From Beroe forskalii (taxonomy: Eukaryota; Ctenophora; Nuda; Beroida; Beroidae): 64,000 nucleotides of DNA. Every line of letters starts with the position of its first letter. Within the stretch, counting starts at the first letter, position 1. Positions 1 to 64,000 of the stretch are shown piece by piece. The position numbers were made by a program, and so were the translations under genes. Location of the stretch: assembly GCA_011033025.1 (NCBI GenBank), contig WFMF01000442.1, forward strand, positions 86,632 through 150,631, read 5' to 3'. The notes beneath the pieces were generated by a model. That model made no database searches. It worked only from the letters and a program-made list of their open reading frames with translations, and was not told where the DNA came from.

Positions 1-3000
1 GGTCTACCCACAGTCAAAACCGGAAACATCGGATCACGTGCCGAGGGGTCGAATGCCATTGCACCTGATGCTACCTTACCTGATGCCACAACGTGCAATA
101 TCACGACAAAAAGTGCCATGATAATGGATCCTAATGCGACCAATCCCATAACAAACAATCCCATGACGATCGATCCCACGAATACCAATCCCCTGAGGAT
201 CGATCACAATTCCACCAATCCTGCGACGACCAATGCCACATTGCAGCCTTGGGAGCTTGGGACTTCTCAAAACCCTGATCCTGTGTCAGTAGAAAGTTTC
301 CAGCCCCAACAAAAGTGCTTCAGAAGCTGGCGTCGTGGCCCAGTAACTGTGATATTTGACGACTACTTCTCCTTCGAAGAGTCACAGCTCATGTTTTACT
401 GTAACTCTGAGCTACGTGACAAGGTTCTCGCTAAACGAGCTGTGGTTGAAGCACAAAAAGCTCAAAAACTCGCTGCCAAACGAGCTCTTGATAATGAAAA
501 GCAGCAACAAAAAGCGTCAAAATCATCTGCTAATGGCGAGACTAGAGCTCCAAGACCGAGACGAACGTCGGAGCAGGATTTCAGCAGTGACACGGACTCC
601 TCAGACGATCCGAATGATCCGTACTATGGCATTGATAGGAAGGACTCACTGTATCTACCGCACAGAATGGTGCGGGTTACAGAGAAACAGTACTCACTTC
701 GAAGGAGACAGAGTAATGTTACATATGCTGAGAGTTCTCTACCAACATTTGAAGGAGGTGAGTTAGATCATGACAACGAAGATAGTGAATCAGATCAAAA
801 TGAAGGAAGTAGTGATTCAGATCAAAATGAAGGAAGCGAAAATTCAGATAGCTATCATAGCAGAAGTGAGAATTCAGACGAAAACGAATCTAATCCAGAA
901 CGAGAAATACCCAACCATCTTGATCGTGATGGTGAAAGTGACGAAGATTTTGATGATAGTACTCTGTGTCTAGAATTTGGTGATTCCTCCTACGCTATAG
1001 ATCTAACGTTCAGCAGAGACGAGTTGATGCCCCAGGAATCATCTGAAGATGAGGAGGGATCGGTCAGCGTGAAGAGTGAGCCTACTGAGATGTATGCAAT
1101 TAAGAGTTTTGCGAAGAGTTCGGCGCTTTTCATGCCCATAAAGGATGAGAAAATGTCGGAGGATTCCAAGTGTTTTGGGCAGTGTGGTATTAAATCAGAG
1201 CCGAGTGAGAGTATCTCAATACCAGTCTCGAAGGAGGAGATGAAATCGGAGAATGCAGTGTACGCTTGTACGGAATGTAAAGACAGTGTAATTAATGAGA
1301 CAAACCCTCCTCAAGTCGGAGCGCTGTCTAATGAAACGACTCAAACGAGTGATGGTAAAGGGAATGAAAGGAAACAAACTAATGAAACAAGTGATGGAGG
1401 AGGGGGTAAAAGAAAGCAAACCGCGCGTAAATCAGTGACACCGTGGTCAGTAACAAGACGATCAATAGATTCCAGCTTGAGAACAAAGAAGCCTAAACTA
1501 TGTGTGACAAGAGAGAATGTTCAATCGAGTAACATCAGGGAGACATCACCAGATAACAATGAAGAAGTTATGGCAAATGAGGATGTATCTGAGCATTCAG
1601 TTGCACCCGCACCAAGCAATGAAATAACCATTTCATCACAGTCTGAAGAAGTTGTTCCTACGCAACAAAATAAACGGAAAAGGAAGGTGCCTAAAAATAC
1701 AGCAATTCTTGTTAATTTCCCTGCTCAACCTCCATCTAATCTCGCTAAATCCTTGCCAGGATTTCAGTTAAGTGCTCCTTCTTTCTCTCCTGGAGAAAAA
1801 GTCGCATCTAGCCCGGTACCATCCCCAGGCTGTCCTACTGTTAAGTTAGCATCTCCTGGCCATCCTGTCGTGGCCCCCGTCAGTCCACCGTCTCTTACAA
1901 ACTATGATACCACCCTGCAAGAGGATACCACGCTGAAACCGGGTACCATGCTATTACAGGAGAATACCATGCAACTTCATGATACCACACAGCAACAGGA
2001 TACCATGCAGCAGCATTCAGTCTCAGTTAAGACATCTGAAATGCACAGCACAAAACCAAAAGCTCGAACTAATCAGCCAAGAGAGAAACGGTTGAGAAAG
2101 AAAGTGTCCCCCCATTCGCAGCCTTCTTCATCAGCTGGAAAATTGCTTGAGAGTTCTCCACTTTTGTTCGAGCAACCCTTCAGTCCTAACGCACCTCGAG
2201 TTATTCCAGTCACCCAATCAATCCCCAGCTGTCAGGTGATGACCGGAAATCAAGTGATACCGCGTAATCAAGTGAAGACTAGCAGCGAGGCGACATCCCC
2301 GGTTGGAATAAAGGTTAGGCTGGTTGCCAATCCTGTGCGAGCGAAGCGAGCACGGTAGCTTTTGGTTGCGAGCGAGGTGCCGCGAAGCGGCGCCGAGCGA
2401 GCTGTAGTAGGGGTCTGGGGCGCAGCCCCATGGGGTCCAGGGGCAGAGCCCCTGGTAGGGTCTAGGGGCGAAGCCCCGGAAAATTTTTGCTAAAAATGTA
2501 TAATTTTGCAGGGTTTTCCTTCATTTGAGCAAGAAAATATCCGAGATTTAAACAGCGTGTTTCATTCAAAAATCTCTAATTTTTTTGATTCAGAAGCCCC
2601 GAGTAGGCTACACATTATGTAATTCATAATTATTTCCACCTGACAGACAAAATTTGAATCACTTACTCACTGCTCACTATTCTTTTACTCAACCAATTGA
2701 TGAATTGTAAAAGTAAATGTTCATGTTTCAAAGATCAATTGTGTGTCAGGCTTATAACTTAATAACTAACAAATATAATCAGCTAAAAGGCTGTTGTTTG
2801 ATATATTACTATCCTAAAAAATGGAAGCACAGATTTTTTGTTTGATAAGCGAGTCAAAACGTCACCTTTTACTCATACACAGGAGTTCGAAAAAACAAAT
2901 TTCAGGCTGAATATTGATCATGATTTAATTTTGTCTATGTGTCGCTGTATCTTGAATACGAATATTAGATATACTCCTGGTTTTTATTTCTAATTGGATT

Positions 3001-4290
3001 TTTGTTTTTGTTAAAATTAAGTCCACTCCCTTAAAAGTTAAAACTCGATCAGATCATGCCGACTGGAAGTGCAACCACCGCTTTAGAGAGCTTACAAGTT
3101 GCTGCTCTCAGCAGCAGTGTTTTACTACAGCTCACCCTCACAATCTAATCAGCTGCAACCAGGATCGCAACCAGGATTGCGAGAGAGCCTCCAGGATTGT
3201 AAGCTCCGCTTACAATCCTCCGAAAAAAGTAACAAGTTGGGTTGCTCTGGTTGCGCTAGCATGGTCCATGGAATTCTGGATATATGCTGGATATTATGAG
3301 GGAAGTAGATAGACTACGCATATCCCTTCTGCAGTAATTATTAAAGCGAGAAGGTGTAATATCATAATATGAATGATACCAACGTAGTATGTACGTTATT
3401 CAGGTTTCTAAATCCTGACTAGTGCTAAGAATAAAATGGAAATTTTATGCATTGCATACTGATGGTGATACAGTGAGTAGCAAACAATGATTGCACGTTT
3501 CACTCTCCATTTTTAAAAACTGGCTGATGTAACAGTAAAATTGTAGCTGCACACCTAATTTTAAGTCGTTAAATTCTGAAATTTCATGGTTGCTTTAACA
3601 AATAATGTTGCCCAGCTAGGATTGCCAGGATTGCAGGTTATTCCAACCGGGGCGACATCTTGTGCTCAAGCAACCCACACTTCACGTGATTTCATCAAAA
3701 TGCCATATAGCCCCAACGCTCCTCAAGTCAGACCAGTGGTAAATCAACCAATGACCACCAATCCAGAACAGCCTGCAAATAACACTCTCCTACCGCCTCG
3801 CACAGCCCCAATGCTACCCTGCCCCATCACCCCCTCAAACTACAAGGTATGCGAGTATTGTAACAAACGCTTTAAAAACCTCCTATGTGCTAAGATCCAC
3901 TACTGGACCGATCACCAGCAATTACCTTATAACAAAGACTTGCTGATACCCCATGACCGTGTAACACAACAAGACATGGAAAACATGGTCTGTCCTTTCT
4001 GTAGGACCCAGATATTAGGTCATGATCACGCTGCAGTATTCGAGAGTCACGTACTGACTCACCTCCAACTGATGCCGTATATCTGTAGAGATTGCAGGTT
4101 CGCAGCCCGTAGCCCTGAGGGTATGAGGAGGCATGCGTGTGGGGTTAGGAGAGTTGAGCCGATGAAATACGAGCAGAAGTCAGAAGGTGGTTTGTCGGCG
4201 TGTGAAGTTGAAAACGAGGTGAAACCAAGTGTTACGCTTTGTGATGGGGCAGAGGAGTGGAAGGGGTACATAAAGACTGAACCAACGTGA
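1..4290 (+). CDS. Zinc-finger gene, left duplicate copy (5' end outside window), with intron-like transposon
   Basis: The frame is open from base 1 and matches the downstream part of the full-length gene at 38-42.65 kb, with many small differences, so this is a paralogue whose start lies off the window. The first block (1-2313) encodes Asn-Pro repeats, an acidic Ser/Asp/Glu-rich stretch and SUMO-type motifs (VKSE, IKSE). The last block (3637-4290) encodes three C-terminal zinc-binding modules beginning CEYC, CPFC and CRDC, and the terminal IKTEPT. Between them sits a DNA transposon. Unspliced, the frame stops at 2358 and the zinc fingers are lost. If AAG|GT at 2313/2314 pairs with CAG|GTT at 3636/3637, both sides are phase 0 and the product is restored with 13 extra residues. 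An AATAAA lies at 4410-4415. A nuclear regulatory role is inferred from fold and composition only. Confidence 0.75.
2298..3651. mobile_element. Introner-like non-autonomous DNA transposon with 8-bp TSD
   Basis: The element interrupts the zinc-finger exon. The 8-bp sequence GCGACATC flanks it at 2290-2297 and 3652-3659 and occurs once at the matching empty site 42022-42029 in the other copy. The ends are 14-bp perfect inverted repeats (CCCGGTTGGAATAA), followed by looser subterminal symmetry (CCAATCCTG against GCAATCCTGG). No transposase frame is visible. Near the left end are GC-rich hairpins, including three versions of GGGGCNNAGCCCC between 2415 and 2480. An 8-bp TSD fits hAT-like or similar superfamilies; which one is not decided. 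A GT lies 16 bp inside the left end and an AG 15 bp inside the right end, both in phase 0 with the host frame. Confidence 0.9.
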
Positions 4291-4409
4291 AAAGTGTATC
4301 TTATTTTATTTTAGAAAAGGTTTTAAAATTAAAACAAACGTATTTTTTTATGATATTGCATGAAAATCAATAATATTTTATTTTAATGGTTTTATTTAGC
4401 AATCGCCAA

Positions 4410-4415
4410 AATAAA
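4410..4415 (+). terminator. Poly(A) signal of left zinc-finger copy
   Basis: AATAAA lies about 120 bp after the stop codon at 4290. It is conserved in the right copy at 42762-42767. Confidence 0.5.
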
Positions 4416-6039
4416 TCTAGCGCTTTGAGCAGTTTTTATCCACATTATTTAATTATCTTTAATACTTTCAAGCTATTTTTAAAGCTATCTTTTATTTGAT
4501 ATGACTTAATTGACTTAAAGTTTATTTTATGGGTTGATAGATCTATTATTCTTTCATCGTAACTCAGCATTTCATTGCATGTTTATGTATCTTCTATCTA
4601 AATGGAAATTTAATCAGTCAAATAAAATGTGTTATAGATGCCTTGAAATAATCAGATGATTTTCGAATGATTCCGTTTATCTGGCTTAAATCGTTCACTT
4701 TGTAATAAAACACTCTTGGGTAAGGGAACAAATTGGGTGCCAATAAAGAAGATGAATGGAAAATTTACTCTTATAGTAAACAAGCCTCTCGTCTATATCA
4801 CTATCCCAGTGGCCTGTCTCCGTAATCCGTATCTGTCGCTATCAAAGTCTCCACAAATCTCTATTTCTTCCCTGTCTCTATCCCCCGAGCCCGACACTAT
4901 CCTTGTATACGTCACTATCCTGCATTGTTTCCGTTCATTGTTTTCTAAGTGGGGCATCTGCTTCAGTCCTCAGTTTAGATGTTGCATCTGTAACGCGCGG
5001 AGCAGTTCAGTTATTACCATGGCGCGTTTAAGGAAGTTAAATGCGCGCGCTGATCATGATTTTGGGAGCGCGCGCTCCTAAAATCATAGGCAGCGCAGCT
5101 TGACTGGCCAAAAATCAGAAACTTACCACTAAAATTTGTCTGACCTGAGCTGAACCCCCTTCGGGCAACATTAGGCAGGCCGAAAGTGCGTGATATTGCT
5201 CTGTGACTCAGCTTCTCCTTGACCTTCAGGACAACCGGCAAAATGGCATCTCAAGAGAGGCGGGGATGCTTCAATACAATTAAACATTTAAGAACATTAC
5301 AATACAATTATAAGAACCGTGACTTTGCATGCCGTGCGGTTCTTTAACAGCAGTATCAGTATACTGTGCCTATCTATATCACCCCTATCATCGTTTCGCT
5401 TTAATGATTTCGGCTCAGTCAGTCAGGCCCAACCAATAAGTACACATACTATTTCAAGAGAGGGTTTCGTTCATTTGTTTGGTTGTAGGGTCACTGCACT
5501 ATTGGTTGGGAATTCAGCAATGCAAACGCACTGCCATGGGGTATTGAGTAAACACTAACAGGGCTGAAATGGACAAGGTCACGCTGTCCGATGGCATCGC
5601 TGTTTACCCATATTACTACGTTAACTGGGTAGCAGAGGGTGAAGTTATTCTGGCAGAAGCAGATACTGTGGAATAAGGAGTAGCTACTATCCCTATTGGC
5701 ATTATCTATGATAATGACATAAGGGTTAGGGTTATAGTGAAGGTTTGGATTAAGGTTAGGTTTAGGGTACAAAAAGATTTAGGTATCACTCGAAACCGTT
5801 TATATGGGCGACATAACCCATTAAACCGTGACCTCTGATCGCAGCTGCTGTCGGCCCAGCGAGATTTAAATTGATATTTCCTATGAAATGGTAGGAGTAC
5901 AAGGATCAACTCGATGTTATAATCTGAATGGAGTAGGATAAATAACTTAAACCAAAACAAATTCAAATCATTTGACTCCCCGTTAATCATTGTCTGAAGT
6001 GCCCACATCTCACTATTTCACTGTACCACTTCAAAACAC

Positions 6040-6407
6040 TTTGTCATAAATCTAATCACACGACCAGCCTTTATTGCACGGTCATTCAGTTCATTACCAG
6101 ACGTCGGATCAAACCGAGGTCTCGCTGATGCTAAAACATTTCAATTCTCGTAACTCATTTGAAACGAATCACTTTTCGTCATATCATGAGATATGAATTT
6201 AAAATCCAAGTCAAAATTTCAGTATAAGTTTCTTCGTCTTTAAACACCACAACATCCACAACAGCATCATATGATTATCTTGACTTGAAGTTGAATCCTT
6301 GCATCGGAAAGGTTTTAGCTTTTCGGTTTTGCTGGGGCTACGGTTCTTATTTTGATCGTAGGCTTGAAGGGCTTCGACCGTAGTTCGGGGGAGAAATGAT
6401 GGCAAAT
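6040..6407 (-). CDS. Two conserved exons of an unrecognised gene, left copy
   Basis: On the minus strand, TTTCAG precedes an open exon 6407-6285 (reading LPSFLPRTTVEALQAYDQN, then SPSKTEKLKPFRC). It ends at a weak donor (TCAA|GTCAAG). The next acceptor, TTTTAG, opens an exon 6130-6040 reading SARPRFDPTSGNELNDRAIK. The exon phases fit (1 then 2). Both exons stay open in the right copy, and the only length difference is 6 bp, which keeps frame, while the sequence around them is more diverged. I do not recognise the protein, and further exons were not found. It converges with the zinc-finger gene on the other strand. Confidence 0.5.
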
Positions 6408-6652
6408 CTGAAAAGTGTTTGAAGTTATCACAAGTATTGAAGTAGTAACGAATCTATTTACACACCTGCTAATTGTTTGCTTAGCTTACATGCAATGCTG
6501 AAAGCTCATTGAATGTTGACGAGCAGTAACTGTGAGACTGATTGATCAAACAATTATTGCTTTTATTGATAATTTCACGAGACATTATGGAGCATTATTA
6601 AATCAGTAAATCTTAGCTTGATCTTGAAATAGCATTCTGCTAGTACTTATTT

Positions 6653-6706
6653 CTAGTAACAACATCCCACTGACCACCACCTCTCGCCACGCGGGGATGG
6701 TGGGAA
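6653..6706 (-). CDS. EFCAB7: Possible last EFCAB7 exon
   Basis: After GGATAG, phase 0 as required, 17 codons read FPPSPRGERWWSVGCCY and stop at TAG. Human EFCAB7 ends with a similarly short P-R-W-C-Y-bearing tail after STM. The upstream tract is not a strong polypyrimidine tract, so this is tentative. Confidence 0.35.
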   Translation of the reverse strand, partial: FPPSPRGERWWSVGCCY

Positions 6707-9700
6707 CTATCCATATAAGCATATAAGGGAGTGTTCAACTGAGATCCACTTTGATAGTGGACGCAATACTACTAGCACGCAGGTGTCGTGAGTTTGAAAA
6801 ATCACACTGGAATTCTCAATTTGATTTTTCTAAATTTTCCAAGTCACACTCACACGGCACTAAGTACGTACGTGGATAAATCAGTATAACGCACGTACAA
6901 ATGCCGGTTTTGTGGAAATTTCAAACACCGATCTAAAGATCTAAGAGTTGGCGACATCTCTGGTGCGCATCAGCATCCCTTACCTTGAAGCCAGATGGTG
7001 ATTTCTTAACAGACACCATTTGAGCGGGGGCGCCCCTCCGATCATTGAATTTGACTTGATTGAGCATTTAAGGATTTTGCGAGTGTATACCCTAAAATTT
7101 CAAGCAGCATCACAATTGGCAATTCCATTGAGCAATAATACAGGGATATTTTATAGGTTTGCCGGAACCAGGATCATTTTGTGCCTGAAGCTTTCAGTAT
7201 TTACCATTAAGACATTTGCGTATTTTATACGGATTAAGAAGCATTTACTATGCTGCGAACGAATGATTACAGGTGCTCATAATTGAGGGTTCTCGTATGA
7301 CGCTCGCTAAATTCATGCGTCTGATCTAAATGACAGAATTATGAGACAGAATTCTTGTAAATTTGTTCCATGGGCGTAAAAGTTTTGCACAGAATTTTCC
7401 TGTTATCCCATGCCACTTTCGTAAGCTTCTGATTAAACGTCCTATCTCGTAAAATATTGAATCTTTACAACTTCCACTCCCAATCCCCAGAAGCCCAGAC
7501 TGTCTAGGTATTACTACTCTGAGTACTGACTGTCTGAATAGTGAGAGGGCAATCGTCTCAAAAGCATTTTTATTTGCTTGCGTCAGCAGGGCCGCATCAA
7601 ACCATTTACTAATCTTCATGGCTTGATTTTATTGATTCAATGCATATTAATTCAGTGCATATAAATCAATTTTGGTTGTTGAATTACAATCGGCTGCTAG
7701 TAGTCAGCTATCGATCTGGAGACATTTTACGTAGATGTCGCTAGTTCTGAGAACGCCCTCTGAAATGTCCATACCTTGACGATCGTCATTCGTACGTACG
7801 TGATACTGTTACTAATTTTAATTTCTTAATCTAACACTGCACACATGCAACCTGGTGACGCACGATTTGGAAATTACCATATTTATTCTCATTTCCTCGA
7901 ACTTACGACAGCTGTGCAAAATATATATCTCTACCAGTGGCTAAATGGTACGGATATCAACGGTTGTACGGATACCAACGGTTTTGCAGATATAAAGCAA
8001 TAGGCGGGAGAGAGTATCTGGGCAACAATGGTCAACTGAAGTATGGTACAGTTTTGTCTAAAACTCACCATGGTTTTGTTGGGTTGACTCACCATGGTTT
8101 TGTTGGGTTGACTCACCATGGTTTTGTTGGGTTGACTTACCATGGTCTTGGTGTCCTAAACTCACCATGGTTTTGTTGGGTTGCACGGTGAGAATGTGTT
8201 TTCTGTACGGTGGATTCTCCAGACAGTTCCCGGACCCCACCGTGTTAACTTCCACTCGGAGCGGCTTGTCCGTCTGAAACATAGTGTGATGTCATTATAT
8301 CGGTTATTTTCAGGAATATTAAAACAGATTTAAGGAAATGATTTGGCATGAATGGATGAAGACGTTCGTCGTTCAACAGTCGTCAATCCCCAGTTTTTGA
8401 TGCCTAAAGGTGCTTAAGTGTTCTATTATAGTGAGTTTACCGTCTACTATCAGTTGCTATTTTCATAGAAACCGTAGAACATAGGAGCTCATACGTTTAA
8501 AAGCTTTAGATCCTCAGTTACACTTACTGAAAGACACGGATGATAGTAACAGTGCACAAAAGATCTCAACGCAAAACGTAACAAAAAGGTGCTGCAAAAG
8601 GTCAGGCTTTGATGGTCGGCGAAGATGATAACATGTATCTGGCTAAAAGTACCACATTTAAAACGTCTAACCGCCTATTTTTCTTGTGTGGCATATTATG
8701 TGGTCACCCATTCTATTGTGGCTGTAAACGACAAATGACCTTGAAGTGGAATTCATTTGGCAGTTTGCGGAATCGCACCTGTGCATTTGGCGTCTATCGG
8801 CTGTTTCGCTAGCCACTGCCAGTGCCAGTAATTGCTCAAAATATCAAGGGATACTGTGAAACTACGTTTTATATCTTCTTTCGCATTGTTTATTCGTTTT
8901 ATTCTGTTCGGTATAATATTCGAAATATCTTAGGTTGGGAACGCACATTTTAAAAGTGGCCTATCAGTATACCAGAATGTCATTGGTGAAATGGCTTATA
9001 CTTAGTATTTTCTCGATAAGGTTGGAAAATTATTTGATTTGGCTGTGCCATTTTTATCCACACAGTCCGATTAAACGGCTTGACTCATTGCTATTTCAAT
9101 TTGTTTTGCTGAAATCTGTAAACTCAAGGAGGGAAGTACGATTCAAATGCATAATTATGTGATTTAAAAACTCAATTCATTTTAAGTCTGGCTTCGAAAT
9201 GAGAATTTCTTGGTAATGGGAATGTGATTTAGATTAAAATAAGTGAGTCATATTACGGCGCATAAAGAATCAATTCGGTGGATAAAGCATCAATTTAATT
9301 ATTATTCATTCGATAATATTAATGATGGAGATTGTTTAGTGGGATTGTACCATGGGTTAGGAAAGGTAACAATTGTGGTGTTCAAAAGTTTTGTGGGTGA
9401 ATTTTACTGAGAAGTTCCCAACTCAGAGTTGGGGTTTTCTCAACAACTTACCAAATGTCTTTTTCTCAATAACTTACCAGGTTTTGTATGGCTGAAGTAG
9501 ATTTCCAAGGCAGGGTCTGGGTGTAAAGTTTACACTTCTCCTCGATAACTTGGCTCACTGTTCCTCCCTCCTCCAGACACCGTACCACACTCCGCTCTGA
9601 GGGGATTCACGTAGTAGGATTTTACCCTCCGTCGCGCGCACTTTTTTCCGCGACCTCCTAATTTCTGAGTGTTGTGCGATATGAATGGGAGAAATCCATC

Positions 9701-12700
9701 TAGTATTCACGCGACAATAGAACCCTCTGACGTTTAGATGCTGGCCTATTATTATTAGTCTATAATAATTCATATTATCGGGCCCATATTTTTTTGATTG
9801 TCGCCCTACGGGCTCGGGCTAAAACCGAATACATCCCTCGGGCTTACAGTTACACCCTCGGGAAGTATCCCAAAGTAGACCCGATAGGTGCGTGTCTATG
9901 TATAGTGCAAATTCAGTGCAACTTGAGGCAGGAGGCCGTTCTCCACACCAACCAACTTTTACTTGTTTGACTATTCTTTGACTGGGATTATTTGACTTTC
10001 GACTAAACTTTGACAGGAGATGGCCTCAATTGTCAACTATAATTCGACGAATAATTATTTGAAATTTCAGTGACGCATCACACAGTGGCTAGAAAGGTCT
10101 AATAATGAGTTCCCTCATAAACAGGTCTAATAAGTTCCCCCATTATAATCAACAATGTGAGGCGAGCTACTTTCGCCAAGAAATGACCAATTTGAATCGT
10201 AATTTCCACACAAATTATGAACTAACTAGAAAAGCCCGTTGGGCCTGCTAGATAATACAGAACCAAATAATAAGCTCAGAGAAATTTTATGAAGGAGCAA
10301 AATTTAACATTATTCGTGGGTTACTTTAAGTAATGCTGAACCGGGCAAGTTTTGATTATCATCTTATATATAATTTCGTAAGAGCACGTGAATAATGTTT
10401 GTCTGTGCGGGCGCACAGTTTAAATTTGAGCTTGCCAAGAAATTATCAAGGAAAACAAAGGCTAAACTGGGATTAGTCGCGCCGTTGCTATGGATACAGG
10501 TTTTGTGCACGTGCAGATTATGATCAGTTCTATGCGAGTGCTTTCTGATACGTTGTTGATTGCTGCGTTTTAACGTTTGAAAGAACGACGTGTTTACTGT
10601 TTTTCATTTGAAATTCAAGATCTGGAAATAGAGAACGGGTATGGCTGGCATCGTGGAGGCTATTTCCGATAGCATCTCTTCATAAATCTGTGACAGACGT
10701 CGGTCGATTTAAATCAATGCTGAGTTGATGGTAACGGAAAAATGTGAATTTACAGCAATTTAAGATTGAACAAAATCAAAATCAAATTGAATCGAATTTG
10801 GGCATAGCAAATTGCGATTTTGGAATACTGCTCTTGGCGTGACGGTGAATCAATGCTTTGATTCAACGTTCACTATGAGTACGATACTCGGTTTTAATTT
10901 TCAGATTTGAATTCATCATACAAGAGCAAATAATAATGATCAAAACTTGCACGGTCCAGCATTACTAAAAGTAACCAACGAATAATGGTAAATTCTGCTC
11001 CTTTATAAACTTTTTGAGAGCTTATTATTTGTCGCCTGGCAAATTATTTGGTTCTGCACGCATTCTGTTCAATGCTGTTTTAATTTCGTTGCTCCGTAAC
11101 TTTTGACTTGATTGGAGTATTTTGATGCGGTAAAAAGTATTCAATAAATTTGAGTTGCAGTGTTTCAAATTTGCGAACGAGGTGCTGCGTATCAGCGCCG
11201 AGTGAGCTGTGTATTTGTAGGCCCAACGGGCTTGCTAGTAAATCATAATTTGCTAATTTGTTCTGGTATGATGAAGTTAAATCTGAAAATTGAAACCGAG
11301 TATCGTACTCATACTGAACGTTGAATTAAGCATTGGTTCACGCCAAGAGCAGTCTTTTTGCTATGCCCGAATTCGATTCAATTTGATTTTGCTTTTGGTC
11401 AATGTTAAATTGCTCTAAATTCACAATCACATTTTCCGTTATCATCAACTCATCATTGATTTAAATCGACCGACGTCTGTCACAGATTTATGAAGAGATG
11501 CTATCAGAAATAGTCTCAACGATGCCAGCCATACCCGTTCTCTATTTCCAGATCTTGAATTTCAAATGAAAAACAGTAAACACACTGTTCTTTCAAACGC
11601 TAAACTGCAGCAATCAACAACGTATCAGAAAGCATTCGCATAGAACTGATTATAATCTGCACGTGCAGAATATCTGTATCCATAGCAACGGCGCGACTTA
11701 GCTCAGCTTAGCCTTCGTTTCTCTTGATATTTTCTTGGCAAGCTCAAATTTAATTGTGTACGGAAGCACAGACATACATTATTCACGTGCTCTTACGAAA
11801 TTATATATAAGATAGATTATGAACGAATAGATTATGAACTAATAAATTATGAACTACTAAATTATGAACAAATAAATTATGAACGAATAAATTATGAACT
11901 AATAAATTATGACCTAATAAATTATGAACGAATAAATTATGAACTAATAAATTATGACCTAATAAATTATGAACTAATAAATTATGAACTAATAAATTAT
12001 GACCTAATAAATTATGAACTAATAAATTATGAACTAATAAATTATGAACTCTAAGACGTTACACTCACCTAGAGTTTGATTAGATGTCAGGGGCACGAGT
12101 CCCTGGACTGTTATCGTTACCTCAGCGTCAGAGTAGATATCCATATGCCACGGAACTGCCTGGGAAGTAGACAATATAGACACAGGTGTCGCCTGTTTTA
12201 GCATGCTATGACACGCAACAGTTAGTTGTAAAGTTTTTCTCTCTTGACATAAATTTTAGTTTGATTGAATTGCATTGTTGACTGGGATAATTTCTTGTCT
12301 TTTTAACTAGGTAACTACTTACTATTTCCTTGACTAGTTGACGAGCTATAAAAGGTATAGTTGACTAGTTGACTAGGTATAGTTGACTAGATATATTTGA
12401 ATAGGTATACCTTGACTAGCAGCAGAGCCTCATTGTACCCCATGCTTGTAAGAGTTTCCCTTATCTCCTCCTCCCCACCCTCCTCATCCTCCAAAGCCAT
12501 CTCATGCAACTTCAGAAACCCCTCCATCGTCACACAGTCCTCCTTCAAATCGAAATTATCTTTAATTATGGATGACTTCAGAGAAATTATCCCTGATAGG
12601 AACTTTGTTCTGAATTTATGATAACGTGATATTTTGTCCAAAAATTCTTTCGAAAGATGAATTTCATAGTCATGAAAGGTGATAATTCAGGAAATAATTC

Positions 12701-15700
12701 GTCGTCAAAAAACAATTCTTTTTACTTCTTTCCTTATTAAGAATTTCAGTGTTTTTGAATAAGTTGGTAGGTACCTTTGTCTTTCGATTTGCTATAAAAT
12801 CACAGTACTTTAGAGCCTTGTTAAGTTGATGGACAACTACCATGCTCTTACAGTCAACTTTTATAAACAAAGAAATATAGTGGACGCAACTCTTCACTTA
12901 CATAAACAAAGACTTCAATCTTTAACTTGATTTGTTATTGCCATTCTTCGATAAGTATATGACAACTGATCCATAAAATATCACCAGAAACGGACCATAT
13001 TGACCATAAGAAGAGTGAAGGGTCACAGCTGATACAATAAATGTAAGTCACAAGTAATATGCTGAAATATACTGTTGAATCACTATATTATGCAATCTTG
13101 CCTTCTTCTCTAACTTGCCACACGTGGTCATAATATCACGGTTTGCAGTTCACCTTGTTAGAAAACCTTTCAATGAAATTTAAATTTTGAAGGTACATTC
13201 TAACTTAGAATGTAACTTAAAAATTTGAATTTCCTAGAATTTCCAATCCACACAACATCATGTAAAAATTGAGTTTTTCCCTTCGTCAAATATTAGCCAC
13301 GGACTGGACCTACGATCTTTAACTCACTATCATTGACCATCATTGCATAATATCGTCTGCACTTTTTTCGTGTTAAAAAAAACAATTCTAATTTTATTGA
13401 ATCATTATACATACAATTTTGCAAACACAGAAACGCGCGCACAAAATGCTATATGATGATCTTGACGACATGCCAAGTGACCTAAATAATTTAAAATAGA
13501 ACGCAATATTATGAGTCACCAGATGCTTCTGTCGTCTAATGGGTGAAAAGGAAGAATATTATTAAAAATGGAGTTCGCAGAACACCTTAGTTCAGGATGA
13601 AACACCGTGCAAATTGATAAAATCAACACACATGTCAGATATAGTACATTATACATTCAAAAACAAAATACACACTGATAGTCATTATCTGCCATCAGGG
13701 CTTATCAGCTGAACACACTTTATTGTTTCTGATGAAATAGTGTTTCGATGGATTACTGCTAATCAAGTCCTTCATCTTTTTAACCAGTGTACCGTGCTCT
13801 AGTCTCTGCTCCTTAGTTCGATCCGGTGAAAGATAAACTCTGGAGTGCCTCTGTGAGTCTTTCAGTCGCTTGCTGTGAACCAGAGCAAACTCCACGTCAC
13901 CACGATTCTGACACTCGAGCCTGATTGGCCGTATCTTTCCTTCTTCTTTCTTGCCGAGTCTGTAACAGTCGATCGTCGCTGGCACTCGCACATTCATTGA
14001 GTGATAAACTTCATCAACTTTGGCTCCTATGTCCTCACCATCAAGTTCTGGGAGACCAAATATCATCAGGTTGTTTGACCTCCGCTCCTCGTCGTTAACC
14101 TTTTCAATTACCTGCTTTATAATACAACAAAATGTCCAAATGTCCGAGTTTTGCACTAAGGATGGATGACACCCTTCTACATTTCGCACTCTATCACTAT
14201 TTTCAACGGGCTTATACGTCAGCATATCCCAATTTGTTTATTTGCTTATTCTGTTTGTTCGTAACGTCTTCGTTTTTTTGTTGTAAAATGGAACTTGTAT
14301 TCTAAAACTTATATTTTGGCAACTTGCCAGCCCCACCGTGGCTCTACAAACAAAGATGAAAATAAGCATTTTTCAAACTATTCGGAGTTTATTCAATCTT
14401 ACACTATATAGGAGAAGTAAGGTGATAATTGAGCCCACGTGGGTTTACAAACAAACAAGTCAGGTTAAGATGATAATCATTAATAGCATGATTTTCGAAT
14501 ATTTCCCGTATCATATTTGAAACTTTTCAACTTACTCCCTCAACCCACCTTTAAATTTTAATGACGCTCCACATACCTTTAATAACGCTCCACATATCTT
14601 TGATGACGCTCCACATGGCGTCATCCAGCGCCTCCCCGGACGATGTCCTGTGGAAGAGCTCGAACTCCTGTCTGCTGAGGAGTCTGTCTCCGTTCAGATC
14701 CAGACAGTGGAACACGTTCTCTAGCACCTTCCTGAAACATTCGGCAATTTTACCTTATTTTGGGGGCATAAGTGTTGGAAATTATTTATCATCAATAGGC
14801 TGTTGTATACCTATTTTTAAAATTATGGCAACAAATACGATACGTATTTTTCCTTCTCCGATGACCTTTTGTTTAACGAAAAGTTATTGAAAGGCTATGG
14901 GTGTGGACAGTGGACAGTAGAACCCGTTCTCTAGCACCTTCCTGGGGAGCAAGGTTGTTTAAAATAAAAAAGTGCAGCAAAAAATAAGATACGTATTTTT
15001 TCTGAAAATTTCCGTATTTTTTTGGGAGTGCAATTATCAGTAAAAATACATCGTTCAACTTTTATGAATATTTTTGTTGCCATGTGTACAAAAACGTCGT
15101 GTAAATGTTGACAATATCAAGAAGGCGAAGGGGTCAGACAATGTCTGACAAGACTTTCTTCGGTAGCGCACCGCGCGCGTACTTTTTATAGAATTTAACA
15201 ACCCCTATTCAGACCTTTTGACATTTCTTGATACGTATTTTTGAGAAAGGTACGCGTATTTTTCTGCAGGAACCAATACCCCGTACTTTTTCTCGATTTT
15301 TGCACGTATTAAACAACTCTGTCCAGGGAAGGGCGTTGCTAGTTACATAATACATTCGTCTAAAATCTAAGAGAGGTTAAAATTCGGAATAATTTGGTAT
15401 GAAGTAACAGAGAGTGCAAATTCTTTGTAATTAGTAAGGGTCTGACTGTAACCCCCTGTGAACTAAATAGTATAGTAGGTTTGAGAACGTTTTTCGGTAG
15501 TTCATAGGCCATAGATGCACCAGAAAAAAACTAACAAACTTCTGAGTTGGGCAACCCCCTTTTTTGGACCCCTTTTCTTTCAAAATGGGGCAAAAACTTT
15601 GACTGGTAATATCTCAGCTTCTGATTGAGATACGAAACCAATTAATACACCAAACTATGCAGAATGAGCACATTATGGGGGGTAGAGCATAGTTTCTAAG

Positions 15701-18700
15701 TCGAAACCCCTTTAGTTTTCGAGTTATGGACGAAAAACCCCTTTTTAGCCCTACACGTATGACCAAAATTTCCCCTTTTTCAATAAATGAAAACAGAAGA
15801 TCGTAGAGACCTCAACAAGTACACTAGGGTATGCAGAATGAGCACATTATGGGGGGTAGAGCATGGTTTCTAAGTCGCAACCCCTTTAGTTTTCGAGTTA
15901 TGGACGAAAAACCCCTTTTTAGCCCTACGCGTATGACCATAATTGCAGCTTTTCAATGAATGAGAACAGAAGATCGTAGAGACCTCAACGAGTACACTAG
16001 GCTATGCAGAATGAGCACATTATGGGGGGGTAGAGCATAGTTTCAATGTCGTTACCCCTTTCGTTTTCGAGTTTTGGACGAGGAACCCCTTTTTAGCCCT
16101 ATGTGCATGACCAAAATTGTCCCTTTTCAATAAATGGGAACCGAAGATTGTAAAACTTCAGACAAATTGGACCTGGTCCTTTATTTCAACAGCATCAGGA
16201 GTATCGTCAAGATTGAAATAACTTCGCCAGTGGGGGTCAGTGGTGTAGTGGTATCGATTTTTGGACGGGATCGAAAGATACTGAGTTTGAATCCTGGCCA
16301 GCACCACTAAGCTAAGGGTGAGAGATTTTTTTGAGCCTATGCAGCCCGACGGTTTACTCAGCCGAGCGCACAGGAAACTGTGCGGAAGGGTGAATTAGAA
16401 GCTGGCCATTGCAGCGAAGTCTCGGGCAAATAAAGTGTGGATTTCAATTCCTTAACCGTCACTTGCTTGATTACTTTGATCTTCGATTCCTGTCATTGGC
16501 TGTACAGCAGTTGGAATAGAAGTAAAACCTTCCAGATGAAAAAGCTGAAGAAAGCAGAGAAAAATGACGGAGTATCTCCATCAAAAAATCTAAGTACGAG
16601 AAGCTAACGGAAAATATTCATGAGGCTGGCACATGAAAGCCAATGACCTACTTACCGTAGAAGTTCCAATGACCTTACACATTTTGTGTTTTCGGAGTTA
16701 TTTCTGAAACTGAAAGCCGCTTTTCATTGAATCAGGGAGGATTTACAAAGGTAGGTATATACAATATAGTTTGACTATTATTATAGATTAGAATTGAAAC
16801 TGCTGAGAAAGATAACCGGCGATTATTACATCGGTTTGAATATCTTGAACATAGTACATACCCTATAAACTCGTAACATACCCCTATGAACTCGTAGCAT
16901 ACCCCTCTGAACTTGTAACATACCCCAATGAACGTATTGATCACAGACCCCTATGAACTAATGAACTTCTATGAACTTGCTACATACCCCTATGAACTTG
17001 TAACCTGGATTTGTGTTGAACTGTTGAGACAGACGTCTATGAACGGCTTCACATAAGTTAATAATATCCCTGATCCTATTCCAATGCTTTTTCAGCTTCC
17101 GGCTGGTGCATGTCTATGGCCAACAACTGACTTGTTTGCAGAGCAACTTCATCCATCACAATCTGTCGTGTTAAAATAAACAACATTGCCAGGGGACAGG
17201 GAAAGGGGAGAGGTGCTCGTTGCACATATTACGTTCACATCCCCACACCGCTACATTCAAGTGCTTGAAAGCTTGAAGTTGAGTTATGGGAACGGTGTTA
17301 TTCCTGCATAAATGATCCTTGTATCCAAATAATAATGCATCCCTCATCTCTACTATATACACTATACAGATGAGTAGATGTCTGAGTTGCCCACAGGCCA
17401 GGTCTCACTGGAACTATGTAAAAAAAGAACCGCCAAGGGGTTTCTTCTGGAATCTGGTCAAAGTAAAGATCACACCGGGAGCTTGTGCACGTAACATACA
17501 CAAGCCCCCATAGACCCCAGAAATATGGACGGTAGGTTATGGGGAGCAATACCAGATTTCATCAAGTACTCTCCATGGGTGATGCCCAGGTCACTGTGTT
17601 GCGGCATATCCAGATGAAATGGGAACACCGCATTGTTAGCCTTGAGAATCTTTATGACAGCATGTTTCCATCCTGATAAGACAATCCAAGCTTCCTATAG
17701 AAATAGTTTGTCCGTTTTGCCACATATCCTCTGGTCCCAACTTCTACGGTAAGTAGGTCATTGGCTTTCATGTGCCAGCCTCATGAATATTTTCCGCTAG
17801 CTTCTCGTACTTAGATTTTTTGATGGCGATGCTCCGTCATTTTTCTCTGCTTTCTTCTGCTTTTTCATCTTGAAGGTTTTACTTCTATTCCAACTGCTGT
17901 ACAGCCAATGACAGGAATCGAAGATCAAAGTAATCAAGCAAGTGACGGCCAAGGAATTGAAATCCACACTTTATTTGCCCGAGACTTCGCTACAATGGCC
18001 AGCTCCTAATTTACCCCTTCCGCACAGTTTCCTGTGTGCTCGGCTGAGTAAACCGTCGGGCTGCATAGGCTCGAGAAAAATCTCTCACCCTTAGCTAAGT
18101 GGTGCTGGCCAGGATTCGAACTCAGGATCTTTCGATCCCGTGCAAAAATCGATACCACTACACCACTGACCCCCACTTGCGAAGTTAGTTCAATCTTGAC
18201 GATATTCCTGGTGCTGTTGAAATAAAGGACCAGGTCCAATTTGTCTGAAGTTTTACAATCTTCGGTTCTCATTTGTTGAAAAGGGGCAATTTTGGTCATA
18301 TGTGTAGGGCTGAAAAGGGGTTTTTCGTCCATAACTCGAAAACTAAAGGGGTTACGACATTGAAACTATGCCCTACCCCCCATAATGTGCTCATTCTGCA
18401 TAGTTTGGTGTATTTATTGGCTTCGTATCTCAATCAGAAGCTGAGATATTGCCATTCAAAGTTTTTGCCCCATTTTGAAAGAAAAGGGGTCCAAAAAAGG
18501 GGGTTGCCCAACTCAGAAGTTGGTTAGTTTTTTTCTGGTGCATCTATGGCATATGAACTACCGAAAAACGTTCTCAAACCTACTATACTATTTAGTTCAC
18601 AGTTGGTTACAGTTCTGGGCACATACGACCCTTACTAAATTAAGAAAATGAACTTATAAAGAGTTTCCGCCCTGAGCGTACGTAGGCACTGGATATTATA

Positions 18701-21700
18701 TTCTGTAAATTCAGTATCAAAAACGTGCAAATGGCGGTCATATGTGGGAATTTTAGAAGCTCTTTCTCACGACATCTACGTTATGTGTCGGATCATTTCC
18801 GCGCATTTGATTATAACTTTGAACTTTCAGAGCATTCGAGGTCTATAACAAAGCGATATCCATTAGCAAAGTCATTGGAGACTCACAGATCGGGTAATGG
18901 GATATTTAGGAAAATAGAATGTCGCTAATAGTTTGTGGTCTTTTTATAAGAGGACTTCAATTCTCTTCGGATATCATTCTGGCTTTGTTCATGTTCATTG
19001 TTCGTGCGGTCGCCGGTCATGCACAATGCACATTATTTAATAACAAATTTTTTGATGACCCTTTGCATAGCATGTTATGAAAATTGCAAGATCTCAACGA
19101 ATACTACGATTGAAGCAAATTTACCTAACCAGGATATCGTCAAACATCATAATTCCCATTGTCAGAGACATTAATGTCTCTGGCAATGGGAATTTCGATT
19201 AGAATTCAATTGAATTCTAACCGATATTCGATCGTAAGTGCTCTAGTGCCACGACGCTCATTATTCTATTATTATATCTTGATCTTTGCCATTGCCATTA
19301 AAACGAAAGTGATTGTATTATAGCAAGATTAAATTGAATGCTATCTCTCGACTGTTCATTTTAAAATAAATCATTATTATTCTTCAATCGCGCACTGAAT
19401 ATAATAGACGACTGGTTATGAAGTTATTCCAATATGTGTAGTTTCACAAAAGCTAAATATCGCACAATTGATTTTTGGTCGAGCTGCTCTTGTTAAATCA
19501 GCTTGAACTGACGCACTGCATACGGTCTAGTTGCTGTCTATTTTAGAATGGAGCTGGAGAGAGAATAGGAAATAATGATAAATGGAATAAAAAAACGGTG
19601 CTGAAATACGAAAATAATAGAAAGTGGGTGGAATAGGATTAAATTGGCTAAGATATGGAGAGGCACGGAAAAGAACACGAATAATAAACACACCGCACTG
19701 CATACTTGTGCAAACATTTCTATTCTAAGTTTGAGTGAGATCGCTGTAATGAGCTTAACCTGGTGAGCTCAGTGAATGTCCTTGCTAAACGACATGTCAA
19801 ACAAGAAACTCATGAAGATGAGCTAGATTTGTTTATACAAATTATTTTTCTCAACACAAACCCAGACTAACTTGTCCAGCATGAGTCTGTGAAAGTTATG
19901 ACCTGTAGTTGATGAAGGGTCAAAAATTTGAAAAAGCACAAACCGTACACACCGAGTGGCCGAAAATCGAAAAATCTATTACAGAATCAGAATTTTGAAT
20001 TTGATGTCTGCACTCTGCACTACTGGTCCTTTTGTGTTTTTTCCACTTTCAGCACGGCTTTACCAGAACTGACAGTTTCATATTATTGCTCAGTTGCTTT
20101 ATTCAATTATTTCAAGATGTGAACAGATGCCTACTGACTTACTGAGCTGGTCAATATCTGGGTTGTATGAAAAATAATAGAATATAGTTTAATAGAATTC
20201 ACTTGATCAAATTAAATTTCTTATGACAGCCCTAAATAAAAGTTTAAAATATGAAATCAAATAAGAAGAGAAGCCAGCCAGAAAATCAATCAAAGTGTCC
20301 GTGACTTTCACATATGGTAGTCGATAGTAATTTTCACCTGCCCAGTAATGATATTGGCAGTCCAGTAGTTACAGGGGCAGTATGATTTATGAACTGAAGT
20401 TTGCGCTTCTTTCATGTGCACGTGGCTTAATTTTGCCGGCGTATAGAAATACAATTAACATGTCTGTATGCCGCCTAAAAAAGCCGCGCAAACTACAGTT
20501 CAAACTGTTAAGGACAGATCATGGGGTGTGCCACACCCTTCAAACTGTACGCTTATTTCGAGCCATTTTAATTAGGCACTACAGAGTGCTTCATCTATGC
20601 TGAGAAATTTATTCAGGGGTATTCATTTTCTACGCGAAATAATACAGTCTACTGTCCCGATAATACTGTCTTCAGACTCGGATAATTAAAATAAATCTGG
20701 GCTTCCGGACTTTATTACTTTGCTTTATTTCGTTAAGTGCAGTACGGAAGGCAGCAACACCCACCTTATACTGACGACGATAATCACATGATTTTCGAAA
20801 GCTCCTGATTTTATTTTTAAAACTCTATCGTATCATTGAACGTTTTAACTTGCTCCCTAACTTATACTTTTTATTAATTTCACAAATAGAATACGTCAAC
20901 AGCTGTAGCAACTGCCTCCTATTTCGTATATCAGAACCCTTGCGATAGCTCCATTTTCTTTGAGAGCAATATCGATAAATTTCACCGGCTGCGACGCTGA
21001 TAATTGTTTCCTGATATCTCTATAGTTCGTTGATAGCATTCACTCATCTCAGGTGCTATTGAACTCTTGACAATACAATGGCTCTGATAATATCGGATGA
21101 CTTCATGTCCATTAGCAACTGAAGTCGAATATGGCATATCTTAAGTTTCTGATGGACAATGGATATCTTTCATCCGATATCTTTCAAAGAACCAACTTGT
21201 CAACCATGATAATGGGTTCTGCTGAGCTCTATAATCGATGTATTATCTTATTATGAATTTGCGAATTGCTTATCATGTGATTTCCTTCGTTTATGATACC
21301 AAATGGACCAATCAGGATGTATTTTAGTTTCCTTGTATCTGACGTTGATAATGTTAGATACAACCATCTGATTGGTCCATTTGGTATCGCACACGAGAAA
21401 TCGCGGAATAGGCAATCGAAATCCAAGCAATCTGCCAATTCATAATAATCAAGACCGTAATACTTAACTTGAAAAGCAACACGACAATTTATCAGCTATT
21501 TATAAGTTAAGTTTTTCAGTTCATTGGCCGTAAATTTTCAGTATGTTAGCTGTATATAGGCTGATAGTCTAATTCATGGCTATACAGTCACAATTCACAT
21601 TCGTCGTAATAGCAATGGCCGTATGTTGGTCTATAATATGTAAGCCTTACATATTCCAGACAAAAGGAGAAAAAGCGGTGATGATCCATTAAAAAACCAC

Positions 21701-24700
21701 CAGATCTTCTAGGGATCAGGTTAAGGTTTTGAAGGTAAATAGGCAAACAGGTCGATACAGTCAAATATATTATGCTCATTTGAAGTGCAGAAGTGAGTCA
21801 AATTTATATAAGGCAGTTTACTTGGAAAGATTCAAACTTTTTTTATCAATAAATTGATCGTACATTGACAAGAATTGAATTCAATTTTGTTTACCTGTCA
21901 GCATCAGACAAAAAGTCGCAGCGTCATTTAATTGCATTCTCATCTAATTATCCCAATCGGTTCTCTATACGAACAAATTAAACCCACTTAGTTTAGCTAT
22001 AAGTTCTAACCATTCTAGATGCGAATAAGGAAGCCAGTGGTCCACTGATTTTTCATTGATTGTTTTTACTTTAATGAATAACATTTCAATATTATAAAAG
22101 CAAGCCGTTGTATAATGCGATTAAAAACCCGTTATTAATAGGGTGTTACCAATTAATGCGTTGCCGGAAAACCCATACGTTATAAATATCATCTCGATAA
22201 CTGGACAAGGTGTGTATGGAAAAGACACATGGCTCCGTTTCACAATTCGAACAAGCCCTGCCCTTTTCAGTGCTAGTTCTTCATACTATAATGCCCACCT
22301 GAGACTGTTTAGCTGTTAGGCGCTTTGCCAAATTGGTCAACAGTTTACAATTTTTATATGATTTGTCCATTTACAGCCCCACGCAGCGACTCTTGAGCTG
22401 CCAACCAGGGGCGTCGCAGGATTCAACTTTCACATGATAAACCCCTTCAAAATCTCCAAAAGTCTGTGAAAAAACCCTGCCCTACGAGCCGCAGTCTACC
22501 TTTCTATTATCAGAAATTTTATTATCAGAAATTTTATCTTTATGCCACTTCAAAATTATGGGAATAGTTACTGAGGAATAAAGTAACAATGCAATACCCT
22601 CTCATTTTGAGACCCTGGTTCCGCCCGAGCCGTGCGAGGACACCGTATAACTAACCTAGCGTCAGCACTGAGTTTGGCGTCCATATCATGGCACTAATTT
22701 GGCGACAGAACTGAGTTTGGCGTCCGTCTTGTACTAACCTGGCGACAGCACTGAGTTTGGCGTCCGTCTTTGCACTAACCTGGCGTCAGCACTGAGTTTG
22801 GCGTCCGTCTGGACACTAACCTGGCGTCAGCACTGAGTTTTGAGTCCGTCTTGACACTAACCTGGCGTAAGCACTGTGTTTGGCGTCCGTCTTGACACTA
22901 ACCTGGCGTCAGCACTGAGTTTAGCGTCCGTCTTGAACTAACCTGGCGTCAGCACTGAGTTTGGAGTCCGTCTTGACAGGAACCTGGCGTCAGCACCGAG
23001 TTTGGCGTCCGTCTAGCACCTTCCTAGCGTCTGCACTGAGTTTGGAGTCCGTCTTGACACTAACCTGGCGTCAGCACTGAGTTTGGAGTCTGTCTTAACA
23101 CTAACCTGGCGTCGGCACTGAGTTTTGAGTCTGTCTTGACACTAACCTGGCGTCAGCACTGAGTTTAGAGTCCGTCTTACACTAACCTGGCGTCAGAACT
23201 GAGTTTGGCGTCCGTCTTGAAACTAACCTGGCGTCAGCACTGAGTTTGGCGTCCGTCTTGACACTAACCTGGCGTCAGCACTGAGTTTGGAGTCCGTCTT
23301 AACACTAACCTGGTGTCAGCACTGAGTTTAGCGTCCGTCTTGACACTAACCTGGCGTCAGCACTGAGTTTGGCGTCCGTCTTGAAACTAACCTGGCGTCA
23401 GAACTGAGTTTGGCGTCCGTCTTGACACTAACCTGGCGTCAGCACTGAGTTTTGAGCGTCCGTCTTGACACTAACCTGGCGTCAGCGCTGAGTTTGGCGT
23501 CCGTCTTGACACTAACCTGGCGTCAGCACTAAGGTTTGGAGTCCGTCTTGACAGGTACGGGTGTCACAGGAAGGTTGGGCTCGTTGACGAAGTTACAGCT
23601 GGTGGTGTGGGTTTGTAGGACGTACTCTCCAGGAACCAGCGTAGCTTCCAGCGACACTCTGTGGGAGATGAGGGTTCATTGTCAGGGGATAGAATGGTGA
23701 GTTGTTGAGGTCATCCTCATGGTTTAGATTGTTGAGTTGATGACGTCATATTCATGGCTTAGAGTTGCGATTAAACCCATATGTGCGCGCAACATATTAT
23801 GAGTGCACATGGATTGATCAATAAAAACGCGCATAAATACTGTAGCTGTACCTTAACTTTCTCCACAGAAATTTCTGTAAAAGGTTAATTGGGCGCACTG
23901 CAAAATGCGCGTCTTTATCAATCCCTTCATCGATGATATGCACAGTTTGCATGTGCTTATGTCAATCTTTGAATTGGGATATTAGTATTTTGTGGTGAGC
24001 TAATGATTATATTGAAATCGGATTAAAATTATTTATCCCTCCAGAGAAATCCAGATGTGATATTTTGGTGAGTTTTTCTATTAAAAATTGCCAGGAATAA
24101 TAAATAACCCCCACAAAATGCTGCAAATTTCATATTTAATTTCAAATATCAGAATATCATTACTCCCGCTCAGTCGCTCACTTAAAACCATCATATCTTC
24201 CAGTATGTGTTCAGAGGACCATTATACTATTAAATTGTGGATCTTTTAAATTTAATGAAGTTAATGGCCTCAATCAGTATGAATGCATGATACTACTGCT
24301 AGAAGATTTTAAATGAACGCGCATTTACGCAGTTTTAGATAGTTGCGTGGTTTAGGTTGGTTTCAAATTCGTAACACTCATGCTACAAAAATTGCATCAA
24401 ATTTCTAAGAATTTGATCAATCTCTCCGTATATACTTCACGTATAAGTAAACAGATGAAGTAATGAGTAAGTGGGCTTATTTTGGCAATATCAAAACAAT
24501 CACCTGTAACCAGTGACACGTTTGAATCAACGTTATGACCCGTAACTGCATACTTGGGAGTTGGATGAATATCTATGAGAGGCAAAGTTAAATATTCGGT
24601 ACTCTCTTTTTGGCTCGGCAAAGCAAGACGATTTTCAAGATGGGTTCTGAAATGTTTCGCTTCGGGGAGCCGAGGAGCAATTTTGAAAATTACACATACT

Positions 24701-25638
24701 TCATTGCCAAGTGCGAATGACAAACATGACGAAGGCTTATAGTGTACGGCACGCTTTTATCTGCAGAAAGGGTTGCTTTTGTGGAAATATTCGAGATTCC
24801 TATTTAAGAACACGGAATGGTCATCCTCAATTTTCTTTTAACACATTACCTTATCTATAAGGTTCTTTCATGCGTAAGAAATTATTATAAACTTCCCTAC
24901 GATTGGTTACTTTTGACAAATAATGCTTTGCAAGCGGGGCATTTTTCTGGAATGTTGAGATTCTTTGTGGTGTTCTCAAATATAAACTTTCTAGAATAAA
25001 TTGAACAGTGAACTTGAGTACTTTTGTTGTGCTTAACCTGCGGTTACCCATCTGCCGTTTAGTGGTTTAGTAGTAGTCTGTATTTAAAAAATAAATATCG
25101 CTTGTTTCGACAGCTTGCTACACACTTCTGAATTCTGAACTGCTACAGAACTGTCATTTTAAAGTGCAAAACGGGGGAAATAAACACCTTGACACCTTGG
25201 TATATGTAGATAACTAACCAATGGTAAAATCATGAACTTTATTTTTAGCGCAACCAAAAGTTTAGGGGTATCAATCTGGGCATTTTGACCACTGTAAACT
25301 AACAAATCCATTTTCATAGAAACTATTTCATAGAAAATATTCAGCCAGAGACTCGACCGCGATCGCTAACTCAATATCAAATCATCATTGCAAAACACTT
25401 ACATACAATGGCCTTTAAGTCAGGAAACTAAGAATGTCGAAAGTATGGCAAAGAACAGATGGGACCCGATGGAAAAACCTAATGAAACTATGATGATTAA
25501 CTATAATAATAATTACAAATAATACCATATCTATTTACCTGCCGGACTCAGTGACTTCCTTGGACATGAATACCACGGAGTTGTCGTCCTTCTTTACTAC
25601 GTAGAGAGTGAGATCTGGTAGCATCTTATCCTCGAACG
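6653..25638 (-). CDS. EFCAB7: EFCAB7-like gene, 3' half (8 exons on the minus strand)
   Basis: Exons in transcript order: 25638-25539, 23658-23517, 14731-14577, 12559-12411, 12159-12069, 9664-9559, 8273-8166 and tentatively 6706-6653. They follow human EFCAB7 in order: C2/calpain-III-like strands (LTLYVVKK, LVPGEYVL), a canonical EF-hand (DLNGDRLLSRQEF), the EF-associated segment (DNFDLKEDCVTMEGFLKLHE, then MGYNEALLL), AVPWHMDIY, and NCLENPPYRKHILTV. Known of the family: EFCAB7 works with IQCE to hold the EVC-EVC2 complex at the base of cilia for Hedgehog signalling. The 5' half is on the plus strand at 46-50.7 kb, and the phases match across the gap. Two one-base frame conflicts exist (near 23535 and at 9559). 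Introns hold Helitrons, a LINE fragment and a foldback. Confidence 0.88.
6710..8044. other. EFCAB7 last-intron region, nothing recognised
   Basis: AT-rich sequence with several short frames lacking splice context or recognisable motifs. No repeat unit or RNA gene was seen. Confidence 0.5.
8045..8185 (-). repeat. EFCAB7: Minisatellite of exon end plus splice donor (5 copies)
   Basis: On the minus strand the unit CAACAAAACCATG|GTGAGT recurs with a period of about 24 bp. One variant reads AAGACCATG|GTAAGT. Each unit carries a full 5' splice site. Short plus- and minus-strand reading frames over this array are artefacts of the repeat. Confidence 0.9.
8166..8273 (-). CDS. EFCAB7: EFCAB7 penultimate exon with repeated donor
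   Basis: Acceptor ATGTTTCAG. The 108-nt phase 0-0 exon reads TDKPLRVEVNTVGSGNCLEN then PPYRKHILTVQPNKTM. It aligns with the human stretch containing KNCINN and STM. The donor ACCATG|GTGAGT is the first of five such donors in a short tandem array. Confidence 0.82.
9559..9664 (-). CDS. EFCAB7: EFCAB7 exon with one-base junction conflict
   Basis: Acceptor CAACACTCAG. The exon reads IRRSRKKVRATEGKILLRES then PQSGVWYGVWRREE. The donor as written is GAACA|GTGAGC, leaving phase 2, but the next exon (8273) needs phase 0. A single missing G (GAACAG|GTGAGC) would explain the conflict. Similarity to human EFCAB7 is weak here apart from the Trp region, so placement rests on phase with the previous exon and on order. 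Confidence 0.6.
10226..11812 (-). mobile_element. Non-autonomous Helitron, outer copy (minus), interrupted by a second one
   Basis: Read on the minus strand, the 5' end is TC followed by TTATATATAATTTCG at 11812, and the 3' end is a short hairpin (GCCCAACGGGC) then CTAG at 10226. It is flanked by A and T, as expected for Helitron insertion between A and T with no target duplication. It is split by the inner copy at 10362-11238; its own length is about 710 bp. No Rep/helicase frame is visible. Confidence 0.85.
10362..11238 (+). mobile_element. Non-autonomous Helitron, inner copy (plus)
   Basis: Starts TCTTATATATAATTTCG at 10362 (preceded by A) and ends with hairpin GCCCAACGGGC and CTAG at 11235-11238 (followed by T). 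It lies inside the outer copy in the opposite orientation, which makes the whole locus a large imperfect palindrome. Joining the flanks restores a continuous outer element. Confidence 0.87.
11813..12050. repeat. 15-bp minisatellite next to Helitron
   Basis: About 16 copies of a unit like TAATAAATTATGAAC. It begins directly at the Helitron 5' boundary; a single partial unit (AATTATGAACTAA) is on the other side of the element at 10213-10225. So the Helitrons sit inside or at the edge of this array. Confidence 0.9.
12069..12159 (-). CDS. EFCAB7: EFCAB7 exon beginning AVPWHMDIY
   Basis: Acceptor CTACTTCCCAG, donor CTCTAG|GTGAGT. The 91-nt exon reads AVPWHMDIYSDAEVTITVQG then LVPLTSNQTL and leaves phase 1. 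It matches the human segment starting ACPFVIDIY. Confidence 0.85.
12300..12410 (-). repeat. EFCAB7: Degenerate donor-derived repeats after exon 12411-12559
   Basis: Several imperfect copies of CTAGTCAAGGTATACC, the exon end plus donor, continue into the intron. Most copies have CT in place of GG at the junction, which removes the GT. Confidence 0.65.
12411..12559 (-). CDS. EFCAB7: EFCAB7 EF-associated exon
   Basis: After AATTAAAG the exon reads NFDLKEDCVTMEGFLKLHEM and then a Glu-rich stretch ending TLTSMGYNEALLLVK. It resembles the EF-associated domain also found in Miro GTPases. The donor AAG|GTATACC leaves phase 0. It is followed by degenerate copies of CTAGTCAANNATACC. Confidence 0.87.
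13695..14108 (-). pseudogene. LINE ORF1 fragment (CR1/L2-like)
   Basis: An open stretch reading RRSNNLMIFGLPELDGED, then YRLGKKEEGKIRPIRLE, then VYLSPDRTKEQRLEH. This is the typical RRM-like ORF1 region of CR1/L2-type invertebrate LINEs. No endonuclease or reverse transcriptase follows, and the N-terminus is lost, so it is a truncated copy. It lies in an EFCAB7 intron in the same orientation as the gene. Confidence 0.8.
14548..14615 (-). repeat. EFCAB7: Tandem triplication of exon end and donor (21-bp unit)
   Basis: The unit ATGTGGAGCGTCATCAAAG occurs three times. The unit is 7 codons long. Only the middle junction reads AAAG|GT; the first reads AAAG|AT and the third has decayed to an A/T-rich tail. 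Confidence 0.85.
14577..14731 (-). CDS. EFCAB7: EFCAB7 EF-hand exon
   Basis: Acceptor ATGTTTCAG. The exon reads KVLENVFHCLDLNGDRLLSR and then QEFELFHRTSSGEALDDAMW. The loop DLNGDRLLSRQE has Asp1, Asn3, Asp5 and Glu12 for Ca2+ binding. The exon end is tandemly triplicated with a 21-bp unit. The second copy has a good donor (AAAG|GTATGT); the first has AT in place of GT (after 14598). Either end leaves phase 1, so use of the second adds seven residues (DMWSVIK). Confidence 0.85.
14904..14945 (-). repeat. EFCAB7: Partial duplicate of the EF-hand exon start
   Basis: The minus strand reads AGGAAGGTGCTAGAGAACG, as in the real exon start at 14731. It lies about 210 bp upstream in the intron, next to a transposon insertion. 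It does not extend through the EF loop. Confidence 0.7.
14949..15321. mobile_element. Short TIR element with TTAAATACGTATTTTT-type ends
   Basis: Left end AGGTTGTTTAAAATA mirrors right end TATTAAACAACTCT. The interior is rich in ACGTATTTTT repeats and has no frame. It is related to the elements at 33374-34147 and 61790-62532. Confidence 0.6.
16231..16310 (+). ncRNA. tRNA-like/SINE core in foldback left arm
   Basis: Box A TGGTGTAGTGG and box B-like GTTTGAATCC are spaced as in a tRNA, with pairing ends GGTGGTGC-type around GCACCACT. A T-run follows about 15 bp later. The B box has one mismatch (T for C), so this is probably a relic. Confidence 0.6.
16856..17005. repeat. 21-bp minisatellite
   Basis: Variants of CATACCCCTATGAACTCGTAA are repeated about six times with some interruption. 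Confidence 0.8.
17540..17757 (-). pseudogene. Decayed coding fragment in foldback spacer
   Basis: The minus strand reads LTVEVGTRGYVAKRTN then YFYRKLGLSYQDGNMLS and stops. In another frame it continues AVIKILKANNAVFPFHLDM. The VEVG-RGYV segment resembles sequence found downstream of reverse transcriptases in invertebrate retroelements; this is recollection, not a search result. Host gene origin is possible. Confidence 0.35.
18098..18177 (-). ncRNA. tRNA-like/SINE core in foldback right arm
   Basis: This is the mirror copy of 16231-16310. Box B is intact here (GTTCGAATCC) and box A is TGGTGTAGTGG. A Pol III promoter is plausible. No clear anticodon stem-loop could be assigned. Confidence 0.62.
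19151..19194. repeat. 44-bp near-perfect palindrome
   Basis: AATTCCCATTG and its complement flank CAGAGACATTAATGTCTCTG, with one mismatched pair. No loop; likely MITE remnant or cruciform-forming site. Confidence 0.85.
20391..20512. mobile_element. MITE with GAACTG-AGTTTGCGC ends
   Basis: Inverted ends GAACTGAAGTTTGCGC and GCGCAAACTACAGTTC. The same ends recur at 48396-48495 and, partly, near 25700. Confidence 0.65.
21295..21390. mobile_element. Short palindromic MITE
   Basis: TGATACCAAATGGACCAATC and its inverse are separated by about 50 bp. Confidence 0.75.
22650..23545 (-). repeat. EFCAB7: 41-bp minisatellite carrying a splice donor in each unit (about 22 copies)
   Basis: On the minus strand each unit runs GTCAAGACGGACGCCAAACT then CAGTGCTGACGCCAG|GTTAGT. 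It starts within the coding end of exon B. Most units keep the GT. Unit length 41 is not a multiple of three, so distal donors shift frame by two bases per unit. Copies are near identical, which indicates recent spread or homogenisation. Confidence 0.93.
23517..23658 (-). CDS. EFCAB7: EFCAB7 exon B, ending in a repeated splice donor
   Basis: Acceptor CTCCCACAG. The exon reads VSLEATLVPGEYVLQTHTTS and then CNFVNEPNLPVTPVPVKTDS. It runs into the 41-bp minisatellite, every unit of which carries GCCAG|GTTAGT. The first unit has one extra base (AAACCTTAG instead of AAACTCAG), creating an in-frame stop. With the usual unit the exon would end in phase 2, exactly what the next exon (14731) needs. So the extra base is either a sequence error or a real lesion. 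Confidence 0.75.
25539..25638 (-). CDS. EFCAB7: EFCAB7 exon A (calpain-III/C2-like strands)
   Basis: Acceptor TTTCTCAG and donor GGCAG|GTAAAT bound a 100-nt exon reading FEDKMLPDLTLYVVKKDDN and then SVVFMSKEVTESG. Its two 5' bases (CG) complete the A left by the plus-strand exon ending at 50683, giving Thr. This is the first exon of the minus-strand half. Confidence 0.85.
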
Positions 25639-27322
25639 CTGAGAAATGGAGGATTAGATATAGGTTACGTTTTTTAAGTTGTTAACACTGTAATGGTGAC
25701 AGTTGGAACTGCAGTTTGGAAGTTTGCGCATCTTTTGTGTGACGTGTGTGCGGTTAAGTTTGCGCGGCGTAAAGACACGTTATTTATTTTTTTGAAATTC
25801 AGGGGATGGGGGAAGGATTTGACACAGGATGAAGCTATGGAAGTATTTCATGTGCTACAGCATTATGTAAGCAAACTTTGTCATGTGGGGGTGGAGAGTT
25901 ATCAGCTAAAAAGGTATGTGCTGCACTGGCTAATACAGTGGAAGTCTAAGCTGGGAACTGAAACTGCAGAGTGCAGGGTTTCGTACAGGATATGAATATA
26001 AATGCTTAAATATGGTCTGGTCTGTACCCACGTCCTACAAGTGTGATTGATTCAACGGAAACGCCTAGACTTAAGATTATCGGGTTATCAAATAATAATA
26101 AAGTACTTGAAATAGCAGATGAAGGTGGTTGAATCAAGCGTGGCTTGAAAGCCTGAAGTTCATACTGTTCAGAGGTTGGGAGGGGTTGAGTGGCACCACA
26201 CTTCACACTCACATTCATTTCAGAGTTATCGTAACATCGACGGTCACAATAATATTGCTAGCTCATGCTCTGAGTCCTGATTGGTCAATCGTGATCCAAT
26301 CTACAAATGATTTTTTGATGCTCTTGGTAAGATATTCACTGTTAAGGGGCCTGTAGATATATAAAAATTCACGCCCGGTTGGTGTTTTTGGTGCACAATC
26401 CGTCTTCCACTTTCCTACACACGTTTCAGCCGAGCCGCAGCCGAGTGTATTCTGTAGAAGTAAAATTCTCGCTGATTTTCTCAGGAAGTCAGGATGTCTC
26501 ATGGTTTCTGGGTGATGCTTGAATGAAGATATTTTTAAAATTCAGTATAAATTTATGATACCATAAATTAGTGCGTGGCTGCGAAGATACCAGGAACTTG
26601 ACATTCAGTTGTTTATAGTTAAATTATTAAATACCCGCCGAGTTCAATTTCCTCACTTCACAGGGTTATGCAATTTGATTTACAATAAATACATGTATGT
26701 TAATTTTAAGTTAATGTAAGGTCGTTTATTTCAAGGTCATTCAATGGAGATTTCGACATATCCCGTCATAAGACTAAGAGCCATAACCCAAAAAATTCTT
26801 CTTGTCTAAAGTGATCTGGCCACGAGATCCTGTTTTCAATTTAACAGAGGTTCATACTTCATGGGAGTTCCTCTTGCCGCAGCGACCGAAGGTCGCGGGT
26901 TTGGTTTTCTATCGATCATAGACCCTTCCGAGTAACGCGCCGCGCACTGCTCGTGGTTGTATCACCAGGCAAGGGTTTTCCTAGTTATTTTCAATTTCAC
27001 TCGCAGTTGCATTATGGAAATTTTAATAACCTTCCTCATATAATCTTGCCGGACAATCTTTCAAATGCCACTTCCCCGGCCGCTAATTGGTGATTGAGCT
27101 ATAATCTTGCTGAAGAAAAATGACATGAAAATCACTCTTCAGAAAAATTTAATTGCTTTGTTGACCCGATAAAAATTGAGATTTATTAAATTGGAGTCTT
27201 TCGCAGACGGATGGGATATTAAAAGGTATAAGATCTTTATGAGTTTATGATCTTAAATGATATTGGTAGATTTGTTATTCGAAACGTTTCGTAGTATTCA
27301 ACTTTTCATAAATATCGCACCT

Positions 27323-27386
27323 GTTAAATTATTCTCTTAAATTATTCTCTTAAATTATTCTCTTAAATTATTCTCTTAAATTATTC
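27323..27386. repeat. 13-bp tandem repeat (about 5 copies)
   Basis: TTAAATTATTCTC is repeated almost exactly. Confidence 0.85.
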
Positions 27387-28821
27387 TTCGGGTCACTTAT
27401 CTTAATATTATTAATTAATAATAAAGGTCTCAATTTCCTCGGATTGAACGGTTTACAACATGGGTAACGCGCACATGATTGTCTAGCAAATTTTAAAATC
27501 TTGAATTTTCAGGAAGTCTAGGTTTGATTTAAATAAATTAAAATTTAATAAGACGGCTCTTTAACATTTTTTAATTCTTGATTGTCATTAATTCCAGTCT
27601 AATAAAGCCATCCAGAAACTCTAAAACTCCAATTAAAAAATGAACTAATGAAGGCTCTAATACTGAACTCTTTTTAATGCTTGTCCAGAAATTAAACTCC
27701 GATAAGACTTAATTCCGTGCCACGTTCGTCGCGCACTTACAAAGGTAAGATGAACAAGAGGCGTTTCATCGTCATCAACTCCTACATTGCGCTATGATAA
27801 TGACGAAATCTTTATTTTCTCGTTTGGGCATATATTATACTACCACATATTATAATCTTATGATGATATTAAAACCGGGGCTGTGATTTCACGCATAGTA
27901 TGCTAATAAGTTCAGAAGTTCATTGCTAAGTAATAAAGTAATAACGCACTGCACCAACAAGAATTAAGATAATGTGAAAATTAAAATATTACGTCAATAT
28001 TACGCGGGCTAAAAATTCAGCTTCAGTCACGCACTCACGTTATGAGATTTCACTTGCTCTTAGCTGAATGATCAGATCACCGTTTATTAGTCGCATACGA
28101 TGTCAGTTTATTAAATCAGAATTATTTTTCAAAATCAGTTTCTTTTACGTTGTCGCAGAGACTATAATCATCATTAATCAGTTGCTCGGGAAGGCTTGGG
28201 AAGAGAACAAAACCATCGATGAAAATTGAATATGGAAACTCTGAATTTTCTGGCTATGATTTTTTTCTTGAGGACACTCCTTTTCACTCTATAGATCTAA
28301 ATGAATATATGTGTGGCAACTTATTCCAATGAGTCTTTTCATGAATCTGCGGTATTTCTTACAAACTTAGCGTTCTTCATACTAGTTCTAAATGAGTCTT
28401 TCTACTTTTCTAAGTCATTACTACTTTGGTTTGTTCAGTAATTTATAAATTACTACTTTACTTTGTTCAGTCGCTAAGTTACCAGAACTTATAAATCTCG
28501 TTAGGGTAAGAGGAAGTGTAAGGTTATGCAACCCAGACGAAGGTTTATAAATGCACCATTCAGAGTACTAAGTAAAGCAAGCCCTAAAATTAGATGCCGA
28601 TTATAACCGCTTAATAAGCAATTTTATGCACTTGGGATCTATAATGAATTTCAATCATTATAATCTAGGGAGTAGATCATTGCGCAACAATATTCATCAG
28701 AAACGATAGTTACTATTTAAAAACGGGAAACCTGGGAATGCGTGATATTTCTTGTTTTTGAATTAAACATTTTCGCAGGTCTATAAAATCTCTAGACTTG
28801 CTTTTTAGACAACCAATGCAA

Positions 28822-28903
28822 TGAGGAACAAGAATTGCGCCTGCCGGCGCATTTCTTGTGCCCGTTGTTCCCGTATGCAGGCGCTTAATTTCCTGTTCCC
28901 CGG
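28822..28903. mobile_element. Small MITE with GGAACA-GCGCCTGC ends
   Basis: GGAACAAGAATTGCGCCTGC mirrors GCAGGCGCTTAATTTCCTGT-TCC. Confidence 0.55.
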
Positions 28904-30764
28904 GGCTGGTATAAAAACATGCCATCATTTGATCGTCGACCATTGCACGTCTCGCTTACTGACACCATTAGTTGACGATAAAACACTGCTATCAAGTGTC
29001 ACATCATGATACCAAAGTACCAACATCATTGAATCAATTTTATAAATACTTCATCCATAAGTATAGACTGAAAACAATAATTGCGCTCGTTTTCTCTAAC
29101 ATCGGCGAGCGCTTAAATTTCATGAAACAGTTAAGTCCGTACGTGATCATAAATCGCACGTGCATTTTATTGCGCGCGCAACACCTGCCATGTTCTGTTG
29201 CCCGCAACACCTGCTGCCATGTTCTGTGTTCTGTTTGTACCCATTCATTCTTGGTTGTTTCTTTTGAGTTTTGTGTGACATCGTGCCCATATCAAGCGTT
29301 GCGCATTATCAAACATTTCCATTGATGACAATAATTATATCATACGAAATCGCATTATTTTCTGTCCTTGCAAGCTTCTGCAGTTTGAGTTTATGTTGCT
29401 CAGCAGTCAGCTATCACAGTCAGGGCTCATTTTAAAATTAAAACTTGATCGAGGATTTCTCATGGTGACTATTGATATTATACCTGGGCATCGGAATTTG
29501 TGATTTTAAGATCAACTTGAAGAGAAGGATTTACTAACCAAGATAGAAGATTCAGATATCGTTAATTCATCAGGATTCAGGTACCAGGGCAAAATTTCAT
29601 CTCTTACTTTCCTCAGCTCAATTGCTAAGGTCAATAATCATACATTGATCAAACTCAAATTGCACATTGTGAATTGTCTCCTGTTTGAAAGAAAAAATGT
29701 TAAAATTTGATTGAAACTCAATCAAAATTTGATGAAAATTTCCATGAAAATCGATGAACATTCATGCACCTCTTGTCATTGACAAGTTTGGTGAAATTGA
29801 AGAATAATGAAGTTGTTGAAAAGAATCAATCTCCAATGTTCAGCATTAGGATGGACAGAGCATTGAACTGGAATACCTGTAAGCAAGCTGCAGTGCGCAT
29901 TGTACGGGATACCACTACACCAAGCTATATTGACGCGAGTGATATTATAAAGGAGCAGCTGAATGCTTGAAAATGGAGCATACGTGCATACACGTACATA
30001 CACGCATACCAAATCGGATCACACCACCTATTTCAGATTTAACAGTACGCAAAGGTAGTATACACACAACCCCCACAAAACACGATCTCTGCTAACCTTT
30101 TCTCAATGCCTTTTTGTAAAACAAAAACGCGATTGGGAACAGGAAAAAATAGGAGCTTCAATAATCAATACTTTTCTTTGGAAGTATCCCTTAGGCAAAG
30201 CAAAGACGAAAAGTCTCGCCGCCTCGTTATAATATAGATCAATCCAATTCAATATATTTATGGTGGAAACTTCAAAGCCACTCGTTCGTTACTATTTTTG
30301 GCTTTTACTCCTTTACTACAACTCTTTATAAGGGAATATATACTTCAACATTAGATCTGTTTTGCTACGTAAAATAAAGCAATAAAACATTATAAGTGGA
30401 GGGTCTCCCCACGCGCAGTAACTCACGCTGTCACGCACAAAGAGAAACGTTTTCAAGATATTATGAGATTATCACAGTTCTCTCCAAAGTGCATTTCAAT
30501 TTGCAATATATTCCCGCAGGAGACCATCTCGATCATCATGATTCATGGTGTACTTCATTAGCTCTTCCTATAGTAGAATACTGGGATAATGCGTGAATAT
30601 ATGTCACACTCAGCAAAATGATTGATTTGAATAAATTCTGATATTCCTCTTATATTGCGAACTCGTTTAGTGAAAATATTTCATTATTTCTTTTTAAATT
30701 AAATTCTAATTTTACTTGCCTTAGGTCTTGGTTTCGGAAAAAAATACATAGCGCAAAACAGCAA

Positions 30765-30840
30765 GCGCGAGCAATTGTGTTGGTTTTTCATTTGATCAAT
30801 TCATTCCATCGACGCGAAACGATGCAGGTGCTTAACATTG
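30765..30840. mobile_element. Half copy of the CATTTGATCAATTCATT MITE
   Basis: Matches one side of the palindromic element at 49320-49480 (GCGAGCAATTGTGT, then TTTCATTTGATCA, then GACGCGAAACGATGCAGGTG). Confidence 0.6.
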
Positions 30841-33373
30841 AATTATATAATTCTTATATTGTAATTGACTTTTTATTTTGTCTTAATTATTTGTGAAGTG
30901 TATAGTCTTTATTTGCTTATGAAAATTTCCCAAGAGTGTTATTTATAGTTCCTTGAATTGCCCTGAAATACTGAAATAAAACTGTCCAAAATATTTTCTT
31001 TTTAATTTTTCCTAATTTTACGCATGTCGGACATAGATGTTTTTAATTCCTGTTTAATTCAATGATTTTCGAAAGCTTCCCCCGCGCAGATGACCATGAA
31101 CCCTCTCGAATCTTGCGTACCTCGATTAACGCTTAAGCCTTAAACTTCTACTTCTTAAAATAAAGTTCAGCATTATATGAACTTATGAAGGACAAATACC
31201 TCCAATGACTTTCTGTCAGGCCTAAGACAAAGATATTTCGCGTCATCAATTCCCTTCACTTAGTCACAATAATGACGACACCTATTGAGCTATTAAGCTA
31301 TAATTGACAGTTGTCAGTCTCCTTATTAAAATGTGAAGTAAGTCGGAGTCTTGGGGTTCTGGACTGAGTGAAATGGACAGATTAAAACGTCGTGTAGGAA
31401 GGCCTCCACAAGTCTATATTAGCATTTCAGCAAGTTGGTAATATATCTTGTGCGTTGTAGGTATATATTATGCCTGAATAATTTACTGTCATAATTTACT
31501 GTTATAATTTACTGTTATAAGTTATCAATCAATGTCATATCAAATACGGAAATATATCATAATATTCTCCGATCACCATAATCAGTAAGCCACCTTGGAC
31601 CGGGTAAATTCCCGTTCAGATGGAGGGAATATTACAGTTTACAATTGCCCATAGCATATATTCTCATATATGTAGCATTTCGGTTTTTGCCCAATGAGTG
31701 AGCTGGGTTTGTTTGATACAGCCCGGTGATTGGCCGAGTGATGTCTGAAGTGGTGCGGGTAAATAAGTTGCATTATTCAACTGATTATTAAAGTAAATTC
31801 TTATTTTCTCTGATTGCGACGTACTACGTTTATGATCGTAAGGTTAATGATCGTTATCAAAGGAACATCAGAATTTATTTTAATCATCAGTTGATGCGAC
31901 TTATGAACATCAGACCGCTTGAATACTTGTTCCTCTCACACGAGCGAATAATTGACGGATTGATGTGCCATTTTAATCCATGACATTCACATCACTGCAG
32001 TAACCACATCCTATAGCCTTATAGTTATACTACAAAGATAACCTTATAGCTACTACAAAGATCTATATTAAAATAACTTAAACCAATCCTTTGAGAGCAT
32101 TTAAGTTGAGCTGTCACATATTGTCAAATAATGAACCAACATTTACAAGCTCACTCGAAGTTTTAATCGGAATATTATATGAATATTTCATTTCCATGAA
32201 AATATAAAACCGTTTTTTGACCCTGGTTTCCTGAAGTTGTATTTTAACGCCGTGATAAGCCCAGTTTTTAAGCGGCTCATTTTGGCATTATGCGTTTCCC
32301 TACTTTTGATTGATTGTAAATCAAAATTAAGCTCCTCGCTGCAATTATCATTAGATTCTAATAGCTGATACTTTTAATTTTCACGCCGTTGAATTGCTTT
32401 GAGATAACGTCTACAGCATCGTGAATGAAAAAGCACCCAATCAACGAACTTCAAGAGATGATCGTCTAAGATAAATTAATTTTCAAAATCGTTTTCAAAA
32501 GTCTCTATCTCCTTCCAACGCCCATAATTAAGCCCGCCCATAATATACTGCCCGAAAAAAATTGCCTATGACAAAAAGGTGCTTTATTGTTTAACTTACC
32601 GCTTCACTTTTTACAAGTTCCTTATACTTTGAGACATTACGGAATTACCGACTTGAATAAGTTGATATCGTGCTATCATGAATTGAATGAATTATTCCCT
32701 GACTAACCACCATATTTAAAAGGACTGAATATTCTAAGACTAAGTACTTATAAGAAATCTGATGGTCATACAACTATATTGACGAATGTGGGTCCCACAT
32801 ATTCGTCCCACATTGTGTGACGCTTCTTAGATGAACAGTGGTGTGATCGTCGCTTATCAGTGATATGATATCCTTTTGATCTCGAAGGTCTAACTTCTTA
32901 TAAGAAGGTTGTTTCATATTATATGTCAGTATTTTTTAGCCATTTCACCGCATCAATGCCCCAGGCCCCTCCCTCCCCTCTGTCAGCATTGGCATCTGAA
33001 TTCAGCTTAGGTCTGACCCCCTCCTCACCCGTCAGCCTTTGGAAAACCCCGGTTCCTCTCTCTGACTGCTGACGCATGCGACTGCAACTCCCTAGGTTCT
33101 AAGGACAGTTAGAGGTATTCTCATAGGATGGTCAAATGTCAAAATGACAACGTTTTAAGGTTCTAAAATCTAAATAATAACACACCGATGGAAATTATTA
33201 TCACGTGCCATTGCTTGTCGCTGGCCTGCAACTCAATTTCAGTGCTGAGCTTTGAGTAGGTTCGGTACGTTTCTAGGTTTGGTTCGAGAGCGCAACTCAG
33301 CATATTTCGAGTTTTGATATATACAAATTACATCGAAATATCAAAATAGACCGAGCCGAGCAATCGTACCGAA

Positions 33374-34147
33374 CCAAGGCTGTTAAATAAGTATTTTTTA
33401 AAATAAGACAAAATACGTATTTTTGGCAGAAAACGCCGTATTTTTTCCTCTCCAATTCACGTATTAGCAACATCGAAATTTTGGTAGGGGGTATACCAAT
33501 GACCCCCTACTGACCCCCTACTGACCCCCTGCTGCCCTCCTTCTGACCCCCTACTGAACCCCTGCTGGCCCCCTACTGACCCCTGGTGAACCCCTGCTGA
33601 CCCCCTACTGAACCCCTGCTGACCCCCTACTGACCCACTGGTGAACCCCTACTGACCTCCTGGTGAACCCCTACTGACCACTTTCTGATCATTGTCTCAA
33701 TTCTTATCATGAGAGATTTTTAACATCTAAAAGCTCTTTAAATTTCACTTTGCCTTATCACAAAGTAATAAGGCAAATGACCAGTCGACCGATGTACCCT
33801 CAACACCAAAATACCATGAACAGTATCACACCTTTTATGTTAAGTATGTTAGTATTTTAGTTACTGACCACTTTCTGATCATTGTTTCAATTCTTATCAT
33901 GAGAGATTTTTAACATCTAAATGCACTTTAAATTTCACTTCGCCTTATCACAAAGGGGGTCAGCAGGAGTTCAACAGGGGGTCGGTGGGGGTCAGCAGGG
34001 GTTCAGTAGGGGGTCAGCAGGGGGTCAGCAGGGGGTCAGTAGGGGATCAGCAGGGGGTCAGTAGGGGGTCATTGGTGTGCAAAAATCATTGAAAAAATAC
34101 TACGTACTTACTTCTGGAGAAAAATACGCGTATTTAACAATCCTATT
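33374..34147. mobile_element. Foldback element with mirrored CTGACCCCCTA arrays (left arm)
   Basis: Ends AGGCTGTTAAATAAGTATTT and AAATACGCGTATTTAACAATCCT. Inside, an array of ACTGACCCCCT units is followed by two direct copies of a segment of about 90 bp (GACCACTTTCTGATCATTG), then by the mirror array AGGGGGTCAGC. The matching copy is at 61790-62532. Confidence 0.75.
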
Positions 34148-35030
34148 AGCCTGTTCCACATAGTGGTTGGTGCGATTTCTTGCCTCGTATTTGATGATCA
34201 TGACAAAATGTGCGTGACATTATAATTGATTTAAATATCTTTCAAATTATGTTTTTGAATATTGGGATTAGTCATAACGTGCACAGACGTGGCTATGTTG
34301 AGTGTTGACAACGGCGGGATGTTCATAATATTCAGTATTCCCCATTCATATTGCACTTGTAATTAAATGAAATAAATTGAAGTATCAAACTTAAAAGCTT
34401 TTAAACCAAATTGAGAAATTGGGCCCATGATATTAGCTTAAAATACGATGGGAATCGTTTTATAATAATTTAAAACTTTTGGTTATTTTGTGCGAGATAT
34501 TGACACTGAAAGTTGATCACATGAGGGCATCACCAAGGCTGGAAATGGGGATGTAACCACATAACTTGGGCACGTGGAATCAATTTACTTTAAAGCCATG
34601 TGATCAAAGATCATTATTTAAGTCACGGTTATTACATGAAACTTTGATGAACTTGCTAACCTATGTGGAGGGAGGCAATTTCAGGAATGGGGTATCAAAT
34701 TGCTAAATTGCAATTTAGGATTTGATTTGACAGTTTTTAAAGTTGAATATTTGTATTTTGTGCATCAGTTTTCGATTAAGCTCACAAAACTTAAAATTCG
34801 TTTCCATCTCTGCAGTCTTTCTTCCATGTTAACTTTGGTTATGTTTTGTTCTGAATTTATATCTAACTTGAATAGTAGCAGTATCTAGGGTGTCAATCGT
34901 CAGGTTTTAAGTAGCATTAAGTTTGGCAATGAATTCTTTAACTCACCCTGATCCAAATACCCCCAAATCATCCAAATCAGCAAGATTATTCAACATGGCC
35001 CCTTCTAATAACCTCCAACAATCACCTCAG

Positions 35031-35113
35031 ATATGGCAATATTCGGTGATGTAATCATCCCAGGGAGAAATGGAACAGTCTACGTGATTCACAGGGGAAC
35101 TGTGTCTGACCAG
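35031..35113 (+). CDS. Candidate 83-nt exon, cNMP-binding-like, left arm
   Basis: Acceptor AATCACCTCAG and donor GACCAG|GTATAT bound an open exon reading MAIFGDVIIPGRNGTVYVIH then RGTVSDQ. The pattern G-x-V...G-x-V-YVIHRG-x-V resembles the beta-roll of cyclic-nucleotide-binding domains in ion channels (inference). The copy in the right arm (60915-60833) is identical over all 83 nt while the flanks differ, suggesting selection or gene conversion. Partner exons were not found. Confidence 0.5.
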
Positions 35114-35138
35114 GTATATACCACATGTAATCTACTTA

Positions 35139-35577
35139 GTGCATTTGAATAATTCTGTCTTGGTCACGTGACCCAAAAGTTTGATCTGACCTGGGGCAGG
35201 AACTGAACCACTTGAATAGACTTTAATAGTTGGAGTGTCACTTCCAGATTCCATGAACTAGAAGTTTCAAGTCTGTTGACCTGGGATAGAAACTGAAGCG
35301 CCTACAGACTTGAAAAGTGGAAACACTCATGAGTTCATAATATGGAGTGTCGCCTCCACAATCCATGAACTAGAAGTTTCAAGTCTGTTGACCTGGGATA
35401 GAAACTGAAGCACCTACAGACTTGAAAAGACTCATGAGTGCATATTAATATGGAGTGTCGCCTCCACATTCATGAACTAGAAGTTTCAGTTTCAGTTAGT
35501 GTTTCAGTTTCTATATTAGGTCAGTTCTAAATTCTGGGTCACGTGACCAAGACAGCACTATTCAAATGCACTAAGTT
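35139..35577. mobile_element. Foldback element with 112-bp tandem units (left arm)
   Basis: Ends TTAGTGCATTTGAATA and TATTCAAATGCACTAA, next to GGTCACGTGACC. About three units with TTTCAAGTCTGTTGACC lie inside. The right-arm version has about seven units plus a nested transposon. Confidence 0.75.
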
Positions 35578-36889
35578 CAGTGCCTGCGAAATAAACTGTT
35601 TGTGACAATTTTTTGAAAAGAAAATTATACTGCCCGAAGTGATTTTTTGATACGATGTTTTTTCAGACAATTTTGGATTAAGATATCCGGTTTTTACCGA
35701 TTACAAAGTTTTGTCAACTCACCATTTTAAATTCTTTTGATTCGAAAATCAGCACAATTTTCTGTTATCTTTCATTTGATAATGAAACCTGCTGAGTACC
35801 TTTTGATCTCCTTTTGATCTTTTTTGATCTCCCCTTGATGTCCCACCAGTTTAGCTTTTCGAATTTCGATCTACCTTCACAAGTTCAAAATAAAGCTTCG
35901 AGCATGCAACCGTTGATTGAGTAAAAAGCTCAAAACCTCAATTAACATTTTATCAGATTATCCGTAGCAGTAAATGAATTTGCTTGCTATAATGGACCTA
36001 AGTTGAGTCTATTATAGTGCCAGTATCAAATCTCTTAATCTTCATGTCTTATTTCTATGTTGAGCGCTGCTTAGAGCTTTCTTCTGAAACTTCTGAAAAA
36101 AGTTCACAAGATTTAGTGAACCATTGCTTAGTATTATACCTGTAACCTATTTAAAAGCAACAAATTAAACATCATATGGTTTATTTTCAACCGAAATTAT
36201 GTCATAAGTAGGTTTCAAATGAACCTCCCTCCATCAATATTGCAAGCATTTATAAGTTTATACTCATTTCTCTCACACAATAGAACCTAACTTTTGATTC
36301 ATAAGATTAAAAGATGTCATTAATTTAAGTGCATTATAAAGTCGATAGTACGATAAAAGTTAGGTCATAGTAGGTTTCAAATAAAAGTATTTACCTATTA
36401 TCCTCTTTATTTAAAAAACTCCTCCATCAATATTGCATTATAAAGTCGATAGTACTTAGTAAAAAGTACTTTAAAAAGTACTTATAAAAGTATGCTAATG
36501 AGTAAAACCAGAGTCACGGGGGATTTTTCCAAAGCAACCCCTTGAGCCCTGAAAATAGTTTCAATCAGCTCTTCTTAAGAGCAGGGAAATTCGGGGAAAT
36601 ATTTCGTTAATGACGGGGAAATCTTTCAGAATCATTAAAGACCGGGGACAGCTTAATTGAACGTGAAGAAAAAGGGCGGGAGATTAGGGTTTAATGAGAA
36701 GAATCCTTAAATCAATAAAAAATGGAAATATCGATTTTTGTTCCCATATAAGCAAAATATCGTTAATGGAATATTAATCCCATATAATCGGCAAAATAAT
36801 GGGGACCATGTTTTTAAAAAAAGCCCCACCTTTAAGTTTTGGGTTAATTTCCATGAAATAAAAAAAAATAATCAAAAAATTTGGGGGGG

Positions 36890-39800
36890 CTGATTATGAA
36901 AATGTTCATGAAGCTCTTCAAGCATGGAGTTCTGATGAGGAATATCCAATTGACAACACACCAAGGAAAGGTAAGTTTCCACTACAATTGATCCCATTGA
37001 TGGATTGTCTCTTTATGAATGTAAAAATTTGAATTGATTTTCGCAATTTCAAAGTTGTTTGATGTGATTGATCATTGATGCAGTGAAACAAACAACTTTC
37101 AATAAAGTAATCTAACCCACACACTATACTCCACTATTCTACTGACAGTTTCAAGATTATAAAAATCTCTTCTTCATGAACTCCATATAGTGCAACACAA
37201 CATTCTCAAATTTGATTGTAATTAGTAGTGTTGTTATGTTTAAAACAAAGTTTAAAGTGTTTAAAAGTTACTCTCCTTCCAGAAAATGATCCAGTGAAGT
37301 GTGTTTTGTGTGGATTCTTAACAATGCGTAGTTCTGAATTCATAAGCCACATCAAGGAACACCACATCCAAGAAACAGCACCCAACAAGATTAAAAGGTG
37401 AGGTTAAGAAATTTCAATTGTTAGAATGTTGTGCTGTTGATTAACTCACAAATTATCCAAAACTATCGAATGACTATCAATGACTTTGAAATGTAAGCCA
37501 AAAATGTTTGATGATTTTCAATAATGAAATATTTCAAAAGAATAAACTTTATCTTCCTTTTCAGGACACCACCAAAACAGAAGTCCTGTCCCTTCTGCTA
37601 CTATACCTCCCTGTGGACCCTACAAGTCATCCTACATCAGATCATCTACCACCCTGAACAGAGATATGGGCTGCAGTTCTATAGCAATGCTTCCTGGAAC
37701 ACCCATCCTTACAGGTTTTGTGTGGTTTTAACCTTCACCTCATCTACTAAACATTCTGTGATATTGTAATGTTTTATGTTATACTTTCAACTGTCAGTTC
37801 TGTTAAGCTGTTTTGTAATAACCTACTGTACAATTTACAGAAGTACAGTATAAGATTGAAATCCATGCATAGTATAGCAATTAGTTTCTTGACTTTTCGT
37901 GTTAAAGAAAAGTCTATGAATACTTCAATCTATCTGCTTGAAAAACTGCTCTACCGAGTGCAGTGTTCTTTACACTGCATTATTACATTTCCTGTGTTTG
38001 AAATGTCATTCTCCTCAGGTCACTGTACTACAAGTTAAGGCAAAGCAAAGCCCTGGCTGGAAAGCTGGCCCTGCCTGCCGATCCCTTTGCTAACTCTAGC
38101 CTTCCTCTTGTAGACGACATACCACGTGGTGTCAAATTGTCTGGTGTCAAAGTGTCAGATGTTCTGAAAGTCACTCAATCCGTGCTTTCTAAACTTGTTT
38201 CAAGGGCCGTGGACGACTATATCATTTCCAAGAAGAAGTGCTCTAGAGCACCCAATAACGACATATTATTGGAAAATATTGCATCTGATAACTTGCTGAT
38301 GGATGAATTGGAGCGTTGGTCGTGTTACTCAGCCTCCAAATTATCTGATAGAATGGAGAAAATAAGTCAGATAAGATATAAGAAGTGTAATTCTCAAGAG
38401 AGTGATGTTATGAAATCATTTGAGGCGATGTTGAAGAGAAGATTCTGTTGGTTTTGTTGCACGGAATCAGGTTCGGATTATAAGAATAAACAGTTTCCTC
38501 ACATAGATCCTGCTCAATACGGAGCATTTCGTAGTTTACGTGCCACTACCGAGCACCTTCTGTGTCACATGAATCTCAGGATTTACTTGTCTTGGGAGGA
38601 AAGCTGTGATGATTCGTGTGCCTTTACGTCCAAGAAAAAACTTCTGGAACATGTTTCGCTGACCCGAACTATTGCACACAGAAGAGAAAGCAGCGTGAGG
38701 GAAGTGGTAAGGAGTAGAGAAAATGTGTTGAAAAAAGAACAGGAGAAAACGTTACGGAATTATAGAAAGTGGGTGTTAAGAAAAGAACTGAATACGAAAA
38801 GGTACAAAGACAATATGCTGAGCAACAAAGAAAAGTCAAATACGAAAAGAAATAAGAGCAAGTTCCAGTTTGCTGTTCCCGATAATGAAAAGATCAATAA
38901 GGGTTCGAGGAACCAAATTCCTTCTCGGCTCAATTCATTTACGAAACAAAAGTCTGGATCGAATCTCGTGAGCTCGTCCAAGAACCGAGCAAGGAAGAAA
39001 GATATCATTTCGCCTGATCCTGAGACTGTTCAGCCATCAGATACGAGTCGGATTGTGACTGTAAATCCTGACAGATCCGATGATTCCCTTTCCTTCGAAG
39101 AGACCCGTTACAACTTCTACCTTTATGTTCGTTTGGGTGTCTACCCCAGGTTGCCAGCGCAGTCCACTGCTGTGATACGAAGTGTCACTATAAGACCTCG
39201 CGAAGTTGCTGTACTCGCACAAACACAGAATCCCGCTACGTTTCTTCTTGTGCCCGTGGTACCTGTCAATCCTGTTCCCGTGGTTCCTGTTAATCCTGTT
39301 CCCGTGATCCCTGCCGATCTTGCAGCTCCGGTTTTAACACCTAATGTGGTATCTGTCAATCCTACTAACCCGGTTTCAATAACACCTAATGTTCAAGTAA
39401 CCGAAGTTAGTGGAGGTGGTGACCCAGTATGTAGTACTTCTCAAATCGTAGCGTCTACAGGCAGTATCACTTCCATGTCTCAAAACGTGGCGTCCAGTAG
39501 CAGTCACACTTCTGATGCTAGCGCTACTTTACCTAACCAATCACCAGTTCAGGAACCTCAAGTTCCAGTACTTAGTACACAGGTTCCACTTGCTGTTCAG
39601 CCTCTTGATAGCGTGAGGAATTCATCTCCTATCCTGATTGAGTTGGGAAAGGTTGGTGGTAAGGAACCAGAAGTGAGTGCAGCTGAACTACCCACAGTCA
39701 AAACCGGAGACATGGGATCATGTGCTGAGGGGTCTAATGTCATGGCACCTACTGCTGCGTTATCTGGCACCACAACGTGCAATATCACGGTGAAAAATCC

Positions 39801-42654
39801 TACTACAACTGATCCTAATGTGACCAATTCCATAAAGAACAATCCAATGATGATAGATCCCATGGAGACCAATCCCGTGAGGATCGATCCCAATTCCACC
39901 AATCCCTTGACGACTAATGCCACATTGCAGCCTTGGGAGCTTGGAACTTCTCAAAACCCTGATCCTGTGTCAGTAGAAAGTTTCCAGCCCCAACAAAAGT
40001 GCTTCAGAAGCTGGCGTCGTGGCCCAGTAACTGTGATATTTGATGACTACTTCTCCTTCGAAGAATCTCAGCTCATGTTTTACTGTAACTCTGAGCTGCG
40101 TGAGAAGGTTCTCGCTAAACGAGCTGTGATGGAAGCACAAAAAGCACAGAAACTCGCTGCCAAACGAGCTCTTGATAATGAAAATCAGCAACAAAAAGCA
40201 TCAAAATCATCTCCTAATAGCGAGACTAGCGCTCCAAGACCTAGACGAACGTCGGAGCAGGATTTCAGCAGTGACACAGACTCATCAGACGATCCGAATG
40301 ATCCGTACTATGGGATCGATAAGAAGGACTCTCTGTATCTTCCCCACCGAATGGTCCGGGTTACAGAGAAACAATACTCCCTTCGTAGGAGACAGATTAA
40401 TTTTACATATGCTGAGAATTCTCAACCAACGCTTGAAAGGGGTGAGTTAGATCATGACAACGAAGGTAGTGATTCAGATCGAAGTGAAGGAAGTAGTGAT
40501 TCAGATCAGAATGAAGGAAGCGAAAATTCTGATAGCTATCATAGCAGGAGTGACAATTCAGATGAAAACGAATCTGATCAGGAACGAGAAATCCCCAACA
40601 ATCTTGATCATGATGGTGGTAGTGAGGAAGATTTTGATGATAGTACTCTGTGTCTAGAATTTGGTGATTCCTCCTACGCTATAGATCTAACGTTCTGCAG
40701 AGACGAGTTGATGACACAGGAATCATCTGAAGATGAGGAGGGATCGGTTAAGGTAAAGAGTGAGCCTACTGAGATGTATGCAATCAAGAGTTTTGCGAAG
40801 AGCTCAGCGCTTTTCATGCCCATAAAGGATGAGAAAATGTCAGAGGATTCCAAGTGTTTTGGGCAGTGTGGTATTAAATCTGAACCAAGTGAGAGTACAT
40901 CTATACCAGTCTCGAAGGAGGAGATGAAACCGGAGAATGCAGTGTACGCTTGTACGGAATGTAAAGACAGTGTAATTAATGAGACAAACCCTCCTCAAGT
41001 CGGAGCGCTGTCTAATGAAACGACTCAAACGAGTGATGGTAAAGGGAATGAAAGGAAACAAACTAATGAAACAAGTGATGAAGGAGAAGGAGGGGGTAAA
41101 AGAAAGCAAACCGCGCGTAAATCAGTGACACCGTGGTCAGTTACAAGACGATCAATAGATCCTAGCTTGAGGAAAAAGAAGCCTAAACTATGTGTGACAA
41201 GACAGAATGTTCAATCGAGTAACGTCAGGGAGACATCACCAGGCAACAATGAAGATGTTATTGCAAATGAAGGTGAGGAGGTTGGTGAGCATTCAGTTGC
41301 ACCCGCACCTAGTAATGAAATAACCATCTCAACACAGTCTCAAGAAGTTGTTCCAACGCAAAGAAATAAACGGAAAAGGAAGGTGCCTAAAACTGCATCA
41401 ATTCTTGTTAATTTCCCTGCTAAACCTCTATCCAATCTCGCTAAATCCTCGCCAGTTTTTCAGTTAAGCGCTCCTTCTTTCTCTCCTGGAGGATATGTCG
41501 CATCTAACCCGGTACCATCCCCTGGATGTCCCACTGTTAAGTTAGCATCTCCTGGTCATCCTGTCGTGGCTCCTGTCAGTCCGGCGTCTCTTACGAACTG
41601 TGATACCACTCTTCAACAGGAGAATACCACCCTGCACCATGATACCACCCTGCAGGAGAATACCATGCAACAACACGATACCACGCAGCAACAGAATACC
41701 ATGCAGCAACATTCAGTCACAGTAAAGACGTCTGAAATGCACAGCTCAAAACCAAAAGCTCGAACTAATCAGCCACGCGGAAAAAGGTTGAGAAAGAAAG
41801 TGTCCTCCCATTCGCAGCCTTCTTCATCAGCTGGAAAATTGCTTGAGAGTTCTCCACTTTTGTTTGAGCAACCCTTTAGTCCTAACGCACCTCGAGTTAT
41901 TCCAGTCACCCAATCAATCCCCAGCTGTCAGGTGATGACCGGTGATCAAGTGACACCGGTTAATCAAGTGAAGACTGGTAATCAAGTGACACCGGTTAAT
42001 CAAGTGAAGACTAGCAGCGAGGCGACATCTTGTGCTCAAGCAACACACACTTCGTGTGATTTCATCAGAATGCCATATAGCCCCAACGCTCCTCAAGTCA
42101 GACCAGTGGTAAACCCACCAATGACCACCAATCCAGAACAGCCTGCAAATAACACTCTCCTGCCGCCTCGCACAGCCCCAATGCTACCCTGCCCTGTAAC
42201 CCCATCAAACTACAAGGTATGCGAGTATTGTAACAAACGCTTTAAAAACCTCCTGTGTGCTAAGATCCACTACTGGACTGATCACCAGCAGTTACCGTAT
42301 AACAAGGACTTGCTGATACCACATGACCGTGTCACACAACAAGACATGGAAAACATGGTCTGTCCCTTCTGTAGAACCCAGATATTAGGTCCTGATCACG
42401 CTGCAGTATTCGAGAGTCACGTACTGACTCACCTCCAGCTGATGCCGTATATCTGTAAAGATTGCAGGTTCGCAGCTTGTAGCCCTGAGGGTATGAGGAG
42501 GCATGCGTGTGGGGTTAGGAGAGTTGAGCCGTTGAAATACGAACAGAAATCAGAGGGCGGTTTGTCGGCGTGTGAAAACGAGGTGAAACCAAGTGTTACG
42601 CTTTGTGATGAGACAGAGGAGTGGAAGGGGTACATTAAGACTGAACCAACGTGA
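36890..42654 (+). CDS. Full-length C2H2 zinc-finger gene (right copy), 5 exons
   Basis: Exons: about 36890-36970, 37283-37397, 37565-37714, 38019-42654, all with fitting GT-AG borders and phases. Early exons encode two C2H2 fingers (CVLC...HIKEHH; CPFC...HQIIYH). The long last exon encodes a basic region, a Val-Pro-Asn repeat (VPVVPVNPVPV), Asn-Pro repeats, an acidic Ser-rich region, SUMO-type motifs (VKSE near 40756, IKSE near 40875, terminal IKTE) and three more zinc modules (CEYC, CPFC, CKDC). Probably a nuclear DNA-binding regulator; no orthologue recognised. The first exon's frame (YENVHEALQAWSSDEEY) has no ATG and meets a stop just upstream, right beside the inverted-repeat arm, so 5' exons are missing or displaced. 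Confidence 0.8.
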
Positions 42655-42761
42655 AAATTGTATCTTATTTTATTTTAGACTATTAAACTAGGGTATTTTT
42701 CATGATATTGCATGAAACTCAATAATATTTTATTTTAATGGTTTTATTTAGCAATCGCCAA

Positions 42762-42767
42762 AATAAA
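42762..42767 (+). terminator. Poly(A) signal of zinc-finger gene
   Basis: AATAAA about 110 bp after the stop codon, conserved in the left copy. Confidence 0.5.
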
Positions 42768-45414
42768 TCTAGCGCTTTGAGCAGTTTTTATCCACAATAT
42801 TTAATTATCTTTAATACTTTCAAGCTATTTTTTAAGCTATCTTTTATTTGATATGACTTAATTGACTTAAAGTTTATTTTATGGGTTGATAGATCTATTA
42901 TTCTTTCATCGTAACTAAGCATTTCATTTTATCTTCATGTATCTTCTAGTTAAATGGAAATTTATTAATTCAAATAAAATGTGCAATAGATGCCTTGAAA
43001 TAATCAGATGATTTTCGAATGATTCCGTTTATCTGGCTTCAATCATTCATTTTGTGATAAGGTACTCTAAGGTAAGGGTGCTGCCATTAAAGAAGAGGGG
43101 CGAAAATTTTACTCTGGGCCATAAGCGAATTTAAGATCTTATGCCAGATCGTCTGTTTACGAGCCCCTCAGTCACTATCACTTGTTCTATGGCCTTTCTC
43201 AGTTAAATTCCTCAATGTCAGGCGAAAATCAGGTTTAATGTAAAAACACACACAGGTGTTGCTTTGAATATTTTTGGCTTCGTAATTCTTTATGCATCAG
43301 TTAGAAAACTAAATTCCTCAGAAACAAATGGAGCTGGATTTTTGATTCTGACCTCCAAAAATTTTTAAGCCCATTTTACGCATATTTTGCCAAATTTTTG
43401 GCCCAAATGGGCTAAAAAAGTTTTGGGGCCTAAACCAAACATCTGCCTCCATTTGTTTCTGAAGAATTTCGTTTTCTAACTGATGCAAAACAATTGATGA
43501 CAAAATATTATCGACATTTGTGTGCATTTTTACATTAAACCTGATTTTCGATCAACCTAAGTCTATGCAGTCGCCTCACTATGTCAGTCTCTAGAAATGT
43601 CACTATTTCTATCTTTGCCGCTGTCCTTAATTCTCCTTGTCCCGAAACTATCTTTTTCTACATCTCTAATTTGCATTGTTTCCATCCATTGTATCGTAAG
43701 TGGGGCATCTGCTTCGGTCCTCAGTGGAGATGTTGTATTTGAAACGCGCGGTGTAGTTCAATTAACATCATGGCGCGTTGAATGAAATTAAACGAGCACT
43801 TCCTATAATTTTGGGAGCGCGCGCCCCTAAAATCATAGGCAGCGCAGCTTGACTGGCCAAAAATCCAAAATTTGCAACGACCATCGTTTTCGAAAAAGGT
43901 TGTTAGATTTATTTTTTTCATCGGTTCAATGTAAATTAACGGATAGGACCATTAAAAAGTGTGATATTACTTTGTCAGACGTTGTCTGACACAGAGTATG
44001 TACCTAAGTTTTTCAGGAGATGTATCATGTAAGCCAACTTTCCAGGGGATGTAGAGTATCCCTTGCATCCCCACTGGCTACGTGGCTGTGAAGCAAGCCG
44101 TCAATTCTCATGAAGGTCTGCATCTGTCAACGACACTATACAAATCATTGCTCTGCATGACTCAGCTCGGCCTACAATTCAGGACTTATCCGGCGAAATA
44201 CCATCTTCCACCTCTCAAGAGAGGCAGGGAATGTGTCAATACAATTATAACTCAGTTAAGGAGCTAGAGGCATTCAAGATAGCCCTTGGAGACTTCCTCA
44301 CCCAATACCCGGATAAGCCACCGGTTACGGGTTACACACCGCCAAACAGCAACTCCTTACTCGACTGGAGCTGTGAACGAGGAGATGGAGTACGTGGACA
44401 TCACTGATCCCAGCTGCGATCCCTGCTAAACCCTTCAAAATGTATCAAAATGTATGTATAAGAACCGTGGGTTACCCTTCCATGCCGTACAGTTCTTTCA
44501 ACAGTAGGATCAATATACTGGACCTTATGCTTTCGGCTCAGGCCCGACCAATAAGTACACAGAGGGTTTCGTAAATTCGTTTGGTTGTAGCTTTGTAAGG
44601 TCACTGCACTAGTGGTACCCAAACCAAATCTTGGCGTATATTGACAAAATCGGGAATTTAGCTACGCAAACCCAAAGCCACGAGTGATTGAGTTAACAGG
44701 GATAACATGAGACAGTGTTATCCTGTCTCATGTCAGCTTTGTTTACCAATGTAAGCCCTGTAATTGACCCCTGACATTAGGAAATCGTTTGCGTAACTGA
44801 GCTGAGCTGGGTGACGTTATTCTGGCAGAAGCGGATTAAGTGGAAATGTGGAATGAGGGGTATCTACTATCGGCATATCATTGAAATAACGGCAGTTTAA
44901 ATGGGGCATCCGAACTACATCTACATATCACGCGGCACGCTATATAAAATACTCTAAGGTAAGGACCGGGAACTGGAAGGACACTTTTTCTGACACCAGC
45001 CGTTAAGTTTCCGGTAAGTCTCCCATATAAACGAGATCCTTCATTATCTATGATAATGACGTTGGGGTAAGAATTAGGGTTATTGGGAAGGTTAGATTTA
45101 TAGGGTACAAAAGGATTTAGGTTTATATCCGTGACGTCACTCAGAGCCGTTTATATGGGAGACATACCCCGGCACCCCGCTTCCTTCGATCGCTGCTGCT
45201 GTCGGCCCAGCGAGATTAAAATTGATATTTCCTATGAAATGGTAGGAGTACAAGAATCAACTCGGTATTATAATCGGAATGAACTAAAATAAATAACTTA
45301 ATTTAATTTAAATCATTTGATTCCCCGTAAATCATTGTCTGAAGTGCTTGTCAGACGTTGTCTGACCCCTTCGCCTGACAACTGAAGTGCTACATCTCAC
45401 TACCAAAGCGCCAC

Positions 45415-45788
45415 TTTATCATCAATCTAATCACACGACCAGCCTTTATTGCACGGTCATTCAGTTCATTACCAGACGTCGGATCAAACCGAGGTCTCGC
45501 TGATGCTAAAACATTTCAATTCTCATAACTTCATTATGGTGAACGGATCACTTTCGTCATCATATGAGATTATGAATTTAAAATTTAAGTCAAAATCTTA
45601 GTAAAATAGTCAATTTCTCTTCGTCTTTTAACACCACAGCATCTTCAACATTATAATATGATTGTCTTGACTTGAATCCTTGCATCGGAAAGGTTTTAGC
45701 TTTTCGGTTTTGCTGGGGCTACGGTTCGTATTTTGATCGTAGGCTTGAAGGGCTTCGACCGTAGTTCGGGGGAGAAATGATGGCAAAT
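45415..45788 (-). CDS. Two conserved exons of an unrecognised gene, right copy
   Basis: Exons 45788-45672 and 45505-45415 correspond to the left-copy exons 6407-6285 and 6130-6040. Frame and borders are kept. The peptide reads LPSFLPRTTVEALQAYDQNT and SARPRFDPTSGNELNDRAIK. The second exon is identical in length (91 nt). Confidence 0.5.
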
Positions 45789-46026
45789 CTGAAACGTGTT
45801 TGAAGTTTTAACAAGTATTGAAGTAGTAACGAATCTATTTACACAACTGCTAAGGTGCATGTAACGTTCGTCCATCGATCGAATGGAATTGGTCGATCGA
45901 TCAACTTCATTTGATCGACTGATGTGTTTTTAATAGAAAATCTTTAAGCTAGTAGGGAAACAACTAAATATTGCTCATTTAAAGGTGCTATGTACGATAA
46001 TCATGAAAAATTTACATATACATAAG

Positions 46027-46146
46027 AAATCAACAAGATATTTGAGAATTTGGACATGGACAACGACGGAAAGCTGGACTATTCGGAGTTTACGGGGATG
46101 TACACGAACACAAGTAACCAGCTCTCTCACCTTCTCACTACCAAAG
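46027..46146 (+). CDS. EFCAB7: EFCAB7 EF-hand 2 exon
   Basis: Acceptor ACATACATAAG, donor ACCAAAG|GTGGGA. Reads INKIFENLDMDNDGKLDYSE then FTGMYTNTSNQLSHLLTTK. Loop ligands Asp1, Asp3, Asp5 and Glu12 are present. It starts in phase 1, so an upstream coding exon must exist. Confidence 0.87.
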
Positions 46147-49100
46147 GTGGGATCGCACAGGGCGAACGACATTTTGGGTCGTTTTGGGGTCGTTCGCGTA
46201 CTTTCGATTATGTGAACGACCCATGGGTCGTTCACGTAACTTAGACCCCAACGAGTCGGTACATACCGCGGTACGTATTGCGGTACGTACCGCGGAACAT
46301 GTCATAACTAGTCGGCACATACCGCAGTACGTACCGTGGTATGTGCCGACTAGTTGGGGTTTTACATACTCCAACTGGAGAATGTAACGATTGAAAGAAA
46401 TCTAACTTCTGTAATCCGTCACTGATACCTACCTTAGTACACTTAAGAACGGCGTCACTTAATTAGTGCGGTTTGAAAAAAAACGCACCAATTAAGTGTA
46501 CAGTAATTAAGTGCGCGTAAAATTAAGTGTATGCTAATTAAGTGAACAATTTTATGACTTTTGCGTTTCCGATTTTGGCTTTTTCGGGCATGAATTAATG
46601 AATCATGACCTTCAGCTAAAACTTCAATAGTTTAAAGAATGAAATTATTATGTTGTCATTCTGAGATATGCACGGTCCAAACTACAGCACTTCTGTACTG
46701 TAGTACTACAACTTATTACTGTTGAAAATTTGTTTCTTGCCATAATTGCAAAATTGTATATTGCTGGTCCTATGAATATTAAATATGATGTCTCGCAATC
46801 AAGAGGAAAATTTCAAATTTTATTCATATTTACACATCGTTTTCGATCTCATAAAAAACCGCACTAATTAAGTGCGCCGATCTTAAAGTGCGCGCAAATT
46901 ACGTGGTGCCGTTCTTAAGTGTACTAAGGTAAGCATTCTTCTGTTGATTTTGTAATTTAAGATGCTTGTTTTTAAATGAAATATAAACCGGCTCTTACCG
47001 GTATATTTTAAAGATGACTCCAAGTTTCAGTCAATACAAGTATCGCTAAATTTATTCCAGTAAAAGATACTACTAGTTTATGTGCTATCTTTTGTGTGCT
47101 ATTTTCATGTGATATTTTAAATTTTCAGTTCCTGACTCAAGTCAGAAGACGGAGCCGACCAAGGAAAGGCCCGCTCCGACTGCAATGCGATCCACTGCCA
47201 TAGAAGAGACAGACGATGATTCAGATGAAACCACCGAATCTGATGACGATGATGACGATGTTGTGATCGTGCCGGCAAAGAAAACCCCCGTCCGTCAACC
47301 GGGTAAATTGGAAGTTCCCTATCAGTGCTAAAGTTTAGGCAGGTTCACTAAGTTTCCAGGATCGGTATACTTCGATTTTTAGTATACAAATTTAGTATAG
47401 GTACATTGAAATATCGAAATATTATACCGAGCTACCGATCCGCGTTATCCTACCGAACCTGCCTAAAGTTCAGTTATTAATTTAATTTAAATCGACTTAA
47501 GTTCAGTATTGTTGCCCTAATTCGGGTTTGTGGAGCAATATCTTATTCTTAAACTGTTAGGTTGATGGTTATGTCGGTTTTAATATCTGTGTTAATTACA
47601 TTATATAGATCAAAGAAACTACTCCACTCAAAATAATAATAAAAGTTCATCTGAAGAACTTCCTATCTTTCATGAGATATCAAAACGTCTTAAATACTTA
47701 AATAGTCATTAACGGGCGTTCAGTGGACAGCTACCTGTAATATGGTGCCTGAGACCTGAGTGTGATCTTCATTCTTCGCGGAACCATTTACTCTTATTAA
47801 ATCATTATAATGCATATGTTGTGAAGAGTCCTCAAGTGATCAGCACATGAATTTGCCTGTGGTTCACATTCATTTATTAACAGGTATAACATTGTCAAGT
47901 GGATACTTCCAAAGGCTAACTCAGCAAACATTGTGATTTTGACAATTTTGTTATTCTCACCGTTTCAATCTGAAATATTTTCAGTTGCTGCAGCTAAATC
48001 TGAACCGAAGGGCTCCACAGCTAAGAAAGTGGATCCCGATGTTAAGAAGATTAGCAGTAAGTCAGAGAGTAAACTGAAGTCTGCTGATCACGAGAAAGAG
48101 GACAGTAAAAAGACACAAAAATCGAAAACCGAGAAAAAGGGCGCGTCTGCGGTGGTAGAAAAGTCTGCTGACGCATCGACAAAGGATAAATCGGGAAAAG
48201 AGAAAGCATCTGCCAAGTCGAAGAAGCCTGAAAAATCGAATAAGTCTAAAAAAGGTGAGCGTTTTTAGCATAATAAAGTGGATGTTTATTGCGTATGAAT
48301 GGCCAGGAGCACGTGATAACAGGGGCGACGGGCATGGATTCTCCTTTCTTTCCTTGTACATAGGCTCCATCCATTCCTACCAGTAAATAAAGCGAGCAGT
48401 TCGAACTGCAGTTTGCGCGTATTTTGTGTGCGCGGCTTATTTACATCATGTCTGTCCGCCGCGCACACAAATGACGCGCAAACTGCAATCTAGTGAACTG
48501 TCACTGTTAGTATTGTAATCAAACTTGTAATCAAACTTAGGGAGATTGATTAACATTACGCTTCCTTTTTATGATCACACACTCTTGTTATCACACGGTC
48601 ATCATATGTTGTCATCATATGTTGTCATCATATGTTGTCATCATATGTTGTCATCATATGTTGTCATCATATGTTGTCATCATATGTTGTCATCATATGT
48701 TGTCATCATATGTTGTCATCATATGTTGTCATCATATGTTGTCATCATATGTTGTCATCATATGTTGTCATCATATGTTGTCATCATATGTTGTCATCAT
48801 ATGTTGTCATCACATGTTGTCATCACATGTTGTTGTCAATCTGTTTTAGAGATTGACAACATAATAATATGTTGTCAATCTGTTTTAGAGATTGACAACA
48901 TAACAATATGTTGTCAATCTGTTCTAGAGGACCCTCTCTTGGAGCCTGGTCAAAGCACCAGCTACCTTAGTGAAGTGGCGTCAACCACGAGCATTAGCAG
49001 TTCATTGCTGTCAGGTGAAATACGTGTGTTCGCTGCTGCCATGTTCTTTAGTCACCACAAATGCCATTTCTGATCATAGTCTGATGCCATATTTCATGTA

Positions 49101-50683
49101 TTCACCATTACTAATTACTACAAATGCCATGTTATTTTTGTTATCACGAACGTTATGCCTTCCCAGCTTCCGATTTTAGTGAAATCACGAATTATGCCAT
49201 CTCTGAGGCCATATTGTTTCGTGTTATCGAACCATTCCATCTTCGCTGCCATGTGACAACATAAATTTAATGTTTTTTGTTATCACAAATTATGCCATCC
49301 CCGTTTATGAGATAAGGTGGTTTCATCGTTCCGCGTCGATCAAATGAACTGATCAAATGAAAAATGCGCTCAACACACTTTTACAATGATGTCCGCGCAA
49401 AACAGCAAGTGCGAGCGATGGTGTGCGTCTTTCATTTGATCAGTTCATTCGATCGACGCGTAACGATGCAGGTGCCTGCATCGTGAGATCAAAAACTCCA
49501 ACTCTGATGCCATATTCTTCTTAGTTTTAATCACATTTGCCATCTTCTCCACTATGCTTTGTGAAATCCACAGCTATTTGTTGCTATTCGTGAACAAACA
49601 TTCTGCTGCTGTTCACTCTTCAACTGTTTTTGTGTTTAACAAGCTTGACAAGCTGACAGTTTGGCAGCTTCAGGCAAATCATGACGACAAGAAACGCTCT
49701 TAATAATATGCTGTAACTGCTCAATACAATCTTACAATGTTCACGTCTACTTAATGAAGTAATGAGTACCTCCATTCATCAAGACATCGAGTATGTTTTA
49801 ATTGCGTGCGCGTGATTGATTTCATTTTTTGGAAATCAAAATCAATACTTCAATAATCATAAATTGCAAATTTGTCTACTTAAGTGCACTTAACCGTCAG
49901 ATATTAAGATCTATATTATAGAAATCTGACGGTTAAGTGGGTTCAGTGTTATTATTCATAAATAAAATCAATGTGAATGACTCAGCAGTCAGCGAGTATC
50001 ATAGACTTCCTGAAATTGTTAGTTATAAATTCTTGGATCGTATCAAATCATCAAATTTTCATGAACCATATTGGCCTTTTATCTATGGTGTAAAGAGCAT
50101 GAGCATCACACCTTCCCAAGAAACGTGACAGATGGGGCGTGATCGCTTTGACGATTTCTTTCTTGATTATAAAATGCCATTGAATAAATATACCAAATGT
50201 TCTGGCCTCTAATGTGTACCAGGTACCTACTAAAGACATTGATCGGGGAAGCTTCCTTTGAAAGGAAATAAAATATGTATTTAGCCAGCAGATTGATTCT
50301 AATAATCAAGATTAGCTTGAAAGTTTATTCTCAAAGATTTGACAGATATTTTGAAAGAAAATTTATTCATTCACTCAACATCAAACCGACGTTAATTATA
50401 ATCAAGTTCTATAATTTGAAGGATACCTTCCTTACCTATAACTGTCCTTCAGAAACCCGTCCGTCTAACGCTGCCTTACCCACGGAGCCCGAGGAGGAAA
50501 AACCCGCCGCCAAAGAAAAACCCGCGGAGCCCGCGCCCGCCGCCGCGTCGGGGCCGCCCTTCCACCGGAATGTGCGCGGGTGCACGTACGCGGGGGAGCG
50601 CGGCAACTGGACCGCGCACCAGTACCTGCTCACAGTGGAGAAGGAGTGCAAAGTGGGCTTCCTGCTGTCTCCTCTAGCTCAAA
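46027..50683 (+). CDS. EFCAB7: EFCAB7-like gene, 5' half (5 exons on the plus strand)
   Basis: Exons 46027-46146, 47129-47302, 47985-48254, 48928-49014 and 50453-50683 all begin and end in phase 1 and have lengths divisible by three. They encode an EF-hand (DMDNDGKLDYSEF), a long disordered linker (Asp-rich, then Lys/Ser-rich) and the first half of the C2/calpain-III-like domain (NVRGCTYAGERGNW, HQYLLTVEKECKVGFLL). Human EFCAB7 has the same order with a shorter linker. No continuation exists downstream on this strand; the next exon in phase and homology is 25638-25539 on the minus strand. Exons for the N-terminus and the first EF-hand were not found upstream, where the segmental duplication ends. 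Confidence 0.87.
46244..46365. mobile_element. Palindromic MITE with ACCCCAAC-AGTCGG ends
   Basis: ACCCCAACGAGTCGGTACAT mirrors TGTGCCGACTAGTTGGGGT, with alternating CGGTACGTACCG units inside. Just before it, 46170-46240 has another inverted pair built on GTGAACGACCC. Confidence 0.7.
46432..46929. mobile_element. Mariner-type MITE with TA target
   Basis: Ends CCTTAGTACACTTAAGAACG and CGTTCTTAAGTGTACTAAGG are flanked by TA on both sides. Subterminal units TAATTAGTGCGG recur. No transposase. Confidence 0.8.
47129..47302 (+). CDS. EFCAB7: EFCAB7 acidic linker exon
   Basis: Acceptor AAATTTTCAG, donor CCGG|GTAAAT. Reads VPDSSQKTEPTKERPAPTAM then a run with DDDSDETTESDDDDDD and VVIVPAKKTPVRQP. 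Low complexity; flexible linker. Confidence 0.75.
47985..48254 (+). CDS. EFCAB7: EFCAB7 Lys/Ser-rich linker exon
   Basis: Acceptor ATTTTCAG, donor AAAAAAG|GTGAGC. 270 nt of Lys/Ser/Glu-rich sequence starting AAAKSEPKGSTAKKVDPDVK. It is much longer than the matching human linker. Confidence 0.75.
48396..48495. mobile_element. MITE with CAGTTTGCGCG ends
   Basis: TTCGAACTGCAGTTTGCGCG and TTGTGTGCGCGGC mirror GCCGCGCACACAA and CGCGCAAACTGCA. Same family as 20391-20512. Confidence 0.75.
48600..48830. repeat. 13-bp satellite (about 17 copies)
   Basis: GTTGTCATCATAT repeats almost perfectly. Open in three frames on the plus strand, but only because of the repeat. Confidence 0.95.
48831..48927 (+). 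repeat. EFCAB7: Tandem triplication of splice acceptor
   Basis: TTGTCAATCTGTTTTAG|AGA (twice) and TTGTCAATCTGTTCTAG|AGG (the real one) are separated by about 43 bp. Each unit carries pyrimidine tract, AG and the first exon base pair. Confidence 0.85.
48928..49014 (+). CDS. EFCAB7: EFCAB7 small linker exon
   Basis: The acceptor CTGTTCTAG is the last of three tandem copies of the same acceptor. Reads DPLLEPGQSTSYLSEVASTT then SISSSLLS. Donor TCAG|GTGAAA. Confidence 0.75.
49320..49480. mobile_element. Palindromic MITE (GATCAAATGAACTGATCA)
   Basis: CGCGTCGATCAAATGAACTG and its mirror CAGTTCATTCGATCGACGCG enclose about 60 bp. A half copy is at 30765. Confidence 0.75.
49877..49937. repeat. Short palindrome
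   Basis: CACTTAACCGTCAGAT mirrors ATCTGACGGTTAAGTG with a loop of about 25 bp. Confidence 0.75.
50453..50683 (+). CDS. EFCAB7: EFCAB7 C2/calpain-III-like exon, first half
   Basis: Acceptor ACTGTCCTTCAG. GC-rich Glu/Pro/Ala linker, then FHRNVRGCTYAGERGNWTAH and QYLLTVEKECKVGFLLSPLA. Donor CTCAAA|GTGAGT leaves phase 1. The exon end and donor are reiterated downstream. Its codon use is markedly richer in G/C than the other exons. Confidence 0.85.
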
Positions 50684-51190
50684 GTGAGTGGGGAGGGACT
50701 GAATGGGGGGGCGCAAAGTGGGATTCTTGCTGACTCCGCTAGCTCAAAGTGAGTGGGGGTTGGGGTCTGCTCTGTCCTCCAGCTCAAAGTGAGTGGGGAC
50801 TTGGGGTGGGGGCTGAGTGGGGGGGGGGCGGGAGAAGGGGTGCAAAGTGGGATTCCTGCTGTCTCCTCTAGCTCAAAGTGAGTGGGGAGGACGTTGAGGG
50901 GGGGGGGGGCAAAGTGGGCTTCCTGCTGTCTCCTCTAGCTCAAAGTGAGTGGGGGTTAGGGGGCTTAATAGGGGGGGGCTGACGGGCTGTGGAGGGGTGC
51001 CAAGTGGGCTTCTTACTGTCTCATCTAGCTCAAAGTGAGTGACGGGGGGGGGGGGTTAGAGGGGGAGGAGGGGGCAAAGTGGGCGTCTTGCTGTCTCCTC
51101 TAGCACAAAGTGAGTTGGGAGGGGGTTTAGGGGTCTAAGCTGTGGCTTTCTGTTTCTGCCCTCTCTGCTGCCATAGAGTGAGTTGGGAGA
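50650..51190 (+). repeat. EFCAB7: G-rich minisatellite of exon end plus splice donor (8 copies)
   Basis: The segment AGCTCAAA|GTGAGTGGGG with preceding CTGCTGTCTCCTCT recurs after the exon end at 50683, spaced 42-91 bp and separated by G-runs. Seven intronic donors follow the real one; the last two are altered (CACAAA, CATAGA). Each unit also contains TCTCCTCTAG, a potential acceptor, six bases before the donor. Confidence 0.92.
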
Positions 51191-54100
51191 GCGGGCTGAA
51201 TGGGGGGGGGGGCGGAGGATGGTGGGGATTTTCACTCGTTAGTCGAAAATGAAAATTTGAAAATTTCTATTCCAAATGTCTTCTGCTACAATACTTATTA
51301 CTTAATACTTATGTTGTTAAATTAGTACATTAGATTCTTAGCTTAGTCATTTGTCAGAAATTCATGATTTTCATACCCAGTACTTACCCACGAAGATGGC
51401 TTGGTTAAACGTCACATAATTAATCTAAAAGTCAGTGTGAACGTCACTCCAAAAGCTCAATTAATCGTGCAAAGCACTTTGATCTACATAGATATTGTGC
51501 AACTGCCATTTCTGAATTGTTAATTAAAAGTTCCTCTTCTTACAAAATTTACCGGTGAATAATATATTGGTGAACAATTTACTGCGGTGAAAGAAACTCC
51601 GATGGAGTAATAGAGATTTGAACATGGCTCTGAATGCTGAGTATACTATTATTATTATTTATTATTATATGAGCATATCCATTTACATCAGTGAGGCCGA
51701 TATAATGCTTTGATTTTATCGCGAAATATTAAAGTAAAGTTTCAAATGGATTGATCGAAGATTTCATTCATTATAGCTTTAGGAGAGCTGGGATACGGGA
51801 TTGTTTCAAAGGTTTCGCAAATGTTAAGGTCTAGGTTATGGCTATTAGTAATCATACGGTTTAAACATGAGTGAGCTACAAAATTGGTAGAATGGAAAAA
51901 TAATTCTATAAAAAAATTTAAATGCAAATATACCAGCAGCATAAAAATCAGATATTTGATGGCAAAAAGTTTAACACAATAGCTTGGGATATTTGCATAG
52001 TCAATTTTCTAAAGATAACAGTGTCACAGGCACCTTGGACATGATAATGCAAGTATTAGGCACTTGATAAAACCTGTAGGTATAATTATAACTTCTGAAT
52101 TACTGTCACTTGATTTATCTGAAGTCTGAACTATAATGTGTGCTTGATGGAGCAGTTCAGAAATTAAAACTTTTCCTTTTATGCATGCTCAGTGATACCG
52201 TAAAATGTGAGGTTATCCAAGGAAACCATATGAAAAGCAGCAAAATAGTGCCACACCCTTTCTATTCCAGGCCTTGACAGATTATTATTTAAAGCAGAGT
52301 TTTCCCAGAGAAATCAGCTGGTACATACTGCCTAACTATTAAATTTCTCACTCTTTTTAATTGGTATGACATCTGGATTTATTAGGTGCAAGTTGAAGGT
52401 TAAACTGCCACCCTCGGGATTCTAAAAGTATTCGATTGCAGACATCTTTAAAGACTAAAGAGCTTAAATAGAAGTTCACATACAGATTATGGAAAGAACT
52501 CTTGGTTGAAAAACTGGAAACTTTAATTAAACCATGTACGGGTGAAAACACGTATCGGCTGATAAAAGGTTCCGTGCAACAAATATCCATTTAAATGTCC
52601 TATACTCTGATGTTGCTAAGAACTGGAAATATGATGGTTTCCGATGAAGTTACAAATATTGTAACTGATAATAATATGTTTTGGAATCTGTGGTGGCTCT
52701 TTTGCCAATCATTCATTTCATAAATTCACCAATTCAAAATATTGGGAAAATTTGCCCATTATTCGTGTCTGGCTAGTGGCTGTTGATAATTGCAACCTCA
52801 TACTTCATCACTGCATGGTGGAACTGGAATTTGGGACTTAGATCACTAAATATCATTTAATAATTTAGATAAGCAATTTAGATAAGCATGACATGAAGAC
52901 AGTACTACAGTAGAACTTAAAGTTTTTAGGTTCTGGTGATTGGTCCATTATATGATGCTCCATAACTAAACTGTTGAAGTTTATCTAGCTGTCATAAATT
53001 AAACTTGGCGCTGCAGTATAATTGGCCAGCTATGTTTTTTTATTTTAAATTTTAAATTTAAAATTTATTTTAAATGCCACTAATTGATGAGATAATTCTC
53101 GGTGCTAAATAAGTATTGGCCAGCTATGTCACGCGATCAAAAAAAACTTCTTAAAAAAATCAAAACTTCAGCTGAGATATTAAAAAACGTCAGAGTTATA
53201 AACTTTTCAAAAAACTTTCGAATTGAAACTTGAAACTTTGAGTGCACACACTCTGTGAATTTTCTCCTTCGCACTGTAAGTGAGTGAAAGTCTCAAGTTA
53301 ACAGGTGCTTCAGTAAGTCTTTGATCACGTGACATAACCGGCCAATACTTACTTAGCGCCGAGTTTCACAGACGAATTATGCGCATAGCAAGTGGCTGAA
53401 ACATGTACCATTTTCACTGCTATTGAAGACAGAGAATGATCCAAACGATTAGTACCATTTAAAATAAAATTTGAATATTACTTGACACTTTTACAAATGA
53501 GACTGTAATTTGGTTTAAATATCCCACTATACCAGCAAGAGACATTTTGGCCACAATCATTTAAAAGGCTTAGGATGTTAAAATTTTATGACTTTACAGA
53601 GCATATGTTACCATTCTCACATTTATGGTATAATGCAGTAGATCGGGTGATTAAAGAATAAGACAATACCTATAATCATATTAGCTTACCCATAGGATCG
53701 CGAAATCGTCAAGACATTGAGTTGACCAATCAGTAAACGAGTTTTTACTTTTTAATCAACTCGCGCGCTGATTGGCCAATGTCAAATGGATTTGTGGGTA
53801 AACTGAAGAACTGATCCACCTAAGATATTAGTAGTCTCAGACTGAATATTTAAATCCTGGAGAGTAATATTATATCATGACTTCCTCTTTCCTGCATCAA
53901 AGGAAGTAGGCAGGAACACTTATTCCTGCCTACTGCACTGGACACTGGTTATGTCGTTTCCAAATTTAAGATTTTGCAGAGAATTAACATCGACCTTGGA
54001 GTAAAATATCCATTCCTGGGATAGCTTTAGAACTTTAAAAGGATGAAATGAAAAAACCTTTTCGTATTAAATGGTGGTCCATTTCCATAATCAAATAGGA

Positions 54101-54612
54101 ATTCAATGGGAGAAATCTTTACTTCTATAGGCAATCTTCTATAGACAATCCTAATATCATTTCCGTTTCCTTAAATATCAATATGCCATACTATATAACT
54201 GTCCATTGCCCTATACTAATCTTTGTCTGTAAAAATTTCATGGTAACTTCAACGATGAAAAGGGCAGAAATGTAGAAGTTGGAACTCTGCTGATTCTAAA
54301 TAATAATATTTCAAACCTTTTCATTGATATTAAAAATGATAAAAAGTTAAAATTTAAAAAAATCATCTCGAGGACTCAAGTCCTCGGTTGATTATAATAC
54401 TGTCCCAAGTAACAAATTGTGTAAAGTAGTCTTGCTCAAAAAAGGGATGAAATGGTTGAAAACATCTTAGGGAGCAAGTTTAAAACGTTAAATGATACGA
54501 TAAAGTTTAAAAACAGAAGCATTCGAAAATCATGTGATTATCGTCGTCAGCTAGTTTGAAACAGGAGAAAGTTTGAATTAATGAGCTTTCGAATAGCAAG
54601 TGCTAGTCGTCA
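51191..54612. other. Gene-free stretch
   Basis: AT-rich, no exon recognised. It holds one inverted-end element (53098-53363). Confidence 0.5.
53098..53363. mobile_element. MITE with CTCGGYGCTAARTAAGTATT ends
   Basis: CTCGGTGCTAAATAAGTATT and the mirrored AATACTTACTTAGCGCCGAG, both followed inward by GGCC...TATGTCACG. Confidence 0.75.
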
Positions 54613-55895
54613 TCAAATGGTATTTCTGGGCGGACTAGACATCAACATAACGGGTATCTCCACCTGTCCAGGATTAGAATTACAATACCCCCTCCTACTC
54701 GAACTAATCCCCTCCCCAAACACAATGTTCTTCAACACCATCCCATGTCCATTAACCACATTCCCTGTCGTACTGGACTTATCCGACTTCCTGTTCCTCA
54801 CTCTCGTCAGAGTCCTAACCACCGACCCACAGAGTTTCCTCCGACTATCACTACAGCAGCTGTAGAAGATAACAGGGTTCATGGCAGAGAGGAGACAGGG
54901 CGAGAAGATGTCCTTCATGAAGTTGAGTTTGAGGAAGATGTAGAGTTTATCAGGCCGGACAACGCGGAGTAAAACCGTGGCGATGCAGAGGAAGAAAATA
55001 ACGGAGTTACCGATGTTCATGACCACGATAGCGTAGCTGCTCTGCCGACTCTTGGCCCTGTTTTCTGTTATCATGGACTTGGCGGTGAGTCTCAGTCTGT
55101 AAACTGTCAGAGCGGATGTTATCAGAGACAACACGCAGTGAGTGAAGTAAGGGACAGCTACAGCGAATATCCACCCACTACTGGAATCTCTCCAGGACTG
55201 CTGCTGGAACCGGAGAAAGTAGGGTTTCCCTGTTCCGTACAGACCTTCCCCACAGAAGATAATACTCCGGGAGAGGACTATGATGAGGTAGAAGGTGTTG
55301 AAGAGGATGTAGAGGATGAGAGGGTAGGTTTGAGTTTGATGAAGGGCCGGGCTATCTTGAGGTACCGGGTAATGGAGAGAAGGGAGGTGGTGATGGCGGA
55401 GATGGACACCAGGGTGATGAAGAATACGCTGAATAGCTCCTGAAATATTGGTTGTGGTTAACATCATGATATTATCAAAGAAAATATTTCTTATAGGATT
55501 ACTGATATAAATGTGAAATTTTGTCTTTATGGACTTCAGATGGAAATATTCCATTCACACTCAAACGAAACAATGTGGTTCGTAGATGCTTCACAGTACT
55601 TGCACTGCCAGATCATGAAACCCAACGTTTATCCTCCTGATAAAATTTGATATGTATTCACCTTGAAGATGGTGGAGGGCATCATTAGAGGTTGCACTCC
55701 GGGTTCTATCAACTTAGGAATAACCAGGAAGGGCAGCGTGATGTTGGTTAGGAAGTCACAGACTGCCAGGATCTGGAAGAGAACTGCAGCGCCGTTCTGA
55801 CGTTGGTTCTTGTTGTAGATGAAGACAGCCGGGTTACCACCCATGGAGATCAGGGTCATGGCAGCCAGTAGGATAGTGAACACGTGGTTCATCAC
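54613..55895 (-). CDS. Rhodopsin-class (class A) GPCR, two exons, one frameshift
   Basis: Exon 1 (55895-55662) starts MMNHVFTILL and holds TM1 (GNPAVF) and TM2 (LAVCDFL). The donor TTCAAG|GTGAAT joins phase 0 to exon 2 (55439-54613), acceptor ATTTCAG. Exon 2 holds TM3 with TRY in place of DRY (LLSITRYLKI), TM4, an ECL2 Cys, TM5, TM6, TM7 with NPVIF in place of NPxxY, and a Ser/Arg-rich tail. About 350 residues, normal for the class. Near 55321-55340 the frame slips by one base between IARPFIKLK and YPLILYILF, so the gene as written is broken. Ligand unknown. An acceptor-like CTCCTTCAG precedes the ATG. Confidence 0.85.
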
Positions 55896-57599
55896 CTGAA
55901 GGAGGGGTGTGTTTGATGGAAGTATACCAATGTATTGATCAGAAGTTTTTGAAAATCATGAAGATGTAGCAATGATCTCATGTAACCCAGGGATTCAACC
56001 AGGGTTGAGGGTTCGCCAGGGGGTCAGAAAAAATATTTCGTCGGCGATTCTATGTTCCTCCAGCCTAGCGTTTCCCTTATTCATTCGTGAGAATTTGGAA
56101 ACCGATTCCTGTCTCCAGCTGCCAATGCATGATGTGACAGCTTCCCTTCATACGTATTGGCTAAATAGCGGTCTTGTCGACTTACCAGCCGTCACCCAGT
56201 GTTCCATTGGTCACCAAGACACAGAGATTTAAATTGCACCCATGCTGGACTGTCTGGCATCATTAAGTTATTTCCACAGTACACGTTCAACTTGATAGGG
56301 TTCAAAAGACGATTATTTTAATATTTGATGGCAATGCTGAGCGAGAGACGGATCAACATGTCCATATGTTTTGCCGATTGATAGGATCTAATATCCCATT
56401 AACGTGTTTTTTTGCGTTATATCGGAACTAAAATCGATATTTCCAAGTTTTGCATCCGTGATTGTCAACGGATTATGTTTTACATTAAAATCCTATAATC
56501 TCCAGCCACTTATATCGTATCACGTTCAATTAAAGCTGTCCCCGGTCTTTAATGATCTACTGAAAGATTTCCCCGGTCTTAAACTGAAAGATTTCTCACG
56601 AATTACTTCACTGCTCTCACAGAAAGAGCATGATTGAGAGCTATTTTCATGGCTCAAAGTGGTGTGCTTATGGAAAAATCACACGCGACTCTAGGATTAC
56701 TCACTTAGCATAGCTGTTATTATAAGTTCTTTTTACTATAAGTACTTTTTACTAAGTACTATCGACTTTATAATGCAATATTGATGGAGGGAGTTTAAAT
56801 AAAGAGGATAATAGGTAAATACTTTTATTTGAAACCTACTTATGACCTAACTTTTTATCGTACTATCGACTTTATAATGCACTTAAATTAATGACATCTT
56901 TTAATCTTATGAATCAAAAGTTAGGTTCTATTGTGTGAGAGAAATGAGTATAAACTTATAAATGCTTGCAATATTGGTGGAGGGAGGTTCATTTGAAACC
57001 TACTTATGACATAATTTCGGTTGAAAATAAACCATATGCTGTTTAATTTGTTGCTTTTAAATAGGTTACAGGTATAATACTAAGCAATGGTGCACTTAAT
57101 CTTGTGAACTTTGTAAGTTTCAGAAGAAAGCTCTAAGCAGCGCTCAACATAGAAATAAAGCATGAAGATTAAGAGATTTGATACTGGCACTATAAAAGAC
57201 TCAACTAAGGTCCATTATAGCAAGCAAATTCATTTGCTGCTACGGATAATCTGATAAAATGTTAATTTAGGTTTTGAGCTTTTTACTCAATCAACGGTTG
57301 CATGCTCGAAGCTTAATTTTGAACTTGTGAAGGTAGATCGAAATTCGAAAAGCTAAACTGGTGGGACATCAAGGGGAGATCAAAAAGAGATCAAAAGGAG
57401 ATCAAAAGGTACTGAGCAGGCTTTATTATCAAATGAAAGATAACAGAAAATTGTGCTGATTTTCGAATCAAAAGAATTTAAAATGGTGAGTTGACAAAAT
57501 CGGTAAAAAACGGATATCTTAATCCAAAATTGTCAGAAAAATTATCGTATCAAAAAAATCACTTCAGGCAGTATAATTTTCTTTAAAAAATCGTCACAA

Positions 57600-60500
57600 A
57601 CAGTTTATTTCGCAGGCACTGAACTTGGCGCATTTGAATAGTGCCGTCTTGGTTACGTGACCCAGAATTTAGAACTGACCTGGGATAGAAACTGAAACAC
57701 TAATTGAAACTGAAACTTCTAGTTCATGAAATCTGGAGGCGACTCTCCATGATATGTACTCATGAGTGTTTCAAGTTTTCAAGTCTGTAGGTGCTTCAGT
57801 TTCTATCCCAGGTCAACAGACTTGAAACTTCTAGTTCATGAAATCTGGGGGGGTCCACCGGCCAACGGCCAACGGCCAATTGGCCGAAATTGAAAATTTT
57901 TTAGACGGTTGGCCGGTTGGCCGTTTTTTTATTTTTGATATTTACGCTCTTTAGGGGGGTCCAATAAAAAAACTCCCAGAGAGAAAGTTGTTTGTAATAG
58001 TTCTAAGAACACATCTGAGTACATTTGAAGACACTAATATCGAAAAAAATGTGATATTAAAAATAATTTAGCTCATTTTCGTACAGTCTAGTACTTTTAG
58101 CAACTCATGGACCAGGATCATCCTACTGCTAACATCTAAATAGGTTCACCAAGAGGTATTGAATATGTTCCAGTGGCCGGGAAAGTACTTGAGTGCTTGA
58201 AAAAAAATCTCCTTGCGTGAGGGCTCCTTAATTCTGATGAAAGGGATTGCCAATTAATAAGACTGCGGCACAGAGTCCTGACATTGGACTATTGGAGCTG
58301 AAGTTGGCTTCCCAGAATTCTGTCAACCTCAAGGCCCTGCAACCAGTTTCAACCACTAATATCACCTTTCCACAACTTATATTACCTCCTTCAACACCAG
58401 TGCTCCCTTCAGCTTCACCTCCTGACTTCATTCTTCCACCGTCGTTCTTTCCAGTACAGCCCTCTTTGCCCCAATTTAGCCCTGAAAGTGCCCCTGCCCA
58501 TCTAGTCGCCCTGCCTCAGTGCCTCACACTATAGTACCATGGATTCCTCAGCCCTGTCCCGCCTTAGTACCTTGGCCTCCTCCTCAACTTCCTCATGATC
58601 AGCCACTGCTCCTCAACTTCGTTCTAAGTCTTCTATCCATGGACCATTCTCCTCCTCAGTCTTTTCATCCTGTCCTGCAGCCCTGTCCAATGGATTCCTT
58701 GTTCATCCCAATCGAGTGTTGCAGAAACCACCAACTCCCCCTTCTGCTGCACACAGATCTATCCCTCTACCTGGGTACAAACCTTGGTGCCTAGACGAAT
58801 CACTTAGCCTGCACATCCTGGATATGATGGTACATCTGGTCTCCATGCTACAACAGATCCCTACCTTTACCAGATAGTTCCTCTATCTCTCTATCATAGG
58901 CACCTCATCATTGTATCATTGGACACCTTATGGTTAATGACGGCCTTACTGTACACACTACACATCTACATAGGGGGAATTCACCCGGACCAGGTGGCCA
59001 GGTGCTTCCTCTGCTCAGAGCACCATAAAACTGGTTAAGGGACATTTAACCCCCCAACATTACATCACCTACTTCAGTACAGCAAATCTGTAGAGGAAAG
59101 CGGGGGATCAAACATCACAGTTCGAGGATTGCAGCGACATTAACCCCCCCGGCATTGCATTCCTTGATGAACCAACACAGATCAAACGCAATAATCCGCA
59201 GCTTATTCAAGGTCTTTAAGTGGGATGAACCTCTCCTGAACCAAGATGTTCCGTGCCTACAGAGGAGACGTGATCAAGCCATTTGCCCTGGAAACAAGGA
59301 GGAACGAGAGGATCCAGATCCTCATCCGGAACTACTCCAGACCTACTGCTGACAGCTTCCTGACTATGACTATATGTCTTATAGATCAAGTGTTGGGGGT
59401 GTATTGTCGGAGGGTCAAATGAATTGCATGCCGCACTACAAAAAGGCCTGAGCCAATCCTAGGAATCATTGCAAACTATATGGCCTTAGTACTTGGAGTG
59501 CATAAACTATTTAGGACTGCTAGGCAAGCTGGCAAGGGCTCGTGAATGTCATCTCTAGGTCATATACATGCAGGGAGACAGTCAATAGAATCGTTTGTTT
59601 CATACATGAACAGGAAATAGTTCCAGGCGTGGCAGGGAATCAGGGATAAAACAACATGACTATACTGCAATGGATTTTTAAGACTATAAGGGAAGAACCT
59701 TACAGGTGGGATGGTCTACACTTGAACTTATCAAGGGTTAATCTACATATTATCCTAGATCATTAACAAATTTCAAAAGTTGATTTTGGCACCATAAAAA
59801 AGCATTATATAAACATATGGAGCTTGGGCCTTCTTCAAGCACCAGGGCTAACTTCAACTGTTTCAACGACCTTGATTGACACATTTGACACCCCCCACCA
59901 ATCAAATTAGCAGGAAAATACCAGTTATAGAAATTGTGACAACTTTTTCTCTCACAACTTTCAACTATAATGCTTCTGGACGAAACCAGGGATGAAAAAG
60001 GAAAAAAACGGCCAACCGGCCAACGGCCAATTGGCCGAAACACCAAATTTTTAAGACGGTTGGCCGTTGGCCGGTGGACCCCCCCCCCCCCAAATCTGGA
60101 GGCGACTCTCCATGATATGCACTCATGAGTGTTTCAACTTTTCAAGTCTGAAGGTGCTTCAGTTTCTATCCCAGGTCAACAGACTTGAAACTTCTAGTTC
60201 ATGAAATCTGGAGGCGACTCTCCATGATATGCACTCATGAGTGTTTCAACTTTTCAAGTCTGAAGGTGCTTCAATTTCTATCCCAGGTCAACAGACTTGA
60301 AACTTCTAGTTCATGAAATCTGGAGGCGACTCTCCATGATATGCACTCATGAGTGTTTCAACTTTTCAAGTCTGAAGGTGCTTCAGTTTCTATCCCAGGT
60401 CAACAGACTTGAAACTTCTAGTTCATGAAATCTGGAGGCGACTCTCCATGATATGCACTCATGAGTGTTTCAACTTTTCAAGTCTGAAGGTGCTTCAATT

Positions 60501-60810
60501 TCTATCCCAGGTCAACAGACTTGAAACTTCTAGTTCATGAAATCTGGAGGCGACTCTCCATGATATGCACTCATGAGTGTTTCAACTTTTCAAGTCTGAA
60601 GGTGCTTCAATTTCTATCCCAGGTCAACAGACTTGAAACTTCTTATAGTTCATGAAATTTGGGTCGACACTCCAGAGTCCAGACATAGTATGTACTTATG
60701 AGTTTTTCAACTTTTCAAGTCTGTAGGTGATTCAGTAGCGCCTGTCCCAGGTCAGATCAAAGTTTTGGGTCCCGTGACCAAGCCGGCACTTTTCAAATGC
60801 GCCGAGTATA
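57600..60810. mobile_element. Foldback element with 112-bp tandem units (right arm), carrying a nested transposon
   Basis: Counterpart of 35139-35577. The units (ATCTGGAGGCGACTCTCC ... GTTCATG) are nearly identical to one another across about six copies at 60092-60660, so the array expanded recently in this arm. Confidence 0.75.
57849..60091. mobile_element. 2243-bp TIR transposon with 8-bp TSD and GGCCAAC subterminal repeats
   Basis: AAATCTGG flanks it at 57841-57848 and 60092-60099. Ends GGGGGTCCACCGGCCAACGG are inverted, with several GGCCAAC/GGCCAATTGGCC motifs in each end. Interior frames (for example 58247-58534, Pro/Ser-rich) show no transposase motif that I recognise. Non-autonomous, hAT-like by TSD length only. 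Confidence 0.88.
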
Positions 60811-60832
60811 ATAATAATAATTCGGTATATAC

Positions 60833-60915
60833 CTGGTCAGACACAGTTCCCCTGTGAATCACGTAGACTGTTCCATTTCTCCCTGGGATGATTACATCAC
60901 CGAATATTGCCATAT
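60833..60915 (-). CDS. Candidate 83-nt exon, cNMP-binding-like, right arm
   Basis: Identical to 35031-35113 in sequence, acceptor AG and donor GT. The flanking intron differs by scattered substitutions (for example AAAAATCACC against AACAATCACC). Confidence 0.5.
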
Positions 60916-61789
60916 CTGAGGTGATTTTTGGAGGTTATTAGAAGGGGCCATGTTGAATAATCTTGCTAATTTGGATGATTTCGGGGTATTTGGATCAGGG
61001 TGAGTTAAAGAATTCATTGCCAAACTTAATGCTACTTGAAACCTGACGATTGACACCCTAGATACTGCAACCATTCAAGTTAGATATAAATTCAGAACAA
61101 AACATAACCAAAGTTAACATGGAAGAAAGACTGCAGAGATGGAAACGAATTTTAAGTTTTGTGAAGTTAAATCGAAAACTGATGCACAAAATACAAATAT
61201 TCAACTTTAAAAACTGTCAAATCAAATCCTAAATTGCAATTTAGCAATTTGATACCCCATTCCTGAAATTGCCTCCCTCCACATAAGTTAGCAAGTTCAT
61301 CAAAGTTTCATGTAATAACCGTGACTTAAATAATGATCCTTGATCACACAGCTTTAAAGTAAATTGATTCCACGTGCCCAAGTTATGTGGTTACATCCCC
61401 ATTTCCAGCCTTGGTGGTGCTGTCATAATTCCAATTTCAGTGTCAATATCTCGCACAAAATAACCAGAAGTTTTAAATTATTATAAAACGATTCCCATCG
61501 TATTTTGAGCTAATATCATGGGCCCAATTTCTCAATTTGGTTTAAAAGCTTTTAAGTTTGATTTATTTCATTTAATTACAAGTGCAATATGAATGGGGAA
61601 TACTGAATATTATGAACATCCCGCCGTTGTCAACACTCAACATAGCCACGTCTGTGCACGTTATGACTAATCCCAATATTCAAAAACATAATTTGAAAGA
61701 TATTTAAATCAATTATAATGTCACGCACATTTTGTCATGATCGTCAACACGAGGCAAGAAACGCACCAACCACTATGTGGAACAGGCTA

Positions 61790-62532
61790 ATAGGATTGTT
61801 AAATACGCGTATTTTTCTCCAGAAGTAAGTACGTAGTATTTTTCAATGATTTTTAGACAATGACCCCTTACTGACCCCTGCTGACCCCTATTGACCCCTC
61901 TGTTGACTTTATACTGAATCCCAGCTGACCCCCTACCGACCCCCTGTTGAACTCCTGCTGACCCCCTTTGTGATAAGGCAAAGTGAAATTTAAAGTGCAT
62001 TTAGATGATAAAAATCTCTCATGATAAGAATTGAAACAATGATCAGAAAGTGGTCAGTAACTAAAATACTAACATACTTTACATAAAAGGTGTGATACTG
62101 TTCATGGTATTTTGGTGTTGAGGGTACATCGGTCGACTGGTCATTTGCCTTATTACTTTGTGATAAGGCAAAGTGAAATTTAAAGAGCTTTTAGATGTTA
62201 AAAATCTCTCATGATAAGAACTGAGACAATGATCAGAAAGTGGTCTGTAGGGGTTCACCAGGGGGTCAGTAGGGTTCACAGTAAGCAACAGTAGGGGTCA
62301 GCGGGGGTTCAGTAGGGGGTCAGCAGGGGTTCACCAGGGGTCAGTAGGGGGCCAGCAGGGGTTCAGTAGGGGGTCAGAAGGAGGGCAGCAGGGGGTCAGT
62401 AGGGGGTCATTGGTATACCCCCTACCAAAATTTCGATGTTGCTAATACGTGAATTGGAGAGGAAAAAATACGGCGTTTTCTGCCAAAAAATACGTATTTT
62501 GTCTTATTTTAAAAAATACTTATTTAACAGCC
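61790..62532. mobile_element. Foldback element with mirrored CTGACCCC arrays (right arm)
   Basis: Counterpart of 33374-34147 in reverse orientation, with different numbers of array units on each side. Confidence 0.72.
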
Positions 62533-63147
62533 TTGGTTCGGTACGATTGCGCGGCTCGGTCTATTTTGATATTTCGATGTAATTTGTATATATCAAAAAT
62601 CGAAATATGCCGAGTTGAATTGCGCTCTCGAACCAAGCCTAGAAACGTACCGAACCTACTCAAAGCTCAGCACTGAAATTGAGTTGCAGGCCAGCGACAA
62701 TAACCAGCAATGGCACGTGATAATAATTTCCATCGGTGTGTTATTATTTAGATTTTAGAAACTTAAAACGTTGTCAGTTTGACATTTGACCATCCTATGA
62801 GAATACCTCTAACTGTTCTGAAAACCTTGGGAGTTATCGTAAGTTATGCGTCAGCAGTCAGAGAGAGGAACCGGGGTTTTCCGGGTGAGGAGGGGGTCAG
62901 CCCTTAGCTGACTTCAGATGCCAATGCTGACAGAGGGGAGGGAGGGGCCTGGGGCATTGATGCGGTGAAATGGCTAAAAAAAAACTGCTGGCAATCTGGC
63001 ATATAATATGAAACAACCCCCCTGGTCAAAAGGATATCATATCACTGATAAGCGACTATCACACCACTGTTCATCTAAGAAGCGGCACACAATGTGGGGC
63101 GAACATTTGGGACCCACATTCGTCAATATAGTTGTATGACCATCAGA

Positions 63148-64000
63148 TCTTATATATAATTTCGTAAGAGCACGTGAATAATGTCTGTTTGTGCGGGCGC
63201 ACAGTTTAAATTTGAGCTTGCCAAGAAGATATCAACTTATCAAGAGAAACGAACGGGGAAAATGTGCTTATTGGCACCGTTGCCATGGGTACTGGAAACT
63301 GCACGCAGGTTATGATCAGTTATGCGAGTGCTCTGATACGTTGCTAACTGCTGCGTCGTGGTTTTGTTAATTTTACGTCTTCTACATTTAAAATTAAAGA
63401 TTTGAAGATAGAGAATGGGTATGACTGGCATCGGGAGGACATGAGCGATAGAATTCCTTCATAAATCAGTGGCAATGGTCGGTCAATGTATTAAATCGAT
63501 GCTGAGTTGATTATTAAAATGGTTTCAACTAAATAATGTTAATCGAGCAAGTGTTCAAAGAAATTAAGATCAAGGCAAAATCAAATTGACCAAATAATTG
63601 GGCATAGAATATATATTTTTGCGAATTTGGGAATCTTGGCGTAAATCAATGCGTAATTCAAAGTTCAGTATACATGCACGGTTCTCATTTTGCAATTCAA
63701 TTAACTTCGTCATACAATTGCAATTAGACAAAACTGGCCTTCATGGTTCGGTCGTGACAAACGAATCATTAATAAATTTTGCTCCTTTATAAACTTTTTA
63801 ATATTTCCAAAATTTGCAAGTGACGAAATTTAAGCTGGCGTGAATGAAGTCTGAGTGGGCTTTGCATTAAATGTCTTCATTCTTCGATGCGGGAAAAAAT
63901 AGAAAAATTGTCTTCATAATTTCCAAGTGTTTGGGAAAACTGCAGAGGAGGGGCGTGGGCCCCCCGATCAATCTTCTTTTTTGCAGGCCCCAGGCCTGCT
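63148..64000 (+). mobile_element. Non-autonomous Helitron, third copy, cut by window end
   Basis: Starts A|TCTTATATATAATTTCG and follows the copy at 10362 through GCACGTGAATAATG and GTGCGGGCGCACAGTTT. The window ends in a hairpin (GCAGGCCCCAGGCCTGC) followed by T; CTAG would be completed two bases beyond the window. Confidence 0.85.

Follow-up and report, generated by a model that had tools for sequence, protein, structure and literature searches.

The window analysed here, a 64,000-nucleotide stretch of the ctenophore Beroe forskalii genome, ends with the last base of contig WFMF01000442.1 (contig base 150,631), and the contig is free of any N. It contains the two halves of one EFCAB7-like gene (EFCAB7 in what follows), a calcium-binding cilia gene, on opposite strands: the 3′ half lies on the minus strand (8165..25638) and the 5′ half on the plus strand (46027..50683). 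Two zinc-finger-like paralogs, termed X1 (3′ part at 1..6472, plus strand, the rest lying left of the window) and X2 (36890..42652, plus strand), and two inverted repeat arms, the clean part of the left one on the plus strand at 32748..36483 and the right one on the minus strand at 56362..63159, accompany them. Human EFCAB7 is a partner of EVC-EVC2 and IQCE. All alignments to it used a human sequence that was not drawn from a database, and assembly-wide searches covered the 216-Mb B. forskalii assembly with its 1134 contigs.

The two halves were delineated by splice sites, reading frames and alignment to this human protein. On the plus strand, where exons had been anticipated between 46027 and 50683, five (E1, 46027-46146; E2, 47129-47302; E3, 47985-48254; E4, 48928-49014; E5, 50453-50683) are each preceded by AG and followed by GT, with phases that fit when the E4 acceptor is set at 48928. 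The minus strand carries M1 (25638-25539), M2 (23658-about 23,532, end open), M3 (14731-14577), M4 (12559-12411), M5 (12159-12069) and M7 (8276-about 8165, end open). The original prediction had extended this half from 25638 to 6653; six exons stand from 25638 to about 8165, and the predicted final exon with its end at 6653 could not be confirmed. Another candidate exon, M6 (9591-9478), was dropped as it has no AG acceptor. The plus half closes in phase 1 (CAA A/GTGAGT, the slash marking the exon end) and M1 opens with CG TTC, bearing out the expected match of splice phase: E1-E5, M1 and M2 join into a single open frame that crosses the break and stays open until a TAG late in M2. As this TAG precedes the first strong donor of M2, one or more exon boundaries between M2 and M3 are provisional. 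M3, M4 and M5 in turn share one open frame.

Similarity to the human sequence also crosses the break. Joined, E5, M1 and M2 gave a single alignment to human residues 260-364 with 34.8 bits, compared with 27.5, 14.8 and 17.3 bits for the three taken separately and 25.8 bits for the best of 200 shuffles. The set E1, E5, M1-M5 and M7, which leaves out E2, E3 and E4, aligned in one piece to residues 260-498 (94.4 bits, E=3e-26); exon by exon, the comparison covered E1, E4, E5 and the minus-strand exons, E2 and E3 being linker exons. Taken alone, E1 (residues 131-161, E=1e-5), E5, M3 and M4 were significant against the human sequence and M7 was weak (E=0.008), with M2 (E=0.031), M1 (E=0.18) and E4 (E=5.9) falling short of significance; M5 alone had no match to it and was placed by eye. 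In Pfam, E1 matched PF00036 above the cut-off, M3 and M4 gave EF-hand and EF_assoc_2 matches below the cut-offs, and E5, said to open a 'C2-like' domain, gave no family, leaving that label without backing. Colinear similarity to the human protein runs through an EF-hand, the middle domain and a second EF-hand, as expected of an EFCAB7 orthologue. This resembles the build of human EFCAB7, where an EF-hand and an acidic and lysine-rich linker precede a domain running into a second EF-hand with an EF-associated motif; the gene studied here differs in that the exon for the first EF-hand was not found, the last exon is not established and M2 meets a stop before its first strong donor. For the N-terminal EF-hand 1 region, no credible match was seen on the contig or in the assembly: the assembly search gave 32 weak matches, and among five places inspected, four looked like ordinary calmodulin-type EF-hands by eye and one had no EF-hand frame. 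Since its N-terminal exons were not found, the gene itself may be incomplete here.

Peptide searches of the 216-Mb assembly with M3-M4-M5 and with E5-M1-M2 returned three matches each, all on WFMF01000442.1, and no second EFCAB7 copy or haplotig elsewhere was among the matches listed. The original prediction of a single gene is thereby supported. Moreover, when the right-hand part of the contig is turned, the eight placed exons, with M1 and M5 positioned manually, all come to lie on the minus strand and follow the order of the human gene.

Three exon ends of EFCAB7 run into tandem arrays whose unit copies the exon tail together with its 5′ splice site. The E5 array (50676-51115, plus strand) holds seven sites of the form AGC(T or A)CAAA/GTGAGT, the M2 array (23553-22650, minus strand) has a 41-bp unit with 17 exact GCCAG/GTTAGT, and the M7 array (8183-8063, minus strand) has a 24-bp unit with four exact AACCATG/GTGAGT. 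For a single gene to have repeats that carry splice sites at three of its exons seems unusual. EFCAB7 introns further contain a reading frame at 13700-14150 (minus strand), which by eye we take to resemble a retroelement ORF1-type protein, and a foldback repeat at 15445-18613, the arm pairs of which are 87-96% complementary.

X1 occupies the plus strand from contig position 80,353, where its open frame starts, to window position 6472, with an upstream exon at contig 80362-80955. By blastn, X1 aligned with X2 in three blocks (window coordinates): −1841..2295 with 37856..41991 (8.48% substitutions), 3648..4771 with 42018..43115 (6.83%) and 5700..6472 with 45042..45853 (12.2%). The last-exon frame of X2 is open for 1550 codons, to 42652, and its X1 counterpart for 1351 codons, ending in a ~1.35 kb stretch that is absent from X2. 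Both look zinc-finger-like by eye, X2 with a C2H2 pattern; in Pfam, finger-like pieces of X2 matched below the cut-off only and the X2 exon 38002-42652 gave no family. That X1 and X2 are alleles of each other was ruled out by the 7-8% substitutions in their long coding blocks, as against about 2.8% in the arms.

Frame comparison with X1 indicated that X2 is truncated. Homology between the two begins at about 36,890, with the first 165 bases ungapped, and there X2 stops, while the X1 frame stays open 174 codons further upstream, something that 0 of 10000 single-base shuffles achieved; the five other frames of the same X1 stretch hold 9 to 29 stops. Upstream of 36,890, no similarity of X2 to X1 was found. 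When the assembly was searched with the X1 upstream exon, the matches listed were to X1 itself, to the X2 stub and, apart from these, solely to a short dispersed repeat located beyond the exon, so that no second copy was among the best candidates scored. On the contig, the X1 N-terminal peptide matched no further part outside X1 itself, and the rest of the X2 frame is in neither arm. X1 has an AG six bases ahead of the homology start, and an exon start could conceivably lie near the X2 cut, in place of a true break. With the X2 frame cut and EFCAB7 split around one and the same poor-quality spot, two unrelated genes appear to be interrupted there.

The predicted inverted-repeat arms of 4 and 6.8 kb were recovered at 32748-36802 and 56362-63159, in inverted orientation and 97-98% identical in their longest ungapped blocks. 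Away from the join, they differ by 2.8% (96 substitutions over 34 bins, each of 100 aligned positions), and over these 3400 positions deletion events are 22 in the left arm and 28 in the right. A 112-bp repeat is present in 5.2 copies in the right arm and 2.4 in the left. Only the right arm harbors a repeat element with inverted ends (57847..60086, no strand assigned), which has near full-length counterparts at 21 other places, spanning the query from at most position 51 to at least position 2229 at 90-95%; from a short flanking repeat, we label it hAT-like. Outside a dispersed repeat (query 992-1577), matches to the left arm were confined to WFMF01000442.1 among those listed. Given the ~2.8% divergence, the presence or absence of the element and the change in tandem copy number, the arms resemble a pair of alleles of a single stretch, that between E5 and M1. 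The X1/X2 divergence in the two long coding blocks (8.5% and 6.8%) exceeds that of the arms, which are therefore probably younger than the X1/X2 duplication and not part of it.

Close to the join, at the end of the left arm (36484..36889, plus strand), this balance is lost. The last three bins (300 positions) before it contain 27 substitutions, and their deletion events are split 34 in the left arm to 1 in the right (summed by hand; binomial p 2e-9), so that consensus quality changes at the break. The bins cover neither a repeat stretch (about 35,130-35,364) nor the final hundred bases ahead of 36,890; the latter align even worse. Bases in homopolymers of at least four make up a fraction of 0.266 at 36484..36889 versus 0.121 in the right-arm counterpart. 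Such one-sided small losses look like unpolished long-read sequence. A second noisy, homopolymer-inflated and apparently unpolished stretch exists at about 19.0-20.0 kb of the contig, in a tandem-repeat region, and 19 of 1503 sliding windows were as homopolymer-rich as the join; thus, noise alone is no proof of a wrong join.

At the other end, the right arm and a single dispersed repeat element (63147..64000, no strand assigned, with matches elsewhere in the assembly) reach contig base 150,631, placing one of the two duplicates at the contig boundary. Among the matches listed for this end element, 28 of 50 non-self matches reach the last contig base, and two other copies share no similarity in the 1500 bases past it, by which we ruled out a contig end located within a repeat element. 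One-sided noise was absent here: compared with two other copies of the end element, deletion events were 11:7 and 12:9. The expectation of noise at contig ends thus failed for the right end of this contig, and noise is no general mark of contig ends here.

Taken together, the one-sided deletions, the cut in X2, the position of the right arm at the contig end, the allele-like differences between the arms and the absence of a second EFCAB7 from the matches listed favor an assembly chimera, and we consider it likely that the split of EFCAB7 stems from a misjoin at about 36.48-36.89 kb rather than from an inversion in the animal. The animal would then possess one colinear minus-strand EFCAB7 between two zinc-finger-like paralogs pointing towards it, the likely true order being X1 (plus), EFCAB7 3′ half (minus), arm, EFCAB7 5′ half (minus) and X2 (minus). 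One piece of the contig would end in one arm allele, the left, with its unpolished-looking tip; the other would begin at the truncated 5′ end of X2, include the EFCAB7 5′ half and extend along the second arm allele, the right, up to the contig end. A join of these pieces in the wrong orientation, at about 36.48-36.89 kb, would present the same locus twice, once per haplotype, as 'inverted-repeat arms', and the remainder of X2, perhaps with the missing EFCAB7 N-terminal exons, would be found beyond a gap. The allelic nature of the arms and the falseness of the join are inferred from these observations. Speaking against a misjoin, there is no N gap at the join; a raw read that closed such a gap could have spanned a true adjacency. 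The second noisy stretch on the contig, the balanced deletions at its right end, the AG in X1 and the EFCAB7 N-terminal exons that were not found also weigh against this reading.

The original prediction had invoked an inversion, in the allele or introduced by the assembler, with its ends in the arms. Assembly error was thus among the options it named, yet the version it described appears less likely than a single wrong join. True inverted repeats within one haplotype, between which the assembler flipped the segment, would account for two inverted arms of about 4 and 6.8 kb, 97-98% identical in their longest ungapped blocks, on either side of it, and reversing 36811-56356 does mend the exon order of EFCAB7 as proposed. 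However, the misjoin layout restores that order equally, so exon order cannot separate the two, and the flip is disfavored by what it leaves behind: X2 remains cut at 36,890, so that only one of the two inner junctions is repaired, the noise lies on one side only, and the right arm is taken for a true second copy even though its far flank on the contig consists of nothing but one repeat element. We regard such a flip as improbable.

A genuine inversion allele, in which recombination between the inverted arms broke EFCAB7 in the animal or in one haplotype, would display the same anatomy, and X1 and X2, too, would flank EFCAB7 as inverted repeats once the layout is corrected. It would, however, have to break a gene for which the searches gave no further copy, and in addition to cut X2 separately and to leave deletions resembling sequencing errors at the same spot; we judge it less probable still. 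Lower again in our estimation stands an inversion polymorphism by which EFCAB7, nested within inverted paralogs and inverted arms, would switch between intact and broken among haplotypes or cells. Standard splice signals at the inner exon ends would suit two independent genes, or the trans-splicing of opposite-strand transcripts into one protein, but the open frame and the domain alignment both cross the break, with the joined exons outscoring each one alone, and we hold this reading to be highly implausible.

The opposite-strand arrangement of EFCAB7 is hence confirmed as an observation and is most likely no biological feature. If the misjoin is true, the contig is unfit for claims of gene loss or inversion, and annotation of the two arms as a segmental duplication should be avoided. 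The combination of opposite gene halves, an arm at a contig end, one-sided noise and a neighbor cut at the same spot could be used to find similar joins. If the misjoin is wrong, the locus would represent an inversion allele disrupting a ciliary gene for which no further copy turned up in the searches.

Compared with known systems, the locus is reminiscent of an inversion between inverted repeats, as a gene is restored when the segment between the inverted arms is reversed; here, in contrast, one inner edge cuts through a neighboring gene and shows deletions that resemble errors. Closer to our preferred reading of a misjoin are the false duplications of genome assemblies, as treated in Rhie et al. 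2021 (PMC8081667). Unlike in that account, the second copy is inverted here, with no gap at the join. The likeness to the cases described there is that a single contig contains a stretch in two diverged versions, one of which adjoins the contig end, and that the result can be mistaken for a biological rearrangement.
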